Under the pieces are notes generated by a model. That model searched no databases. It worked only from the letters and a program-made list of their open reading frames with translations, and was not told the DNA's origin. The position numbers were made by a program, and so were the translations under genes. This document shows, piece after piece, positions 1 to 64,000 of a stretch of 64,000 nucleotides of DNA; position 1 is the stretch's first letter; each line of letters starts with the position of its first letter. The stretch is from contig OZ020520.1 in assembly GCA_963971425.1 (NCBI GenBank), positions 12,523,807-12,587,806 on the forward strand. The letters run 5' to 3'. This DNA is from Bryoerythrophyllum caledonicum. Lineage: Eukaryota > Streptophyta > Bryopsida > Pottiales > Pottiaceae.

Positions 1-1277
1 GTTCCAGCTCAGAGTCAGAAAATGGTTGAATATTATTTAGATCTCATTATGAGAACTACTTCAAGCGTGTTTTCTAAAACTCAATCGCCACATGGCCACC
101 ACCGTAAAGATCATGGCTCCTGCGTGGCTGGAGATGTGCTGTACAACTCGTTGATTTGTTCTCGTATTCATGCATCCATTATGTATTGTTTGAGAATTTA
201 CAACACCATTGAGGTAGCATGAACATAACATTCATCACCTGGATAAATCCAGTCCTAGCTATAATTGAGTTGTTCTGATATTTCAGTTTTGAGCTAAAGT
301 TGAGTACAAGAACAAGGGAAGATGCAGTATATTTTCTTCCTTTTCAACATCAGCTCGCATTTTGGACTTAGTATTCACCTTAGAACTGAAAACCAATGCC
401 ATGATAGCAAAATTTTACATTAACCTTTAATGGTTTAGATCTACGACCCAGTCCAGGTAGGTGCAAACAAGTGGACCAGTGATAAGGCAAAACCTGACTC
501 ATGTCCACGTGTGAAGTTGGACCTGGTTACAATATGGGCACTTTAGAGACTCTGCATGAGCTTCCGTATTGTACTATGTCGTCACTAACATTTTAGCCGA
601 CTTTGGCTGGAGTACGGCCAATTCATTGTAGCCTTTAACAGTGAGTGACCGTCGTTTGCTTCTTCGCAGACAGGCTGCTTCCGGGACAATTTTCGAGTAA
701 TCAGATCCTTTCCCCAGAATCCACGAAGAGTTTGGAATCAAGTATCGAACTTTGTCAAACATCTATCCACAAGCGCAGTTACGATAAGCATCAATGTGCA
801 GTTACTTTCTCTCCTGGCTATGGGAGTGAGCAATCGACATTTTACAAGAAATTGAGTTGAAAGGATCACAGTAAAGAGAGTCCGATTGAAAAATCTTCAT
901 TTTAGTCATGAAGCTTTCAAAAAAAAAAATTATTCAAAACGTATATGCGAAAACGAAAATCAATGAACACTTTAATTGGAACAAAAATCTATGGTTGTCC
1001 TAAAGAGATCACCAAATCTACAAGGTAAAAGGTCAGACACAGATTCTTCTAAACTAATAAATTCTACGAAGATGCATACTCACAAGAAAGTCTTATCAGC
1101 AATAAGCGATAATGTCTAGAAAGGGAAGATAAATCTATTGACAAGCTCGATATACTTACAGATTGGTGCCCTAAGGGTTTACAGAGAAATATTAGTAAAC
1201 ATGGCAGACGAGTGAGTTATCTGCCATGGATTTCATGGTGCTTGGATTATCGTTTGGGTGTCGCCATGCTCAATGAC
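1..1277. other. Intergenic DNA downstream of the SMP gene
   Basis: AT-rich sequence with only short unconvincing ORFs on both strands. I see no domain, RNA gene or transposon end. It lies 3' of the minus-strand SMP gene and would hold its 3' UTR and polyadenylation signals, which I could not place. Confidence 0.5.
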
Positions 1278-2998
1278 TTAGTCTTCCTTAATGTGCACCT
1301 TTCCAGGCTCTCCAAGGCTTGGTGCAGCAGGGTTGGGCACCTGTTCAAGTGCAGGTTTTTGCGCTGGTACAGGCGTGTCCTCCAACGGAAACGCCCTCGC
1401 ATGGTCGCTCTGAGCTGACTCTATGAACCCTGCACTGCAATTGATGTCAGCTGCCGCTTGAATCGCCGCGGCCACACCTCCTGGAAGAGGCTCGCCTGTT
1501 GGTGAGCTTCGCAGCTCTGCATCCAGCACCTTGGCAGCGTCCTCTTGGGTCACTATCTTGTCCGCTTCCAAGTCGATACTTGCGTCCTGCAGCATTCATT
1601 CAAACGAGCCTCCACATCATGAGCCGTCGAGGAAATCAACACTCAGTAAAACATTTCATCCATAATCTTGCAACATTTATTTTCATCCTCAATCCACCGT
1701 CATACTGAATTCGTTGATTGCAAGCGAAAAACACAGAAATGATCATCTGAACATAATCAAGCCAGAAGCTCCGTCGGTTAGCAAGGAAAGAGGTCCTGTG
1801 TTTGATGCAACCTCGTGCCAAACAGTAAGGACTTACTAGATTAACTATGTCACTATCCTGGATTAAACGACGAAGTATAGCATAGCAAGAGATCGCATAC
1901 CATGAGAATGTCAGCTAGGGTTGTTTTGTCAGCGCTTGGCACCCGCCGGTTCAGCTCGGCAGCCGACATGGCAGCTGCAGCCAAGCCTCCGGCTGTTGGA
2001 GGAGCACCAGTTGCGCGCATCACAGCGCTCTGAATGGCGCGCGCATCGCTCTGCTCCACAGGTCTGTCACCTCCTCCTACTGCTGCGGCTTCCAAAGCCT
2101 AAGCCCAACCCATGAATCATGGCATCAATCAATCTGTGACATATCAGGCACACCATAGACAACACCTTACACAACCATGCACAAATATCTACAAATTGAC
2201 TGGTTTGGGAACTCACATCGCCTATTGAGATAGCGTCTGAGGTTGCGAGGATGGAATCCGTTGGTGTAGGCTTCACAGATGCCAGCACTGGTTGATCAGC
2301 AACGTACTCCAAGTCAATTTCCACACCTGCAAAATATAACAACATCCACAACCAATGAAACCCTAAACCTTCACTCACCTTGTCACAGAAAATAATAATT
2401 CTAACCAAGCCTCCACATCCTCTACCCAAACTGAGACAACAGGAACAAGGAACATGTTACAGCCCATAACTGAGAAGTGACAGACAACCATTGGATAGGG
2501 TTCAAGGACAAGATCATGTCTGCTCTAAGGTAAGGACGCGCATCCTTCTGTGACCCTGGATTGAAGGAACACGCCCATGACTAAAGGGGTGGGAGGCAAC
2601 CACAGGGTAAGGAAGGAGCAGATTATTTCCCATAATCAAGGCCTAGCGTCAAGTCATATAAGCTCTCATGATGAAGCTACAATAGTACCTGGGACGAGGA
2701 TGGCCTGCGCGATGACGCCCTCCTCGGCCACCGTGGAGTGGTCGTCGCGCTTGACGAAGTTGGCCTTGACATTCTCCTCCGCCGCAGCCTGCATAACGGC
2801 GGCCGCGCCGTCCTTGTTGGTCTGACCGAACGTGCGCGTCTCGGCACTCTGCATGAGGGCCGCATCCTCCGGCACCACCGCGTCTCTCCCCAGCTGCCCG
2901 TCCGCCCCGAGAATGTCCCCATACGTGATCGGTCGCTTGAGCAAGCTCGCCTGCTGCTCATCCTCCCCCGCCTTGCTCATCTGCTCCAGATCCGCCAT
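1278..2998 (-). CDS. Seed maturation protein (SMP-domain LEA protein), four exons
   Basis: Late-embryogenesis-abundant protein of the SMP family; members are hydrophilic, accumulate during desiccation and are thought to protect cell components. Exons on the minus strand are 2998-2689, 2326-2217, 2098-1901 and 1586-1278. Every junction is GT-AG (donors GTACTA, GTGAGT, GTATGC; acceptors TTTTGCAG, GGGCTTAG, ATGCTGCAG), and the phases add up to one frame of 308 codons plus stop. The start is ATG 2998 (MADLEQMSKAGE); the ORF can extend a few codons upstream, but MADLEQ is the plausible N-terminus. The SMP repeats appear as PITYGDILGADGQL plus KDGAAAVMQAAAEENV in exon 1, PVEQSDARAIQSAVMRATG and GGLAAAAMSAAELNRR in exon 3, and TQEDAAKVLDAELRS plus PGGVAAAIQAAADIN in exon 4. 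The C-terminal tail, about 45 residues rich in Pro, Glu and Ala, is longer than I would expect. No lesion is visible, so it is probably functional. Confidence 0.93.
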
Positions 2999-3182
2999 GA
3001 TCCCTCCCACCTTTACAACCACCGAGATTATGATAATATGTCAACTCTTCGATGTAGTGAAAAAGTGGAGTCTTTACACATGAGATGTGTGTGTGTGTGT
3101 TTCAAGAATGACTTTTTCTTATGAGATGGAGCGTTTGATTGATCGAGCGAGGGAATGTGATGGATTTTTGTGTGGGGTTGTC

Positions 3183-3191
3183 TGACGTGGC
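3183..3191 (+). promoter_or_regulatory. ABRE/G-box-like motif upstream of the SMP gene
   Basis: TGACGTGGC lies about 190 bp upstream of the SMP start codon and contains ACGTGGC, the core bound by ABA-responsive bZIP factors. LEA genes are classic targets of such sites. The same nonamer occurs inverted at 3532-3540. The role is inferred from sequence and position only. Confidence 0.45.
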
Positions 3192-3531
3192 GGGTGGGTG
3201 GCAGACAGGAAGGCATGCCGCTTGGCGGACGCTTGGCGCACGCATGCGGTGCCATTAGGCGCGTTGGGGGTGATGAGGGAGTTACTAGGATCTACATCAG
3301 CCTTGTTTGTTTTACCAAAATTTGTCTTTGATATTTGAAGTGCCTAGTAGTGGACATGGTTTGTAATGGCTATTAGAGCAACGGCAGCAATTGCCCTTCA
3401 ACGGGCCCGTCACTGGTCGTATACATGGGATAAATGTAGGTCCCGGGTGAGATCCAGTAGTGAGCTCCCCAGCAGCTAAATGGACCTCACGGAATATTTT
3501 GTAGCCACAAAATCATATCTTGTCTTCCCAG

Positions 3532-3540
3532 GCCACGTCA
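3532..3540 (-). promoter_or_regulatory. Second ABRE/G-box-like motif, inverted
   Basis: GCCACGTCA is the reverse complement of the TGACGTGGC motif at 3183-3191. It lies about 540 bp upstream of the SMP start. An inverted pair of ABRE cores fits ABA or desiccation control, but chance is not excluded. Confidence 0.35.
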
Positions 3541-5958
3541 TCACATATTTTGATTAAATCTAACCTCGCCTATCTCTAAGACTAGGTCTTGGAACTCCTT
3601 AACTACGTTGGCCCTCACAAAAGTGCACAACACAAGTAAAGAACAATGAAAAGTGAGGAAAATGAAGAGTGCAAGGGCGGTTCACGGAGGGAACCAATGC
3701 ACTAGAGAAGAAACACTTATTTATGTAAGAGTCTGGTTTTGTAGGGAGCCCCTCTAAAAGTGTTGAGGATCAGGCCGTTGGTGGAAAGCCCTTGTGGAGA
3801 AAAGTGCCACTAAACCGGGAGACTTTTTGTTGGAGTGACATTTCCAACGACTTGCTGGCATTGCTCTTACATGTAATGGATGTCACAAGAGGTGACTTTT
3901 GGCTTGATGGATGTTGTTACCTTCATCGTGCAATGGATGTCATGGAGGGTGACTTTTGGCTTGTAGATGTTGTTACTATTGTCAGTGGTCACTTTTGAGT
4001 GATATGTGCCAAGCTAATTAATTTTTCAAAACACACTCATTTGGACACAATGGGCATTACATGAGCAATATTTAGATACTGCCTAGGAATTACATGAGTA
4101 TCACATAGGCATTACATGGATATGACATAGGTAGTATATGGATATTGCTTAGGCATTACATGGGAGTCACCTAGATGAATCTATTGAATTTTCAAAAAAT
4201 TTGGACAAGATCAATCCTAAACAAATTATGTACGGAAGTGAACACTATGTAGGGTGTAGGTAGATTCAAGTTGTTATAGAGAGAAAATATTTGTTATGGA
4301 CCTAAGCTTAGTGTTATTGAATGAAATGGTTGTCATAACAAATGATCTTGTAAAGGAAACTAACAATATTTGGAGTTTATATGGGATTGAGATTGGGATT
4401 TAGTGGATGATTATGCAATTGTAAATTGTGCTTAGGTCCAAAGCGCAATAGTGGGAGAAAATTGGAAAAGGGAGAAGAAAGTAAAATTGTTGAAAGATTC
4501 TATTCCAATTCTTTGAAGAATCATAAGATTAAAATCTATTCATAACACTACGACGAGGATGTTTTGCTCAAGAAAATTTAAGAAAACTTACAACCTCAGA
4601 TAAAGATGTCTTTTAAACCTTCTTTTTGAACCGAGATCTAATTAGTTGAATGATGGTAGTCTTTCCTTGCAAATGTATTCAAGATCTATTGAGCAAGATA
4701 AACCTATATCTTTGTCAAATCTTACTTAAAGAAATACATTGATTTCTTTGCTAAATATAACACGTATGTCTTAGATTTTTGTAAAGAGAGTTAACTATAC
4801 ACATTTTATTTTAATTGTGAACTTAATACATCTTAGAATAAGAATCCAAACAACCAAAGTCTCAATGAGAACTCTAATCTTATATAGAAATAAGAAGTTT
4901 TCTTTAATATCTTTAATATCTTGCTTGACAATGTGTGAAAATGTTTGACTTGGTTAAAATGCTCTTTCTCACTGATGAGAAGATAGTTATTTTTTTTGGT
5001 TGACAATCTCAAAGAAATTGATATAATTATGTGTATAAAAAATGACAATCACATGAGACGGCCCACATAGTTGGTTCTGGGGTACTTCACCTTCAAGGCT
5101 TCCCACTGCACAAACAACTTATCTGCAAGCCTGAGCTTGTACAACAACAGCCCTATGAGCGACAACTTTTTCACCTGGGCAATGCTTTCCACATAGACCA
5201 CCACCACTCGTCTCCATCCCACAACCTGCACATTACATTCCAAAACCTAGGTTTAAGGTTTAGGGTTTAGAAGAGCTAAACGAAGGTTTATCGTATGTTT
5301 AGAAATGAGGGGAACTAGATGAGTGCCAAATGAGAAATTGGAAAGGAAATTTCAACAGACGTTGAAACCCTAATTTTCATATTGGAATGGAAAGGAAAGG
5401 TGGAGTACTTTCAATAAAAACCCAACCACACATATTGGTAGGCAAGTCCCAGGACCATTGCACAAGATCTGCAACCAATACGAAGGACAAATCAGAAACT
5501 GCAATCAGAAAACCAGCTACACGAACTACTTCTGGAAGTAGCAGGACAAGATCTTCTGCAACATATGAAGAGAAAACAATAAGACACTGCAATTTAAAAT
5601 GAGCTACACATAATTATGCAATTTCAAGGACCATTGCACAGGATTAAGTTATGTCTCAAAAAATGCCTTCACAATTGCTTCTCCGCAAACAGACTTCCTT
5701 CAAAAATACAAGAGTTGAACTAGCGGTATTGAAATGTCCAAATACAGAGATCCGACAATGAGCTGCTGAGAGAAGAACAAGGGCGGTGAGGGGAGTCTCC
5801 TACGGATGTGAAGCGGCCTACCGCTACGCATGGAGGGTGATCCCGGATCCATGCTAGATTGCAAGGAGTGATGAATTGGTTTCGATTGAAGGACTGAATG
5901 TTTGAGATCCATTGGTGATGTTTCAGATCAAAGCTCTGATCCTAGACTGAGTGGGCTG
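3541..5958. other. AT-rich intergenic DNA
   Basis: No gene is supported here. A 57-bp direct repeat spans about 3872-3985 (core AATGGATGTCA...GTGACTTTTGGCTTG, two copies). Degenerate short repeats around GGCATTACATGG fill about 4045-4165. About 4800-4990 resembles the dispersed repeat seen near 58.1 and 61.4-62.0 kb (TGTGAACTTAATA..., CAATGTGTGAAAAT...). Confidence 0.5.
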
Positions 5959-6118
5959 ATTGGATCAGATCTGTGTGGGAGTGAGTGTTGGCACTAATGT
6001 CTATTACATTGCCCAGATCTACATTATTCTACCCTGGTCATCCTATCCTTACTTCTATCAGAGACACAACAGCTGCGGCGACCCCCCTCCCGCCCCACAA
6101 CACGACTTGCAAACAAAC

Positions 6119-6463
6119 ATGAAGATCTACGCAAGAGTTGTACTGCAACAAACCAAATCTACCTTTCTAAACCCTTTTTGTTTACAACTCTTTGTATTTA
6201 TTCGCATTTTTATACAGTTAGCATCACTTCTTCTACTAACTACACAAACAAGTGTAAACGAATATGGAAACCTACACCCTGCAAGTGCACATGTGCTTTT
6301 GCATGCGCCATGGGGGACCATGTGTATCCCGTGCGAGTGTGTATATGCATCACATGAATCCAGGCACACGGCGTGGGAAAAGCGCTGCCAGGACTGCAGG
6401 CGGATCAGCAAGCAAGATTCGGAGGAGACAAATTGCGGTGCAGGTCACAGGAAAAGAATCTAG
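6119..6463 (+). CDS. Hypothetical small ORF, tandem unit 1
   Basis: An ORF of 114 codons from the ATG shared by all three repeat units; the frame stays open upstream to 5960. The N-terminal part is hydrophobic (LQLFVFIRIFIQLASLLLL) and could be a membrane segment. It is followed by Cys-, His- and Trp-containing heptapeptide repeats and a basic end. Coding status is uncertain: conservation across the tandem copies could be recent duplication rather than selection. Confidence 0.25.
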   Translation: MKIYARVVLQQTKSTFLNPFCLQLFVFIRIFIQLASLLLLTTQTSVNEYGNLHPASAHVLLHAPWGTMCIPCECVYASHESRHTAWEKRCQDCRRISKQDSEETNCGAGHRKRI

Positions 6464-6555
6464 TCAGAACCAGCAACCTACATGAAGAATCGATGTATTA
6501 GCCAAACAAGTGAGGCGACTACCCCCCCACTCCACAACACTACCTACAAGCAGAC

Positions 6556-6900
6556 ATGAAGATCTGTACAAGAGCTGTGGTGCAACAAATCAAAGCTACC
6601 TTTCTAAACCGGTTTGGTTTGCAACTTTTTGAATTTATTTACATTCCAATCCAGTTAGCATCATTGCATTTTCTAACTACACGAAAAAGTGTGAACGAAA
6701 ATGGACACTTGCACTATGTGAGTGTGTATGAACCTGTGCATATAACAAGGGAGTCAGTGTATGTGCCGTGCGAGTCCGTGTGCACACCATGGGAGTCCAT
6801 GCATACGACGTGGGAAAGACGTTGTTTGTACTACTGGAGGAGCAGCAAGAAAAAGTCGAGGGAAAAGAACTGCGGTGCATGCGGCAAGTGGAGAAGCTAG
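6556..6900 (+). CDS. Hypothetical small ORF, tandem unit 2
   Basis: Same length (114 codons) and layout as the ORF at 6119-6463. It has a hydrophobic segment (LQLFEFIYIPIQLASLHFL), then ESVYVPC-ESVCTPW-ESMHTTW heptapeptides encoded by a 21-bp tandem repeat, then a Lys/Arg-rich end. Function is unknown and it may not be translated. Confidence 0.25.
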   Translation: MKICTRAVVQQIKATFLNRFGLQLFEFIYIPIQLASLHFLTTRKSVNENGHLHYVSVYEPVHITRESVYVPCESVCTPWESMHTTWERRCLYYWRSSKKKSREKNCGACGKWRS

Positions 6901-7509
6901 CTGAAATCAGCAACCTACACGAAAAAATGGCGCATTAGCCAAGTAACAAATGTGTCGACCTCCCCTCCCGCTCCACAGCACTGCTTGCAAGCAAGCATGA
7001 AGACCTACGCAAGAGATGTACTGCAACAAGCCAAAGCTACCTCTCTAAACCCTTTACATTTACAACTTCTTGAATTTATTTACATCCTAATTTAGCTAGC
7101 ATCGTTGCAGTTTTTAACTACACAAAAGAGTATGAACGGAAATGACAACGTGCACTCGGTAAGTGCACACATACCTATGCATGAGCCGTGGGTATCGGTG
7201 CATGTATCGTGCGAGCCCGAGTGTGTGCCATGGGAATCCAGGCATGCAACGTGGGAAAGGCGCTTCTTGTGTTACAGGTGGAATAGCAAGAAAGATTTGA
7301 AGGAGAAGACCTGTGGTGCAGGCCGTGGTGAACGCCGCAAGTGGAAAATCCAACCAGAACCAACAACCTACATGAAGAAACGACGCATTGGCCAAGCAAA
7401 ACAAGACGTCCAAGATGAATCAACAGGAACGCTGACGAAATCCCAGCTGATGGGGGAAAAGAAGAAGCACAAACAAGTCGACATGTGCCAGAAAGACATG
7501 ACAAAATAA

Positions 7510-9325
7510 GGAAGGAGGCCGCGTGCACATCAATGCAGAGAACTTCATCAACAAGGCCTGCCACAGACATCATCAACACAAGGTCGAAAACAAGGAGAAA
7601 CGGGCAACTTCACCACCAACAAGGTAAGTTCCCTAACCTCTCTCAAATTTTACCTCTCTAACCCATTGTTACCTTGGATAGATGGTGCAACAAAGTTCAG
7701 CCCTAGCCAAAGGGGAATAAACCTCAACGCTCACCTGCGCCACAACAGCCGAGCACGAGGACCCAGCTGAGTAAAAGTGTCCAGCTATGCGACAAGCGGC
7801 GCCTCCTCCAGACATGGCTCCAAGTTGTCCCACTCAACTCGTAAACATTCACAAGGCGCCAGCCCTACTCCACCCCAATAACAAAATGAATCAATCTGGT
7901 GACAGAGAGGCTCTGCTCCCCCAATTGAAGGAGCCAAAAAATCCTACGCAACAACAAGCCCTACAGCATACAAGGAAGATAAACGGCGCTCTGCCACCCA
8001 TCAAATCCTACCCCCATTGAGGAGATATAATCTCCCTCTGAGCAAACCCTGCCGCACATTAAACCACCTCGCCTCTCAATGCCCACATTATTGGAGATGC
8101 ACTGCAGATTGCTACCAGAGAGGAGAGGCTATTAGACAGGAGAGGTTATTAGAGAGTAGAATTAGTGAGACGATTAGGAGAAAGGTACCCAACGCACTGC
8201 ACAGAAGCTGGAAGTCGACTCGACACCGAAGCCGCCACCAACCTCAAGAGAGACCGCGGCCAACGAAGATTCTCGAACGGAAGGAGTGGAGTTGCAGAAG
8301 ACACAACCACCTCCAAGCGGAGCCGCCACAGCACAACGAGGAGAGCCAAGAAGGCACTTAACACAGTAGGAGGAGTCGAGACGACCATTGCCGCCAAAGG
8401 TTGGTGCGTGAAGGCTGGAGGTCCACACGAGAGCGCCTCGGGTGTGTGAGTGAGCACCGAAGGCAAGTTGCGCGTGAACGCTTGGCACCCCTACGCGAGC
8501 GCTGGAGGCTGCGCAAGAATAGACGAAGAAGAAATCAGGGGCTCGTACGTACGCACCGGAGGTCTACGAGCAAGCACGGGAGCCAGTACGAAAGGAGGCG
8601 TTACAAGATACAGCTACCCCGTGGGACTCCACGCGAGCGCCTGGAGCTTGTACACGGGCACTACAAACTTGTGTATGCCCGAGAGAGGAGTGAGCGCGAG
8701 CACCTAACGCTGAGCAGGCGTAGACGAAACGAAACAGAGGAAACTCGGTGGCCAATACGCGAACTTGGGAGAGCAAACGCGAGTAGGAAGAACGGTAGGG
8801 TGCAGAAGGTTGCAAGTATCTGCTGAAGCAAGAGTGGACAATCCTCGACAACAGCAACGCAAGGTGGTCCACCTAATTTTTAGACGCCACAAGTTAAGAC
8901 CACACAATCAGGTCAAAATCCTCTCTCATTCCCTCCACATCTTGCTAGTCCCCACCATCAATGGGTTTATTGTGTAAACCTATGGACATGTACACCAATC
9001 TTACATATATACTCATTTTCTTGGGGAGGTGACCACTTTTTTGGCACCTCCCATGTGTGTGTGTGCTGATAGTAATAGGCAACATAATCTTCCCACTTAC
9101 CACCCTCTTCCATAAGAAGCTCCAAATAGATATGAATGAATGGTGTATATCTTATGCAAATTGTGTAGTTAGAGATGTTGCAAGGAAACACTTCTTCTTA
9201 ACTACAAACTCTCAAACAGGCCCACAACTTAATTTGTGGAATGAGGTTTTGGTTAAGGTGATAAGAAGTCATTTAAATAGAAAAAAAAATACAAACTCCA
9301 ATGTTTTTCTCTTGTTATGTGCAGA
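7510..9325. other. Unassigned DNA, GC-rich in the middle
   Basis: No gene is recognised. About 8380-8790 is GC-rich with degenerate repeats built on CGCGAGCGCYTGGAG. This opens ORFs in several frames on both strands, typical of repeat sequence rather than coding. Poly-purine and (GT)n stretches occur near 9050-9065. Confidence 0.4.
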
Positions 9326-9568
9326 ATGGCGTCATCCTCAAGTATTGCACCTGCCTCCAAGAAACTCTTTTCTGATAGTCAAATGATTGAAGTAGAAGTC
9401 CTGAGTCAAAACAAATCTAATGGCGTCCAAATCCTTTTTAGCCAAAAGAAGGTTAAGAGCAAAGATATTCATGAATTTCAATGTCCTCCCTTTTGGCTAG
9501 GATTCCATGCACTAAATCTATTGGCCAAAGATCAAAATCTCCCTATGGAACTAGGGTTGTCTGCATAG
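9326..9568 (+). CDS. Hypothetical exon-like ORF
   Basis: ATG 9326 directly follows an acceptor-like TTATGTGCAG and opens an 81-codon frame (MASSSSIAPASKKLFSD...). The encoded protein is mixed hydrophilic with no motif I know. It may be an exon of an unrecognised gene or a chance ORF. Confidence 0.2.
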   Translation: MASSSSIAPASKKLFSDSQMIEVEVLSQNKSNGVQILFSQKKVKSKDIHEFQCPPFWLGFHALNLLAKDQNLPMELGLSA

Positions 9569-9751
9569 ACGGACAAGGGCCCAAAGATAGCGGACGGACG
9601 GACAGCCGAACGGACAGACATGAGGGACAACGCTTTTTGGCGGACAGTTGCGTGTAAATAATAATTACAAACCCTTAATCAAATTTTCAACTTACCCCAT
9701 AGTAAAACACGTAAGCACGACACGTCAAACGTCTTTCCATGTCACATCAAG

Positions 9752-10095
9752 GGTCACGCGCGTGCCTTCGGACCGCACGCGCAGCATTTGGGGTTGGGCG
9801 CGTACCAATCCGGACCGGGCGCGTTCATGCAGGGCCGGGCGCGTTCCAATTAGGGTGGGGCGCGTACATACAGGGTCGGGCGCGTATGCCTCAGAGCCAA
9901 GCGCATGCATATAAAGGCCGGGCGCGTACGCGTCAGGGTCGGGCGCATACCACTCACGGTCGGGCGCTTACCACTCAGGGTCGGGCGCGTACCACTCAGG
10001 GTCGGGCGCGCAGCGTCACGGGCCTGGCGCGTACCATTGTGGGTCGCACGCGCACCTGCCTAACAGGCACACGTGGCTAAGGGTCGGGCGTGCGC
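9752..10095. repeat. GC-rich minisatellite array, 21-bp unit
   Basis: Tandem units of about 21 bp on the pattern GGGTCGGGCGCGTACCACTCA run across this stretch, diverged at the ends. Related arrays lie at 14.9-15.7 and 19.1-19.4 kb. The ORFs through it (both strands) reflect the repeat. Confidence 0.85.
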
Positions 10096-10190
10096 GCGCT
10101 CGAACACTGCGTTTGCCTCTCAAAAGGGTTGAGGTTTAGAGAATTTGAAAGAATACAATTGTACAAGGGTGCTTGTGAGCCGCAAAAACG

Positions 10191-10390
10191 NNNNNNNNNN
10201 NNNNNNNNNNNNNNNNNNNNNNNNNNNNNNNNNNNNNNNNNNNNNNNNNNNNNNNNNNNNNNNNNNNNNNNNNNNNNNNNNNNNNNNNNNNNNNNNNNNN
10301 NNNNNNNNNNNNNNNNNNNNNNNNNNNNNNNNNNNNNNNNNNNNNNNNNNNNNNNNNNNNNNNNNNNNNNNNNNNNNNNNNNNNNNNNNN
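10191..10390. other. Assembly gap (200 N)
   Basis: Exactly 200 Ns. It lies between a GC-rich array and a 36-bp tandem repeat, so the true sequence is probably a longer repeat array. Confidence 0.99.
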
Positions 10391-10640
10391 CGATTACGAA
10401 GGGAACGAGCAGCAAGAGGAAGAACACGATCACGAAGAGGACGAGCAGCAAGAGGAAGAACACGATCACGAAGGGGACGAGCTGCAAGAGGAAGAACACG
10501 ATCACGAAGGGGACGAGCAGCAAGAGGAAGAACACGATCAGAAAGAGAACGAGCAGCAAGAGGAAGAACACGATCACGAAGGGGACGAGCAACAAGAGGA
10601 ACACGATCACGACAGGACGAGCAGTAAGAAGAAGAACACG
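10391..10640. repeat. 36-bp tandem repeat, about six copies
   Basis: Unit GATCACGAAGGGGACGAGCA followed by GCAAGAGGAAGAACAC, directly after the gap. As 36 is divisible by 3, long ORFs open on both strands with 12-residue periods (ITKGTSSKRKNT on plus). No evidence of real coding. Confidence 0.9.
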
Positions 10641-11446
10641 ATCACAAAAGGGCAGAGGGTGAATTGGAAGGAATCAAGGAGCCTCTCTTCTCCCTCATAT
10701 TAGTTCATCAATTCTTTGTGCATGTAATTGAAAGGAACCCTAATTTTGTTATCTACAACCATAGTGTGGAAGCGCTGCCCAATTTTTACTAGAACTAGGG
10801 TTTTCCATCAATCTAAGGAAAACAACCGGTTTTTTAAACGTATACAAGAAGATAACGCAGCTAGAAGTAAACGTAGGGTAGGGTGTTTAAAGGGGATTCC
10901 TTGTGTGAGTGTCCATGATGTGCACGTGATGTATGGTGCATGGTCTTGAGTAACATTAAGTTGAATGATGCATTGCTGGTCGTTGGCTGAGAGTCCTAGG
11001 AATCTAGGATAATTCAGATGGGTAATCGAACATCGCCATTGCATTAAGCACAAAAAATCAATAAGGATACCAGAAACAAACATAAAAAACGAAGTCATGA
11101 GTCATGACCAAAGAGATAATGGGAATATAAATTCTGGATATAAAAAGGAAGCATGTTTGCTGACCGCAGTTGTCAGGGTCACACCTAAGTCTGAAATTGG
11201 TCGTTGAGGGTCTCATCAAGTTCATGAGGCTGATTTGAACCCACATGAGCTTTAAAATGTTGAAAACGGAGTCCTAGGATAAAACTTATGTGTCTATGAA
11301 GTTCGGAACCTCTTTAAGGCTGAATTCAGTCATCACCACCCCTTGGTCCACCAAAACATTAAGTAACCACAACCTAACCACTATGACTTGATTATAGCAT
11401 GTATGGTTAGTTCCAATGATGATTGCATACGGGTTGTATCCCGATT
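10641..11446. other. Unassigned intergenic DNA
   Basis: No gene, repeat or RNA is recognised in this AT-rich stretch; the ORFs are short and without motifs. Confidence 0.4.
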
Positions 11447-12530
11447 TTAGGAGCTTGTGTTCAAGATAGGCCATCCGTTAGGGACGGTGTTCAAGATAGG
11501 CCACCCGTTAGGAGCTTGAGGATTCTTCATTGTGTCCTCGGAGAGAGCCCCGCGAAGCACCACCGTATTGTCGCGAGGTACCTCATCGCAATCCTCATCG
11601 TCTGCATTATCGCCCGATGATGAGAAGTTTTCCGCTGAATTTTCCAAGACTGGTTCTACGTACTCCTCAATCTCCGAGGCCAAGTTTCGTAATTGTAGCT
11701 CGGCTCCAGTAGTTGATGCGGCGTTCACAAGTCGTTTTACTCACATATTCTTCCTTTTGTCTGTTTACTCCATCCATGTTTTTAGAGCGGTTGCCTTTAG
11801 CCCCGATGACTCTCTCCGAGGTTCCGCTTCGCCAAGGTCCCGTGAAGAAAGGGAGGAGTACCATTGTTCTCGCCACTCCGTGTCCCTAAATGGTTGCTCA
11901 TAGTAAAGGACCCAACCCTCGTGGAGGGAAGTTGTGGGATTAGTATCGCGGGCTCCACACCACCATTTGGGCCAAGTGCGCTACGGTGGACGGGTGGCCG
12001 AACTATGGTTGAAGAGGTCTTTTTTCTTTACACATAAAAGAGTTCTTCCGATCAATGCGGTACTTTGAGCACGTGGCCGCCGAAACAAATCTAGGAGTGG
12101 CATGTCTTCCTCTGAGTCCGGTTTTATTGCTTGAGGCAAAACTACAGTGCTTCTCACAATTTTAATGGACCCCGTGGTGGCCATTGGCTCATGGAATTCA
12201 TTATTGTTTCCACCACTGCTCAGTTCATTTCCATCGTGAGGAAATGCATTGGTGGCTACAATGTCAATGCCATGACCATCAAGATCAAGGCCATCGTCAG
12301 TAGAAGGGCCTGAGGCGCTTGAGCCATTTGAGTTTGGGAGACTGATTCTCCAAAATGTTGTCATCTTCATCAATATTGGCCCCCAATGCCAACCCATCTT
12401 CCTCTGTCCTGGCTTCTAGGGCACGATCTTCACCCAATAATTCTACTATATTATGGACTGCTTCTGCGTTGACATCATGAAACACAAAAGGATCTACTGG
12501 GTCGTTGTGGACGTTGTGAAAATGGTTCAT
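11447..12530 (-). pseudogene. Acidic ORF fragments downstream of the hAT transposase
   Basis: Minus-strand ORF pieces at 11728-11447, 12397-11981 and 12530-12297 are rich in Asp, Glu, Ser and Asn (for example ENSAENFSSSGDNADDEDCDE). They follow the hAT dimerisation region in the same orientation, with an acidic stretch (12776-12531) between. They could be an eroded acidic C-terminal extension of the transposase or a separate fragment. No domain is recognised. Confidence 0.3.
11457..11516. repeat. 30-bp direct duplication
   Basis: GTGTTCAAGATAGGCCAYCC plus GTTAGG occurs twice with 30-bp spacing (11457 and 11487). Nearby TTAGGAGCTTG is also duplicated. Confidence 0.8.
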
Positions 12531-14724
12531 CTAGTGCATCTCCATCGTGCTTGTTGTTTGCAGAGTTGTCCTAAGGTGGGCTATGATTAGAAAAGGGGTT
12601 GTGTCACTGGCAAGGTCTTCCCAATCGCCACCCATCCGGTTATAACCCCCATCATCAGATTCCAAGCCCTCGTCCTCCGTGTTTGAAGGAAGTCCTCCGT
12701 GTGAATCAGACTCCTCCAAGTGCACATTCTCCTCATACCGTCGAACTAGGTCCGGTTGAGCACGTTCTCGGAGCAATCAACTATTTGTGTAGATGTAAAC
12801 CAAATCTTCCGCTTTCTTCACTCCCAAGCGATTTTGGCTCTTACTATGCACAAATGAATACATGCTCCAACTACGCTCACATGACGAGGCCGAGCAGGTT
12901 TGTGCTAGTATACGCTTCGCAATGATAGGCAATGATTGCCCACCCACGCGGTTCCACCATTGGTAAGACAAGAGGTTGCTGTTTTCAATTTCCCCAGCTT
13001 CCTCCGGTGAATATGGGCCTCGCAATTCTTCATACTCCGTGATTTCGAGCATTACTGCCAAAAAAGACACTCCGAGTGGACCACAGAGCGTCATAACAAC
13101 CTTGTTTAGGGCCCTTTTGCCTCACCATTGTTTTGAATTTGCAAGTTGTTAGATAGGTAAGGATTCAATGAAGCCCCTGCATAATGAATCTGATCTGTTG
13201 TCATCATCTCCCAACAGGCAAAGAATGGTCCTTCGATGCGAGTTGCAATTCCGTCTGGCATGTTGAACGGCGCATTGCGTAGCTTGAACACGTGCTCCTT
13301 TAGCTTGTTCATGGTCACCCAAGCAATTCCCATTGCCGTAGTGTCACCATCAAAAGTCCGCAATGCCTTTAGTACTAGTGCCACTACAATTTCAAAGTTA
13401 GTGGCACCGATGCCAGAAAGTCTCGTCTAGAACGGTGGCTCGCACCTGCGATGCCTTCGCATGGGCACGGTGCCCGTTTTGCCTATCAAAAAGAGAGGAT
13501 ACGTAGGATATCCATGTTGGTCTATCACAACCATCTCCAGGGCATTCTTCACTTCCAACAGACGATGGTTCATTATGTACTTGCTTGCAAACCTTGTTGC
13601 TGTTGGCTACCATAGAGACAATTTTGGCGAAAATCGATGAAAAAGCGCCATGGGCACATGGTGGTTCCAGATGAACAATGCAATTTGTTTCGCCTTCTGG
13701 ATGAGATCTGCAAATATGTCTTCCTTCCCCCAGTCCTCGAGGAGGAGGTCCAAAATATGTGCACAACATCCTTGAGTATATATGTGCCGGGTACTCATCG
13801 TTGACCTTCTTCATTGCCCCCAACATGTTTGAAGCATTATCGGTGCACACTTGGACCACATTCAATTGTCCAACCTTACGGATAAAACTTTTCAGTTGGT
13901 CCCTTATATATGCCGTAGATTTCTTCATACCCGTGGTGTCTATAGACCCCAAGAAGATATCATCCATTGGACATACGAGCATGATATTCATGAGAGGGCG
14001 ATGTGTAACATTGTCCCACCCGTCCGAGCATATTGTTGCGCCATACTTGGCAATATCTACGCCGGTCTTCTTGTCCACTACGTCTTTTTCCTTTTTTTTA
14101 GAGGCTCATTGTATGTCGTCCTCATGGCATTGTACGATGGCGGTGTATAATCAAAACCCGCCTTTGACGTTGCGAGGGTGGCCTTGATGAAGGCCGGATG
14201 TCTAACCACGTTGAATGCAACGTTTGCTTCATAAAAAATTGTGCCATAATTCGTCCAACTCTTTTCGTTTTTCTATTTGGTAAGCCTCTGGAAAAGCTCC
14301 GTTGTTGTACAGATCTTGGTGTTGATGATGCTGCTTGGCTTAGAAGATTTGTGGACTGCGTGTTCTCCTCATTTCGAGTTTCCAAGAAACTACCTTGTTG
14401 GATGGATTGGCTAGAGAGAGGTTCAGTGGAACATGTTGTTGGTGCGCTAGGAAAGCCAACAATCTCCGCCTCGGTCATCCTAGTAGGAATAATATTCCCA
14501 CATCTTTTAAATTGGGCCTTAACAGCTGCTGGGGCCTTAGTGCACGAAGTCTTCGTCCATTGTGGATACCCATAGTGTGACATGCACCTCCCACGTTTGT
14601 ATGCAAACGTGTAATTGCACCAAACACATGTCACTTGATCCTTCTTGTTAAATGTGTACCATGGGGCCCACTCCTTCGTTTGAGCCCTTTGTTTAGACGA
14701 CATCACAATAAAATCGGCGCACAA
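12531..14724 (-). pseudogene. hAT-family transposase (BED finger, DUF659, dimerisation), broken
   Basis: Cut-and-paste hAT DNA transposase remnant in several frames. 14724-14122 encodes the N-terminus with a BED-like zinc finger (VTCVWCNYTF...HYGYP). 14078-13398 encodes a DUF659 core with CSDGWDN, FLGSIDTTGMKKS and VVQVCTDNASNMLGAM; the conserved TDNASN holds a catalytic-region Asp. 13798-13607 continues with CCAHILDLLLEDW. 13384-13106 and 13094-12777 hold the C-terminal part, ending in the hAT dimerisation motif (SLPIIAKRILAQTCSASSCERSWS...KAEDLVYIYTN). Frameshifts near 14.1, 13.75 and 13.4 kb and stops near 13.1 kb and at 12777 break it, so it cannot make a full transposase. Terminal inverted repeats were not found. 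GC-rich arrays begin about 190 bp upstream of its start. Confidence 0.9.
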
Positions 14725-14914
14725 TGTCGTGCCAAAGAGAATTCACCAAGAGTAATAGGAGATTGTGTGTACATAGAAAATGAAGACCCCAAGGTCACTC
14801 AGAAATTTGTAGATTCATGCAAGGAGCCCAATAAGGAGTTCCAGGATACAAAGCCAAGGATGTGAGGTGAGTCAAGCACATCGCATATGGTTTTTATATA
14901 GTGCTGGAGCAGGA

Positions 14915-15240
14915 GCATCTGGGGCCGGGCGTGCACAAGGGGGACCGCGGGCATACTCTATGTGGTCGGGCGCGCACACTGTAGGGCCGGGCGAGCACAA
15001 TGTGGGGCCGTGTGCGTACTCCATGTGGCCGGGCGCGCACGCTGTGGGCCGAACGCGCACGATTCCAGCTAAAAGCGCATGCTGGGGGCCGTGCGCATAC
15101 GCTCTAGGGCTGGGCGCGCACAATGTGGAGGCGTGCGCGTACTTTATATGGCGGGTTTCACACGCTTAGGGGCCAGACGCATTCAATGTGTGGCTGGGCG
15201 CGCAGATTTGGGGCCGGGCGCACACATTGTGCAGTCGGTT
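14915..15240. repeat. GC-rich minisatellite array upstream of the hAT gene
   Basis: Units of about 20-24 bp on the pattern GGGCCGGGCGCGCACAATGTG. Together with the next ~120 bp it is duplicated at 15.36-15.80 kb, about 437 bp away. Confidence 0.85.
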
Positions 15241-15362
15241 TAGGGTCTCTAAGGGTCGGGCTGGCATTTTAGATTCTTCCATAATACTTCAAGGTTTGTA
15301 CTAATTCGACGATATATTGAAACATTGCAACACTTAACATTTTGATATGTAAAACATCTCAA

Positions 15363-15712
15363 TGTTGGGGCGCGCACAAGGGGGACCACGCGCATACTCT
15401 ATGTGGCCGGGCGCGCACGCTGTGGGGCCGTGCGCATACTCCATGTGGCCGAGCGCGCACGCTGTAGGCCGGGCGCGCACGCTGTGGGCCGAACGCGCAC
15501 GCTTCCAGTCAAAAGCGCATGCTGTGGACCGGGCGCGGACAATGTGGGGGCGTGCGCATACGCTCTAGGGCGGGGCGCCCACAATGTTGGGGCGTGCACG
15601 TAGTTTATGTGGCCGGTTTGCATGCTTAGGGGATCGGGCGCATTCAATGTGTGGTCGGGCGTGCAGATTTGGGGCCGGGCGCGCACTCCAAGGGTCGGGC
15701 TGGCGGTTTAGA
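15363..15712. repeat. GC-rich minisatellite array, duplicate of the 14.9-kb array
   Basis: Same unit family. Both arrays share CGCGCACAAGGGGGACC at the left. They also share a unique tail, TAATACTTCAAGGTTTG...CATTTTGATATGTAAAACATCTCA (about 15275-15360 and 15720-15800). This shows a segmental tandem duplication of array plus flank. Confidence 0.85.
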
Positions 15713-15960
15713 TTCTTTTATAATACTTCAAGGTTTGCACTAATTCGACGGTATATTGAAACAGTGCAACATTTAACATTTTGATATGTAAAACATCTCA
15801 TAAAAATCCACTAAATATACATGATGCCACTCAATTTACAAGGTTTTATTAAAGAAACAAAATTTTGCTCAATATTCTATGGCACTTATAAAATTTCGAA
15901 AGCTCTTGTTCCAAAATGTTTCAACATTGCTCTATGTACATTTCTAGCACTGTTGTAGTT

Positions 15961-16887
15961 CTAAACTCTACTAAAGCTAGTAAAAAATGAAAGAAGATGG
16001 TCTTTCTCCCAAACTTGTGCCTTCAAGTCTTGAATTTCTTTGTGGCATTCCGCAACTTCATTTTCCTTCTCATCGAGATCTTCTCTTAGATCCTCAATTA
16101 CCTTCAAGCTTTCATTTAGTCGCTTCACAACTCGAAGATAATTGTCACGACTCACCCAGTCACCCTCCGTAGACTTTTTTTTGTTATCTACGCCCCCCTC
16201 AGGTACCGCATCCGTCTTTGTGGCATCTCCGTCTTGTTGTCAAACTGACGGTTTAGGGTTCAAGCCTGATATGATGGACAATTCTTGTTGCCTACGCACA
16301 GATTGATGACATCCAGTATCCGAGTCGGATGATGAAGACGCGGACCACTCGATTTTTTGATTCGAAGGTTCAACTTCCATGGTTTTCCCGAGACCTTCTC
16401 CTAGAAACTTCCCCACAAACGGTATTGTTAATCCAATGACTGGCGCCATCTTGGAGTGTGTTTGGATTTCCATTGTCGTCCAATCAACTGGTACGCCAAG
16501 TACCACCTTCGCGTAAACCATCCGTAAAATTGAAATATTTATAGAGTTGCGGCGCAATTTCGCCTCGTCATAAATGTGCTGGTACGCTTGGATGCAACGC
16601 TTCTTAAAGAATTCATTGGTGCAGTACCCCAAGTTGGCCCTATTTATACGTCGCATTAGAGAATACGGCAAGTATGGCCAGAGGTGCCCGAAATGACACC
16701 ATCCAATGTATTTTGCACATTGTGCAAATGTCCATGGAATTGGAACTGCCTCTCAACCAGAAAATGCCTTCATCTTTACATCCATCAACACGTGAAGGCG
16801 CTTCTTCTGCTTTGAGCGTGCGTTACAAAAATCACATTGTCGTTTTCCATGGGGACTGTTAGTGGTAGATGGTTGTCTGGAATCCAT
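15961..16887 (-). pseudogene. Unrecognised gene, tandem paralog 1, with in-frame stops
   Basis: One minus-strand frame runs from ATG 16887 (MDSRQPSTTNSPHGKRQCDF) to 15961, interrupted only by TGA at 16755-16753 and TGA at 16242-16240. Before the first stop lies a Cys/basic segment (CDFCNARSKQKKRLH). After it comes a globular part (WTFAQCAKYIGWCHFGHLWP, NLGYCTNEFFKKRCIQAYQHIYDEAKLRRN), then an acidic Ser-rich stretch (SASSSSDSDTGC), and finally a predicted coiled coil (LNESLKVIEDLREDLDEKENE). The paralog at 17935-18942 has the same layout. No family is recognised; either host or transposon origin is possible. Confidence 0.6.
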
Positions 16888-17059
16888 GGTGACGAGGTGG
16901 AGGAATACAAAGGTGGCGAAATACAAAGGTGTCAATAGACACCGTAAAAAACTTCTCAAAAATGCCAAGCAAGCAGCCGCCACGTGGCAGTTGCAGGCCA
17001 AAGCGCCTACGCAGTCGGGCCCGTAACTTTGAAATCTCATATTTATAGTAAATTAGTGA

Positions 17060-17130
17060 CCTACGGCAGGCGCATACGACCAAGAGGCGCGCGTACGCTG
17101 GAGGGCTGCGCGCGTAAGCGAGAGGGGTGT
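17060..17130. repeat. Short GC-rich array upstream of paralog 1
   Basis: About three units related to the GC-rich minisatellite (GGCGCGCGTACGCTGGAGGGC...), about 170 bp upstream of ATG 16887. The preceding block CAAGCAGCCGCCACGTGGCA (about 16970-16990) is also found upstream of paralog 2 (about 19020-19040). Confidence 0.6.
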
Positions 17131-17139
17131 GCCTTAAAC

Positions 17140-17290
17140 TTGTGCCTTGAACTTGACATACAATACTTATACTTACTTATAACCTTGTGCCTTGAACTTG
17201 ACATACAATACTTATACTTACTTATAACCTAGTGCCTTGAACTTATACTTACTTATATAATACTTATACTTACTTAGGCACACAATACTT
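17140..17290. repeat. 45-bp tandem repeat, about three copies
   Basis: TGTGCCTTGAACTTGACATA followed by CAATACTTATACTTACTTATAACCT starts at about 17141, 17186 and (diverged) 17231. The next ~640 bp to 17930 are AT-rich with no gene seen. Confidence 0.85.
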
Positions 17291-17934
17291 ATACTCACTT
17301 AATGATTTTTTGGGGAGAGTTAGTACCTTTAATTAGCATGGGAAATGATTTGTATGACAAACTTATACTCATATTAAGATATAATATGGATAATTTGTAT
17401 GGTAGAATGTCATCTCTTATCATTTGGAAGGCCGTTGCAATTAGTTACATATAATTCAACCAAGAATAATAATGTTGCATTAATATTGGGGATTTTGTTA
17501 CATCCCAAATCATTTATTATGCAAGAATGTAACATGATTTTTATTGTTTAGTCTTATGATTTACATGTTTGAGACAAAAATTTAAGTTATATTCTTCAAC
17601 ACATGATATAAATTCCATTACAAAAAAATTCACGATGATACTACAGATTATTGTAGTCGGTTATCAAATATTAGACAAAAGTGAATTTAATTTATTGACT
17701 AGAGTGCATGAAGTTGTACAATCATGAAAGATAATAACACATTCATTAAATATTTAATTTAAACGTATACAAGACTGTACAGAACATTCACTTTATTACA
17801 TTGTACAAATTAAAAAACATGCTGAATCATACAAACTTGATTAAAGTCAGAGATAAACAATATTTTTTCGAACTAAAGCCATTTACAAATGAAGTGCAAT
17901 TTACGAAATTCACAAGGTCTATGATTTCAAAATG

Positions 17935-18942
17935 TTACAAAATTGCCCGTTTATCATTCATGGCACTACTTCCATTGCTATCAAATTCTACGGCTTTAAA
18001 GTAAACACCAACTTTGCGTATTCCTGGATTTGATTCTCCTTTTCTTGGAGTACTGCGCGTAATTTTTGAAGTTCTTCTTTGTTGCGGTTGACTTCCTCTA
18101 CTAGAATCTTGTTTTCCTGTAAACTTTTGTTGATATTTAGCAAGAAGTTGAAGATGAGCCTCTCGGCCAATTGGAACATCATCAGAAGACTCTAGGTTTT
18201 CATTGATGTTCTCATATGCAACCGCGTCCATCTCAGTTGGATCTTCTTCCTTGCCGGAATCTTCTCCAATTGTTGGTGTTTTTTGGAGGGCATTATCTAG
18301 CCACTGACACTTAATAAAGCCTTCAATCTCCTTGCAAAAAGTTGAGTCACACCCGGTATCCGAGTCGTCATTGGAAGTGTCAGACCACACGACTTCCTCG
18401 TTTGGAACTTCAACCGCCTTTGCCTTTTTTCCTAGAGCTTCGCCCGGAAACTTCTGTTCTATTGGTAGTGTCGCCATGGATATTGGTGTCACCTTGGAGT
18501 TTGGTTGTATTTCCATCGTCCTCCAATCGACTACTACTTTGAGTATAATTTCTGCATACACCATATGTAAAATGGATAGATTCACCTCGTTCCGGTGAAC
18601 CTTTGCCGTGTTGTAGATGTGCTGGTACGCTTGGATGCAACGTTCTTTGAATACTTCATTGGTGCAGTAATTTAAATTACCCTTGTCGTATTTCCGAAGT
18701 TGCGAATACCGTGAATGCGGCCACATTCGTCCCAAATGACACCAGGCAATGAACTTTGTACACTCTGTAAATGTCCACGGACTTGGTACATCTCCCTAGC
18801 CTCGAAATGCCTTCAACTCACCATCGATGAATATGTGAATGCGTTTCTTCTGCTTGTGGTTGCGTACTCGTCCCGCATCACGATGTCGTTTCTTCATTTT
18901 CTTATCGGAAGCCCGAATCTCAGAAGGCCGACTTGAGTCCAT
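17935..18942 (-). pseudogene. Unrecognised gene, tandem paralog 2, with stop at the same codon
   Basis: ATG 18942 (MDSSRPSEIRASDKKMKKRH) opens a frame interrupted by TAG at 18798-18796 and then open to 17935. The stop falls at the codon aligned with the TGA of paralog 1 (AFRG-stop versus AFSG-stop). Conserved blocks follow: WTFTECTKFIAWCHLGRMWP, NLNYCTNEVFKERCIQAYQH, and an acidic DSDTGC region. The predicted coiled coil (LVEEVNRNKEELQKLRAVLQ) is in another frame (18182-17988), so there is a frameshift near 18.15 kb. The unit is duplicated at 2,055-bp spacing. Function unknown. Confidence 0.6.
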
Positions 18943-19094
18943 GCTTGAAACTAGCGTGAAGGGGTGCCGGGAGTAAAAGGGTGTCAATAGACACTGGGAC
19001 CCACTTTCCAATAGTGCTTAGCAAGCAGCCGCCACGTGGTAGTTGCAGGCCAAAGCGCCTGGGAAGTGGGCCCATCGTGCTACGATTTCCAAAC

Positions 19095-19440
19095 TTATAG
19101 TGAGGCGCGTATGCCCCCGTAGGCCACGCGCGTACGAGATGGGACGGGCGCGTACCAATTTTGGTCTCGCGCGTACGAACATAGTGGCCGCGCGCGTGCG
19201 AATGGGTTCGGGCGCGTGCGAATGGGGTCCGACGCGTGCGCTTTGGGGCCGAGCGCGTGTGTTTTGAGGCCGAGCGCGCTTGAACATTGGCCGGGCGCGC
19301 GCAAATGGGGGCCAGGGCGCACGAACAGTGGCCGGGCACGCCCGAATGGGGACTGGGCACGTGCGCTCTGAGGCCGGGCGCTCGCGAACAATGGCCGGGT
19401 GCGTGCGCAGAGGGGCCAGGCGCGCGCGAACAGGGACCAT
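19095..19440. repeat. GC-rich minisatellite array upstream of paralog 2
   Basis: Units of about 22-24 bp on the pattern GGGGCCGAGCGCGTGTGTTTT. It starts about 150 bp upstream of ATG 18942 and ends abruptly where LINE element D begins (endonuclease codons for NHTW run straight into the array), so it marks the truncation point of D. Confidence 0.85.
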
Positions 19441-20397
19441 GTGTGATTAGAGTTGTTATTTTTATGAGATGTGATAGTGTTTTGTATGTCTATAATAAGT
19501 CTGGTGTCTTCGGGATGGGAGGGCATATACATGTGAAAGATTATCCATGGTTGTAGTGGTCGAATAGCGATTTTAATTATTTGAAGGTATGGGGATATGT
19601 TTGAGGGAGTAGGAGTTTCTTATGTTGCCCGAAAAAGCGTAATTTTTGTGTACTAGTGTAAGGAGGCCACCACCGCTCGGTGTATATGATTTGCGTTGTT
19701 GGATGCATCTTGTTAGTGCGTGTGTGTAATTAAAGATAAGTTTATAATCTTGAAATATGTTTTGTATGTATTTTGTGGACTTTGTGGCCGATGTTTTTGT
19801 TTCTTGTATGGCTATGACGGCCGGTGGTGTGTTTGTATGTGTGATCAAAGTTTGCAAGCTGGGGAGGGCGGTGTTTAGAGATGAAGCATTCCATGTAATT
19901 ATGTTTGTGCTTTCATTAGTGGAGTTAATATTTTGGTTTTGGGGGGGAGGGTAAGAGGGTGGGGTGGATGGATATATTCAAGTATAGGGTTGAAACAATT
20001 TAGTGACTCATTAATTAGATTCTTAGCAAGGTAGGAAATTTTTTGTTTTATTCTGTTGTTTGAGGGTGGTGTGGTTTGGCTATGTAGAAAGTTGTATAAT
20101 TCTTTGTGTATTGAGTTTCCGTGGTTTATGATGTTTATGTTATCTTCAAGAATTTTTTTATAGGGGTGAGGGGTATATATGTGTCTTTTGGGTGGATTTT
20201 GTAAGTTTGATAAAGTTTGTAATAACGTGTTAGTCCATTTAATTATAATTTGGTTTTGAGGATTTAAGAGACGGTTACATTTGTCTATGTTAGGGTGGGT
20301 GGTGATTACTAGGGCATATAGAATATGTGTTGGTGGATGTGTATTTTTTTGTTGTATGTACTAGGGAATATTTGGGTGTGTTGAGTTGTGCAGTTGA
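19441..20397 (-). mobile_element. LINE element D, third segment (endonuclease part, 3'-truncated)
   Basis: Minus-strand LINE sequence encoding the start of the APE endonuclease. Readable blocks are HTTKKYTSTNTYSIC, AVIAIQETKTSATKSTKYIQ, GGGLLTLVHKNYAFSGNIR and MYMPSHPEDTR. It has stops and frameshifts and ends in mid-domain at the GC array. Its upstream neighbour was displaced to 35344 by insertion of element A: the 10 bp at 20388-20397 (GTGCAGTTGA) match 35344-35353 (GTGTAGTTGA). Joining the two restores the order seen in A and B. Confidence 0.85.
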
Positions 20398-20409
20398 AGA
20401 AGAAGAAGA

Positions 20410-20436
20410 ATGCCGGTCCCCGAAGGGGACCGGCGT
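20410..20436 (-). other. LINE 3'-terminal hairpin, element A
   Basis: In element sense: ACGCCGGTCCCC, loop TTC, GGGGACCGGCAT, a 12-bp stem with one C-A mismatch next to the outer end. It is directly followed by the UUC tail. Relative to element B, the ninth pair is C-G instead of T-A, a compensatory change. Probably the 3' signal read by the element's reverse transcriptase. Confidence 0.8.
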
Positions 20437-20674
20437 GAATAAAGTGTATGTTCGTTCTACTACTAAGACCATGCCCACAGGACAAGGAATAAGTAAACTG
20501 GAACTACTTCCCTCTCTCTCGGGTAGACACTATGTAACAAGTAGCCAAGGAACCACAAACCAACCCACGAGCCACTAACTAATCAACAAGGCAACGAACC
20601 AACCACAAATCAAGCAATTCATCAAGAAACCTCAAAACCAACTAGTCATGATAAATCAAGGCGGGGGAAATTTT

Positions 20675-23600
20675 TTAAGGGGGGTCGTGTGTATCGGGGA
20701 GGGCTTGATTGTTTTTGATTTTGCGTTTATGTAGGAGAATGGACATGGCATATTGAGTAGCAATGGTGTTAATCTTTTTAAAGGAGGTTTTAATTGTTTC
20801 AATGGGTATCTTGAAGGTATCTTCAAGAGATTTCATAGAAGGGATAAAGGTGGTGGCACGAGCGCCGGATGTGATTACAATAAGGGGATCGACATTCCAT
20901 CTGAGGGCGGTGATGTCGTCAATAAGGGGTTGGTATTTATCTATTTTATTTTGGATTGTTTCCGGGGAAAATCTATCATTGCAATATGTGAACTCAATGA
21001 ATTGAATGGTGTATTCTAGGTTGATGTTATCGGGTGGTGGGTCATTATATGGTAGACCTTTAACACAAAGGATGTCCGGTTTGAGCCTAGCGTTGCAATG
21101 ACATCTTTGGGTCATACATGAGCATCGGAGTAGCCATGGGGGGACCGTATTTTCTTGTGGATTGTTATTAAAAGTGCCGGCGTTCATTAGTATGAAACAT
21201 CTCGATTTATTGTAGGAGGTGATTAGTTTGCGGACTTCCCATACCGCATTATTATGTCTTTTAACAATTAGCGAGTGTATGTGGTGGTTTTGGCATTTGA
21301 GTAGAACATGGAGCCATGTGTCCGGGTCCGTTGAGGGGCATATGGGGCATGTTATGGATGGGAATCTTTCTATTCCAAAGAAGAGTTGTTTGCGAGTGTT
21401 TCCCATATACTGACCAGTACGGAATTTGATGAGGCATGTTATTTGTGAGTCTGAAATGATGGGATTTTTCCAAAAGTTTGTAGAGAGTTCATTGTCTATG
21501 TCATTATTGTTAGTCTATTTTTCTATGTTAGGAATATTTTCTGAGATTGTGTCGAGGTTGTTGTAGAGGTCTTGTTTTTTGAGATATTTGCCCAAAAATC
21601 TAATTGGGCCTTTGTCAGGGGTATCTTCTCTGGAAGGCCAATCTTCTTTTTGAAAGTAGTATGGGGTGGCATGGGCATGTTCGTGCGGGTCTTTGGCATT
21701 TTTGTGTGTTTTTTCTCGGCCTTCTTTTGCAAGTTTGTCTGCTTGTTCGTTGCCATCAATGTTGGCATGGGCTCTGACTTTGTGAAGGGTTGTGATTTGT
21801 GTACGGTTTTGTAACATTTGTACCATTGATGTTAGTATTGTTTGGTCGGGGTGGCTATTGTGAAGGGTAGGGTGTGTTATTTGAGTGTTTAGTAGGTAAA
21901 GTGCATTTATACAGTCGGTGAATATATGTGCGGGTTCATTGTTGTATTTTGTTGTGATGATTTGTAGTGTTTTGTGAATGGCCATGAGTTCTGCTCTAAG
22001 GATATTTTGTGGTCCATGGAGTCTTTTGGCTAGTTTAATTTCCTTGGTAGAATTATATATGCCATAGTCAGCTTTTTCTCTGTGCCAAGATCCCGGGCTA
22101 ATTTGTTCGGGTGGTTTAAAGGAGCCATCGGTGTAATAACTGTGTGCGGGGTTAAATTTTGGTGTGGTGTGAGTTGAGTAGTCAGGGAGAGGGGGAGGTG
22201 TGAGGGAGTAGTTTAATGTGATTTTGACATAGTTTAGTTTTAACCATTTTTTACTTTTGTTTACGGGGGTTTGTATGGGTGTTGGTGGGGCCAATTTTGT
22301 GTATATTCGGTGTATGTTTAAATTGTTTGTTATGGTGGTAAGTTCGGCAAGTTGTTCTAGGGAACCTAAGGTTTGAGGTTGATGATGGACGCATAGTATT
22401 TGTAATGTTGATGGCTCGATTTGGGGTTTTTCTAGTTCGGGTGGGATAGTAGGTTCTTCGTATGGTATTGTGTCTGCCTCAAATACTGCAATGATATGGG
22501 AATCTGAAAATGGATTTAAATGTTGGTTGTTGTTTTGATACCAATTGTTGTTCAGTGTGATGATTATTGTATTTGTGTTTTTTGGATCGTGTTTGGCGGC
22601 AAGTCTAGCCCAATATATTGCTTGTTCCATATCTTTCTCGTTGTGGGGGTGAACTATACCTTTACCGATCCATTTATAGTCAAAGGCCTTTCCTAGGGAT
22701 CCAAATATTTTATCTCTTTCGTAGGGTGAGTAGAATTTTTTTAGTTTGGTAGAGCATGTGACCGGGGAAGAAAAGTATGCTTGTTCAATGTTGAAGGATG
22801 TGATTAATGAGTCTAAGATGGGAGTGGGTATTGTGTATTGCGCATTTTTTAGGGGGTCAATTTTTGATATTCGGTATTTATATCTTTGGTATAGCCAGAT
22901 TATTTCGGTTTCAAAGGGTTGGGTCGTTGGTTCAATGTTTGTAGGAGTTTGTAATTTTATATTATATTGATTCCATAACCATTGGAGTCTAGTAATGGGG
23001 ATGGTGTGTAAATGTCGGCTATTTTCTTCGTATAGATGTGCTTGATTGTTATTTATTTGGATTGTGTTTGATGATGTGAGGATATCATTTTCGGGGTTGC
23101 ATTCTCTTGTGTGGATGTTTAAAAGAGGGATAATTATGGGTGGTGTTACGGATCTTGAGTCTGAGAATTGTTCTTGGGGGTGGTGTACTAGTATGATATC
23201 TGAGTATGTTTTGTTTTGAATCTTTTGGTAGTATTGTTTTAGTTTTTTTGTGTTATGTGTGGAGGTGTTGATGTCATGTCGTGGAAATAGGTCTCTTTGG
23301 GGAAGCCATTTATTGTATGTGTTATCATTGTGTTGCCATTGGCATAAATATTTTGAGTATGTATTTTTTATATTATTTGTGTCTGTGTGTTGGATATGTT
23401 TATGGCTTATGATATTATTAATGGAATATATATTAGGATTTTTGGGAATGTGTGTTGGGGGACGAGGGTGGTATGTATGTGGAGGGTTAGGGCGATTGGT
23501 TGGTGTGGGAATATTTCTTGGGATGATGTTATTGTTGAGGGTGATGAATGGATCTTTAAGTGTATGAGAGTATGGGTGTATGTTGCAAGGAGAATGACAT

Positions 23601-26600
23601 GTAGTGGGGCATGTTGAGTGGCAAAATAGTTGTTTAGCAACATTTAGGGCACTTTTTATTAGTTTGGATGGGGTGAAGTGGCAGGTTTTGAAATCCTCAT
23701 TGTTCATGATGTGTGTGCCGTTAGGTAAAGTAATTTGATTTAGTTCAAAAATATTTTTTGAGAGGAGTTTTTGTAGAAGCTTTTGGAAGAGTTGGGCATT
23801 GAGTGTGTTATGATTTAGTGTTTCTTGGCGCCATATTATTTCTAGTGTTGTAGGATTAATGAGGAAGTTTGGGAGTGTACTTCTAAGGTGGGCTTTAGCT
23901 ATATGTTTTAATAAGAAGAATGTTCGTGTTATTGGTGACCTTATGCAGTCACTTTTTTTAATTCTTGGTATGTTTTCGGCGCCACCATATAGGGAAAGGG
24001 CGTAATGAGTTAATCCATTATATATTTTTCCAAGTCTTCTTTTATCATTTAAAGCATTTTGTAGTTGTTCGCCTATACATCGGAGGTATGCGTTTTTGAG
24101 GGAGAAAGCTTCTAGTCCAAATAGATTATGTGGTAGTTGGGTTATTGCGTTTGACATACATTTTGGTAATCCACATATGGTTTTTTGTATGGCTATTATT
24201 TTTTTATCAAGTTTTTTGATAGCTGGCATAGAGTATGGTACACTGTAGAAAATGTATGCCACTCCTGGGCGTAGTACGGTATCAACCATTTTTATTTTCT
24301 GTTTCATGGTGGCTGGGCATGTTGATAGTTCTTTGCATTGTTTGATGAGCTTCGTCGTTGTGGTGCGGATTTGGATTTTCCATTTTAGTGAGGGAACAAG
24401 GTTTGTACCTAAATATATGTATGGTTCATTTTGGTGTAGTATGGGGATCGGTTGGTTGTGGTAATTGATGTTCGAGGCTTGCATTAGGGCTTTGAAAGTG
24501 GTAGGGTTTAATTTGGATTTGTTTGGGCATCCGGTAGCGGCACATTTTGGGACACCTACGTCCATACCAGCCCATTTATAGTATCTATCAATTTTATTTA
24601 GTTGTATTTGTATATGTTGGATTTTGTTAGTTATGACGGCGAGGTCATCTGCATATGCGGCAGAGTTTATTGTGACTTGTGAGGTACCAAACGTGTATCC
24701 GTTGTTGCCTTGTTGTAGCCATCTAAATAATGGTTCTAAGAATATGATGAATAAGTATGGGCTAAGGGTGTCCCCTTGTATGGTTCCTCTTTGTATGGGT
24801 ATAGGTTTTGTTTTCCCAAAGTGTTCACCAATATAGTAGGTGGATGATTGGGAGTAGATGTTTCCTACAAGTATAGTTGCATCTTTTGGATAGCCAAGGT
24901 CCATCATTATTGTTAGTAGTCGGGCATGATCTATTGAGCCAAAGGCGTTTTTAAAATCAACGTATAATATGAATATATCATGGTTAGTGAATTTTACGTC
25001 TTCTAGTGCGGCTATTATGGTTTGTATTTGTCGGGCGGTGCTTCTCTCTGCTCTAAATCCTTCTTGACTATCGTGTAGGATTTTGAATTTTTCACCGTAT
25101 GAGGATAGTATGGAGGTAAGTGTACTGGTGAAGAGTTTGTATATTGTGTTAGCTAGTGCAATTGGCCTATGGTTGGATAGTATAGATGGATCACCTTTTT
25201 GTATAGTAAAATTGTTGCACTTGATTTCCATGAGGTCAGTATTTGTTTTTGTTTATAGCAGTGAGAGAAGAATAGGAATAGTAATTTATGAAACCTTGGA
25301 GGCATGTTTTTGAGTATTGAGTTTGATATGCGGTCTGGGCTTGGGGCTTTGTTGTTACCAAGATTTTGAAGGCATGTGTCGTACGTGGCTTTATTAAGGT
25401 ATTGATGTAGTGGAATTTCTGGCTCGCCTCTTTTGTCCAGGGTATATCCATCTAGGTCATGCCGTGGGTATTGGCGTACTGCACATGTACATTTGTTTTG
25501 ATGTTGTGGTTGGTAGTTACATGTTGGTACTGTTGGTCTATTGGTTTTTGTTTGTTGGTTGAATATTTCATTCGCAATGTCTTCGGGGCTAGTTAGAATA
25601 TTATTGAATTGATCTGTGATACAATTTAGTGGTGGGGATTCTAGATTCTTAAAGACTTTTCTGTTAATTTTCTTAGGGCTAATTTCATATATGTGTCTAT
25701 ATTTCGAGATGGCTTTTTTAATGTTATCTTTGGTGTGTTTTGAGGTTATTTTTCTAGCTTGTATGTTGGCATTTTTTGCAATTAGTGCGATATCATTTAT
25801 CCATGTATCGTAGGGCATATCCGGGGCGGTGGGGTGGGAATTTGGGTATGTTGTAGAGTTAGTAGTTCATTGCATATGGGGTGGTTGCGCCATTGAGAGT
25901 TATTTTTTACCAGTCTTATAGTTTTCCGTATAACATGGTATGTAGTGAGATGTTGTTTCCAAGTTTTAGAAAGTTTTCGTGGTAGATATCCTCCTTGTTG
26001 AGATGTTCTGTTTGTTAACTGGGGTGTTGGATGGGCTCTACAAGTTTGTTCTAGTGTGTTAGAGATTTCTTTGATGAGTGTATCTAGGATTTCACATGCT
26101 TCTTGCCATTGTATTTGTGATAGTTGATTGTTATTTTCTAGAGTATTTAAGAGGGAGTCTATTAGCATGGATTGTTCTTCAAAGAATTTTGTGTTGAATT
26201 TTACTAAGTTGTCTTTTGGGATGGGGTTGAGTATGCGTATAGTGTCATTGTTTAGGATTGTGGGTGTTCTATTAATTAAGGTATTATTTGGTATGTGTAA
26301 ATGTATGGGTGTGTGGTCCGAGTTGAGAATAACATCCTTGTTTGTTGTAGAGGTATATTGTGTATTGTTGTTGGTATTTATATAAAATCCATCTATTAGA
26401 CTCCAATCGCTATAATTGTAGCCGCCTTGTCTAGAGAATTGTGTATCAGTTTTTATGTATGTGAGGTTTAAGTTTTCTGTGAAGTGACGCCATTGGTAGT
26501 CTATGGTTTGGGGGGTGGTACTATGGTTTCCATTTTGGCGTCCAATTAACGCTATATCTCTATTAAAGTCTCCGCATAGTATGTATGTGTGATTGGGGTT

Positions 26601-27770
26601 GTTATTTATTTGAGATGTGATAGTGTTTTGTATGTCATTAATGAATCTAGTATCTTTGGGGTGAGATGGCATATACATGTGAAGGATCAGCCATGGTTGT
26701 AGTGGGTAATTAGTGATTTTGATTATTTGAAGGTAAGGGGATATGTGCATTGGGGTGGGGATTTTTTTGATGTTGCCCGGGAAAGAGTATTTTTTATGTA
26801 TTAGTGTAAGGAGACCACCGCGTCCCGGTGTGTATGGTCTCCGTTGTTGAATACATCTAGTATGTGTGTGTGTATTGTTGAAAATGACTTTATAGTGGTG
26901 AAATAAGTTTTGTATATATTTTGTGGATTTTGTGGCGGATAGTTTTGTTTCTTGTATAACTATAATGGCTGGCGGTGTGTTTGTATGTGTTGGCCATGTG
27001 TTTGTATGTGTGACTAGAGTTTGTAAGCTTGGGAGGGCGGTGTTTAGAGAGGAGGCATTCCATGTGATTATATATGTATTTTCTTGATTTGGATTATTGT
27101 TTTGGTTTTGTGGTCGTAGGTAAGGGGGTGGGGGGGGTGGATGGGTATATTCTGGTATTTGGTCAAGGCATTTTAGTGATTCAATAATTAAATTGTTGGG
27201 AAGGTATGGAAATTTTTGTTTTACAGTTTCTTGTGATGGTGGCATATGATGATTGTGTATAAAATCATATAGTTCTTTATGTATTGATGTTTTATGGTTT
27301 ATAATATTTTGGTTATTTTCAATGAATGATATATAGGGGTGTGGGGTGTTGATGTGTCTTTCGGGGGGGTTTTGTAGATTAGCAAGGGAGTTTAGTAGTG
27401 TATTGGTCCATTGAGTTATGTTTGGGTTTTGTTGATTTAGTAGGAGGTTACATTCGTCTACGTGTGGGTGGATGGTAGTTACTATGGCATATAGGATGTG
27501 TGGTGAGGGGTGTTCGTTTAGTTGTTGTATATATTGGATAATGTGTGGGTGTGTGTTGGCGTATGATAGGTGTAGTGTATGTGTGGGTTTTAGTATAGGT
27601 GCAAATGATTGGGCAATATGTCTATGTTCCGGTTGTAATTTTATTGTGTTTGGTATAAAATATATTTTGGCATTCTTTTTGTGTTGTGTTCGGTGTCTTT
27701 TTAGTATGTTTGGCATAGGTCCTGGGTTGGTTTCTATGTCTCCTCCAAGTGTTAGTAGTAGTTTATAGTG
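20675..27770 (-). pseudogene. LINE A ORF2: 2A, APE endonuclease, reverse transcriptase, RNase H, Cys/His motif
   Basis: Replication polyprotein of about 2,350 codons. It begins with the 2A motif HYKLLLTLGGDIETNPGP and a basic segment (MPNILKRHRTQHKKNAK). Endonuclease, about 27.1-26.2 kb: TWNASSLNT, IQETKLSATKS, MYMPSHP, CGDFNRDIALIG, LNSDHTP. Reverse transcriptase, about 25.2-24.5 kb: ILYVDFKNAFGSIDH, QRGTIQGDTLSPYLF, YADDLAVI. RNase H, about 22.1-21.7 kb: YTDGSF, LRAELMAI, IFTDCINALYL, VRAHANIDGNEQADKLAKEG. C-terminal CPIC...H...C near 21.33 kb. Lesions: a lost base in the Pro codons near 25.80 kb, a frameshift near 25.2 kb at YKKGDPSIL, and a TAG at 21515. Between RT and RNase H lie about 650 residues without a known domain. 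The domain order is like I/Ingi-type LINEs rather than ordinary plant L1. Confidence 0.92.
27717..27770 (-). other. 2A-like ribosome-skipping motif, element A downstream copy (intact)
   Basis: Encodes HYKLLLTLGGDIETNPGP followed by MPN. It keeps the D-x-E-x-NPGP signature in which, in known 2A peptides, the Gly-Pro bond is skipped. It sits directly before the endonuclease ORF. Its frame stays open upstream for at least about 45 codons, so it is not an artefact of choosing the Met. Confidence 0.85.
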
Positions 27771-28891
27771 TGGTGGTTTGTTATTATGTTTAATGGTTAT
27801 ATGTTTTTTTGTTTTTCTAGTATATTTTTTTGTTTTTTTTTTAAATTTTATCCTTGTATTGGGGGATGTGAGTGTTATGTTTTTTTTTCTTTTGAATGGG
27901 TTTTCTTTGGATTGATTTTCTTAGGTTTTTTGTTTTGTTTTGGTTTATTGTTTTGTATATTATTTTTGTTAATTAGTTTGGTGTTTGTTTTTGTACTTTG
28001 GTTTGTGTTAGTTTTAATGTGTAGATTTTGACTTGTATTTTTGCGTCTTTTTTCGTATGTGGTGGAGTATACGTAAGTGTATGTGTTGTAGGTAGTATTT
28101 GTATATTTTATTTTGTACTTTTTTGATTGTATGTATTCGTCTTTGTATGTGTGTGAGAGTATGTATGTGTTTCGTTGATGATGCGTGGTTGTCTTTGCGT
28201 GTGTATATGTAGTTGTGTTTGATTTTATACTAGTATTTAAGTGTATGTTTGTATAAGTACGTGCCTCAATATTCATTATGGTATTTGTATTATGTTGTTG
28301 ATGTGATATATTTGTGGTTTTGAAAAGGGGGGCAAGTTTTTGGGCTTTGTGGTCGTATTCGGGTTGTAGTTTTATGGTATTTGGTATGAAATATGTTATG
28401 GTATTCTTTTTGTGCGGAGCGGGGTGTCTTTTTAATATGTTCGGCATGGGTCCGAGGTTAGTCTCTATGTCTCCTCCTATTAATATTAGTATTTTGTGGT
28501 AGATTGGTTTTTTCTTTTGTTTGAGAGTTTTTTGTTTTGGTATGTGGCTTTGGTATTTTATTTTTTGTTTATTTGATTGTATGTATTTGTCTTTATATGT
28601 GTGTGTGTATATGTATGTGTTTCTTTGATGGTGTGTGTTTAATTTTGTATGTGTGTGTGTATATGTAGTTGTATTTGGTTTTGTATTAGTATTCATATGT
28701 GTGTTTGTATTAATATGCGGCTCAATATTCGTCTTGGTATTCGTATTAGTATTCGTATTAGTGGATGTTTTTAACTTTTTATGTGGCCATGTGTTTATGT
28801 GCCTAGTTGTTTTTGTTTCGGCATTGTGTATATGTGTGTGTGTATGTGTATATGTGTGTATGTGTGTGTATGTTATTATTATTATTATCAT
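27771..28891 (-). pseudogene. LINE A leader ORF, Thr/Asn/Tyr/Lys-rich, two tandem 2A modules
   Basis: The 338-codon frame 28891-27875 starts with low-complexity Tyr-Thr-His and Asn-Thr repeats. It contains HHQRNTYIYTHTYKDKYIQS, then a first 2A-like motif (28448-28498), then a second HHQRNTYILSHTYKDEYIQS block. Near a run of nine A's (about 27884-27892) the frame must shift to enter the second 2A and ORF2. The two modules are clear duplicates. No known domain. Confidence 0.75.
28448..28498 (-). other. 2A-like motif, element A upstream copy (NPGP changed to NLGP)
   Basis: Encodes KILILIGGDIETNLGP followed by MPNILKRHP. The invariant Pro before Gly is Leu, which is expected to abolish ribosome skipping. 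The downstream copy at 27717-27770 is intact. Confidence 0.85.
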
Positions 28892-28912
28892 TATTATTAT
28901 TATTATTTTCTT
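28872..28912. repeat. (TTA)n microsatellite
   Basis: A run of TTA units with one TCA interruption, inside the 5' side of the element A leader. Confidence 0.85.
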
Positions 28913-29497
28913 TGTATTTGTCCCCGTGTGTATGTGATTGTTATGTTTGAGAGTATATTTATGTGGGTTTATGTTGGTATGTGAGGGGGTATGTAGGTTA
29001 TTATTTTTATATGTGGTGTTAGTGTTATATGTTTTGGAGTTTATATAGTGTTTTATGTTTGTATTAGTATGTATTTTGGTATTTATACTGATGTTTATAT
29101 TTGTATAGGTATTTGTACAAATGTCAGTATTTTTGTTTTGTATAATACATGTATATGTATATGCATTTGTATTTGTATTGTGTACACAGTATTTGTTATA
29201 GTATTTGTTTTTATTTTTATTTTTATTCTTTGTTTTTATACAATGTATGTATACCGTATTGTATATCGTATATTTTGTGGTATATGTCTTTGTATGTATT
29301 TATGTATTCTACCATGTATACTGATGTATAAATCTTCGTATATATGGTGGAAAATACTACATAGGTGCTACCAAGTATTAGTATAAATTTATAGTATGTA
29401 TGGATAGTGGCTAGATGTATTCTATTGCGGTCGTATTCTATAAAATACGGGTGAGGTGTTGAGTCTTTGGCTTTGAGGTTGTCTTTCTTCACATTTT

Positions 29498-31145
29498 TTA
29501 CGAGTCTTCTTCAATTGAGGTGTGAGGTTTGGACCCCGTGATGTTTTGCAACATTGCAAAGGTGGTACCAACACATTCTTGGATCTTCAACATTTGGTCC
29601 TTGATTTCTTGGAGTTCTTTGGCTTTTGCTTCCGCTTGTTCTTTGACTTCTTGCCTCAAAATCTTGTTATTTGCTTCGAATGCCTCCGCTAGGTCCTTCT
29701 TGGTGATTGCTTGGGATGGGTTGTGAAGTTTGAAGGTCTCCACCGTGTTAATGATGGCTTTGTTGATGTCTTCAAAGCCAAACTCTATGAGTTGGGCTTG
29801 GGTGGGAGGCTCAATTCCATCTATGCTTCTTCTATGAGGAGCAAACTCCACGAAGTGGCCACCTATGGGAATGGTTTTCCCCGTGAATGCTCTATACACG
29901 ATTGGGTTAGCACACACCACATTTGCACTTCCATTATGGCAAACTCCATTGTCTTTGTGAAACCAAATAGAGCAAACATTGAAATTTCCCACAATTGTAT
30001 GAATAGCATTAGTGGTCTCAATAACATTCATAAGTATAGGGAGGTGGGAGAGTGTTAGGGTGAGAGCGTCTTTCTTAGCTTTCATTTCTTTGGTGATACC
30101 AGGTTCCTCCAAGGGGCTTCTTTGTTTGCATGACTTCTTGACGTGCGGTTACTTGTAGCTCTTGGATTTTCTTGGTTTGTTGCGGGGTGGTGGTCAAGAT
30201 GAAGTCAAAGCCATCTCTTTTTGCCTTCTGCACGCTAGTCACTTCAAAATCATGCCCACGTTTAAAGCTAGATTCAAGGACCTCTTTAAAGAGGTGATTA
30301 GCGGCAATGTTATGCAACGAAGGACTTTGAATTTTGACTGATAAGCTAGAATGATGTGCAATGCTATGGTAAGTTTTACATACCTTTCCCACCACGTTGA
30401 CCTCATCGATTTCGAGAATGAAGGGTCTAATCCCTTTGAGGAGGAGTAGGCCATCAATCTCCGGTTTAGCAAGGTGTAGTTTGATTAGTTCTGACCAAAC
30501 ACCTTTTTTCCCTCCTCCTTGTTTAATGCTTAAGCAATGAATTGAAATGGGTTGAATGAGCTTCTTACCAAGAGGGATGTCCATGTCTTTGAGGCGGTTA
30601 GTAACCATCTCTTTGACTTCATCATGCAACATAGGGTTAGTGGGTAGTTCAAAATGGATAGCTACTTGGAAATCTAAAGCTAAACCCGTACCTTCATCCA
30701 CATGAATGTTGGTTGGTACTTGTGTGAGGTTGTAGTGTTGCCCTCCTAGGCCATCTGCCTCTCTCTAGTGTGGATAGAGAATCTGTGGGATGTGTGGGAA
30801 GGCCATTCGAGCTTGCTTGACTTCTCGGGCTTCATTCTCTTTGAGCCCTCTGGTCACCATGTCTTCGGTTGTTTTTTCGTAAAGGAGCTCATCTAATCCC
30901 TCTTCCACAGCTAGGTCTTCCATCACTTGGAAACCTAGCCAAAATTTGAAGCAACTAATGTCAGGGTTCGTGATGAGTGCCATACCTTTTTTTCCCATGT
31001 CATCTTGGGCGTTTCTGCTCTTCTTGCTGCTCCCTGGTTCTTCTTCGTTTCGTCTGGAACCTTTCTCTTTTGGAGCTGTGACTTTTTGTACAATCAACTC
31101 GTCAACTTCCATCTCCTCATTGAACATGATGCTCCTACTACTCAT
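29498..31145 (-). pseudogene. LINE A ORF1 (family-specific protein), broken
   Basis: Likely start ATG 31145 (MSSRSIMFNEEMEVDELIVQ). The first part is Lys/Glu/Ser-rich (APKEKGSRRNEEE), then FKFWLGFQVMEDLAVEEGLDE and QARMAFPHIPQILYP. A TAG at 30765 breaks the frame just there. The frame resumes through YNLTQVP, LALDFQVAIHFELP, a core with GVWSELIKLHLAKPEIDGLL and VVGKVCKTYHSIA, then shifts near 30.11 kb into KAKKDALTLTLS, IWFHKDNG, HNGSANVVCANPIVYRAF and HFVEFAPHRRSIDGIEPPT. It ends in a predicted coiled coil. By position it is the RNA-binding ORF1 protein of the LINE, but I recognise no RRM or zinc knuckle. Confidence 0.75.
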
Positions 31146-32365
31146 TTCAAGGCAGCCCTTATGATGTAAATTTTTTTGAAAGAAAGGTTTGAGGGGACTT
31201 ACCTGGATTTGATGGGAGGCGTTGATGATGGCTGATGGTGACTTGTGGTGGTCTTCACCTGCTGTAGTCAGTTCTTCCCTAGCGGCTGAGTGTCGTGGGA
31301 GGCTTGATTTGGTGGGAGCTTTCTGAAGGAGCCGTTCGCTCCTGCAACGTGCGTGGCGCGCTTCCCTGTTTGCGTGGGCTACCTCCTCGCTCTTGTTCCA
31401 GTCCCTTGTCCTTGCTCCACTGTTGGGCTTCTTGAGAGCCTTGGCTCTCGCTCCTCTTCTTGTCTTCTTCTTCGGCCTGTCTTCTTGTTCTGTGTCCACT
31501 TCGTTTCGTCTTGCTCTCTCTTCTTCCGCTGGTTCCTTTCTTGCTCGTCCGCTTCTGATCCTGATTTCTTCCCTGGGCTTCACCCGTAGTCTGTGTTTGC
31601 GTGTCGCACTTCTCCGCTTCGTCCCCCACCTGCTTTTCTTCGCGCTCCTCTCGAGCTTGGGCTCCCTTCCTGATGTTGTAAGTGCCTTGGCGGCGCTTTT
31701 CTCTGCTGGTTCCTTGGAGGTCTTGTGTTTGGGGAGGGCTTCGTGCTTGTGTTCCGTGTCCTCGGCTGAGGTTGATCTCCTGCTTTGGCTCTTCCTCCGT
31801 TTTGTTTTGGTTGAGCCGATCTGCACATTCAGAATTTGTGAGTGAGTTATGTGGGTCGAGAACTTACCTTTGGAGTTGTGGTAGTCGCGATCGTGTCTGT
31901 GTGCGTCTTGTTTTGTTGTTGTCCTCTCCTGTGTACGTTGGGTCGTCTTGTGTGGCGTCGTTTGTCTCAAAGTGGTGCTTGAAGCGAGGAGTACAATAGC
32001 TGTCTCGTTTTGGCGTTGATGGCGGAGGTTGGTAGTAACTCTGTGGAGCTGTGTCCCTAGCCGGTGTTGTTGTCGGGGGGTTACAGGAGTCCGTCTATGG
32101 TCGTAGGTCCTGGTCCTTGGTGAGGAGCGACAATGTGTTCGAGGAGCGAGGGCTGTCCAGGGTCGGTGTTGATGTCGAGGGGTTGGGGGAGTTTGTCTAT
32201 ATGTTGAGGGTCTTGGGCCTTGGTGATGAGCGACCCTTTGTTCGCGGAGCGATGTCTGTCCAGAGTCAGGTTGGGTCTTGATCCGGGTTGAGGGAGGCGA
32301 GCAGTGTGCTTGGGGGAGGAGGTCTATCCAGCTTCTGTTCCTGTGAGGGGAGTGTACTCGGGGGT

Positions 32366-34114
32366 TGTAGAGTAAAAATTTTAGATTTGTCTATCAAACC
32401 CCAAGCTACATATTAAAATTGGTTCGGGAAAAGGTCTTTTCGTTTAGCGTATCTAGTAACTAGAGGTCACACATAGGTACAAAGAAGATAATTCTATTAT
32501 TAATATTACAAAGTATTCTCTCAAATAAACCCAAGAATCTATACCTACAATTTAACTAATCTCACTCTTATTGTAGACCCCATGTTTTGTATGTAGAGGG
32601 AAGTCAAATAGACAATAATCAAGGGTGCATCAACCCCAGGCGGTAATAGCCTAGTCAAATAGACAGTAATTTAGTCAAATAGACAGTAGCCATGAAATGG
32701 ATGCAATTCATTAATTATTATCAGGCTACTTACTAGGAACCAAGTCTATCTACTTATGTCGTGCAATGATGCATAAGTTTATGGTAAGAAAGTTTTACTT
32801 ATCTCAAGCAAACTCCCGCTCATCTTTTACAAAGTAATTCCAATACGCCATAATGTTTTCCTAGCCTAAATTACCTTAAAAGTATTTCTTCATTTCTCTT
32901 TATAACATTCACTTTTAATTATTAATACCATTTATAAACTTACAAATTATCTTTAAACTAAATTACTACAATGACAATAATAATTTCCGAGTGTTATTCT
33001 ATTTTCTTTATTTACTCATGATATTCAATATTCAACTATAAGGGTGATCAATCCTCAAGGAATTTCTATGTCTAATTCATAAAGAAATCATTCAATCATT
33101 AAATTTGCTATTATCATTCAACATCTAGTTTAAGATTTCACGTCATCATGCCAAGTTTCTTCTATTAGACCCGTGAGTAGATTAGGTAGCAAGTCTAATC
33201 AAAGGAATCTAATAACACAAGTATTTTTATAATTAAAGTAATATCACACTCATCACTATGACCCTTTCTCCAGATCCATAGTTCAATTACTCAATAGGCA
33301 TTACTAATTTATGCCACTTAAATGTTTGCATTTCATGAATGTAAATTAATTAATTTATTGTGCACAATTATTTATCACAATGTTAAGAACTATCCACTCA
33401 TTCACATTTTCTAATGAACTGTAATAGCCTCCACTGTTCAATTCTCACTCAATCTCCATGAGTTTCTCTTTCCACCAGACAGTAACTCCCAACGCCTGAT
33501 ATTGCTCTCTGGCTTAATTGAGTCAATTAGACCACACACCATGATATGGATGCATAATGCATGCTTGACACGCTGCAATCACCCATAACTGACTTGGTCA
33601 ACTTGACATCATGTTACTTTCTATTCACTTCTACTTAGTCTGAAGTTATCTAATAAACATAACTACAATTGGACTCTTGATATTCTTAGTTCAACTTTTT
33701 ATCCAAACAGACAACTTCAAATTGACATAATAATTCTTTTTATTACTTGAAGCACAATTGTCAATTGAAATTGAACATCAGCAAGAGTTTGCAACAACTC
33801 TATTCTCTTTAAGATAACTCGCACTCAAGCTTTCTACTTTGACTCACACACTCAAGATTTTCTATTTTCTAATGTTGTGTAGTGCTTCCTTCTTCCTCAA
33901 TTCTTACTTAAAGATTCAAAGTCAAATGGACACGACCACTACAATCAGAACCGAAGGGGTGCTGACTAAGGTTACCGTCCATTTGAATCTCTTTTGAAAT
34001 CTCACGGCCTTAGTTATTCACATCCTCAAGTTATTTCCAAAACTGTTTGGAATTTTACCCCGTTTATACTATTAAGTTGAAAAAACATACGTAATGAAAA
34101 TTTTAGTGTTCACA
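32366..34114. mobile_element. Solo LTR inserted in the 5' leader of LINE A
   Basis: 1,749 bp starting TGTAGAG and ending GTTCACA (TG...CA ends). It is flanked by the exact 5-bp duplication GGGGT at 32361-32365 and 34115-34119. The body is AT-rich with no coding capacity, unlike the GC-richer LINE leader on both sides. This is what recombination between the two LTRs of a retrovirus-like plant retrotransposon leaves behind. The superfamily and orientation cannot be told from the LTR alone. Confidence 0.85.
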
Positions 34115-34119
34115 GGGGT

Positions 34120-35343
34120 CAAGGGCTGTCCACCTTCTATGCTTGTGGGGTTTAATCCGAGTTTGTGTAGGACCTTGGTGTACTCGGGAGGCTGGGGCAA
34201 GCCGGCGTTGGTTTCGAGGAGTGAGGGTTGTCCACTGCTGGGCGGCCCAGGTTCGATTGCGGGAAGCAGGGGCTGTCCACTTCTGGTGCCTGGAGGGGTG
34301 GGTCTCAAGCTCGGGAGGTCTGTGTCTTCGGCTGTTTTCCGGGGCGGGTCGTTTTGGATATGTCTGTGCTCCCACTTTTGTTTGCTTCTCTTGTATCAGT
34401 CTTGTGTGTGTGTGTGCGCGGGTCCTTCCTGTCGGGCGTCTTGTGTCCAGATCTTGTCGTCTTGGTGTCTAGGTCTGGTCAGGTCGGGGAGGGTCTGTGT
34501 TTTCTTGGTTCCTGTGGTGTGTCGATCCTCAAGTTCCAGTCTTGTTTGCTCCTGTGTAATACCTTTGCCTACATTAATCTTGTAGTCGCGCCTTTCGGAG
34601 TTGTCGATATAGTTGGTTCTACCTGCATTTCTCCAGCGCTTCCGCGCGCAGTGTAATATTGCTAAGAATTTTAACCTAAGCCTATATGCTGTGCATCTAT
34701 TGTGTGTGCTGTGTTGCCTAAGCGAACTATTGGGCAAAGGATTTCTAGCTGATGGTTGCAAATAAGGACAAAAGATTGTAATGCATGGAGTATAATTGAA
34801 TCTAGTGCAAGTAATGGGAGGGAAAGAGATGCTTATCGCTGTTGTTGTTGGAACAAAGGTGTCGCATCTGCCATAGGGCAGCTCGATCTTGGGTGCAAGT
34901 CATAGATCTTCAATGTTGAGTGTAGCGTATGTGGGTTGGGGAGGTAGAGCAACTACTGGATTAGTGCAGATCTAGTTTGTGGAGATTAGATCTGGGGGAA
35001 GAATACGCCACTTAGAGGAGTAGTTAGTAGCTTAGATCTAAGCTCCAACATTGGTATCCCTGCTTTCAGCTCTTACCACCTCAAATCTAGCACAACTATC
35101 ACTCTTTGTAACGTATCTGCCCCGATCTTAATAAGAGCCCTTTCCAACTTCTCCAAATTCTCTCACAACTTTGCAAAAAATCCAGTCCAATCTCAGTTCC
35201 ACTGCAAACTAGGGCTCCGCAGCAACTCCAGCCACCTGTTGCTGCGCAAATGCTTGGTTTCTGAGACTGAGTCCCCTGCTCCCCTGACCACAAATCTCGG
35301 AGCTCTACTCAGTCCTCATTTTTCTTCAGTCCTCATTGTTACC
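34120..35343 (-). other. LINE A 5' leader, distal part
   Basis: Minus-strand leader upstream of the solo LTR. About 34.4-34.65 kb matches element D's leader near 53.45-53.69 kb at the translated level (RDYKINVG versus RDCKVNIG; RPRHQD versus QPRHQD). No full ORF is supported. The 5' end is set by the target duplication at 35344. Confidence 0.6.
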
Positions 35344-35353
35344 GTGTAGTTGA

Positions 35354-36057
35354 TGTAATATATGTGTGGTTTTAAGAAGGGGTGCAAATGTCTAAGCAAT
35401 GTGTTGGTATTCTTATTGTAGTTTTGCGGTGTTTGGAATAAAGTATATTTTGGCGTTTTTCTTGTGTGATGTAGGGTGCCTTTTTAGTACATTGGGCATG
35501 GGTCCCGGATTGGTTTCTATAACTCCACTGAGTAATAATAAGATTTTATAGTGTAGGGGTTTAGTGTGTTGTTTTAGGTTTGTTGGTTTGTGTGTATAGA
35601 TTAGGTATTTTCTTGTTATTATGTTTCTGGTTTTGGTATATTTGTTCGTGTATGTGTGTATGTTTTGGTTTGTGAGGCTTGTTGTGTTTTTGTTTTTGAT
35701 TGTGATTTTGAGCGTTATATTTGGATGTGTGTTTTTGATGTTGTTCGAGTGGACTTGATTATAGTATTTTTGATATGGTTTTATGTTTGTTTTTGGGGAT
35801 GTATATGAGTGGATTGTGTTTATGTGTGTTTTTTGGGGTGTGAGTGGATGGATGTTTATATGTGGGTATGGTTTAGTATGTGTTTGTGTTTGTTTGTGTA
35901 TGTATATTTTGTTATGTGAATGTATTTGTGTGTTTGTGTGTACAAGTGTGTTTGTGGTTTTATTTGGTGTGTTTGTGTATGTGTTTGAGTATATGTGTGT
36001 TTGTATTTGTGTTTTTATGTGTTCATGTGTGTGTATGTATGCTAATGTACGTGTCAA
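35354..36057 (-). pseudogene. LINE element D leader with a single 2A-like motif
   Basis: Thr/Asn/His/Tyr-rich frame 36057-35413 (HTHEHIKTQIQTHIYSNTYT...), ending in LHYKILLLLSGVIETNPGP plus MPNVLKRHPTSHKKNAKIYF. It is then interrupted by TAA and TAG before the A insertion site. Only one 2A module is present, unlike A and B. Part of element D (35344-37657), which continues at 20397. Confidence 0.8.
35500..35553 (-). other. 2A-like motif, element D (GDIE changed to GVIE)
   Basis: Encodes HYKILLLLSGVIETNPGP. NPGP is kept but the conserved Asp is Val, which should weaken or stop skipping. It marks the same position as the intact motifs of A and B. Confidence 0.8.
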
Positions 36058-36523
36058 TGTTTTTGTTTGTTTTTGTGATTGTATTTGTGTAAGAAAAGTA
36101 TGCAGGTGTGTATGAGGTTATGTGTTTGTATGGTTATATGTTTTTATGTATATTTGTGTATGAGTATCAGTGTACTTGTGTATGTTTGTGTGTATATTTT
36201 TGTTTTTATTTGTATGGTTGTAGATGTATGTGAGTTTGTATGTATGTATGTATGTATGTATGCATGTGTGTATATGAGTGTGTGTGTGACTGGGTATATG
36301 TTTATATAAGTATATGTATGTATATGTATGTGTTTAGTATTTGTATTTGTAATAGTATGTGTTTTTGGCCAAGTATGTAGTATACTGTAATTGTATTGAG
36401 TATATTGAGAGATACAATTTTGGTATAGTATATGGAAGTACTTGCATAGTACTGGTAATTTACTATATGAGTTGTTGTTTCTAAGGTTGTGGTAAGTATA
36501 TTTTACCGTGTGGTCTTTGTTCT

Positions 36524-37657
36524 TCACATGTTTGGCGGTGTGTCTTCAATTTGTCTTGGTTTGACTCTTCCTTTGATGGCTCTCATGGCTTCAATGGTGG
36601 CTTGCATGGAGTTTTGGATGCCTTCCATTTGAGCAACAAGTTCCTCGTGTAGCTTGTTGGTATATTCTCTATTCTCTCTTCTCATCTTCTTGTTGTTTTC
36701 TTCCAATGCCTCCTCAAGGTCTTTCTTCGTGATATTGGTATTGGTGGAGGTAGGGGCATCTTGAATTTTGAATGTGGCAACGGTGTTGATCATGGCGGAG
36801 TTGATGTCATTAAACCCAAAGCCTTCAACTTGTTCTTGAGTTGGTGGTTCTACTCCTTCCAAGCTCCTCCTATGAGGGGCAAAGTCCACATGGTTTCCTC
36901 CAATGTGGATAGTCTTCTTCACAAACTTCCTATACACGATAGGGTTAGCACATTCCACATTTGCACTCCCATTATGTCTTTCACCGTTCTCTTTGTGAAA
37001 CCATATGTTTTTGGAGTTATCATTAACTAGGACTTTGTATATGGCATTAGTGGTGTCAACAACACTTAAAAAAATAGGCAAAGTAGAGAGGGTGAGAGTG
37101 AGGGCATCCTTTTTTGCCTTTGCTTTGGGTGTCATGCGGCCTCCGCTGAAGGTTTTCTTGGCTTGAAGGACTTTGTGTTGAGTTGTGATGTGGTGGAGTT
37201 GGATCTTGGAGGCTTGTTGCGGTGGTGGAGATGAAGGCATGGGGATCACTCACAACTTTTGTACTCTAGTGATTTTGAAGTCTTGGCCCCGGTTGAAACT
37301 ATTATGGAGACTATCCATGAATAGTTGGTGCGCCGGAATACCAATCAATGAGTCACTTCTAATACGCACGGAGGGGTTAGTAGAGTTAGCCGTGTGGTGA
37401 TAGATTTTGCATACTTTGCCAATGATCTTGTGATTGTCTAGCATAAGTATGAAAGGCCTAAGGCCTTTGAGCAACATGAGACCATCTGTATTGAGGTTAA
37501 GTAGATGTAGTTTAAACATTCCCGTCCATACTCCTTTTTGACCTCCTCTTTTGACACTATGACATTGAATGTAGATTGGCTCAATTAGACTCGTGCCTAG
37601 TCTGATGTCCATTGATTCTAGCCTTCTAGTTATCATGTTGTATACATCATCATGCAA
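36524..37657 (-). pseudogene. LINE D ORF1, 3' part
   Basis: Starts at the restored HDDVYNMITRRLESMDIRLG and continues through GVWTGMFKLHLLNLNTDGLM, IIGKVCKIYHHTAN and FNRGQDFKITRVQK. A TGA falls near 37250, with local frame scrambling. It resumes at 37249 with KAKAKKDALTLTLS, HNGSANVECANPIVYRKF, HVDFAPHRRSLEGVEPPT and a C-terminal coiled coil (KKDLEEALEENNKKMRRENR). Closely parallels ORF1 of A and B. Confidence 0.85.
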
Positions 37658-40070
37658 AGAATGCTGGACTTTGTGGATGAGCCCTTGTTTGCACTAGTTT
37701 TGAGAAGAGTGGACTCAGTGAAGCAGAGTGTGTTGGAATGGCTCAAAATTTTCAGATCTAAGGATTAGCACTACGATTTAGGACGTTTTGAAGGAAGATC
37801 TATGGTGTGTTGCTCTGAAAGCTTGGGAAACGGGTGTTGGACCCACAGATCTACCTTCTTCAGCACCTTGAAGCGCTAGTGCAGATACAAATATGAAATT
37901 AGTCCCGATCTGCAGAGCCACCCGAATAGCCCGTGCACCCTCCAAGCCAGGCGCCTCAACACTCAACATTGGTCCACAGATCAGCTGACTGGCGCTCACA
38001 GCCGACATTAGCACACTCCTCCAGGCTACTCCTTACGCAAACCGCATTCTTGCATGCTTTGTTTTAATCACTCCCTGCTCTCCATTTGCTCTACGGATTC
38101 ATACATATGTTTTAGTCTTATTCACTCACTTCAGCAGACTGCACATAGCCTCACAAACAGATTATCACAGATCTAGAAACACTACGAGAAAAAGATGCAA
38201 AAAAACTAACAAATATTATTGCCATATTAGATCTCTCTGCAGACAACAGGGACATAACCCGGAGCTCGAAGGCCAGCCTTCACCGCAGTCCCCATCACCA
38301 TGGACCTCAAGAAGAAAGCCAATAGACTCGCCCACTGAACGGGACGAGCAGTTCGCAGGAAGCTGCAGACGCACAAAACGAACAGATCCGCCCACAGAAG
38401 AGGATGAGCAACTCGAAGAAGGCTGCAATCGCACAAAGCAAGAAAATCCGCCCACTGAAGAGGACAGGCAGATCGCAAAAGGTTACAGACTCACAGAGCA
38501 AGGTGTATCACCACCGACCCCGGAACGACCACCATTGACTCCACAGTCTGCTGCTCCGAACAAAACAACCGGCATCCACCACCAGACTCAACGGACCTGC
38601 TTGCGGCAGCCTGCTGCTCGAAGCAGCACGATCGGCACTCACCACAAACTAACCACTACTGACCTTCTTGCTTCTGTTTTATAGAACAAAACGTTCAACA
38701 TCCAGCTCAAACTAACCAGCTCTCAGCAGCCTGCAACTCGAAGTGGGAAGATCAGCGTTCACAATCAGTTGACCACAACCGACCACCAGCAGAAGCCGGA
38801 GAACCTGCAAGCGCTACCACTCCACGAACCGAAACAAGAGGATCAAAGGGAAACGACACCAACATCCACACCACCCATCACAGAGATATGCAACCCCCAA
38901 AACCCTCTCTCTCAATTCAGCATAGTTCTAGGTTTGTCTAGTATAATTCTTGCCCACACATGCACAACACATCACAGATTAGACGCACAAAATCCATACA
39001 ATCAATTGTACAATAATAAGAACCACATTAGAAACCTCACATTTGCCAACACCAAGCGGAAGCGCTGCAGAAAATCTAAACACAGACAACACTTTGCTAG
39101 ACAATATTACAAACAATTGAGTTTTATAAATTACAAGTATAAGTGGCATATAGCTCTATACAGGATATATCTACAGGCCAAGGTGCACAGCAAATACCAA
39201 CAAAAGAAAAGGAGAGATCCACACGCCTCCAAAGAACCCTGCAGGCATGCAACGAAGAGACATTACAACAAGATCTACACCAAAAACAGGAGCGCTGAGA
39301 AGCCATACAACTTCCGAAACCACCGTGCGCAGACCGAAACACGCAGGTGTACAACTTGAAGATCACAGAAGAGACACAGAAGTATGCAGATGGCGGCCTA
39401 CACACCGTCGCTCCCCGCAGCAAAACATCGAAGTTGACGCACGCCGAAGGAGCAACAGAAGCGCCACACAAGGAAGGGGCTGGTTGAACGAGAGCCGCCG
39501 CTCCCTGCAACCAAGGACAGAGGACGGGCGACACCGAAGGAGCAACACAGAGCACCCTAAGCCGCCAAGAAAACGCCGCCCAAACAAAAACCGCCCCCCC
39601 TTGCAGCCGCTCATCATCAGAAATCGTCGCCCCGAGACCAACCTCGCCAACTCGGAGAGAGCGCCAAGCACCGAAGCAACCACTCGGACTGTAGACAAGT
39701 CCCAGTAAACGCTCATGAAGAAGAGCGCACAAATCTCGCCGCACTGTGAAAGCAGCCAAGCTGCAGTGAAGGATAAACGCCAGCGACCCTACATTGCGGA
39801 ATGGCACATTTGTGCAAGATCTACTCCCCCCGACCGCCCCAACCTACAACCAGTTATCATGCTCAAAAGAAACATGGAGAGCTCAAACGCCGATACAGAG
39901 ATGGAGGCCCAAGATAGGAGCCCAGACTCGACACCCAAGTCAAAAGTAACTAGGAGGGAAGGAGCAGCAACAAGAAGAAAAGAATCTCTTCAGCTGAAAA
40001 AGGTAAGTCACTCCAAACGCCAGAACTTTTAAAGTTTAAATTTTGGCTAGGGTTCCCGGCTATAGAGGCC
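37658..40070 (+). other. LINE B 5' leader
   Basis: About 2.4 kb before the conserved part of ORF1. It contains the 60-bp repeat at 38331-38505 and several overlapping ORFs without known domains. A consensus splice-donor-like AAAAAGGTAAGT lies near 39998-40009, about 65 bp upstream of ATG 40071. Regulatory content such as an internal promoter is expected for a full-length LINE but cannot be identified by eye. Confidence 0.55.
38331..38505 (+). repeat. 60-bp tandem repeat in the LINE B leader
   Basis: Units begin at 38331, 38391 and 38451 with CCCACTGAAGAGGAC-like sequence. As 60 is divisible by 3, one frame reads a 20-residue repeat (PPTEEDEQLEEGCNRTKQEN). Three copies, the last diverged. Confidence 0.9.
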
Positions 40071-41474
40071 ATGGCGGTAGAGGAAGGGGCTGAAGAATTA
40101 TTCAGTGGAGAAACGGCGGAGGACATGGTCACGAGAGGACTCAAAGAGGAGGAAGCCATAGAGGCATCCAGAGCAAGACTAGCCTTCCCCCGCATCCCAC
40201 AAGTACTCTACCCCATGGCAAGAACGGGAGTTGAAGGACAACATTACAACCTCACTCAAATACCTTTTGACATCAAAACAAATAAGAATTCGGGGCTATC
40301 CATTGACTTCCATGTTGCCATCTATTTTGAAACCCCAAAAACCCCTCTCATGCATGATGATGTTAAAGAAATGGTTAAGGCAAGGCTAAAAAAGATGGAC
40401 ATTATTCTAGGAATAGAACTCATTGACCCAATTGCAATTCAAAGCTTAAGCATAAAAAACGGGAGAACTAAAGGAGTTTGGGCGGGGTGCTTTAAATTGC
40501 ACCTCCTCAAGCCAGAAATTGATGGATTAATGCTACTCAAGGGCTTAAGACCCTTCATTCTAACAATTGATGGAGAATGTGTAGTGGGTAAAGTATGTAA
40601 AACATACCATGGAATTGCCAACGGCTCTAACTTATCCGTGAAGGTCAAGAGCGAAGCCCTAGTGGGAATATCCGCGCAAGCACTCTTCAAAGAAGCACTT
40701 GGAAATAGCTTCCACCGAGGACACGAGTTTGAGATATCAGGAATACAAAAGGCCGCTAACGACTCGCATGCCTTTATCATTGCCACGACGCCGCAACAAG
40801 TGAAGAAGATACTATTGCACCACATCACCATGCGTGGGGAAGTATTGCAAACAAGACAAGTCCTTGACACAAAAGGACCCAAAGGTACTATCGAAACTAA
40901 AGCTAAAAAAGATGCATTGACTCTTACCCTTTCACCTCTTCTCATCTCGCTTAATGTGGAAAGCACTACCCATGAAATTTATAGAGTCATCGATGGAGCT
41001 AATGTAAGATCAATTTGGTTCCACCGGGACAATGGCACTAACCACAATGGTAGTGCCAATGTCGTATGTTCTAACGCCATTGTCTATAGAACTTTTGTGA
41101 AGAAAACACATGTACTTGGTGGAAACTATGTGGACTTCTCACCCCACCAAAGAAGCTTGGAAGGAATCGAACCACCAACCGATGAACAAGTGAAAGCTTT
41201 TGGCTTTGACAACGTTAACACGGCAATTGTTAACACTATATCCACCTTCAACATGCAAGAGAAGAGTGACAACATCACCAAAAGAGACATGGTGGAATTA
41301 TTGGAGGACAACAATAAGAAGATGAGGCAAGAAAATAGGGACTACACCAACAAACTACACGATGAATTGAAGATACAAATGGAAGAAATTCAAGTGTCTA
41401 TGCTTGCCACACTTGAAGTTATGAGAGCCTTTGCGGGCAAAGTCAACAAACCAAGACTTGAGCCAAACATGTGA
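40071..41474 (+). CDS. LINE B ORF1, intact (467 aa)
   Basis: Best-preserved copy of the family's ORF1. The frame is also open upstream (KFKFWLGFPAIEA before MAVEEGAEELF), and the aligned copy in A begins about 80 residues earlier, so the true start may lie upstream or be joined by splicing. Conserved blocks: MVTRGLKEEEA, AFPRIPQVLYP, YNLTQIP, MHDDVKEMVKARLKKMDI, KGVWAGCFKLHLLKPEIDGL, VVGKVCKTYHGIA, FHRGHEFEISGIQKA, KAKKDALTLTLS, HNGSANVVCSNAIVYRTF, YVDFSPHQRSLEGIEPPT. The C-terminal ~60 residues (MVELLEDNNKKMRQENRDYT) look like a coiled coil, suggesting a multimer. No RRM, zinc knuckle or known gag domain is seen. Inferred role: RNA binding and particle assembly, as for other LINE ORF1 proteins. 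Confidence 0.8.
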   Translation: MAVEEGAEELFSGETAEDMVTRGLKEEEAIEASRARLAFPRIPQVLYPMARTGVEGQHYNLTQIPFDIKTNKNSGLSIDFHVAIYFETPKTPLMHDDVKEMVKARLKKMDIILGIELIDPIAIQSLSIKNGRTKGVWAGCFKLHLLKPEIDGLMLLKGLRPFILTIDGECVVGKVCKTYHGIANGSNLSVKVKSEALVGISAQALFKEALGNSFHRGHEFEISGIQKAANDSHAFIIATTPQQVKKILLHHITMRGEVLQTRQVLDTKGPKGTIETKAKKDALTLTLSPLLISLNVESTTHEIYRVIDGANVRSIWFHRDNGTNHNGSANVVCSNAIVYRTFVKKTHVLGGNYVDFSPHQRSLEGIEPPTDEQVKAFGFDNVNTAIVNTISTFNMQEKSDNITKRDMVELLEDNNKKMRQENRDYTNKLHDELKIQMEEIQVSMLATLEVMRAFAGKVNKPRLEPNM

Positions 41475-41694
41475 CCTTCAAAGACCACATAGTAATACAT
41501 ACATACCCCCTAGTATATTATACTACTCAATATAGTCTAGACTCTTCATACAATACTAGTGTAGACCACATTGCTGAATTTCCCTACACATACTGTATTT
41601 CCCTCACAAATAAATACAAAAAAAATACGTATATACATACTGGAACATATGTACGTATACGAATAAGTATACAAATACAGCTACATATACACAT

Positions 41695-42893
41695 ATGGAT
41701 ACAAATACATATACGGATACATATACAAATACAGATAAGAATACAGACACGAATACATCTACAAGTACAGATACGAATACATGCATAAACACATGTACGG
41801 AAAAAAATACTAATGTAAATACAAATACAAGTAAGGATATGGGCACGAATACAGATATAAGAATAAATACTCAAACAACAAATCAACCACCACAAAAATC
41901 AATACACAAAATAGAAAAAATGATAATAATATACTACTTCCTACACAAACTAAGTAGAGATTCCAAAAACAAAAGTATCAAAACCGAAATAAAAAATAAA
42001 AGGAATAAGAGAAAAGATGGAATAAATAATAGAAGGAAGAAGAAAATAAGTATCATAACTACATGTAACAAAATAGGAAACAATAAAAATGAAAACAATC
42101 ATGGAATTTTTGTAATAAAGATACATAAGAGTAGAAGAGATTCTAAACCCAAAAACCATCAAAAGACAAGGAATATTAAAATGGCTAGAAATAAGAAAAT
42201 CAAGGAGAGTAAAAAGAGATATAATAAATTAAATAGGAAGAAGATAGATATTCATAAAATTTCAAAGGTTTCAATTAGAGCAAGTAATATTAAAAATAAA
42301 ATAACAAAAATGGAGAGGATATGTAAGAAGAAAATAAAGGGTAAAGTAGAAAACCATGATCATAAGAAAACAAATAATAAGAACATAACAATAAACAGTA
42401 GTACTAAATTAGAATATGCTTCCTAAGAAATTCAAAAATAAGGGATGGAAAATTAACCAAAATAGTAACGAGAAATAATTATCATAAGAATTCAAACAAT
42501 GAAAATATAGCAACAAACAAAAAAACTAAAAATAGAATATGCTTCCTAAGGAAATCCAAAATAAGAGATGGAAAATTAACAAAATTAGTAATGAGAACTA
42601 ATTATCATAAGAATACAAATATTAAAAACATAGCTATAAACAGCAGTACTAAAAATAGAATATGTTTCTCAAGAAATTCAAAAATCAGGGATGGAAAATT
42701 AACCAAACTTGTAATGAGAAATAAAATTTTCAAAGTAAAAATAAATAGAAAAGGTAGTAATAATAAAATAGTACAGACCAAAAATACAAATTGGAATATA
42801 AATTACAGGGATAAAAGGAAAGTTAATAGTAATATTAAAATTGATATATATAAAGATGAGAAGAGTTTGCGATTAAAGAGTAGAAATTTGTAG
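41695..42893 (+). pseudogene. Lys/Asn-rich coding remnant between ORF1 and the 2A leader, element B only
   Basis: Starts with Asn/Thr/Asp-rich repeats (TYTDTYTNTDKNTDTNTSTS), then becomes very basic (KNKRNKRKDGINNRRKKKIS). It reaches a TAA at 42426 inside the first unit of a 123-bp repeat; the frame 42591-42893 carries the later units (RNSKIRDGKLTKLVMRNK). Elements A and D have no counterpart of about 1.1 kb here. It may be an expanded array or a captured sequence. Confidence 0.5.
42411..42735 (+). repeat. 123-bp tandem repeat (41 codons), about 2.7 copies
   Basis: Equivalent AGAATATG words start at 42411, 42534 and 42657. Each unit includes AAATAAGRGATGGAAAATTA and AGAAMTAATTATCATAAGAA. The period is an exact multiple of three and a basic 41-residue repeat is readable in units 2 and 3. 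Confidence 0.9.
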
Positions 42894-43348
42894 AGAGTAT
42901 GTAGAATAATAAAAATAGAAGGGGGGATTTTTGTCTTGCTGGCCGTGGGGCGTCGGAGGCGTCAAAAATAGAATCACTAGAAATAGAAATTCTAATGATA
43001 GTAAGAATATATACGAATCTGATTGAAATAAATATCAATAAATTTTTTTCGTATACTGGTACGTATCTGTATAAATATCTGTATAATGGTACGTATATAG
43101 ATACATATACTGTTGCGTATACTAATACAAATACTGATACTTACACTAATACAAATACTAATATCAATATTGGTACGTATACTAGTACAAATTATAACAC
43201 GAATACTAACAAGGATACTGATACAAACACCGAGACAAAAACCGAGGCATATACTAATACGAACATACGAATAAATACTAATATAAAAACAAATAAAAAT
43301 ATATATACACACACAAAGACAACAACACACCATCAACGTAATACATAC

Positions 43349-43390
43349 AGAGAAGAACGCCGGTCTCCAAAGAAGGCCAGCGGGAATCAT
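43349..43390 (-). mobile_element. 42-bp LINE 3'-end stub inside element B
   Basis: AGAGAAGAACGCCGGTCTCC...GGCCAGCGGGAATCAT interrupts the HHQRNTYIYTH block. It resembles the reverse complement of the LINE hairpin with its UUC tail. Flanks AATACATAC (43340-43348) and AACACATAC (43391-43399) look like a 9-bp target duplication with one mismatch. An extremely 5'-truncated insertion is the simplest reading; the hairpin is decayed. Confidence 0.55.
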
Positions 43391-43501
43391 AACACATACA
43401 TATACATACACACACACAAAAACAAATACATACAATAAAAAAAACACCAAAATCACATTCAAAAACAAAAAAATCTAAGACAAAACAAAAATCCCATCTA
43501 C

Positions 43502-43552
43502 TACAAACTTCTAATATTAATTGGAGGAGACATGGAGACTAACCCAAGACCC
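43502..43552 (+). other. 2A-like motif, element B upstream copy (NPGP changed to NPRP)
   Basis: Encodes YKLLILIGGDMETNPRP followed by MPNILKRHP. The skipping-site Gly is Arg, so it should be inactive, parallel to the NLGP change in element A. Confidence 0.85.
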
Positions 43553-44011
43553 ATGCCGAACATATTAAAAAGACACCCCACTTTGCACAAAAAGAATGCC
43601 AAAACATATTTCATACCAAATACTAATACAAACACCAAAACAAACAATTGTACAAACCACAAAGTATATAATAACACCGCATATGAAAAAAAGGACTTAA
43701 AAACCACTTTAAAAACCAACATAAACCCACAAACAAATAGTCTTAAACATAATAGTTACATATACACACGGACAAAAACAACCAAGATAAAATACAACCA
43801 ACCATACATACATCCATACACCACTAAAACAAAAACAACCACAAAAAACACATGGACAAAAAATAAACTAAACACAAAAACAACTACACCTACTATAAAA
43901 ATAAATAAACCCACAACTCACACACAAAATACAAACATCCACCTACCCCCAAACCAACAAGCCAATAATAACACAACAAAGCCTTTAAAATACACCACTA
44001 AACATATATAC

Positions 44012-44062
44012 CACAAACTTCTACTACACCTAGGAGGAGACATTGAAACCAACCCGGGACCC
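44012..44062 (+). other. 2A-like motif, element B downstream copy (intact)
   Basis: Encodes HKLLLHLGGDIETNPGP followed by MPNILKRHPTSHKK. Full D-x-E-x-NPGP signature, directly before the endonuclease region. Confidence 0.88.
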
Positions 44063-47000
44063 ATGCCCAATATACTAAAAAGACATCCTACATCACATAA
44101 GAAAAATGCCAAAATCTACATTATATCTAATACCATAAAACTCCAACCAGAATATGAACACATTGCAAAACCCTTCGCACCATTTCTAAAAAACACACAC
44201 ATTACACCACATACACAACACTTTCCACCCAAACATTGCCCAATATATACAACAAAAAAATACGCATCCACCACCCCACATCTTATATGCACTAATAATC
44301 ACTACTCATCCAAGCATAGATGAATGTAACCAACTTCTAAATCCACAAAATTTGAACACAATTACATGGACTAATACACTCCTACAAACCTTATTAACCT
44401 TACAAAACCCACCAGAACGACACATTTACACTCCACACCCCTATACTAAATTCCTAGTAGACAACCAAAATATTATAAACCATGAGAACTCAATACATAA
44501 AAGACTATACGACTTCTTACATAGTCAAGACATACCACCCTCAAATGATATAATAAAACTAAAATTCCCTTACCTCCCTAACAACCTCATAAATGAATCA
44601 CTAAAATGCCTAGACCCTATACCAGAATACACCCACCCACCCCCACCTCTTCCCTACATCCCTCCTCAAAATCAAAACATTAGACCAAACCAAGAAAATA
44701 CATACATAATCACATGGAATGCCTCCTCACTAAACACTGCCCTTCCTAGCTTACAAACTCTAGTCGCAAACACAGACACACCACCGGCTCTTATAGTTAT
44801 ACAAGAAACAAAACTAACCGCCACAAAATCTACAAAATATATACAAAATATATTTCAAAACTATAAATTCATCTTTAACAACACACATGCACTTACAAGA
44901 TGCATGCAACAAAGGAGACCATACACACCGGGCCGCGGTGGCCTCCTTACATTAATACACAAAAAATATACATTCCCCGGCAACATCAACAAAATTCCTA
45001 CCCCAATGCACATATCACCATACATTCAAATAATTAAAATCACTAATCACCCACTACAACCGTGGTTAATCTTTCACATGTATATGCCATCCCATCCCGA
45101 AGATACTAGATTTCTCTTAGATATACAAAACATTATTACAACCCATATTAATAATCATCCCAATCATACATACCTATTATGTGGAGACTTCAATAGAGAC
45201 ATAGCGCTAATTGGCCGCCAAAATGGAAACCACCACACCCCCCCTCAAAACATTGATTACCAATGGCACCGCTTCACAGAAAACTTAAACTTCACTTACA
45301 TCAATACCGATACACAATTCTCTAGACAAGGTGGCTACAATTATAGTGATTGGAGTCAAATAGATGGTTTCTATATAAATACAAACAACAACACACAATA
45401 CACCGCCACAACAAACAAAGATATTATTCTCAATTTGGACCACTCACCCGTACAACTGCACATCCCAAATAACACACTAATTAGTAGAACTCCTACAATC
45501 CCAAACAAAGACACTATATGCATACTCAACCCCATCCCAAAAACCAACATAAAATAATTCAACACAAAATTCTTCGAAGAAAACTCCGTACAAATAGACT
45601 CCCTCATAAACACTCTTGAAAACAATAGCCAATTAACACAAGCTCAATGGCAAGAAGCATGCCACTCTCTAGACAAACTCATCAATAAAATCTTTGATAC
45701 ACTAGAACAAACTTGTAGAGCACACCCAATATCCCAAATGACAAACAGAACCTCTCAACAAGGCGGGTATCTACCCCGCAAACTTTCTAAAACTTGGAAA
45801 CAACACTTAACTACATACCATACCATACGTAAAACCATTAGAATTGTAAAAAACAACCCTCAATGGCGTAACCACCCCATACACAACGAACTACTAACTA
45901 TACAACACATCCAAATCCCTACCCCGCCGCCTCCGGACCTTCCCCACGATACATGGATAAAAGATATCGCGATAATTGCAAAAAATGCCAACATACAAGC
46001 CCGGAAAATAATCACAAAATACACAAAAGAAAACATTAAAAAAGCCATCTCAAAATACATACAACTGTTCAAAATCAGCCCCAAAAAAATTAACAAAAAA
46101 GTCTTTAAAAACCTTGAATCTCCACCAATGGATTGTATCAAAGATCAATATAATAATATTCTAACTAGCCCCGAAGACATTGCGAATGAAATATTTAACC
46201 AACAAACAAAAACCAATAGACCAACAGTACTAACATGTAATTACCAGCCACAACATACAATAGGATGCACATGTGCAATACGCCAATACCCTTGGCACGA
46301 CCTGGACGGATATACCCTTGACAAACGGGGCGAACCAAAAATTCCACTTCATTAATACCTCAACAGAGCCACAAATGACACATGCCTTCAAAATCTTGGA
46401 AATAATAAAGCCCCAGGCCGAGACCGCATACCAAACTCAATACTAAAAAACATGCCTCCAAGATTTCACAAGCTATTATTTCTGTTCTTCTCCCACTGCT
46501 ATAAACAAAAACAGATACCAAACTCATGGATATTAAGTACAACAATTCTACTATACAAAAAAGGCGACCCGTCCATACTACCCAACCATAGACCAATTGC
46601 ACTAGCTAACACAATATACAAACTCTTTACCAGTACACTCACCTCCATACTATCCTCATACGGCGAAAAATTCAAAATCCTACATGATAGTCAAGAAGGA
46701 TTTAGAGCAGAGAGAAGTCCCGCACGACAAATACAAACTATAATAGCCGCACTAGAAGACGCAAAGTTTACTAACCAAGATATATACATACTATACGTGG
46801 TCTTCAAGAATGCCTTTGGCTCAATTGACCATGCCCGACTTCTAGCAATAATGATGGACCTTGGTTACCCAAAAGATGCAACTACACTTGTTGGAAACAT
46901 CTATTCTAAATCATCTACATGTTATACCGGTGAACACTTTGGGAAAACAAAACCTATATCCATCCAAAGAGGAACTATACAAGGGGATACCCTCAGCCCA

Positions 47001-50000
47001 TACCTATTCATTATATTTCTAGAACCACTACTCAGATGGCTAGAAAGAGGAAATTACGGATACACTTTTGGCACATCACAGGTCATAATAAACTCTGCCG
47101 CATACGTGGATGACCTAGCCACTATAACTAACAAAATCAAATCAATCCAAATACAACTAAACAAAATTGATAGATATTGTAAATGGGCCGGTATGGACGT
47201 AGGTGTCCCAAAATGTGCCGCTACCGGTTGCCCAAACAAATCCAAATTGAATCCTACCACGTTCAAAGCCCTAATGCAAGCCTCGAACATCAATTACCGC
47301 AATCAACCGATCCCCATACTACACCAAAATGAACCATACATATACTTAGGCACAAACCTTGTTCCCTCACTAAAATGGAAAATCCAAATCCACACCACAA
47401 CGACAAAACTCATCAAACAATGCAAAGAACTAACAACATGCCCAGCCACCATGAAACAAAAAATAAAAATGGTTGATACCGTACTACGCCCAGGTGTGGC
47501 ATACAGTTTCTACGGTGTACCGTACTCTATGCCAGCTATCAAAAAATTTGATAAAAAAATAATAGCCATACAAAAAACCATATGTGGATTACCAAAATGT
47601 ATGTCAAACGCAATAACCCAACTACCACATAACCTATTTGGACTTGAAGCTTTCTCCCTCAAAAACGCATACCTCCGATGTATAGGCAAACAACTGCAAA
47701 ATGCTCTAAACGATAAAGGAAGACTTGGGAAAATATGTAATGGATTAACTCACTATGTCCTTGCCCAATATGGTGGCGCTGAAAACATACCGAGAATTAA
47801 AAAAAGAGACTGCATAAGATCACCAATAACACGAACATTCTTCTTATTAAAACATATAGCTAAAGCCCACCTTAAAAGTACGCTCCCGAACTTCCTCACT
47901 AATCCTACAACACTAGAAATACTATGGCGCCAAGAAACATTAAATCATAACACACTCAATGCCCAACTCTCCCAAAAGCTTCTACAAAAACTCCTCTCAA
48001 AAAATATTTTTGAACTAAACCAAATTATCTTACCTAACGGTACACACATCATGAACAATGAGGACTTCAAAACCTACCACTTCACCCCATCTAAACTAAT
48101 AAAGAGTGCCCTAAGTGTTGCTAAACAACTATTTTGCCACATAACATGCCCCACTATATGTCATACTCCTTGCAACATACACCCATACTCTCATACACTT
48201 AAAGATCCATTCATCACCCTCAACAATAACATCATCCCAAGAAATATTCCCACACCAACCAATCCCCCTAACCCTCCACATACATACCACCCCCACCCCC
48301 CAATATACATCCCCAAAAACCCTACCACATACCCCATTAATAATATCATAAACCATAACATATCCAACACACAGACACAAATAACATACAAAATACCTAC
48401 ACAAAATATCTATGTCAATGGAAACACAATGATAATACATACAATAAATGGCTCCCCCAAAGAGACCTTTTTCCACGGCATGACACCAATACCTCCACAC
48501 ATAATACTGAAAAATTAAAACAATACTACCAAAAGATCCAAAACAAAATATACTCAGATATCATCCTTGCCCACCATCCACAAGAACAATCCTCAGACTC
48601 AAGGTCCGTAACACCAACCATAATTATCCCACTCTTAAACATCTACACAACAGAATGCAACCCCGAAAATGATATCCTTACATCCTCAAACACAATTCAA
48701 ATAGATAACAATCAAGCACATCTATACGAAGAAAACGGCCGACATTTACACACCATACCCATTACCCGGCTCCAATGGTTATGGAACCAATATCATACAA
48801 AATTACAAACCCCTACAAACATTGAACCAACAACCCAACCCTTTGAAACCGAACTAATATGGCTTTACCAAAGATATAAATATCGAATACCAAAAACTGA
48901 CCCCCTCAAAAATGCGCAATATACAATACCCACCCCCATTTTAGACTCACTGATATCATCCTTTAACATCGAACACTCATACTTTTCCTCCCCGATCACA
49001 TGTCCTACCAAACTAAATAAATTCTACTCACCGTACGAAAGAGACAAAATATTTGGATCCCTCGGCAAGGCCTTTGAACACAAATGGACCGGAAATGGAA
49101 TAGCTCACCCCCACAACGAGAAAGACATAGAACAAGCCATACATTGGGCTAGACTTGCCGCCAAACACGATCCAAAAAACACAAATACAATCATCGTCAC
49201 ACCGAACAACAATTGGTACCAAAACAACAACCAACATTCAAACCCATTCCCAGATTCCTACATCATTGCATTATTCGAAGTAGACACAATACCATACGAA
49301 GAACCTAATATCCCACCCGAGCTAAATAACCCCGAATAGAGCCATCTACATTACAAATACTATGCGTCCATCATCAAAATCAAAACCTGGGCTCCCTAAA
49401 ACAACTTGCAGAACTTACCTCCATAACAGACAATCTAGACATACAACGACCATACACAAAACCGGCCCCACCAACATCCATACAAACCCCCGTAAACAAA
49501 AGTAAAAAATGGTCAAAATTAAACTATGACAATAACACATTAAACTACTCCGTCACACCTCCCCCTCTCCCAGACTACCCAACTCATACGACACCAAAAT
49601 TTAACCCCGCACACAGTTATTACATCGACGGCTCCTCTAAACCACCGGAACAAATTAGCCCGGGCTCTTGGCGAAGAGAAAAAGCTGGCTATGGCATATA
49701 TAATTCTACCAAAGAAATTAAACTAGCCAAAAGACTCCATGGACTACAAAATATCCTCAAAGCAGAACTCATGGCCATTCACAAAACACTACAAATCATC
49801 ACAACAAAATACAAAAATGAACCTGCACATATATTCACCGATTGTATAAATGCACTCTACCTACTAAACACTCAAATAACACACCCAAGCCTTCACAACA
49901 GTCACCCCGACCAAACCATACTAACATCAATGGTACAAATGTTACAAAAACGTACACAAATCACAACCCTTCACAAAGTCAGAGCCCATGCCAACATTGA

Positions 50001-51081
50001 TGGCAACGAACAAGCAGACAAACTTGCAAAAGAAGGCCGAGAAAAAACACACAAAAATGCCAAAGACCCTCACAAACATGCTCATGCCACCCCATACTAC
50101 TTTCAAAAAGAAGATTGGCTTTCCAAAGAAGATACCCCCGACAAAGGCCCAATTAGATTTCTGGGCAAATATCTCAAAAAACAAGACCTCTACAACAACC
50201 TGGATACAATCTCAGAAAATATTCCTAACATAGAAAAATGGACTAACAATAACAACATAGACAATGAACTCTCTACAAACTTTTGGAAAAACCCCATCAT
50301 CTCAGACTCACAAATAACGTGCCTCATCAAATTCCGTACGGGTCAGTACATGGGAAACACTCGCAAACAACTCTTCTTTGGAATAGAAAGATTCCCATCC
50401 ATAACATGCCCCATATGCCCCTCAACGGACCCCGACACATGGCTTCATGTGCTACTCAAATGCCAAAACCACCACATACACTCTCTAATTGTTAAAAGAC
50501 ATAACAAAGCAGTATGGGAAGTCCGAAAACTAATCACCTCCTACAATAAATCGAGATGTTTCATACTTATGAACGCCGGCACTTTTAATAGCAATCCACA
50601 AGAAAACACGGTCCTCCCATGGCTACTTCCATGCTCATGTATGACCCAAAGATGTCATTGCAACGCTAAGCTCAAACCGGACATTCTTTGTGTCAAAGGT
50701 TTACCATACAACGACCCACCACCCGAGAACATCAACCAAGACTACACCATTCAATTCATCGAATTTTCATATTGCAACGATAGATTTTCCCCGGAAACAA
50801 TACAAAACAAAATAGATAAATACCAACCCCTCATAGACGACATCATTGCCCTCGGCTGGAATGTGGACCCCCTTATTGTTATCACATCCGGCGCTCGTGC
50901 CACCACCTTTATCCCAGCTATGAAATCTCTCGAAGATACCTTCAAAATACCCATTGATACAATTAAAACTACCTTTAAAAATATCAACACCATCGCTATT
51001 CAACATGCCATGTCTATTTTACTGCATAAATGCAAAATCGAAAACAACCAAGTCCTCCCTGATAGGCAAGACCCCCCTTAG
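44012..51081 (+). pseudogene. LINE B ORF2: 2A, APE endonuclease, reverse transcriptase, RNase H, Cys/His motif
   Basis: Same plan as ORF2 of A. Endonuclease 44352-45557: TWNASSLNT, IQETKLTATKS, MYMPSHPEDT, CGDFNRDIALIG; the usual SDH is LDH (LNLDHSP). TAA at 45555 and again at 46353 (LH-stop-YLN, where A has LHQYLN). Reverse transcriptase 46452-48518: motif A reads ILYVVFKNAFGSIDH, so the catalytic Asp is Val; motif C is YVDDL. Frameshifts lie near 44.33, 48.50 and 49.34 kb. RNase H 49.6-50.05 kb: YIDGSS, LKAELMAI, IFTDCINALYL, GNEQADKLAKEG. C-terminal CPIC...H...C near 50.41 kb. Inactive by several independent lesions. Confidence 0.92.
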
Positions 51082-51292
51082 GAACTTCGCCACTTTGTCT
51101 CTTCCTGATTGGCTGCCTGTTTGGTTTTGCTTTTTGTTGTTTAGTTAGTTTGGTCGTGGTTGGTCGTTGTTGGTTGGTTTCTGGCTACTCGTTACATAGT
51201 GTCTACCCTCGAAAGGGGGAAGTAGTTCCAGTTCGCTAATTCCTCGTCCGGTGGGCATGGTCTTAGCAATGGAACGAACAGACACTTTATTC

Positions 51293-51319
51293 ACGCCGGT
51301 TCCCTTCGGGAACCGGCGT
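51293..51319 (+). other. LINE 3'-terminal hairpin, element B
   Basis: Perfect 12-bp stem: ACGCCGGTTCCC, loop TTC, GGGAACCGGCGT. It is followed at once by the (TTC)n tail. The loop triplet has the same sequence as the tail unit. Confidence 0.9.
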
Positions 51320-51416
51320 TCTTCTTCTTCTTCTTCTTCTTCTTCTTCTTCTTCTTCTTCTTCTTCTTCTTCTTCTTCTTCTTCTTCTTCTTCTTCTTCT
51401 TCTTCTTCTTCTTCTT

Positions 51417-51445
<29 letters not shown>
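51320..51445 (+). repeat. (TTC)n tail of LINE B, about 41 units
   Basis: Uninterrupted TTC repeat from the hairpin to the target-site duplication. It creates poly-Ser and poly-Arg ORFs that are not genes. Elements A and the 58.8-kb stub end in about five units. Confidence 0.97.
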
Positions 51446-51448
<3 letters not shown>

Positions 51449-51964
51449 ATCATCATGCAAGACAAGATTGATGGGAGGATTGAAGAAAATTGCAACATGG
51501 AAGTCCAGGGCCAAACCTGTGGCCTCGTTGATCTTGATGTCGAGTGAAATTTGGGTGATGTTGTAGTGTTGCTCTTGTGCTCCTCTCCTCTTGCATGGGT
51601 ATAGAAGTTGGAGGGTTCGTGGGAATGCCACTCTTGCTTCTTTAGCTTCTTCTGCTTCGTTGGCTTTGAGACCTCTAGACATCATTTCTTACGCCGATTC
51701 ATCACTAGGAGGTACTTCCAGCCCTTCTTCAATCGCGATCTACTCCGTGACTTCAAATCCTAACCACAATTATCAATCTCTGGTTAGTCGTAATGGTTTG
51801 GTGGTCTTAACTTTGTCATCTTGGGCATTTCTGCTCTTCTTGCTGCTCCCGGATTCTCCTTCGTTTTTCCTTGAGCCTTTCTCTTTCGGAGTTGTTACTT
51901 TTTGCACAACCACCTCGTCAATGTCCATCTCCTCATCAAATACAATACCTCTTCTACTACTCAT
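51446..51964 (-). pseudogene. LINE D ORF1, 5' part
   Basis: Blocks shared with A: MSSRRGIVFDEEMDIDEVVV, TPKEKGSRKNEGESGSSKKS, MMSRGLKANEAEEAKEAR, AFPRTLQLLYP, HYNITQISLDI, LALDFHVAIFF. Stops break the frame between the first two and later blocks. It ends in LVLHDDV at the 15-bp target duplication, and the continuation is at 37657. Confidence 0.85.
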
Positions 51965-53693
51965 TTCAAGGCTACCCTTATGATGTGGTAACTTTTCAAT
52001 GAGAGGTTTGAAGGGACTTACCTGGACTCAGGGGGGAGCGTTGATGTGGACTTGTGGCAGCTTGATGTGGACTCCAACTGCACTAGTCGACTCGCTTCTG
52101 GCGGCCAAGTATGATGCCAGGGGTTGTCCACTCCCTGCAAGTGGGGCAATATTGTTGAGGTAGAGTCTCACTTGAGTTTGGTGCACGTTTCTAGTTGGGA
52201 GTCCCTCCCTGTTGTGCGGGGGTGTCCGTTGCTTGGCTTTATGTGGAAGCTCCCACCACGCGCTCCTGATCAGGTCTCCCTCTTGGAGCACTCCCCTTGG
52301 TTTCGTGGTCGTCCAGTGTGGGACTGCTTGCTTCCTTGTCAGTCCAGTCTCTATCCTTCTCTTGCTCGTGGGCGTTCTTCTCTTATTCGTGGGCGTCCAA
52401 ACTATGTCTCTCGGCACTAGTTTCTTCATTGATGTAGCGGTCTTGTATTTGGAGAAGACCTGAACATGCAGCTGAGGATAACCGAGCTGTTGTTTTTTGG
52501 GGGCGCTCTCGTCTTGGGTCTTTCCTTGTTTGTTTCCAAACTACCGCGTTCTGCACTTCCAGAAACTTCAAGTTTGTACTAGGGGTCGTGAACGTACCTA
52601 TAGGGTCGTGGTTGTCTTGGTTGTGTCTAGGGGCATTGTGCCTTTTCGGTGTTCTTTCTTGTGTTTGTGGAGTCGACTTGTGTCATGATGTCCGTCTGGA
52701 GTGGCGCTTTTGGCAAGGGGTGTGGAAGTGGTCTCATAGCAGCAGTGTTGGTGGAGGTTGGCTGTAAGTTTGTGGAGATGGAACAAGGTTTGGTGCTGAT
52801 TCGCGTGGCTGAGGTTTGTCGCGTTGATGCCTGAAGTCGTGGCTTACATGCGATCTCCTTGTGGTTTCGGGGAGGAGTTGCAATTTTGTTGTCGAGGTCT
52901 TGACGTGTGTGTGGAGTGTAGATCCTGGCTGACGACGAGTGTGGATGTGGTTCAAGCGTTGAGTGTTGTTGTGGTTCCAGTCGGGTGTCGGTGTAGGTCC
53001 AGTTCGAGCGTTGGGTGTTGGTGTAGGTCTAGTACGGATGTTTGAGCATTTGGTGTAGGTCCAGCTGGGTATTGTTGTGGACGAGTGTTGGTGTCGAAGT
53101 GCAGGTTCCGTAGTATGTCGGGGTTTAAGGGAGTCTATCTGTGGTTTTGAGGCCCTGGTTTTGTGTTGATAAAGTCTAGTTGGTGAGGTCCGTCTACTTA
53201 GGGTCCAAGGTCTGGGGTGGTCTGCTCCTGTTGGTTAAGTCCAACCGTTTGTCCGGGAATCAAGGTCTGTCCAACGTCGGCTATTGGAAGGATGTGTCTT
53301 CAACCTAGAAGATCAGTGTTTGCGACAACTTGCGGAGGCAGGTCCTAGTAAGTATACCTACTCTCCTGTTGTTGTGTCCGGTTCCTGTGTCGATCTGGTG
53401 TATGTGTTGGCGTGTAGTCGTTCGGATCTTGGTGTTCGAGCGTGTAGTCATTCTGATCTTGGTGTTCGAGCGTCTAGTATCCAGGTTCTTTGGTCTTGGT
53501 GTCTAGGTTGGATCTGGTCGTTCAGGGTCGATACTTCCTTGGCTTCGGTGATGTGGCGACTGTGGTTGTTGGGTTGATCTTGATGTGTCTTGATTTGATG
53601 TTGTTTAGTCTTGAGTTTCTGCCTTGGTTGCTCCTTTGAACTGTCTTCGCCTATATTAACCTTGCAGTCGCGCCCTTCGTGGTTAACACGCAA
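51446..53693 (-). mobile_element. LINE element D, first segment (leader and ORF1 start)
   Basis: Right-hand part of the target element split by B. ORF1 starts at ATG 51964 (MSSRRGIVFDEEMDIDEVVV, matching A's MSSRSIMFNEEMEVDELIVQ) and runs with several stops (TGA, TAA, TAG, TAA between 51775 and 51685) to NLVLHDDV at the B junction. The leader extends to about 53.69 kb, where similarity to A's leader (RDCKVNIG) ends. The 5' end is not exactly placed; A has about 650 bp more, so D may be 5'-truncated. Degenerate 30-bp repeats (GATCTTGGTGTTCGAGCGT) lie near 53.42-53.48 kb. Confidence 0.8.
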
Positions 53694-54256
53694 TTAAGCA
53701 ATTATGCACTTGGCCATTTAAAAGTGCACTTGGGTACAACGGCGGCCATTGCGAACAAAAGTGGCAAAATTGAAAAAAAAAAAAAAAAATCAAAGAAAAA
53801 AAATGTTTCCAAAGGAAAAAAAATTGAGCTTCTGCAACAATATTACGTACAATCATGGTTGTTCATATTGGAAGCAATTTTTTGACATTTTCAACTAATT
53901 TGTGGTGGCCCCTCGTTAATACTAGATAAATGTGTATTTAATATAGTTTCACAATATTTCAAAGATAGATTTGAAGGATTGTAGTATATAAACAGGCGTT
54001 ATTACAAAAAAACATACTTTATGCAAGGGTTGGCAATTGATTAAAAGATATTCTACGTAGTACATAATGCATACAATGGTGAAAACTAAATATAGATGCT
54101 TCAATAATTGGACTTAGCACCAATAGTAAACACAATTTTACTCTAAAGGATTAATGACATAACGTCTTACATCACCCTTAGAATATACTACTCTTACACA
54201 TACACTATATATCAAGTACCATACACAACTAGTATACTCTAAAAAATGCACACTAT
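53694..54256. other. AT-rich spacer
   Basis: Between the LINE cluster and the transposase gene. Contains an A-rich run (about 53775-53825). No gene or transposon end is recognised. Confidence 0.5.
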
Positions 54257-57200
54257 CTACTCCATAGAATTTAGGGCTGCTTGCAAACGGTCGTCATCGA
54301 TAGCTTCGGTTTGCATTGCAATATATTGTAGGATGTGAGCCTTTGCCGATTGAAGAATGCGAATCCTGCTTTCAACCTGCACTCCAAATACATTGCGTTT
54401 TCTCCACCCGCCGACCCCAGACATGTTTCTTTCCGGAGAGTCTACCCATGAAAAAATGCATGCATCTTTCTCTACCCAACTATGGCTCTCCCCAGATGGC
54501 TCCCAGATTGAGTCCATGCAATTAGCATACCGCTGTGCAGAAGACCCATGTCCATCAACAACCCCCCTTTGGATGCTGGGCCAATACCAACAAACCTTAA
54601 TCTTAAGTCTCCATCGGTTTTTTCCTTCTTCAATCACTTTCCCTACATAGAATGGTACACCGCCTTCTATTTCTGTTCTATCAACACTCAAGGCTACAAA
54701 TTGTCCACAACAGATATCAGATTGTGGATTAAATGGTGGAAATGGGTCGTGATTACCTTCATACATTGCTCCTTCTTCGGCTCTTTCCTCAACATAGTTG
54801 CACTCTGTTCGTTGTGCCTTGCGCACTGCTTGATTAGAGGGTCTTCCTCTACGAGAACCAAAGTATCCTCGAGCCTCGGCATTTGGAAGCATGGCCACTA
54901 CCTGCTCTACGACATTTACCTCGCGATTTTCTTCACTTGCACCATCCATTACATCCAAAGATGCACTCCCTATAGGTCCGGTGTTCGAGAACTCTGAAGG
55001 CCAAAACGGTGAGGTACGATGCTCATTGCTACGATCTTTATGTGGAAATTGAGCTAAATAGAGTTTCAATCTTTCAGCCTCTACTTTTGCCTCACGATTC
55101 TTGTCCTCATGCTGCAACCTTTGAATGCACCTTTGTTTATATGCAATGAAATCATCCAACGCCTTCAACTCCCGTTCGTCCGCTGCAAATACTTCCGCAA
55201 ACGATGGTCGCTCATCCCTATTTGGCAACGACCTCAGAGTTTTCGTCCCTGCCTCCGGTCCCCATGGATCCTTGCAATAATGCTTGTGTTGTACTCGAAC
55301 CTCACGAATCCCTTCCCGATTGTCCATATAAAATCGCATGTGGTGCGGAAATGTTATGCCCACCAATGAATCCTAACCTGTCAATAAGTGAGGAGTTATG
55401 AATAATTTCCAATTCCATACATTCTCTAGCAGCCGGGCGCTAACAAATGCCTCCGTGGGAGATGTTCCTCGTTCAATAAGACTAATCATTTCCTTCAACG
55501 AGTCGACGTCCGACCTCTTCAACGTATTTGATATACAACTGAAGCGTTGATCAATATCTTCGTGGGTATGGCCCACTATAAGAAAAGATAGTTCCACCTC
55601 CTGGAAAAACCCCAATCCCACCAATGTAGCACATAGAGCAAACATATAAATGTTTTTGTTCTCACGCGTGCAGTTGTCGGCCTGAATTCGCAGTGTTGGT
55701 GGCAAAAAGCCCCTCCTCCGCAGCACATCTCCAATGACGTACAACAATGTACTCACGACTTGATTGCTATCGTGTTTGTGGTGAGCCCCAAACCACACGT
55801 CGCAATGTAAACCAATGCCATGTACAAGCGCACCACACAGATGGGTCTTCACAAACCGGTGCTCAATGTTCTTCACAGTCTGACGCATCCTCGGTACCAT
55901 GGTCGTGTTCTGGTCCATGCCATCCACTATGATGCACATGTACAACTCAGGGCTAATATAACACGACCTCTTGAATATCCAATAATGCCTACGTTCTTCC
56001 ATCTGGTTGCGCAGATGCAGCATAAACAACTCCTTTATCTTTATCCTTGCATCCGCATTGGTGGTTCCTTCCATGGCACATTTATACTCCCAACAATGAT
56101 AACACTTTGAGAATCTCGAGAATGGAGGTACCTGAACATGGGGATACTTGATGCGCCACATCCTCCGGAACGAACTCATAGAAATGGTTTCCCCATTACA
56201 AATTCTCTTGACCTCCTCGTTCACGTAATTGAATATATCAAATTTGGCTGTATTCATAGGAAGGAGAATAAGAGGCACCACTTCGTTGTCACTCTTACGG
56301 CAAATACAACGATGAGGTTGAGGACAACCAGCTTCATCGACAAACGATTTAAAGCAAGCCTCTGCTGCAGACATTTTAGTAGTCTCTCTTATCGGATCTG
56401 AAAGGGTATTGCCGTGAATCGATGTCACTCTTCCATATATTAGACACTCCTTCTTCAATTGCTTAAAGCGCCTCTGTGAATATCCAACCCCAAGAGCGTA
56501 GCAAGCATTGCAAACTTCTTTTCCATCTAACTTTGTTACAAACTTGTCTCGACGAGTTCCTTCCGTCCTTGTGTAAAAAGAAACCAGCATCTGTCTCATC
56601 CACGTACTTCGAACTGAAAACTCATTACCCCATGCATTATATCGCATGTCCAATAGATACCTTGCTGGAACGTCCCTTAAACAATTGCGTTTGCATCCTC
56701 CTTGTGTCATTGCAATTTGCACGCTTCTAAGCGATACCTTAGATGGTGCAGCTTCTGTCAATGATGGCTCCCTTGAATCTCTCCTTCTCCTATTTTGCAT
56801 ATAATAGGGACGACGTGCTGGTCTAACATAAGCAAATCCATCTACATGGGGCAAATCTCGGATATTTGAGGGAGTAGATTGGGAAAACGGCGAATTTTCA
56901 TCTATGATGTTTGAAGCATGATTACTACGTCGAGACTTGTGGGTGGATCCTGGTGTGTTGATGAACTCAGGAAAATCAAATTCTGGGGCCATCACTTCTG
57001 TAGGCGCTATCTGTGATCCAATGTCACCATGGACACCCGTGATATCAGGTTCTACAGCCACTACACGTAGCAAAGATTGATGCCAACGAATGATCAAGCC
57101 CACACACATGCCAAGGCATTCTCCTACAATCTCTCCGGTCCAATGCAATGTATCATCTACCCTAGTGATACGCACCGCCACCTCGAATGGGAACAACTTC

Positions 57201-57457
57201 GACCCATTCAATTCCATGTCACTTTTGAATGCATGCTCCCTGGTTGCTAAGCCCACCACATCTCCTCTTTCTGAAAGCAATTCTACTGCCCTTTCCAAAT
57301 CAGAAGTCATGATCCCAACAGATCTTTGCTGAATTTGCCTTGCACGTGCTGCTCGTACTAATCGGGCCCCCACAGAGCTATTAGAAGGCATATTGTCCCT
57401 TTCGATGTGTGGCCGTATCAAAGGAGTCTGAATCGTGCGGCTCTCCATTAACACCAT
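54257..57457 (-). pseudogene. DUF7869-like putative DDE transposase, one in-frame TAG
   Basis: Minus-strand frame from ATG 57457 to 54257, about 1,066 codons, open throughout except a TAG at 55375-55373 (HLLTG-stop-DSLVGITF). Cys/His segments precede the core (CNACYALGVGYSQRRFKQL; CPQPHRCIC; CYHCWEYKC). The core carries CIIVDGMDQNTTM, LRIQADNCTRENKN and LIVGHTHEDIDQRFS. The spaced acidic residues (D in VDGMD, D in QADN, E/D in HTHEDID) resemble the DUF7869 family linked to DNA transposons in many eukaryotes; this is from memory of the motif and could be a neighbouring family. The C-terminal third holds a Glu/Lys-rich helix and a region (CGQFVALSVDRTE...FYVGKVIEEG) resembling host-interaction domains. 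The TAG may be a recent mutation, as the rest is well kept. Confidence 0.75.
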
Positions 57458-58768
57458 TAATAAAATAAGAACTTTATCGTTGCACAGTAGTCAAAATACA
57501 TGTACCAATTGTTAACCTTCAAAGCACCATTCATCTGATAAAAGATATATTTCTAAACACATATTTAGTGTTCAATATATGATGATGGAATTGGACCTTT
57601 TGATAAAAACTGCTTTGACATGAAAAAATTAAGAATTTTTAGAACATGAATTCCTTGCACGAAGTCTTTAACCCTGAAGGTACAATGACAGTGTTACACC
57701 AAAAACACTTCTAAATTGTTGGATTCCAGTGCAACGAACAAAAAAATAAACAAAAACTTGTATTTCTAGTTTTGACCGTGGGATCTCAATTAAGACTTAT
57801 TAAGTAATATTTTTTTTTTAAATTCATAAACTTTGACGGCACGGATTGAAAAATACTAGTGTTTGAAGTCAAGCATATGGTTCATATTCTTCCCTGCGTG
57901 TTGTGGATCAGCAGACTTTGATTTCACTTGGTGCCTAGTTTTTGCACTACAGAAGGTCTAAATCCACAACCATCTTGTTAAGGATGATGTTAGTTCCTTT
58001 TACACGAATTTTTAGAGGTAGAGAACGGGTGTAGCATATTCAAAACAACTGTGCAAAGAGTGGAAGTTTGGAATTTGTTAATTCACACTTTAATCTTTGT
58101 GAACTTAATATATTTTAGATTGGTAGTCCAAATGGTCAATAAGATGGTTTACATATCAACCTAAGTCAAACAATAAGATGGTTTACAGGTTCACTAAAGA
58201 CAAGAACTTATTTTGACAACATCAAGAAAAATAATATTACTTGCGAATACTGAAAATCTCACATTCAACAGAGTGTCCTAGCAATAGATTTTGGACATGC
58301 CCAATTTGCCTACTCTCCCCATTTGAAATTGAAAACCCTAAAACTTTTTGATCAAATGTCCAATTTAGGTAAAAATTAGAATCCCCCTAAAGTCTTGATA
58401 GGCATTTCTATAGTAAAATTTTGAAAGATGAATGTAAGAAATTGACACCATAGGAACCTAATTGAATTTTCAAGAAGCCCATTTTTGACACTTGATCCTT
58501 TAGGGGTTAAATATGCTACACCCCTTTTGCATCCCTAATCATTGGTATAAAATAGAAGTAATATCATTTCTGACATGGTGATAATAAATCTAGATCACGT
58601 GTGATGCAATCTTTTGAATCCAAGTGAACTTAAACGAAGGGAATCCACTGAACCTAGGGAAAAAAATGAACCATGTTGTCTACTTGCAATTATTGACACC
58701 ATTGGAACTTGTTTTGCTCGCTAATAAAAGAAATGATTTGTACATCCACATAAAGGTTATTCTACAAA
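57458..58768. other. AT-rich repeat-bearing DNA upstream of the transposase
   Basis: About 57.75-58.15 kb matches about 61.12-61.50 kb in the same orientation (shared GGATCTCAA...ACTTATTAAGTAATAT, CACGGATTGAAA, GTGTAGCATATTCAAAA, GTCAATAAGA). No ORF of note. A dispersed repeat, possibly a non-autonomous transposon or terminal region. Confidence 0.55.
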
Positions 58769-58851
58769 GAAGAAGAAGAAGAACGCCGGTCCTCGAAAGG
58801 GGCCGGCGTGAGTAAAGTGTCCGTTCGTTCCACCACTAAGTCCATGCCCAA
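58769..58851 (-). mobile_element. 83-bp 5'-truncated LINE copy (3' end only)
   Basis: Five GAA units, the hairpin (58783-58809) and about 40 bp of LINE 3' UTR (GAGTAAAGTGTCCGTTCGTT) matching 20.4-20.48 and 51.25-51.29 kb. It is flanked by the perfect 12-bp duplication TTATTCTACAAA (58757-58768 and 58852-58863). A clear target-primed insertion that stopped after about 80 nt. Confidence 0.92.
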
Positions 58852-59744
58852 TTATTCTACAAACAACATAGTACAGAAGCTCAATCAACACATAAAATTA
58901 AAGTTGTATATAAATAAATGTTTACCTCAAGATGTGTTGCAGGTGTTAGTCGTACATGCACTGGTGCTTGATGACGTTCAACATTAGGTCACCATTCCAT
59001 CGTTGTTGTTGAACATGTTTTTCAACTCTTCCCACTTTACCTACAACACATGCATAAAATTTATATGGTAAACTATGTGATAAAAAGTCCTAATTATCTT
59101 CGTATTACACAGCCCAAAATTTTAATATAATATGTAAAAAGCTTAAACAAAAGAAAAAGCGAAGCAAAAGGTCCAAAGTTCTAAAGTCAAACTTTGACTA
59201 GTAAACTTGGGGCACAAGGTTCCAACAAGGATATAAGGTTTCTATGCAAATCTAGAGGTCTCTTTCCTTCCCAGTTTCTAAGGTGAGCTCTCTTGCAATT
59301 GAAACCTCAAGGCCATGTGCATTTTTCTTCATTCACTAATCTCTGTCAACTTTGTATGTACTGTGTAGATCGGAGGCCATTTGCACATTGAGGAGACTTT
59401 TGCGAATTTACATTTACGACATTTACATTGGTAAGCTTTGTTTCAATTCTGAATGAGTGAACTCCAGGGTTAGGTTCAGGATAATTAAAGTCAATTAGAG
59501 TTACAATAGAGAGCAGTACCAATATTGGAGCACCCAATTGAGAACATGAACTTGAGTATGATTAAAATTGCAATTACAACAAAAGTTTAATGTTCACACA
59601 AGGTAGCTGTCAACAACTAGAGAGTGCAGGTTTTGTACTACTAAAACACTGACACAAAACCCACACAAAACTGAAGTCAAGAGATAGCACGTAGAATGGC
59701 ACTAAGTCCTAAGTAAAGCACATCAGCACACTACCTGAAACCCT

Positions 59745-59935
59745 AGCCGCCACATGATTACCCTAGCCGACACAACTGAATCCTAGCTGCCGCAACCAAA
59801 CCCTAGCCGCCACATGATTACCCTAGCCGACACAACTGAATCCTAGCTGCCGCAACCAAACCCTAGCCGCCACAACCAAACCCTAGCCGCAACCAAACCC
59901 TAGCTGACGCAACCAAACCCTAGCCGCCGTTCCCA
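59745..59935. repeat. 60-bp tandem repeat with CCCTAGCCGMC core
   Basis: CCCTAGCCGACACAACTGAA followed by TCCTAGCTGCCGCAACCAAA and CCCTAGCCGCCACATGATTA is repeated at exactly 60 bp (59761 and 59821), then decays into shorter AACCAAACCCTAGCCGC units. Confidence 0.92.
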
Positions 59936-59976
59936 TGGAGTTCGCACAATACCTCATGGAGCAACTGTAGACTGGA

Positions 59977-59994
59977 GGTGTGCGCGCGCACACC
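59977..59994. other. 18-nt perfect palindrome
   Basis: GGTGTGCGCGCGCACACC. The same core occurs as a 22-nt palindrome at 60843-60864 on the other side of the gap. Confidence 0.8.
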
Positions 59995-60225
59995 CCCAAA
60001 CTGCTGGTGGACCTCCATCACCATATCCAATATCGTTGACGCCGAAAGCCCAAACCCTGTGAACGTGCTTCTTGAACTCTGAACGGCCTCACGCAAGGTG
60101 CTGCTGGTTGCACAACGTCGACGAAGAACCTTGCATGGGCAACTCCAAACTTTGAGCAGCCAAACGAAGGCGGAGAGCAATGAGATGCGAGTGCCATAGT
60201 CGCAAGCGCGCGCGATGCCCTGTCG

Positions 60226-60425
60226 NNNNNNNNNNNNNNNNNNNNNNNNNNNNNNNNNNNNNNNNNNNNNNNNNNNNNNNNNNNNNNNNNNNNNNNNNNN
60301 NNNNNNNNNNNNNNNNNNNNNNNNNNNNNNNNNNNNNNNNNNNNNNNNNNNNNNNNNNNNNNNNNNNNNNNNNNNNNNNNNNNNNNNNNNNNNNNNNNNN
60401 NNNNNNNNNNNNNNNNNNNNNNNNN
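60226..60425. other. Assembly gap (200 N)
   Basis: Exactly 200 Ns, flanked by GC-rich sequence; about 60426-60530 consists of GCCCGCTGCC-like repeats. Confidence 0.99.
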
Positions 60426-61029
60426 GCCATCACTGCGCATGGTCTGGCGCAGGCCCGCAGCCTGGCCGTAGCCCGCTGCCAGGCCCGCTGCCGCGCAGCC
60501 TGGCCCGCTGCCTGCCTCAGGGCTGTGGGATCCAATTTTTTTTTCTTACAAAAATTTGACCCCTCCCATGCTCTTTCCTCCATCTCTCCTCTCCCCTCCC
60601 GCGCCTTATCCTTCTTGTGTCTACCAAACCCTAGCCGCACACATTTTCTCTTCCTCACACCTCTCAAAACTTACCTCCTCTCTCTCACCTCCCATTCATT
60701 CCTCTCCCTCACAACTCTTCTCTCCCCACCCTCCGCCCTCACAAGCCCCTCTCTCACAATCCCACAAGTCTCTCACAACCTCTCCCTCCTCCAAACCCTC
60801 TCTCTCACACTCACTCACAGCCACCCTCACAAACTACTACCAGGGGTGTGCGCGCGCACACCCCTTGTAAGACTACCCAAAGGTGCAACATATTGATATC
60901 CGTATTGATACCCTGAATTTGAAAACCCTAATTCCAAACCCTAAGTAGATACCTCGGTTGATAACCGGTTGTGGGGCCCAATAATTCATACCCTGGTGGA
61001 GATACCCTCCACATTGATACCCCAAGTAC
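60426..61029. other. GC-rich then pyrimidine-rich DNA
   Basis: About 60545-60840 is strongly C/T-rich on the plus strand (CTCTCTCACCTCCC-like), like a plant 5' leader or polypyrimidine repeat, and ends in the palindrome at 60843. Phrases built on GATACCC follow (60895-61025). No gene supported. Confidence 0.45.
60843..60864. other. 22-nt perfect palindrome
   Basis: Four Gs, TGTGCGCGCGCACA, four Cs. Shares its 18-nt core with 59977-59994. Confidence 0.85.
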
Positions 61030-62140
61030 CTTTGACCAAAAATGATGTCGAGAATATCTCAACCAAAAATCTTTAGAAATGCTTGTTTTGGTGCAATTTG
61101 CAAGGAAAACAAATTGAAGTTTTTTTGGTAGTTTTAACCGTAGGATCTCAAAAATGACTTATTAAGTAATATACTCGCAAAATTTCATAAAGTTTTACCG
61201 CACGGATTGAAAGATTATAATGTTTGAAGTAGAGAAAAGGTTCATTTTCATCCCTACGTTTTATGGATCAGCAGTCTTTGACCTCAATTGGTGTCCAATT
61301 TTGGCATTTCAAAGGGTCTCAACAAATTACCATAATGTTCAGCATGATGTTATTTTGCTATATACCAATTTTGAGAGGTAGACAAGGAGTGTAGCATATT
61401 CAAAAAAATTGTGCAATGAGTGGAGGTTCAATAATTCTCAATTCACGTTATATTTTTTTGTGAACTTGATATTGTTTTGAATGGGAATCCAAATGGTCAA
61501 TAAGAAGGTTTACATCACATAATGCCGTCGGAAAAATCAAAAGTGAATCATAAGAAGATCTCAAAGATTTATGTGGAAAGGTAGAAGTTTTTTTGATACC
61601 ATGGCCGAAAATGTGTGACAATGTGTGAAAATAATTGCCTTGGATTAATATGCTATTTCACCAATTTAGAACTAACAACATGATTAACACAATCGTATTG
61701 GATTTAGATCTTGTATAGTGCAACACTTTTGAGAGGTAGACAAGGAGTGTAGCATATTCAAAAAAATTGTGGAATGAGTGGAGGTTCAATAGTTCTCAAT
61801 TCACGTTATATTTTTTTTGTGAAATTGATATTGTTTTAAATGAGAATCCAAATGGTCAATAAGAAGTTTTACATTGCATAATGCTGTAGGCAAAGTCAAA
61901 AGTGAATCATACGAAGTTCTCAAAGTTTTAAGTGGACAGGTAGAAGTTTTTTGGTACTCTCCTCGACAATGTGTGACAATGTGTGAAAATAATTGCCTTG
62001 GATTAATATGCTATTTCACCAATTTAGAACTAACAACATGATTAACACAATGGTATTGTATTTAGATCTTGTGTAGTGCAATACTTTTGAGAGGTGAACA
62101 AAGAGTGTAGCATATTCAAAAAAAATGTGCAATGAGTGGA
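61030..62140. repeat. Dispersed AT-rich repeat with ~360-bp tandem sub-units
   Basis: GAGAGGTAGACAAGGAGTGT plus AGCATATTC starts at about 61373 and 61733, with a diverged copy (GAGAGGTGAACAAAGAGTGT) near 62091, so the period is about 360 bp. Each unit carries CAATGAGTGGAGGTTCAA and GACAATGTGTGAAAATAATT. Related sequence lies at about 57.75-58.15 and 4.80-4.99 kb. It ends just before the ORF at 62217. Confidence 0.8.
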
Positions 62141-62216
62141 GGTTCAAAAATTCTTATTCCATACTAATAGTGACTATCATTTTGTGATGATATACAGGTT
62201 TTTTGAGTGTTGCGTT

Positions 62217-64000
62217 ATGGCACCACCAAATATTGATAGAATCTGGGAGAGCCACGGTTGGTGGATCGCGGAAGTGGATGAGTCGAGCCCCTTCTTATGG
62301 GTGACGGATTATCCCTTTGAGCTGGGGAAGCGTACATCTGCATTGGGAAAGAGTTTTGGCAAAATCCAGGCAATCACTCTTCGACGTGATGATATGGTAT
62401 ACGTTACTTGCGTAGTGGGTCCAGGTCAATCGGAGGTGAAGACTTCTCTTTCGAAGAAGTTGCTTCTTGCACCTGTCCCTTTGAATCTCCTTCAAAATCC
62501 AAGTCAAGTGAAATTCCTCAAATCATTGCAGACGTTTTGGTTGAACATCTCTCTTGCGGTATGTACCGCTAGACACAACAACGTCTTAGCCTGTTTAGCG
62601 TTATCACCGGAGATGGTGCTGAAGGCTAAGAAGATTATGGAGGAATATATTAGATATGAAGCATTTCGGGAGAGGGACCCATCACGTGCGACAACTCAAG
62701 CCCCACCAGCGGAACCAGAAGAAACATAAGTTTATCAAATTCTTGCTGAGCCGTTGCAACTGGATTGGCAACCACTGGAGGGGGGGAGGGGAAGTGGAGG
62801 CCAACATCCCACCACAACTTCTGAGGTACAGACATTACCGAATCCTCCATTAACGAGTAGACGTCCTACGAAGAGGCCACGACGTGTTGACAGTGATGTA
62901 GCTTCTGGTTCAATAGAAGGCCCATCAAGTTTGGATCCAAGTGGGAGGAGGTTGATTGGGAGAAGTGCAAGATCGGGTGGCAGGATTCCTAGGTCGGGGC
63001 TCAGGACGTCTGATGGTCATCATAGGGCCCCTACATCTACACCGGGAGATTTAGCTGATTTGTCAGCCATGGCGCCGGAGGAAGAAGATTTTCACAACCT
63101 TCCAGACAGTATACCAGAGGATTTTGAAGACAATGCGGAGATACCACAAGATATTCCAACTCCTATGAATTTAAAAGCACCAGTGCCTACAACAGAGGAG
63201 ATTGCGAAAGGATCAGTGTGGGGGAATTTTGTGTTTAAGGCACACATAGACCGCATTGTCTCTGTAGAGAATCCGGAAACCAACCACCGGGTTTTATCAC
63301 AGAAGAGGGTCATAGAAGTATTCAACCGTTTACGAGACCCAGAATCCGCGACTCGGGTGAGTAGATTGGTACTTCGACCGATCAGATACATCGTGCATAC
63401 TACCACCGATGATGGTGTCGTTGAGAAGGAAGAGCTGCCATTTCCGTTGGTAGGTACCGCACGAGAGTTTGAGCGCATGTTCATTGCACACGGGAGTGCT
63501 TCTGCACAGGGTGCTATGGGATCCCAGTATTCTTGGCTTCAAGATCATATCATTTGGGAACCGGTGGATGGGCAACACATAGTAGCAGCTTGTAAGTTTA
63601 CACAGCAGCAGTGGAGAGATGGTACTATGCCTTTAAACGAGTATCTGGACACGTTTGAGCGGCGGGAGGCCTCTTTTGTGGTGTATGATGATCGTCGCTT
63701 TTACATTGAGAAGTCTGCGCGGATCAACGTGGCGGAGTTCCAGAGACATTCATATTCTACCATGGAGGAGGATTTGAGGAAGATCCGTCAGATTTGGGAT
63801 CTATACGGGAGGCCTGATAGCACACTACGTGCGGACGATGCACGCAGGGCTATTGCTTTGGTGAGTGCGGCAAGTGCAGTGCATAAGTTGCCCAAGGGGG
63901 ATGGAGTTGTCACGGTGAAGAGGTTGGCCAAAAACATGGAGGATCTGACCAATCATGCATGGAATCCGAGCAATGACTGCTTCGAAGCTATCATTCAAGT
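62217..64000 (+). pseudogene. Unrecognised long ORF with one in-frame TAA, runs off the window
   Basis: ATG 62217 (MAPPNIDRIWESHGWWIAEV) follows an acceptor-like GATATACAG at 62198. The frame is open for 170 codons to TAA 62727-62729, then continues in the same frame without another stop to the window end (about 424 more codons). The second part is Pro/Arg/Gly-rich at first (RRPTKRPRRVDSDVASGSIE), then acidic (MAPEEEDFHNLPDSIPEDFE), then globular (WGNFVFKAHIDRIVSVENPE; FIAHGSASAQGAMGSQYSWL). No family recognised. The TAA may be a pseudogene lesion, or an intron may skip it. Possibly a transposon gene, since related repeats flank both it and the transposase at 54-57 kb. Confidence 0.55.

Follow-up and report, generated by a model that had tools for sequence, protein, structure and literature searches.

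The window, a 64,000-nucleotide stretch of the 437-Mb, 894-contig genome of Bryoerythrophyllum caledonicum, contains two long LINEs, A and B, that run in opposite orientation, are 87% identical over 7.4 kb by self-BLAST and each appear to have inserted into one older relative, copy C. Element A (20396..35335, minus strand, as delimited by self-BLAST and flank reading) extends from an approximate 5' end through its (TTC) tail, lies inside copy C, measures ~14.9 kb with any foreign insert included, and has TCAACTRCAC common to both flanks. Element B (37658..51445, plus strand) measures ~13.8 kb between the two copies of its 15-bp target-site duplication TACATCATCATGCAA, located at 37643-37657 and 51446-51460. 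Copy C is represented by three minus-strand pieces: an endonuclease-region piece past the A insertion (19439..20381, by self-BLAST), a part comprising the C-terminal portion of ORF1, the leader and the 2A (35344..37642, by motif search and self-BLAST), and, past the B insertion, the N-terminal portion of ORF1, in which stops are present (51447..52088, by self-BLAST). Within A, positions 32370-34130 are A+T-rich, non-coding and unlike their surroundings; this 1.7-kb segment, judged by eye only, is perhaps a foreign insert.

All three LINEs carry a 2A-like motif. A motif search located GDIETNPGP before ORF2 in A (27717..27743, minus strand) and in B (44036..44062, plus strand), at the places given in an earlier note on this DNA, and added GVIETNPGP in C (35500..35526, minus strand). 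The word intact, which that note used of the motif in A and B, holds for the motif but not for the ORF2 polyprotein, since ORF2 of A carries two frameshifts and one in-frame stop and ORF2 of B is broken into several frames. Genome-wide, the codon pattern of GDIETNPGP has 1,402 exact matches, compared with none in a reversed control and 0.0005 expected from the base composition of the window, and on these numbers a chance motif was rejected. Among aligned motif copies, which were picked by the motif and combine old and young ones, 370 of 370 differences fall on third codon positions. The motif is likewise conserved in a set found independently of it, by way of the downstream anchor KIYFIPNT (1,162 genome matches, 100 of them listed): of the listed anchor copies, 89 fall in the stretch that the motif list covers; the motif stands exactly and at the correct distance in 66 of them, and the 12 copies that were read from the remaining 23 all have an in-frame motif with one or two changes, most commonly NPGP to NLGP. 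Metagenomic homologs (121 proteins, 90 of them aligned using only sequence downstream of the motif) were retrieved with a query that itself contained the motif, and of those with at least 20 residues upstream, 41 of 49 have it, while the other eight differ inside NPGP. The L-rich hexapeptides upstream of the 2A, LLLLGG and LLLLSG among them, resemble by eye StopGo motifs 2/6. With the D(V/I)ExNPGP core present in the family, reading the motif as a putative 2A sequence is well supported at the sequence level.

The Thr/Asn/Tyr-rich leader previously described ahead of ORF2 was borne out; in B it occupies 43439..44035 (plus strand) in the 2A frame, is of low complexity and encloses a degenerate earlier 2A copy. 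We compared the leaders of 23 mutually related copies, all picked by the motif (21 from the genome together with A and B). Over the 450 nt upstream of the 2A, stops are depleted in the 2A frame, which holds 41, compared with 203 and 212 for the two remaining frames. The 2A frame is stop-free in 11 of the 23 leaders and has the fewest stops, or ties for the fewest, in 20, and no other frame is stop-free in any copy; the 12 copies with stops in the 2A frame look like decayed copies in this respect. Some of this depletion could stem from tandem repeats whose period is a multiple of three. Across 27 copy pairs, substitutions by codon position number 364/428/369 in the leader as opposed to 593/344/1188 in ORF2 of the same pairs, and after exclusion of five polyglutamine copies (25 pairs) the counts become 259/376/321 and 543/312/1042, so that first positions of the leader change somewhat less and the third-position excess of ORF2 is still absent from it. 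Polyglutamine and repeats of the TETY type occur in the leaders, alongside decayed duplicates of the 2A region, and the first Met of the leader frame differs between copies. The leader frame is held open well beyond chance without ORF2-like codon constraint, a combination that fits a discarded run-up peptide before StopGo. In B and in L012, a separate copy, the leader also holds degenerate versions of the 2A surroundings (GGDMETNPRPMPN), which looks as though leaders lengthen through duplication of the 2A region.

The absence of ORF2-like codon constraint from the leader also suits a simpler reading, by which NPGP is the mere N-terminal edge of ORF2 and translation starts, with no skipping, at the Met after it (NPGP-M), a residue found in 21 of 21 genome copies. 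Among the homologs, however, the residue following NPGP is not Met in 9 of 41, and three metagenomic relatives (P0135, P0144 and P0199) have two tandem 2A-like motifs ahead of the endonuclease. Furthermore, codon periodicity is weakly visible in the final 60 nt ahead of the motif, where the 27 pairs have 55/55/97 substitutions by codon position, and both the retention of the motif in the anchor-selected copies and the shortage of stops in its frame speak against a Met start, which we regard as quite unlikely.

Upstream of the 2A lies ORF1, a 506-codon open frame in B (39954..41474, plus strand) and two overlapping, frameshifted frames in A (29501..30764, minus strand). Substitutions between the two are distributed 133/73/164 by codon position, and the ORF1 pieces of A, B and C show 47-59% identity. 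By tblastn, ORF1 was detected upstream of the 2A in 17 of 20 genome loci, the exceptions being L012, L015 and L019; L030 and L031 gave no match either, so that none was found in the 7.8-8.0 kb upstream of the 2A in the three young copies described below. Of 3,599 ORF1 candidates genome-wide, 99 were scored and all 99 match, with 67-100% identity, one of them being B itself. A Pfam search assigned ORF1 to no family, and its structure model was too poor for use (mean pLDDT 43).

Following the 2A and an N-terminal region, ORF2 encodes an APE endonuclease, a reverse transcriptase (RT), a PCIF1-like domain, an RNase H, a CCHC finger and a predicted restriction-like endonuclease (RLE). The APE endonuclease, RT and RNase H that had been proposed 3' of the motif were found by Pfam in both elements. 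On the minus strand, A has its APE endonuclease at 26307..27071 (PF03372, E 6e-7; PF14529, E 7e-5, below cut-off), the RT with YADD at 24407..25204 (PF00078, E 9e-27), the PCIF1-like methyltransferase fold at 22373..23068, the RNase H at 21716..22138 (PF00075, E 2.3e-11) and the CCHC finger with the RLE (PD...E...K) at 20675..21360, by alignment and profile match. The corresponding features of B, on the plus strand, are the APE endonuclease at 44709..45263 (PF03372, E 1.3e-6), whose SDH motif reads LDH, the RT with YVDD at 46566..47351 (PF00078, E 4.8e-23), the PCIF1-like domain at 48806..49210 (PF12237, E 2.6e-11), the RNase H at 49618..50040 (PF00075, E 1.4e-12) and, up to the ORF2 stop, the CCHC finger with the RLE at 50407..51081, again by alignment and profile match.

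Ten C-terminal pieces, taken from the family, from the wider clade around it and from LINEs of other kinds, were aligned and are invariant in the CCHC residues and in RH, PD, E and K. In its CCHC and PD parts, their profile matches structures of R2 retrotransposons (E 4.5e-9 to 7e-4), and the spacing from KPD to E in the predicted RLE exceeds the 12-14 residues of the R2 endonuclease. Within the same clade, the RLE profile also matches P0074 (eukprot), P0032, P0037-P0039, P0043, P0055, P0058 and P0084, as well as P0004 and P0005, which are members of the family. Neither a string check nor the RLE profile detected an RLE in the green-algal proteins P0051, P0068, P0076, P0082 and P0238, which may be truncated models. 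One of these, the Pleodorina relative P0076, has PF02099 (Josephin) listed alongside its RT and endonuclease, a possible protease module. A scan of viral contigs for relatives of P0002 gave no match, and a long ORF2 query returned 14 matches, with no full-length near relative among them.

ORF2 is under purifying selection, with pN/pS values of 0.13-0.31 between A and L012 across the eight regions compared, none of them the RLE. The comparison of B with L012 gives pN/pS from 0.10 to 1.67, with few changes outside the RT block; because these two are near-identical decaying copies, we based the conclusion on A and L012 only. Identity between B and L012 drops to 90-92% around the RT (46401-47300), against about 96-99% elsewhere, a pattern that points to exchange between subfamilies by template switching or gene conversion.

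We then consider which LINE lineage these elements belong to. Passages of PMC4640811 and PMC3636483 define Dualen/RandI by the joint presence of APE and RLE, and RNase H is reported for this group in the former. In the present family, a single element encodes a predicted APE together with an RLE of the PD-(D/E)XK type, and also an RNase H. In a quick RT tree of 111 rows, which contained no named Dualen, I, Ingi or plant L1 reference, the RT falls into a 77-row clade (SH-aLRT 99) with Parachlorella and Pleodorina proteins, apart from the human L1, R2, Ulp1-bearing and CR1-like rows. The label CR1-like and similar ones were assigned from the Pfam domains of the rows. Based on the APE-RT-RNase H-RLE architecture and on the grouping of the RT with green-algal proteins, we classify the family as Dualen/RandI-type rather than I/Ingi, a predicted affinity drawn mainly by architecture. 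The lack of a recognisable RLE in the five named green-algal proteins checked, and the long spacing from KPD to E, count against this assignment. Ordinary plant L1, which has an APE only, was ruled out by the presence of the RLE and by the position of the RT outside the rows holding human L1, as the earlier note had anticipated, in this tree without a named plant L1.

The same note had suggested an I/Ingi-like LINE new to plants. Such an affinity would agree with the 2A sequences known from trypanosome LINEs (part of PMC4981915) and with the combination of APE and RNase H that a passage of PMC4640811 gives for the I group; Ingi is said to share this combination. Against it stand the CCHC-RLE downstream of the RNase H, where no RLE would be expected and which carries most of the exclusion, and the clade with Parachlorella and Pleodorina, in a tree without named I/Ingi rows. 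By sequence, moreover, the RT finds its best PDB matches in a trio of R2 entries (E 8e-23 to 3e-22), followed by human L1 (5e-13) and then Bombyx R2 (6e-11). We consider an I/Ingi-like origin very improbable indeed. That the host is a plant, on the other hand, agrees with 75 GRAS, 15 dirigent and 3 radial spoke matches, counted by exon-like pieces, a combination indicative of land plants whose sperm are motile, as in bryophytes, lycophytes and ferns.

Compared by their descriptions, the Dualen/RandI elements of green algae share with the present family the APE and RLE, the RNase H, a short 3' tandem-repeat tail and chlorophyte relatives; here, the host is a land plant and a 2A precedes ORF2, and the PCIF1-like domain may be a further difference. 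The tail is (TTC)n in this family as opposed to the (ATT)n and (CTATTT)n that part of a review lists for Dualen/RandI. With the 2A-bearing LINEs (trypanosome L1Tc and animal APE-type elements) the family shares a D(V/I)ExNPGP core in frame with the replicase, and while those are named as APE-type, it adds an RLE. Odon 2013 reportedly names APE-type elements with 2A in its title, and Rao 2025, said to be a survey of eukaryotic 2A sequences, may already cover such elements.

Between RT and RNase H, and absent from the earlier note, lies a fold resembling that of PCIF1, the cap-adenosine methyltransferase, with 16% identity to PCIF1. PF12237 matches 17 of 17 PCIF1-like pieces, a set picked because they matched (four of 21 printed pieces were excluded), and matches P0068 below the cut-off. 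Compared with the cap-specific adenosine methyltransferase PCIF1/CAPAM, the domain is embedded in a LINE polyprotein and its catalytic NPPF is degenerate: A and B read HPHN there, some relatives read NPEY, NPPN or HPPF, and one Pro alone is invariant in the alignment. The predicted domain is thus under selection although its catalytic motif is degenerate. An active adenosine methyltransferase acting on the element's own capped RNA would account for the match to the PCIF1 fold, for the selection on the domain and for the relatives that read NPEY, NPPN or HPPF; with HPHN in the window family and a single invariant Pro, we find this unlikely. The degenerate motif and the purifying selection point instead to a candidate module that lacks catalytic activity, would bind RNA or the cap and would grip the element's RNA, a reading that we slightly favour. 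Iyer and colleagues reportedly treat PCIF1 relatives, and retroelement fusions may be described there.

The 3' ends of both elements form a hairpin, which the earlier note did not include, with a stem of 9-10 bp directly before (TTC)n. In A it occupies 20412..20434 (minus strand), followed by the (TTC) tail to 20396, and in B 51295..51317 (plus strand; fold z -5.2), followed by (TTC)n at 51319-51446, or ~42 units. A pattern in which the outer base pairs and some of the loop are fixed has 869 matches in the genome and none in the control. The stem covaries: among the 100 matches listed of the 869, pairs 7 and 8 alternate between C-G and U-A, and standard pairs occupy 519 of 600 cells at six stem positions, compared with a mean of 485 and a maximum of 501 in shuffles that take no account of copy relatedness; at pairs 6 and 7, just 65 and 73 of the 100 sequences have a standard pair.

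The family is large and has been multiplying recently. Of 2,614 candidate PF12237 matches in the genome, 150 were scored, and 33 of these share the same bit score and stop-free frames of an identical 3,087 codons. Three of these 33, young long-frame copies that were read at both ends and not in the middle, each measure 9,882 bp from a shared start, and two of them share four extra 5' bases. Their 2.6 kb up to and including the motif are 99.96-100% identical, and each copy has its own target duplication of ~10-13 bp, which in two copies is offset or imperfect. The size of 13-14 kb given earlier thus holds for A and B without being fixed in the family, these three copies being only ~9.9 kb long.

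Taken together, we consider it probable that A and B represent a recently active Dualen/RandI-type family of land plants with a 2A-skipping ORF2, which inserts by target-primed reverse transcription via hairpin and tail. On the element RNA, ORF1 (found upstream in the majority of the copies read, though not in the three youngest) would be followed by the leader frame of low complexity, the 2A and ORF2. Ribosomes would enter the leader frame upstream and translate a run-up of nearly indifferent sequence; at the L-rich GDIETNPGP, the Gly-Pro bond would fail to form, releasing the leader while translation continues, and the ORF2 protein would begin with Pro, in most copies Pro-Met. This protein may recognise the RNA by its 3' hairpin and (UUC)n tail, and the element would insert by target-primed reverse transcription, in which both the APE and the RLE endonucleases may have roles, leaving target duplications of ~10-15 bp.

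Three findings add most to the earlier note: a second endonuclease, a PCIF1-like fold, and a leader that is selected to stay open but free in sequence. It is possible, though we would not expect it, that a LINE lineage reaching from green algae to land plants captured a cap-methyltransferase fold for its own capped 5' end, with one branch adding StopGo. If so, this would be a two-part solution for making and targeting a giant ORF2 protein, in which the captured fold would act by binding or by changed chemistry and StopGo would free the replicase from a freely evolving leader. Should skipping be confirmed, the family would be a naturally occurring case of StopGo in a land plant; the relevant part of a 2026 survey (PMC12846837) reports no natural use of StopGo in plant viruses. 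The viral StopGo sequences with an LLLLSG-like upstream motif described in that part share the L-rich hexapeptide and the core octapeptide, whereas the sequence here is encoded by a plant retrotransposon. Dual-endonuclease LINEs would also be extended to land plants, given that a 2013 table, in the portion available (PMC3747384), has RandI in green algae only, and L1 and RTE in flowering plants. Apart from this, the family offers a cap-methyltransferase fold apparently maintained by selection within a retrotransposon, and a leader whose frame is open and whose sequence is free, amounting to a natural experiment on the upstream needs of StopGo. The young long-frame copies render these questions testable.

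No Rfam family was found at gathering score. Elsewhere in the window, tandem arrays of the GGCCGGGCGCG type lie at 9796-10054, 14920-15503 and 19186-19435. Two neighbouring minus-strand ORFs at 54257-57490, one with DUF7869 (E 2e-47), are perhaps another mobile element or a domesticated gene.
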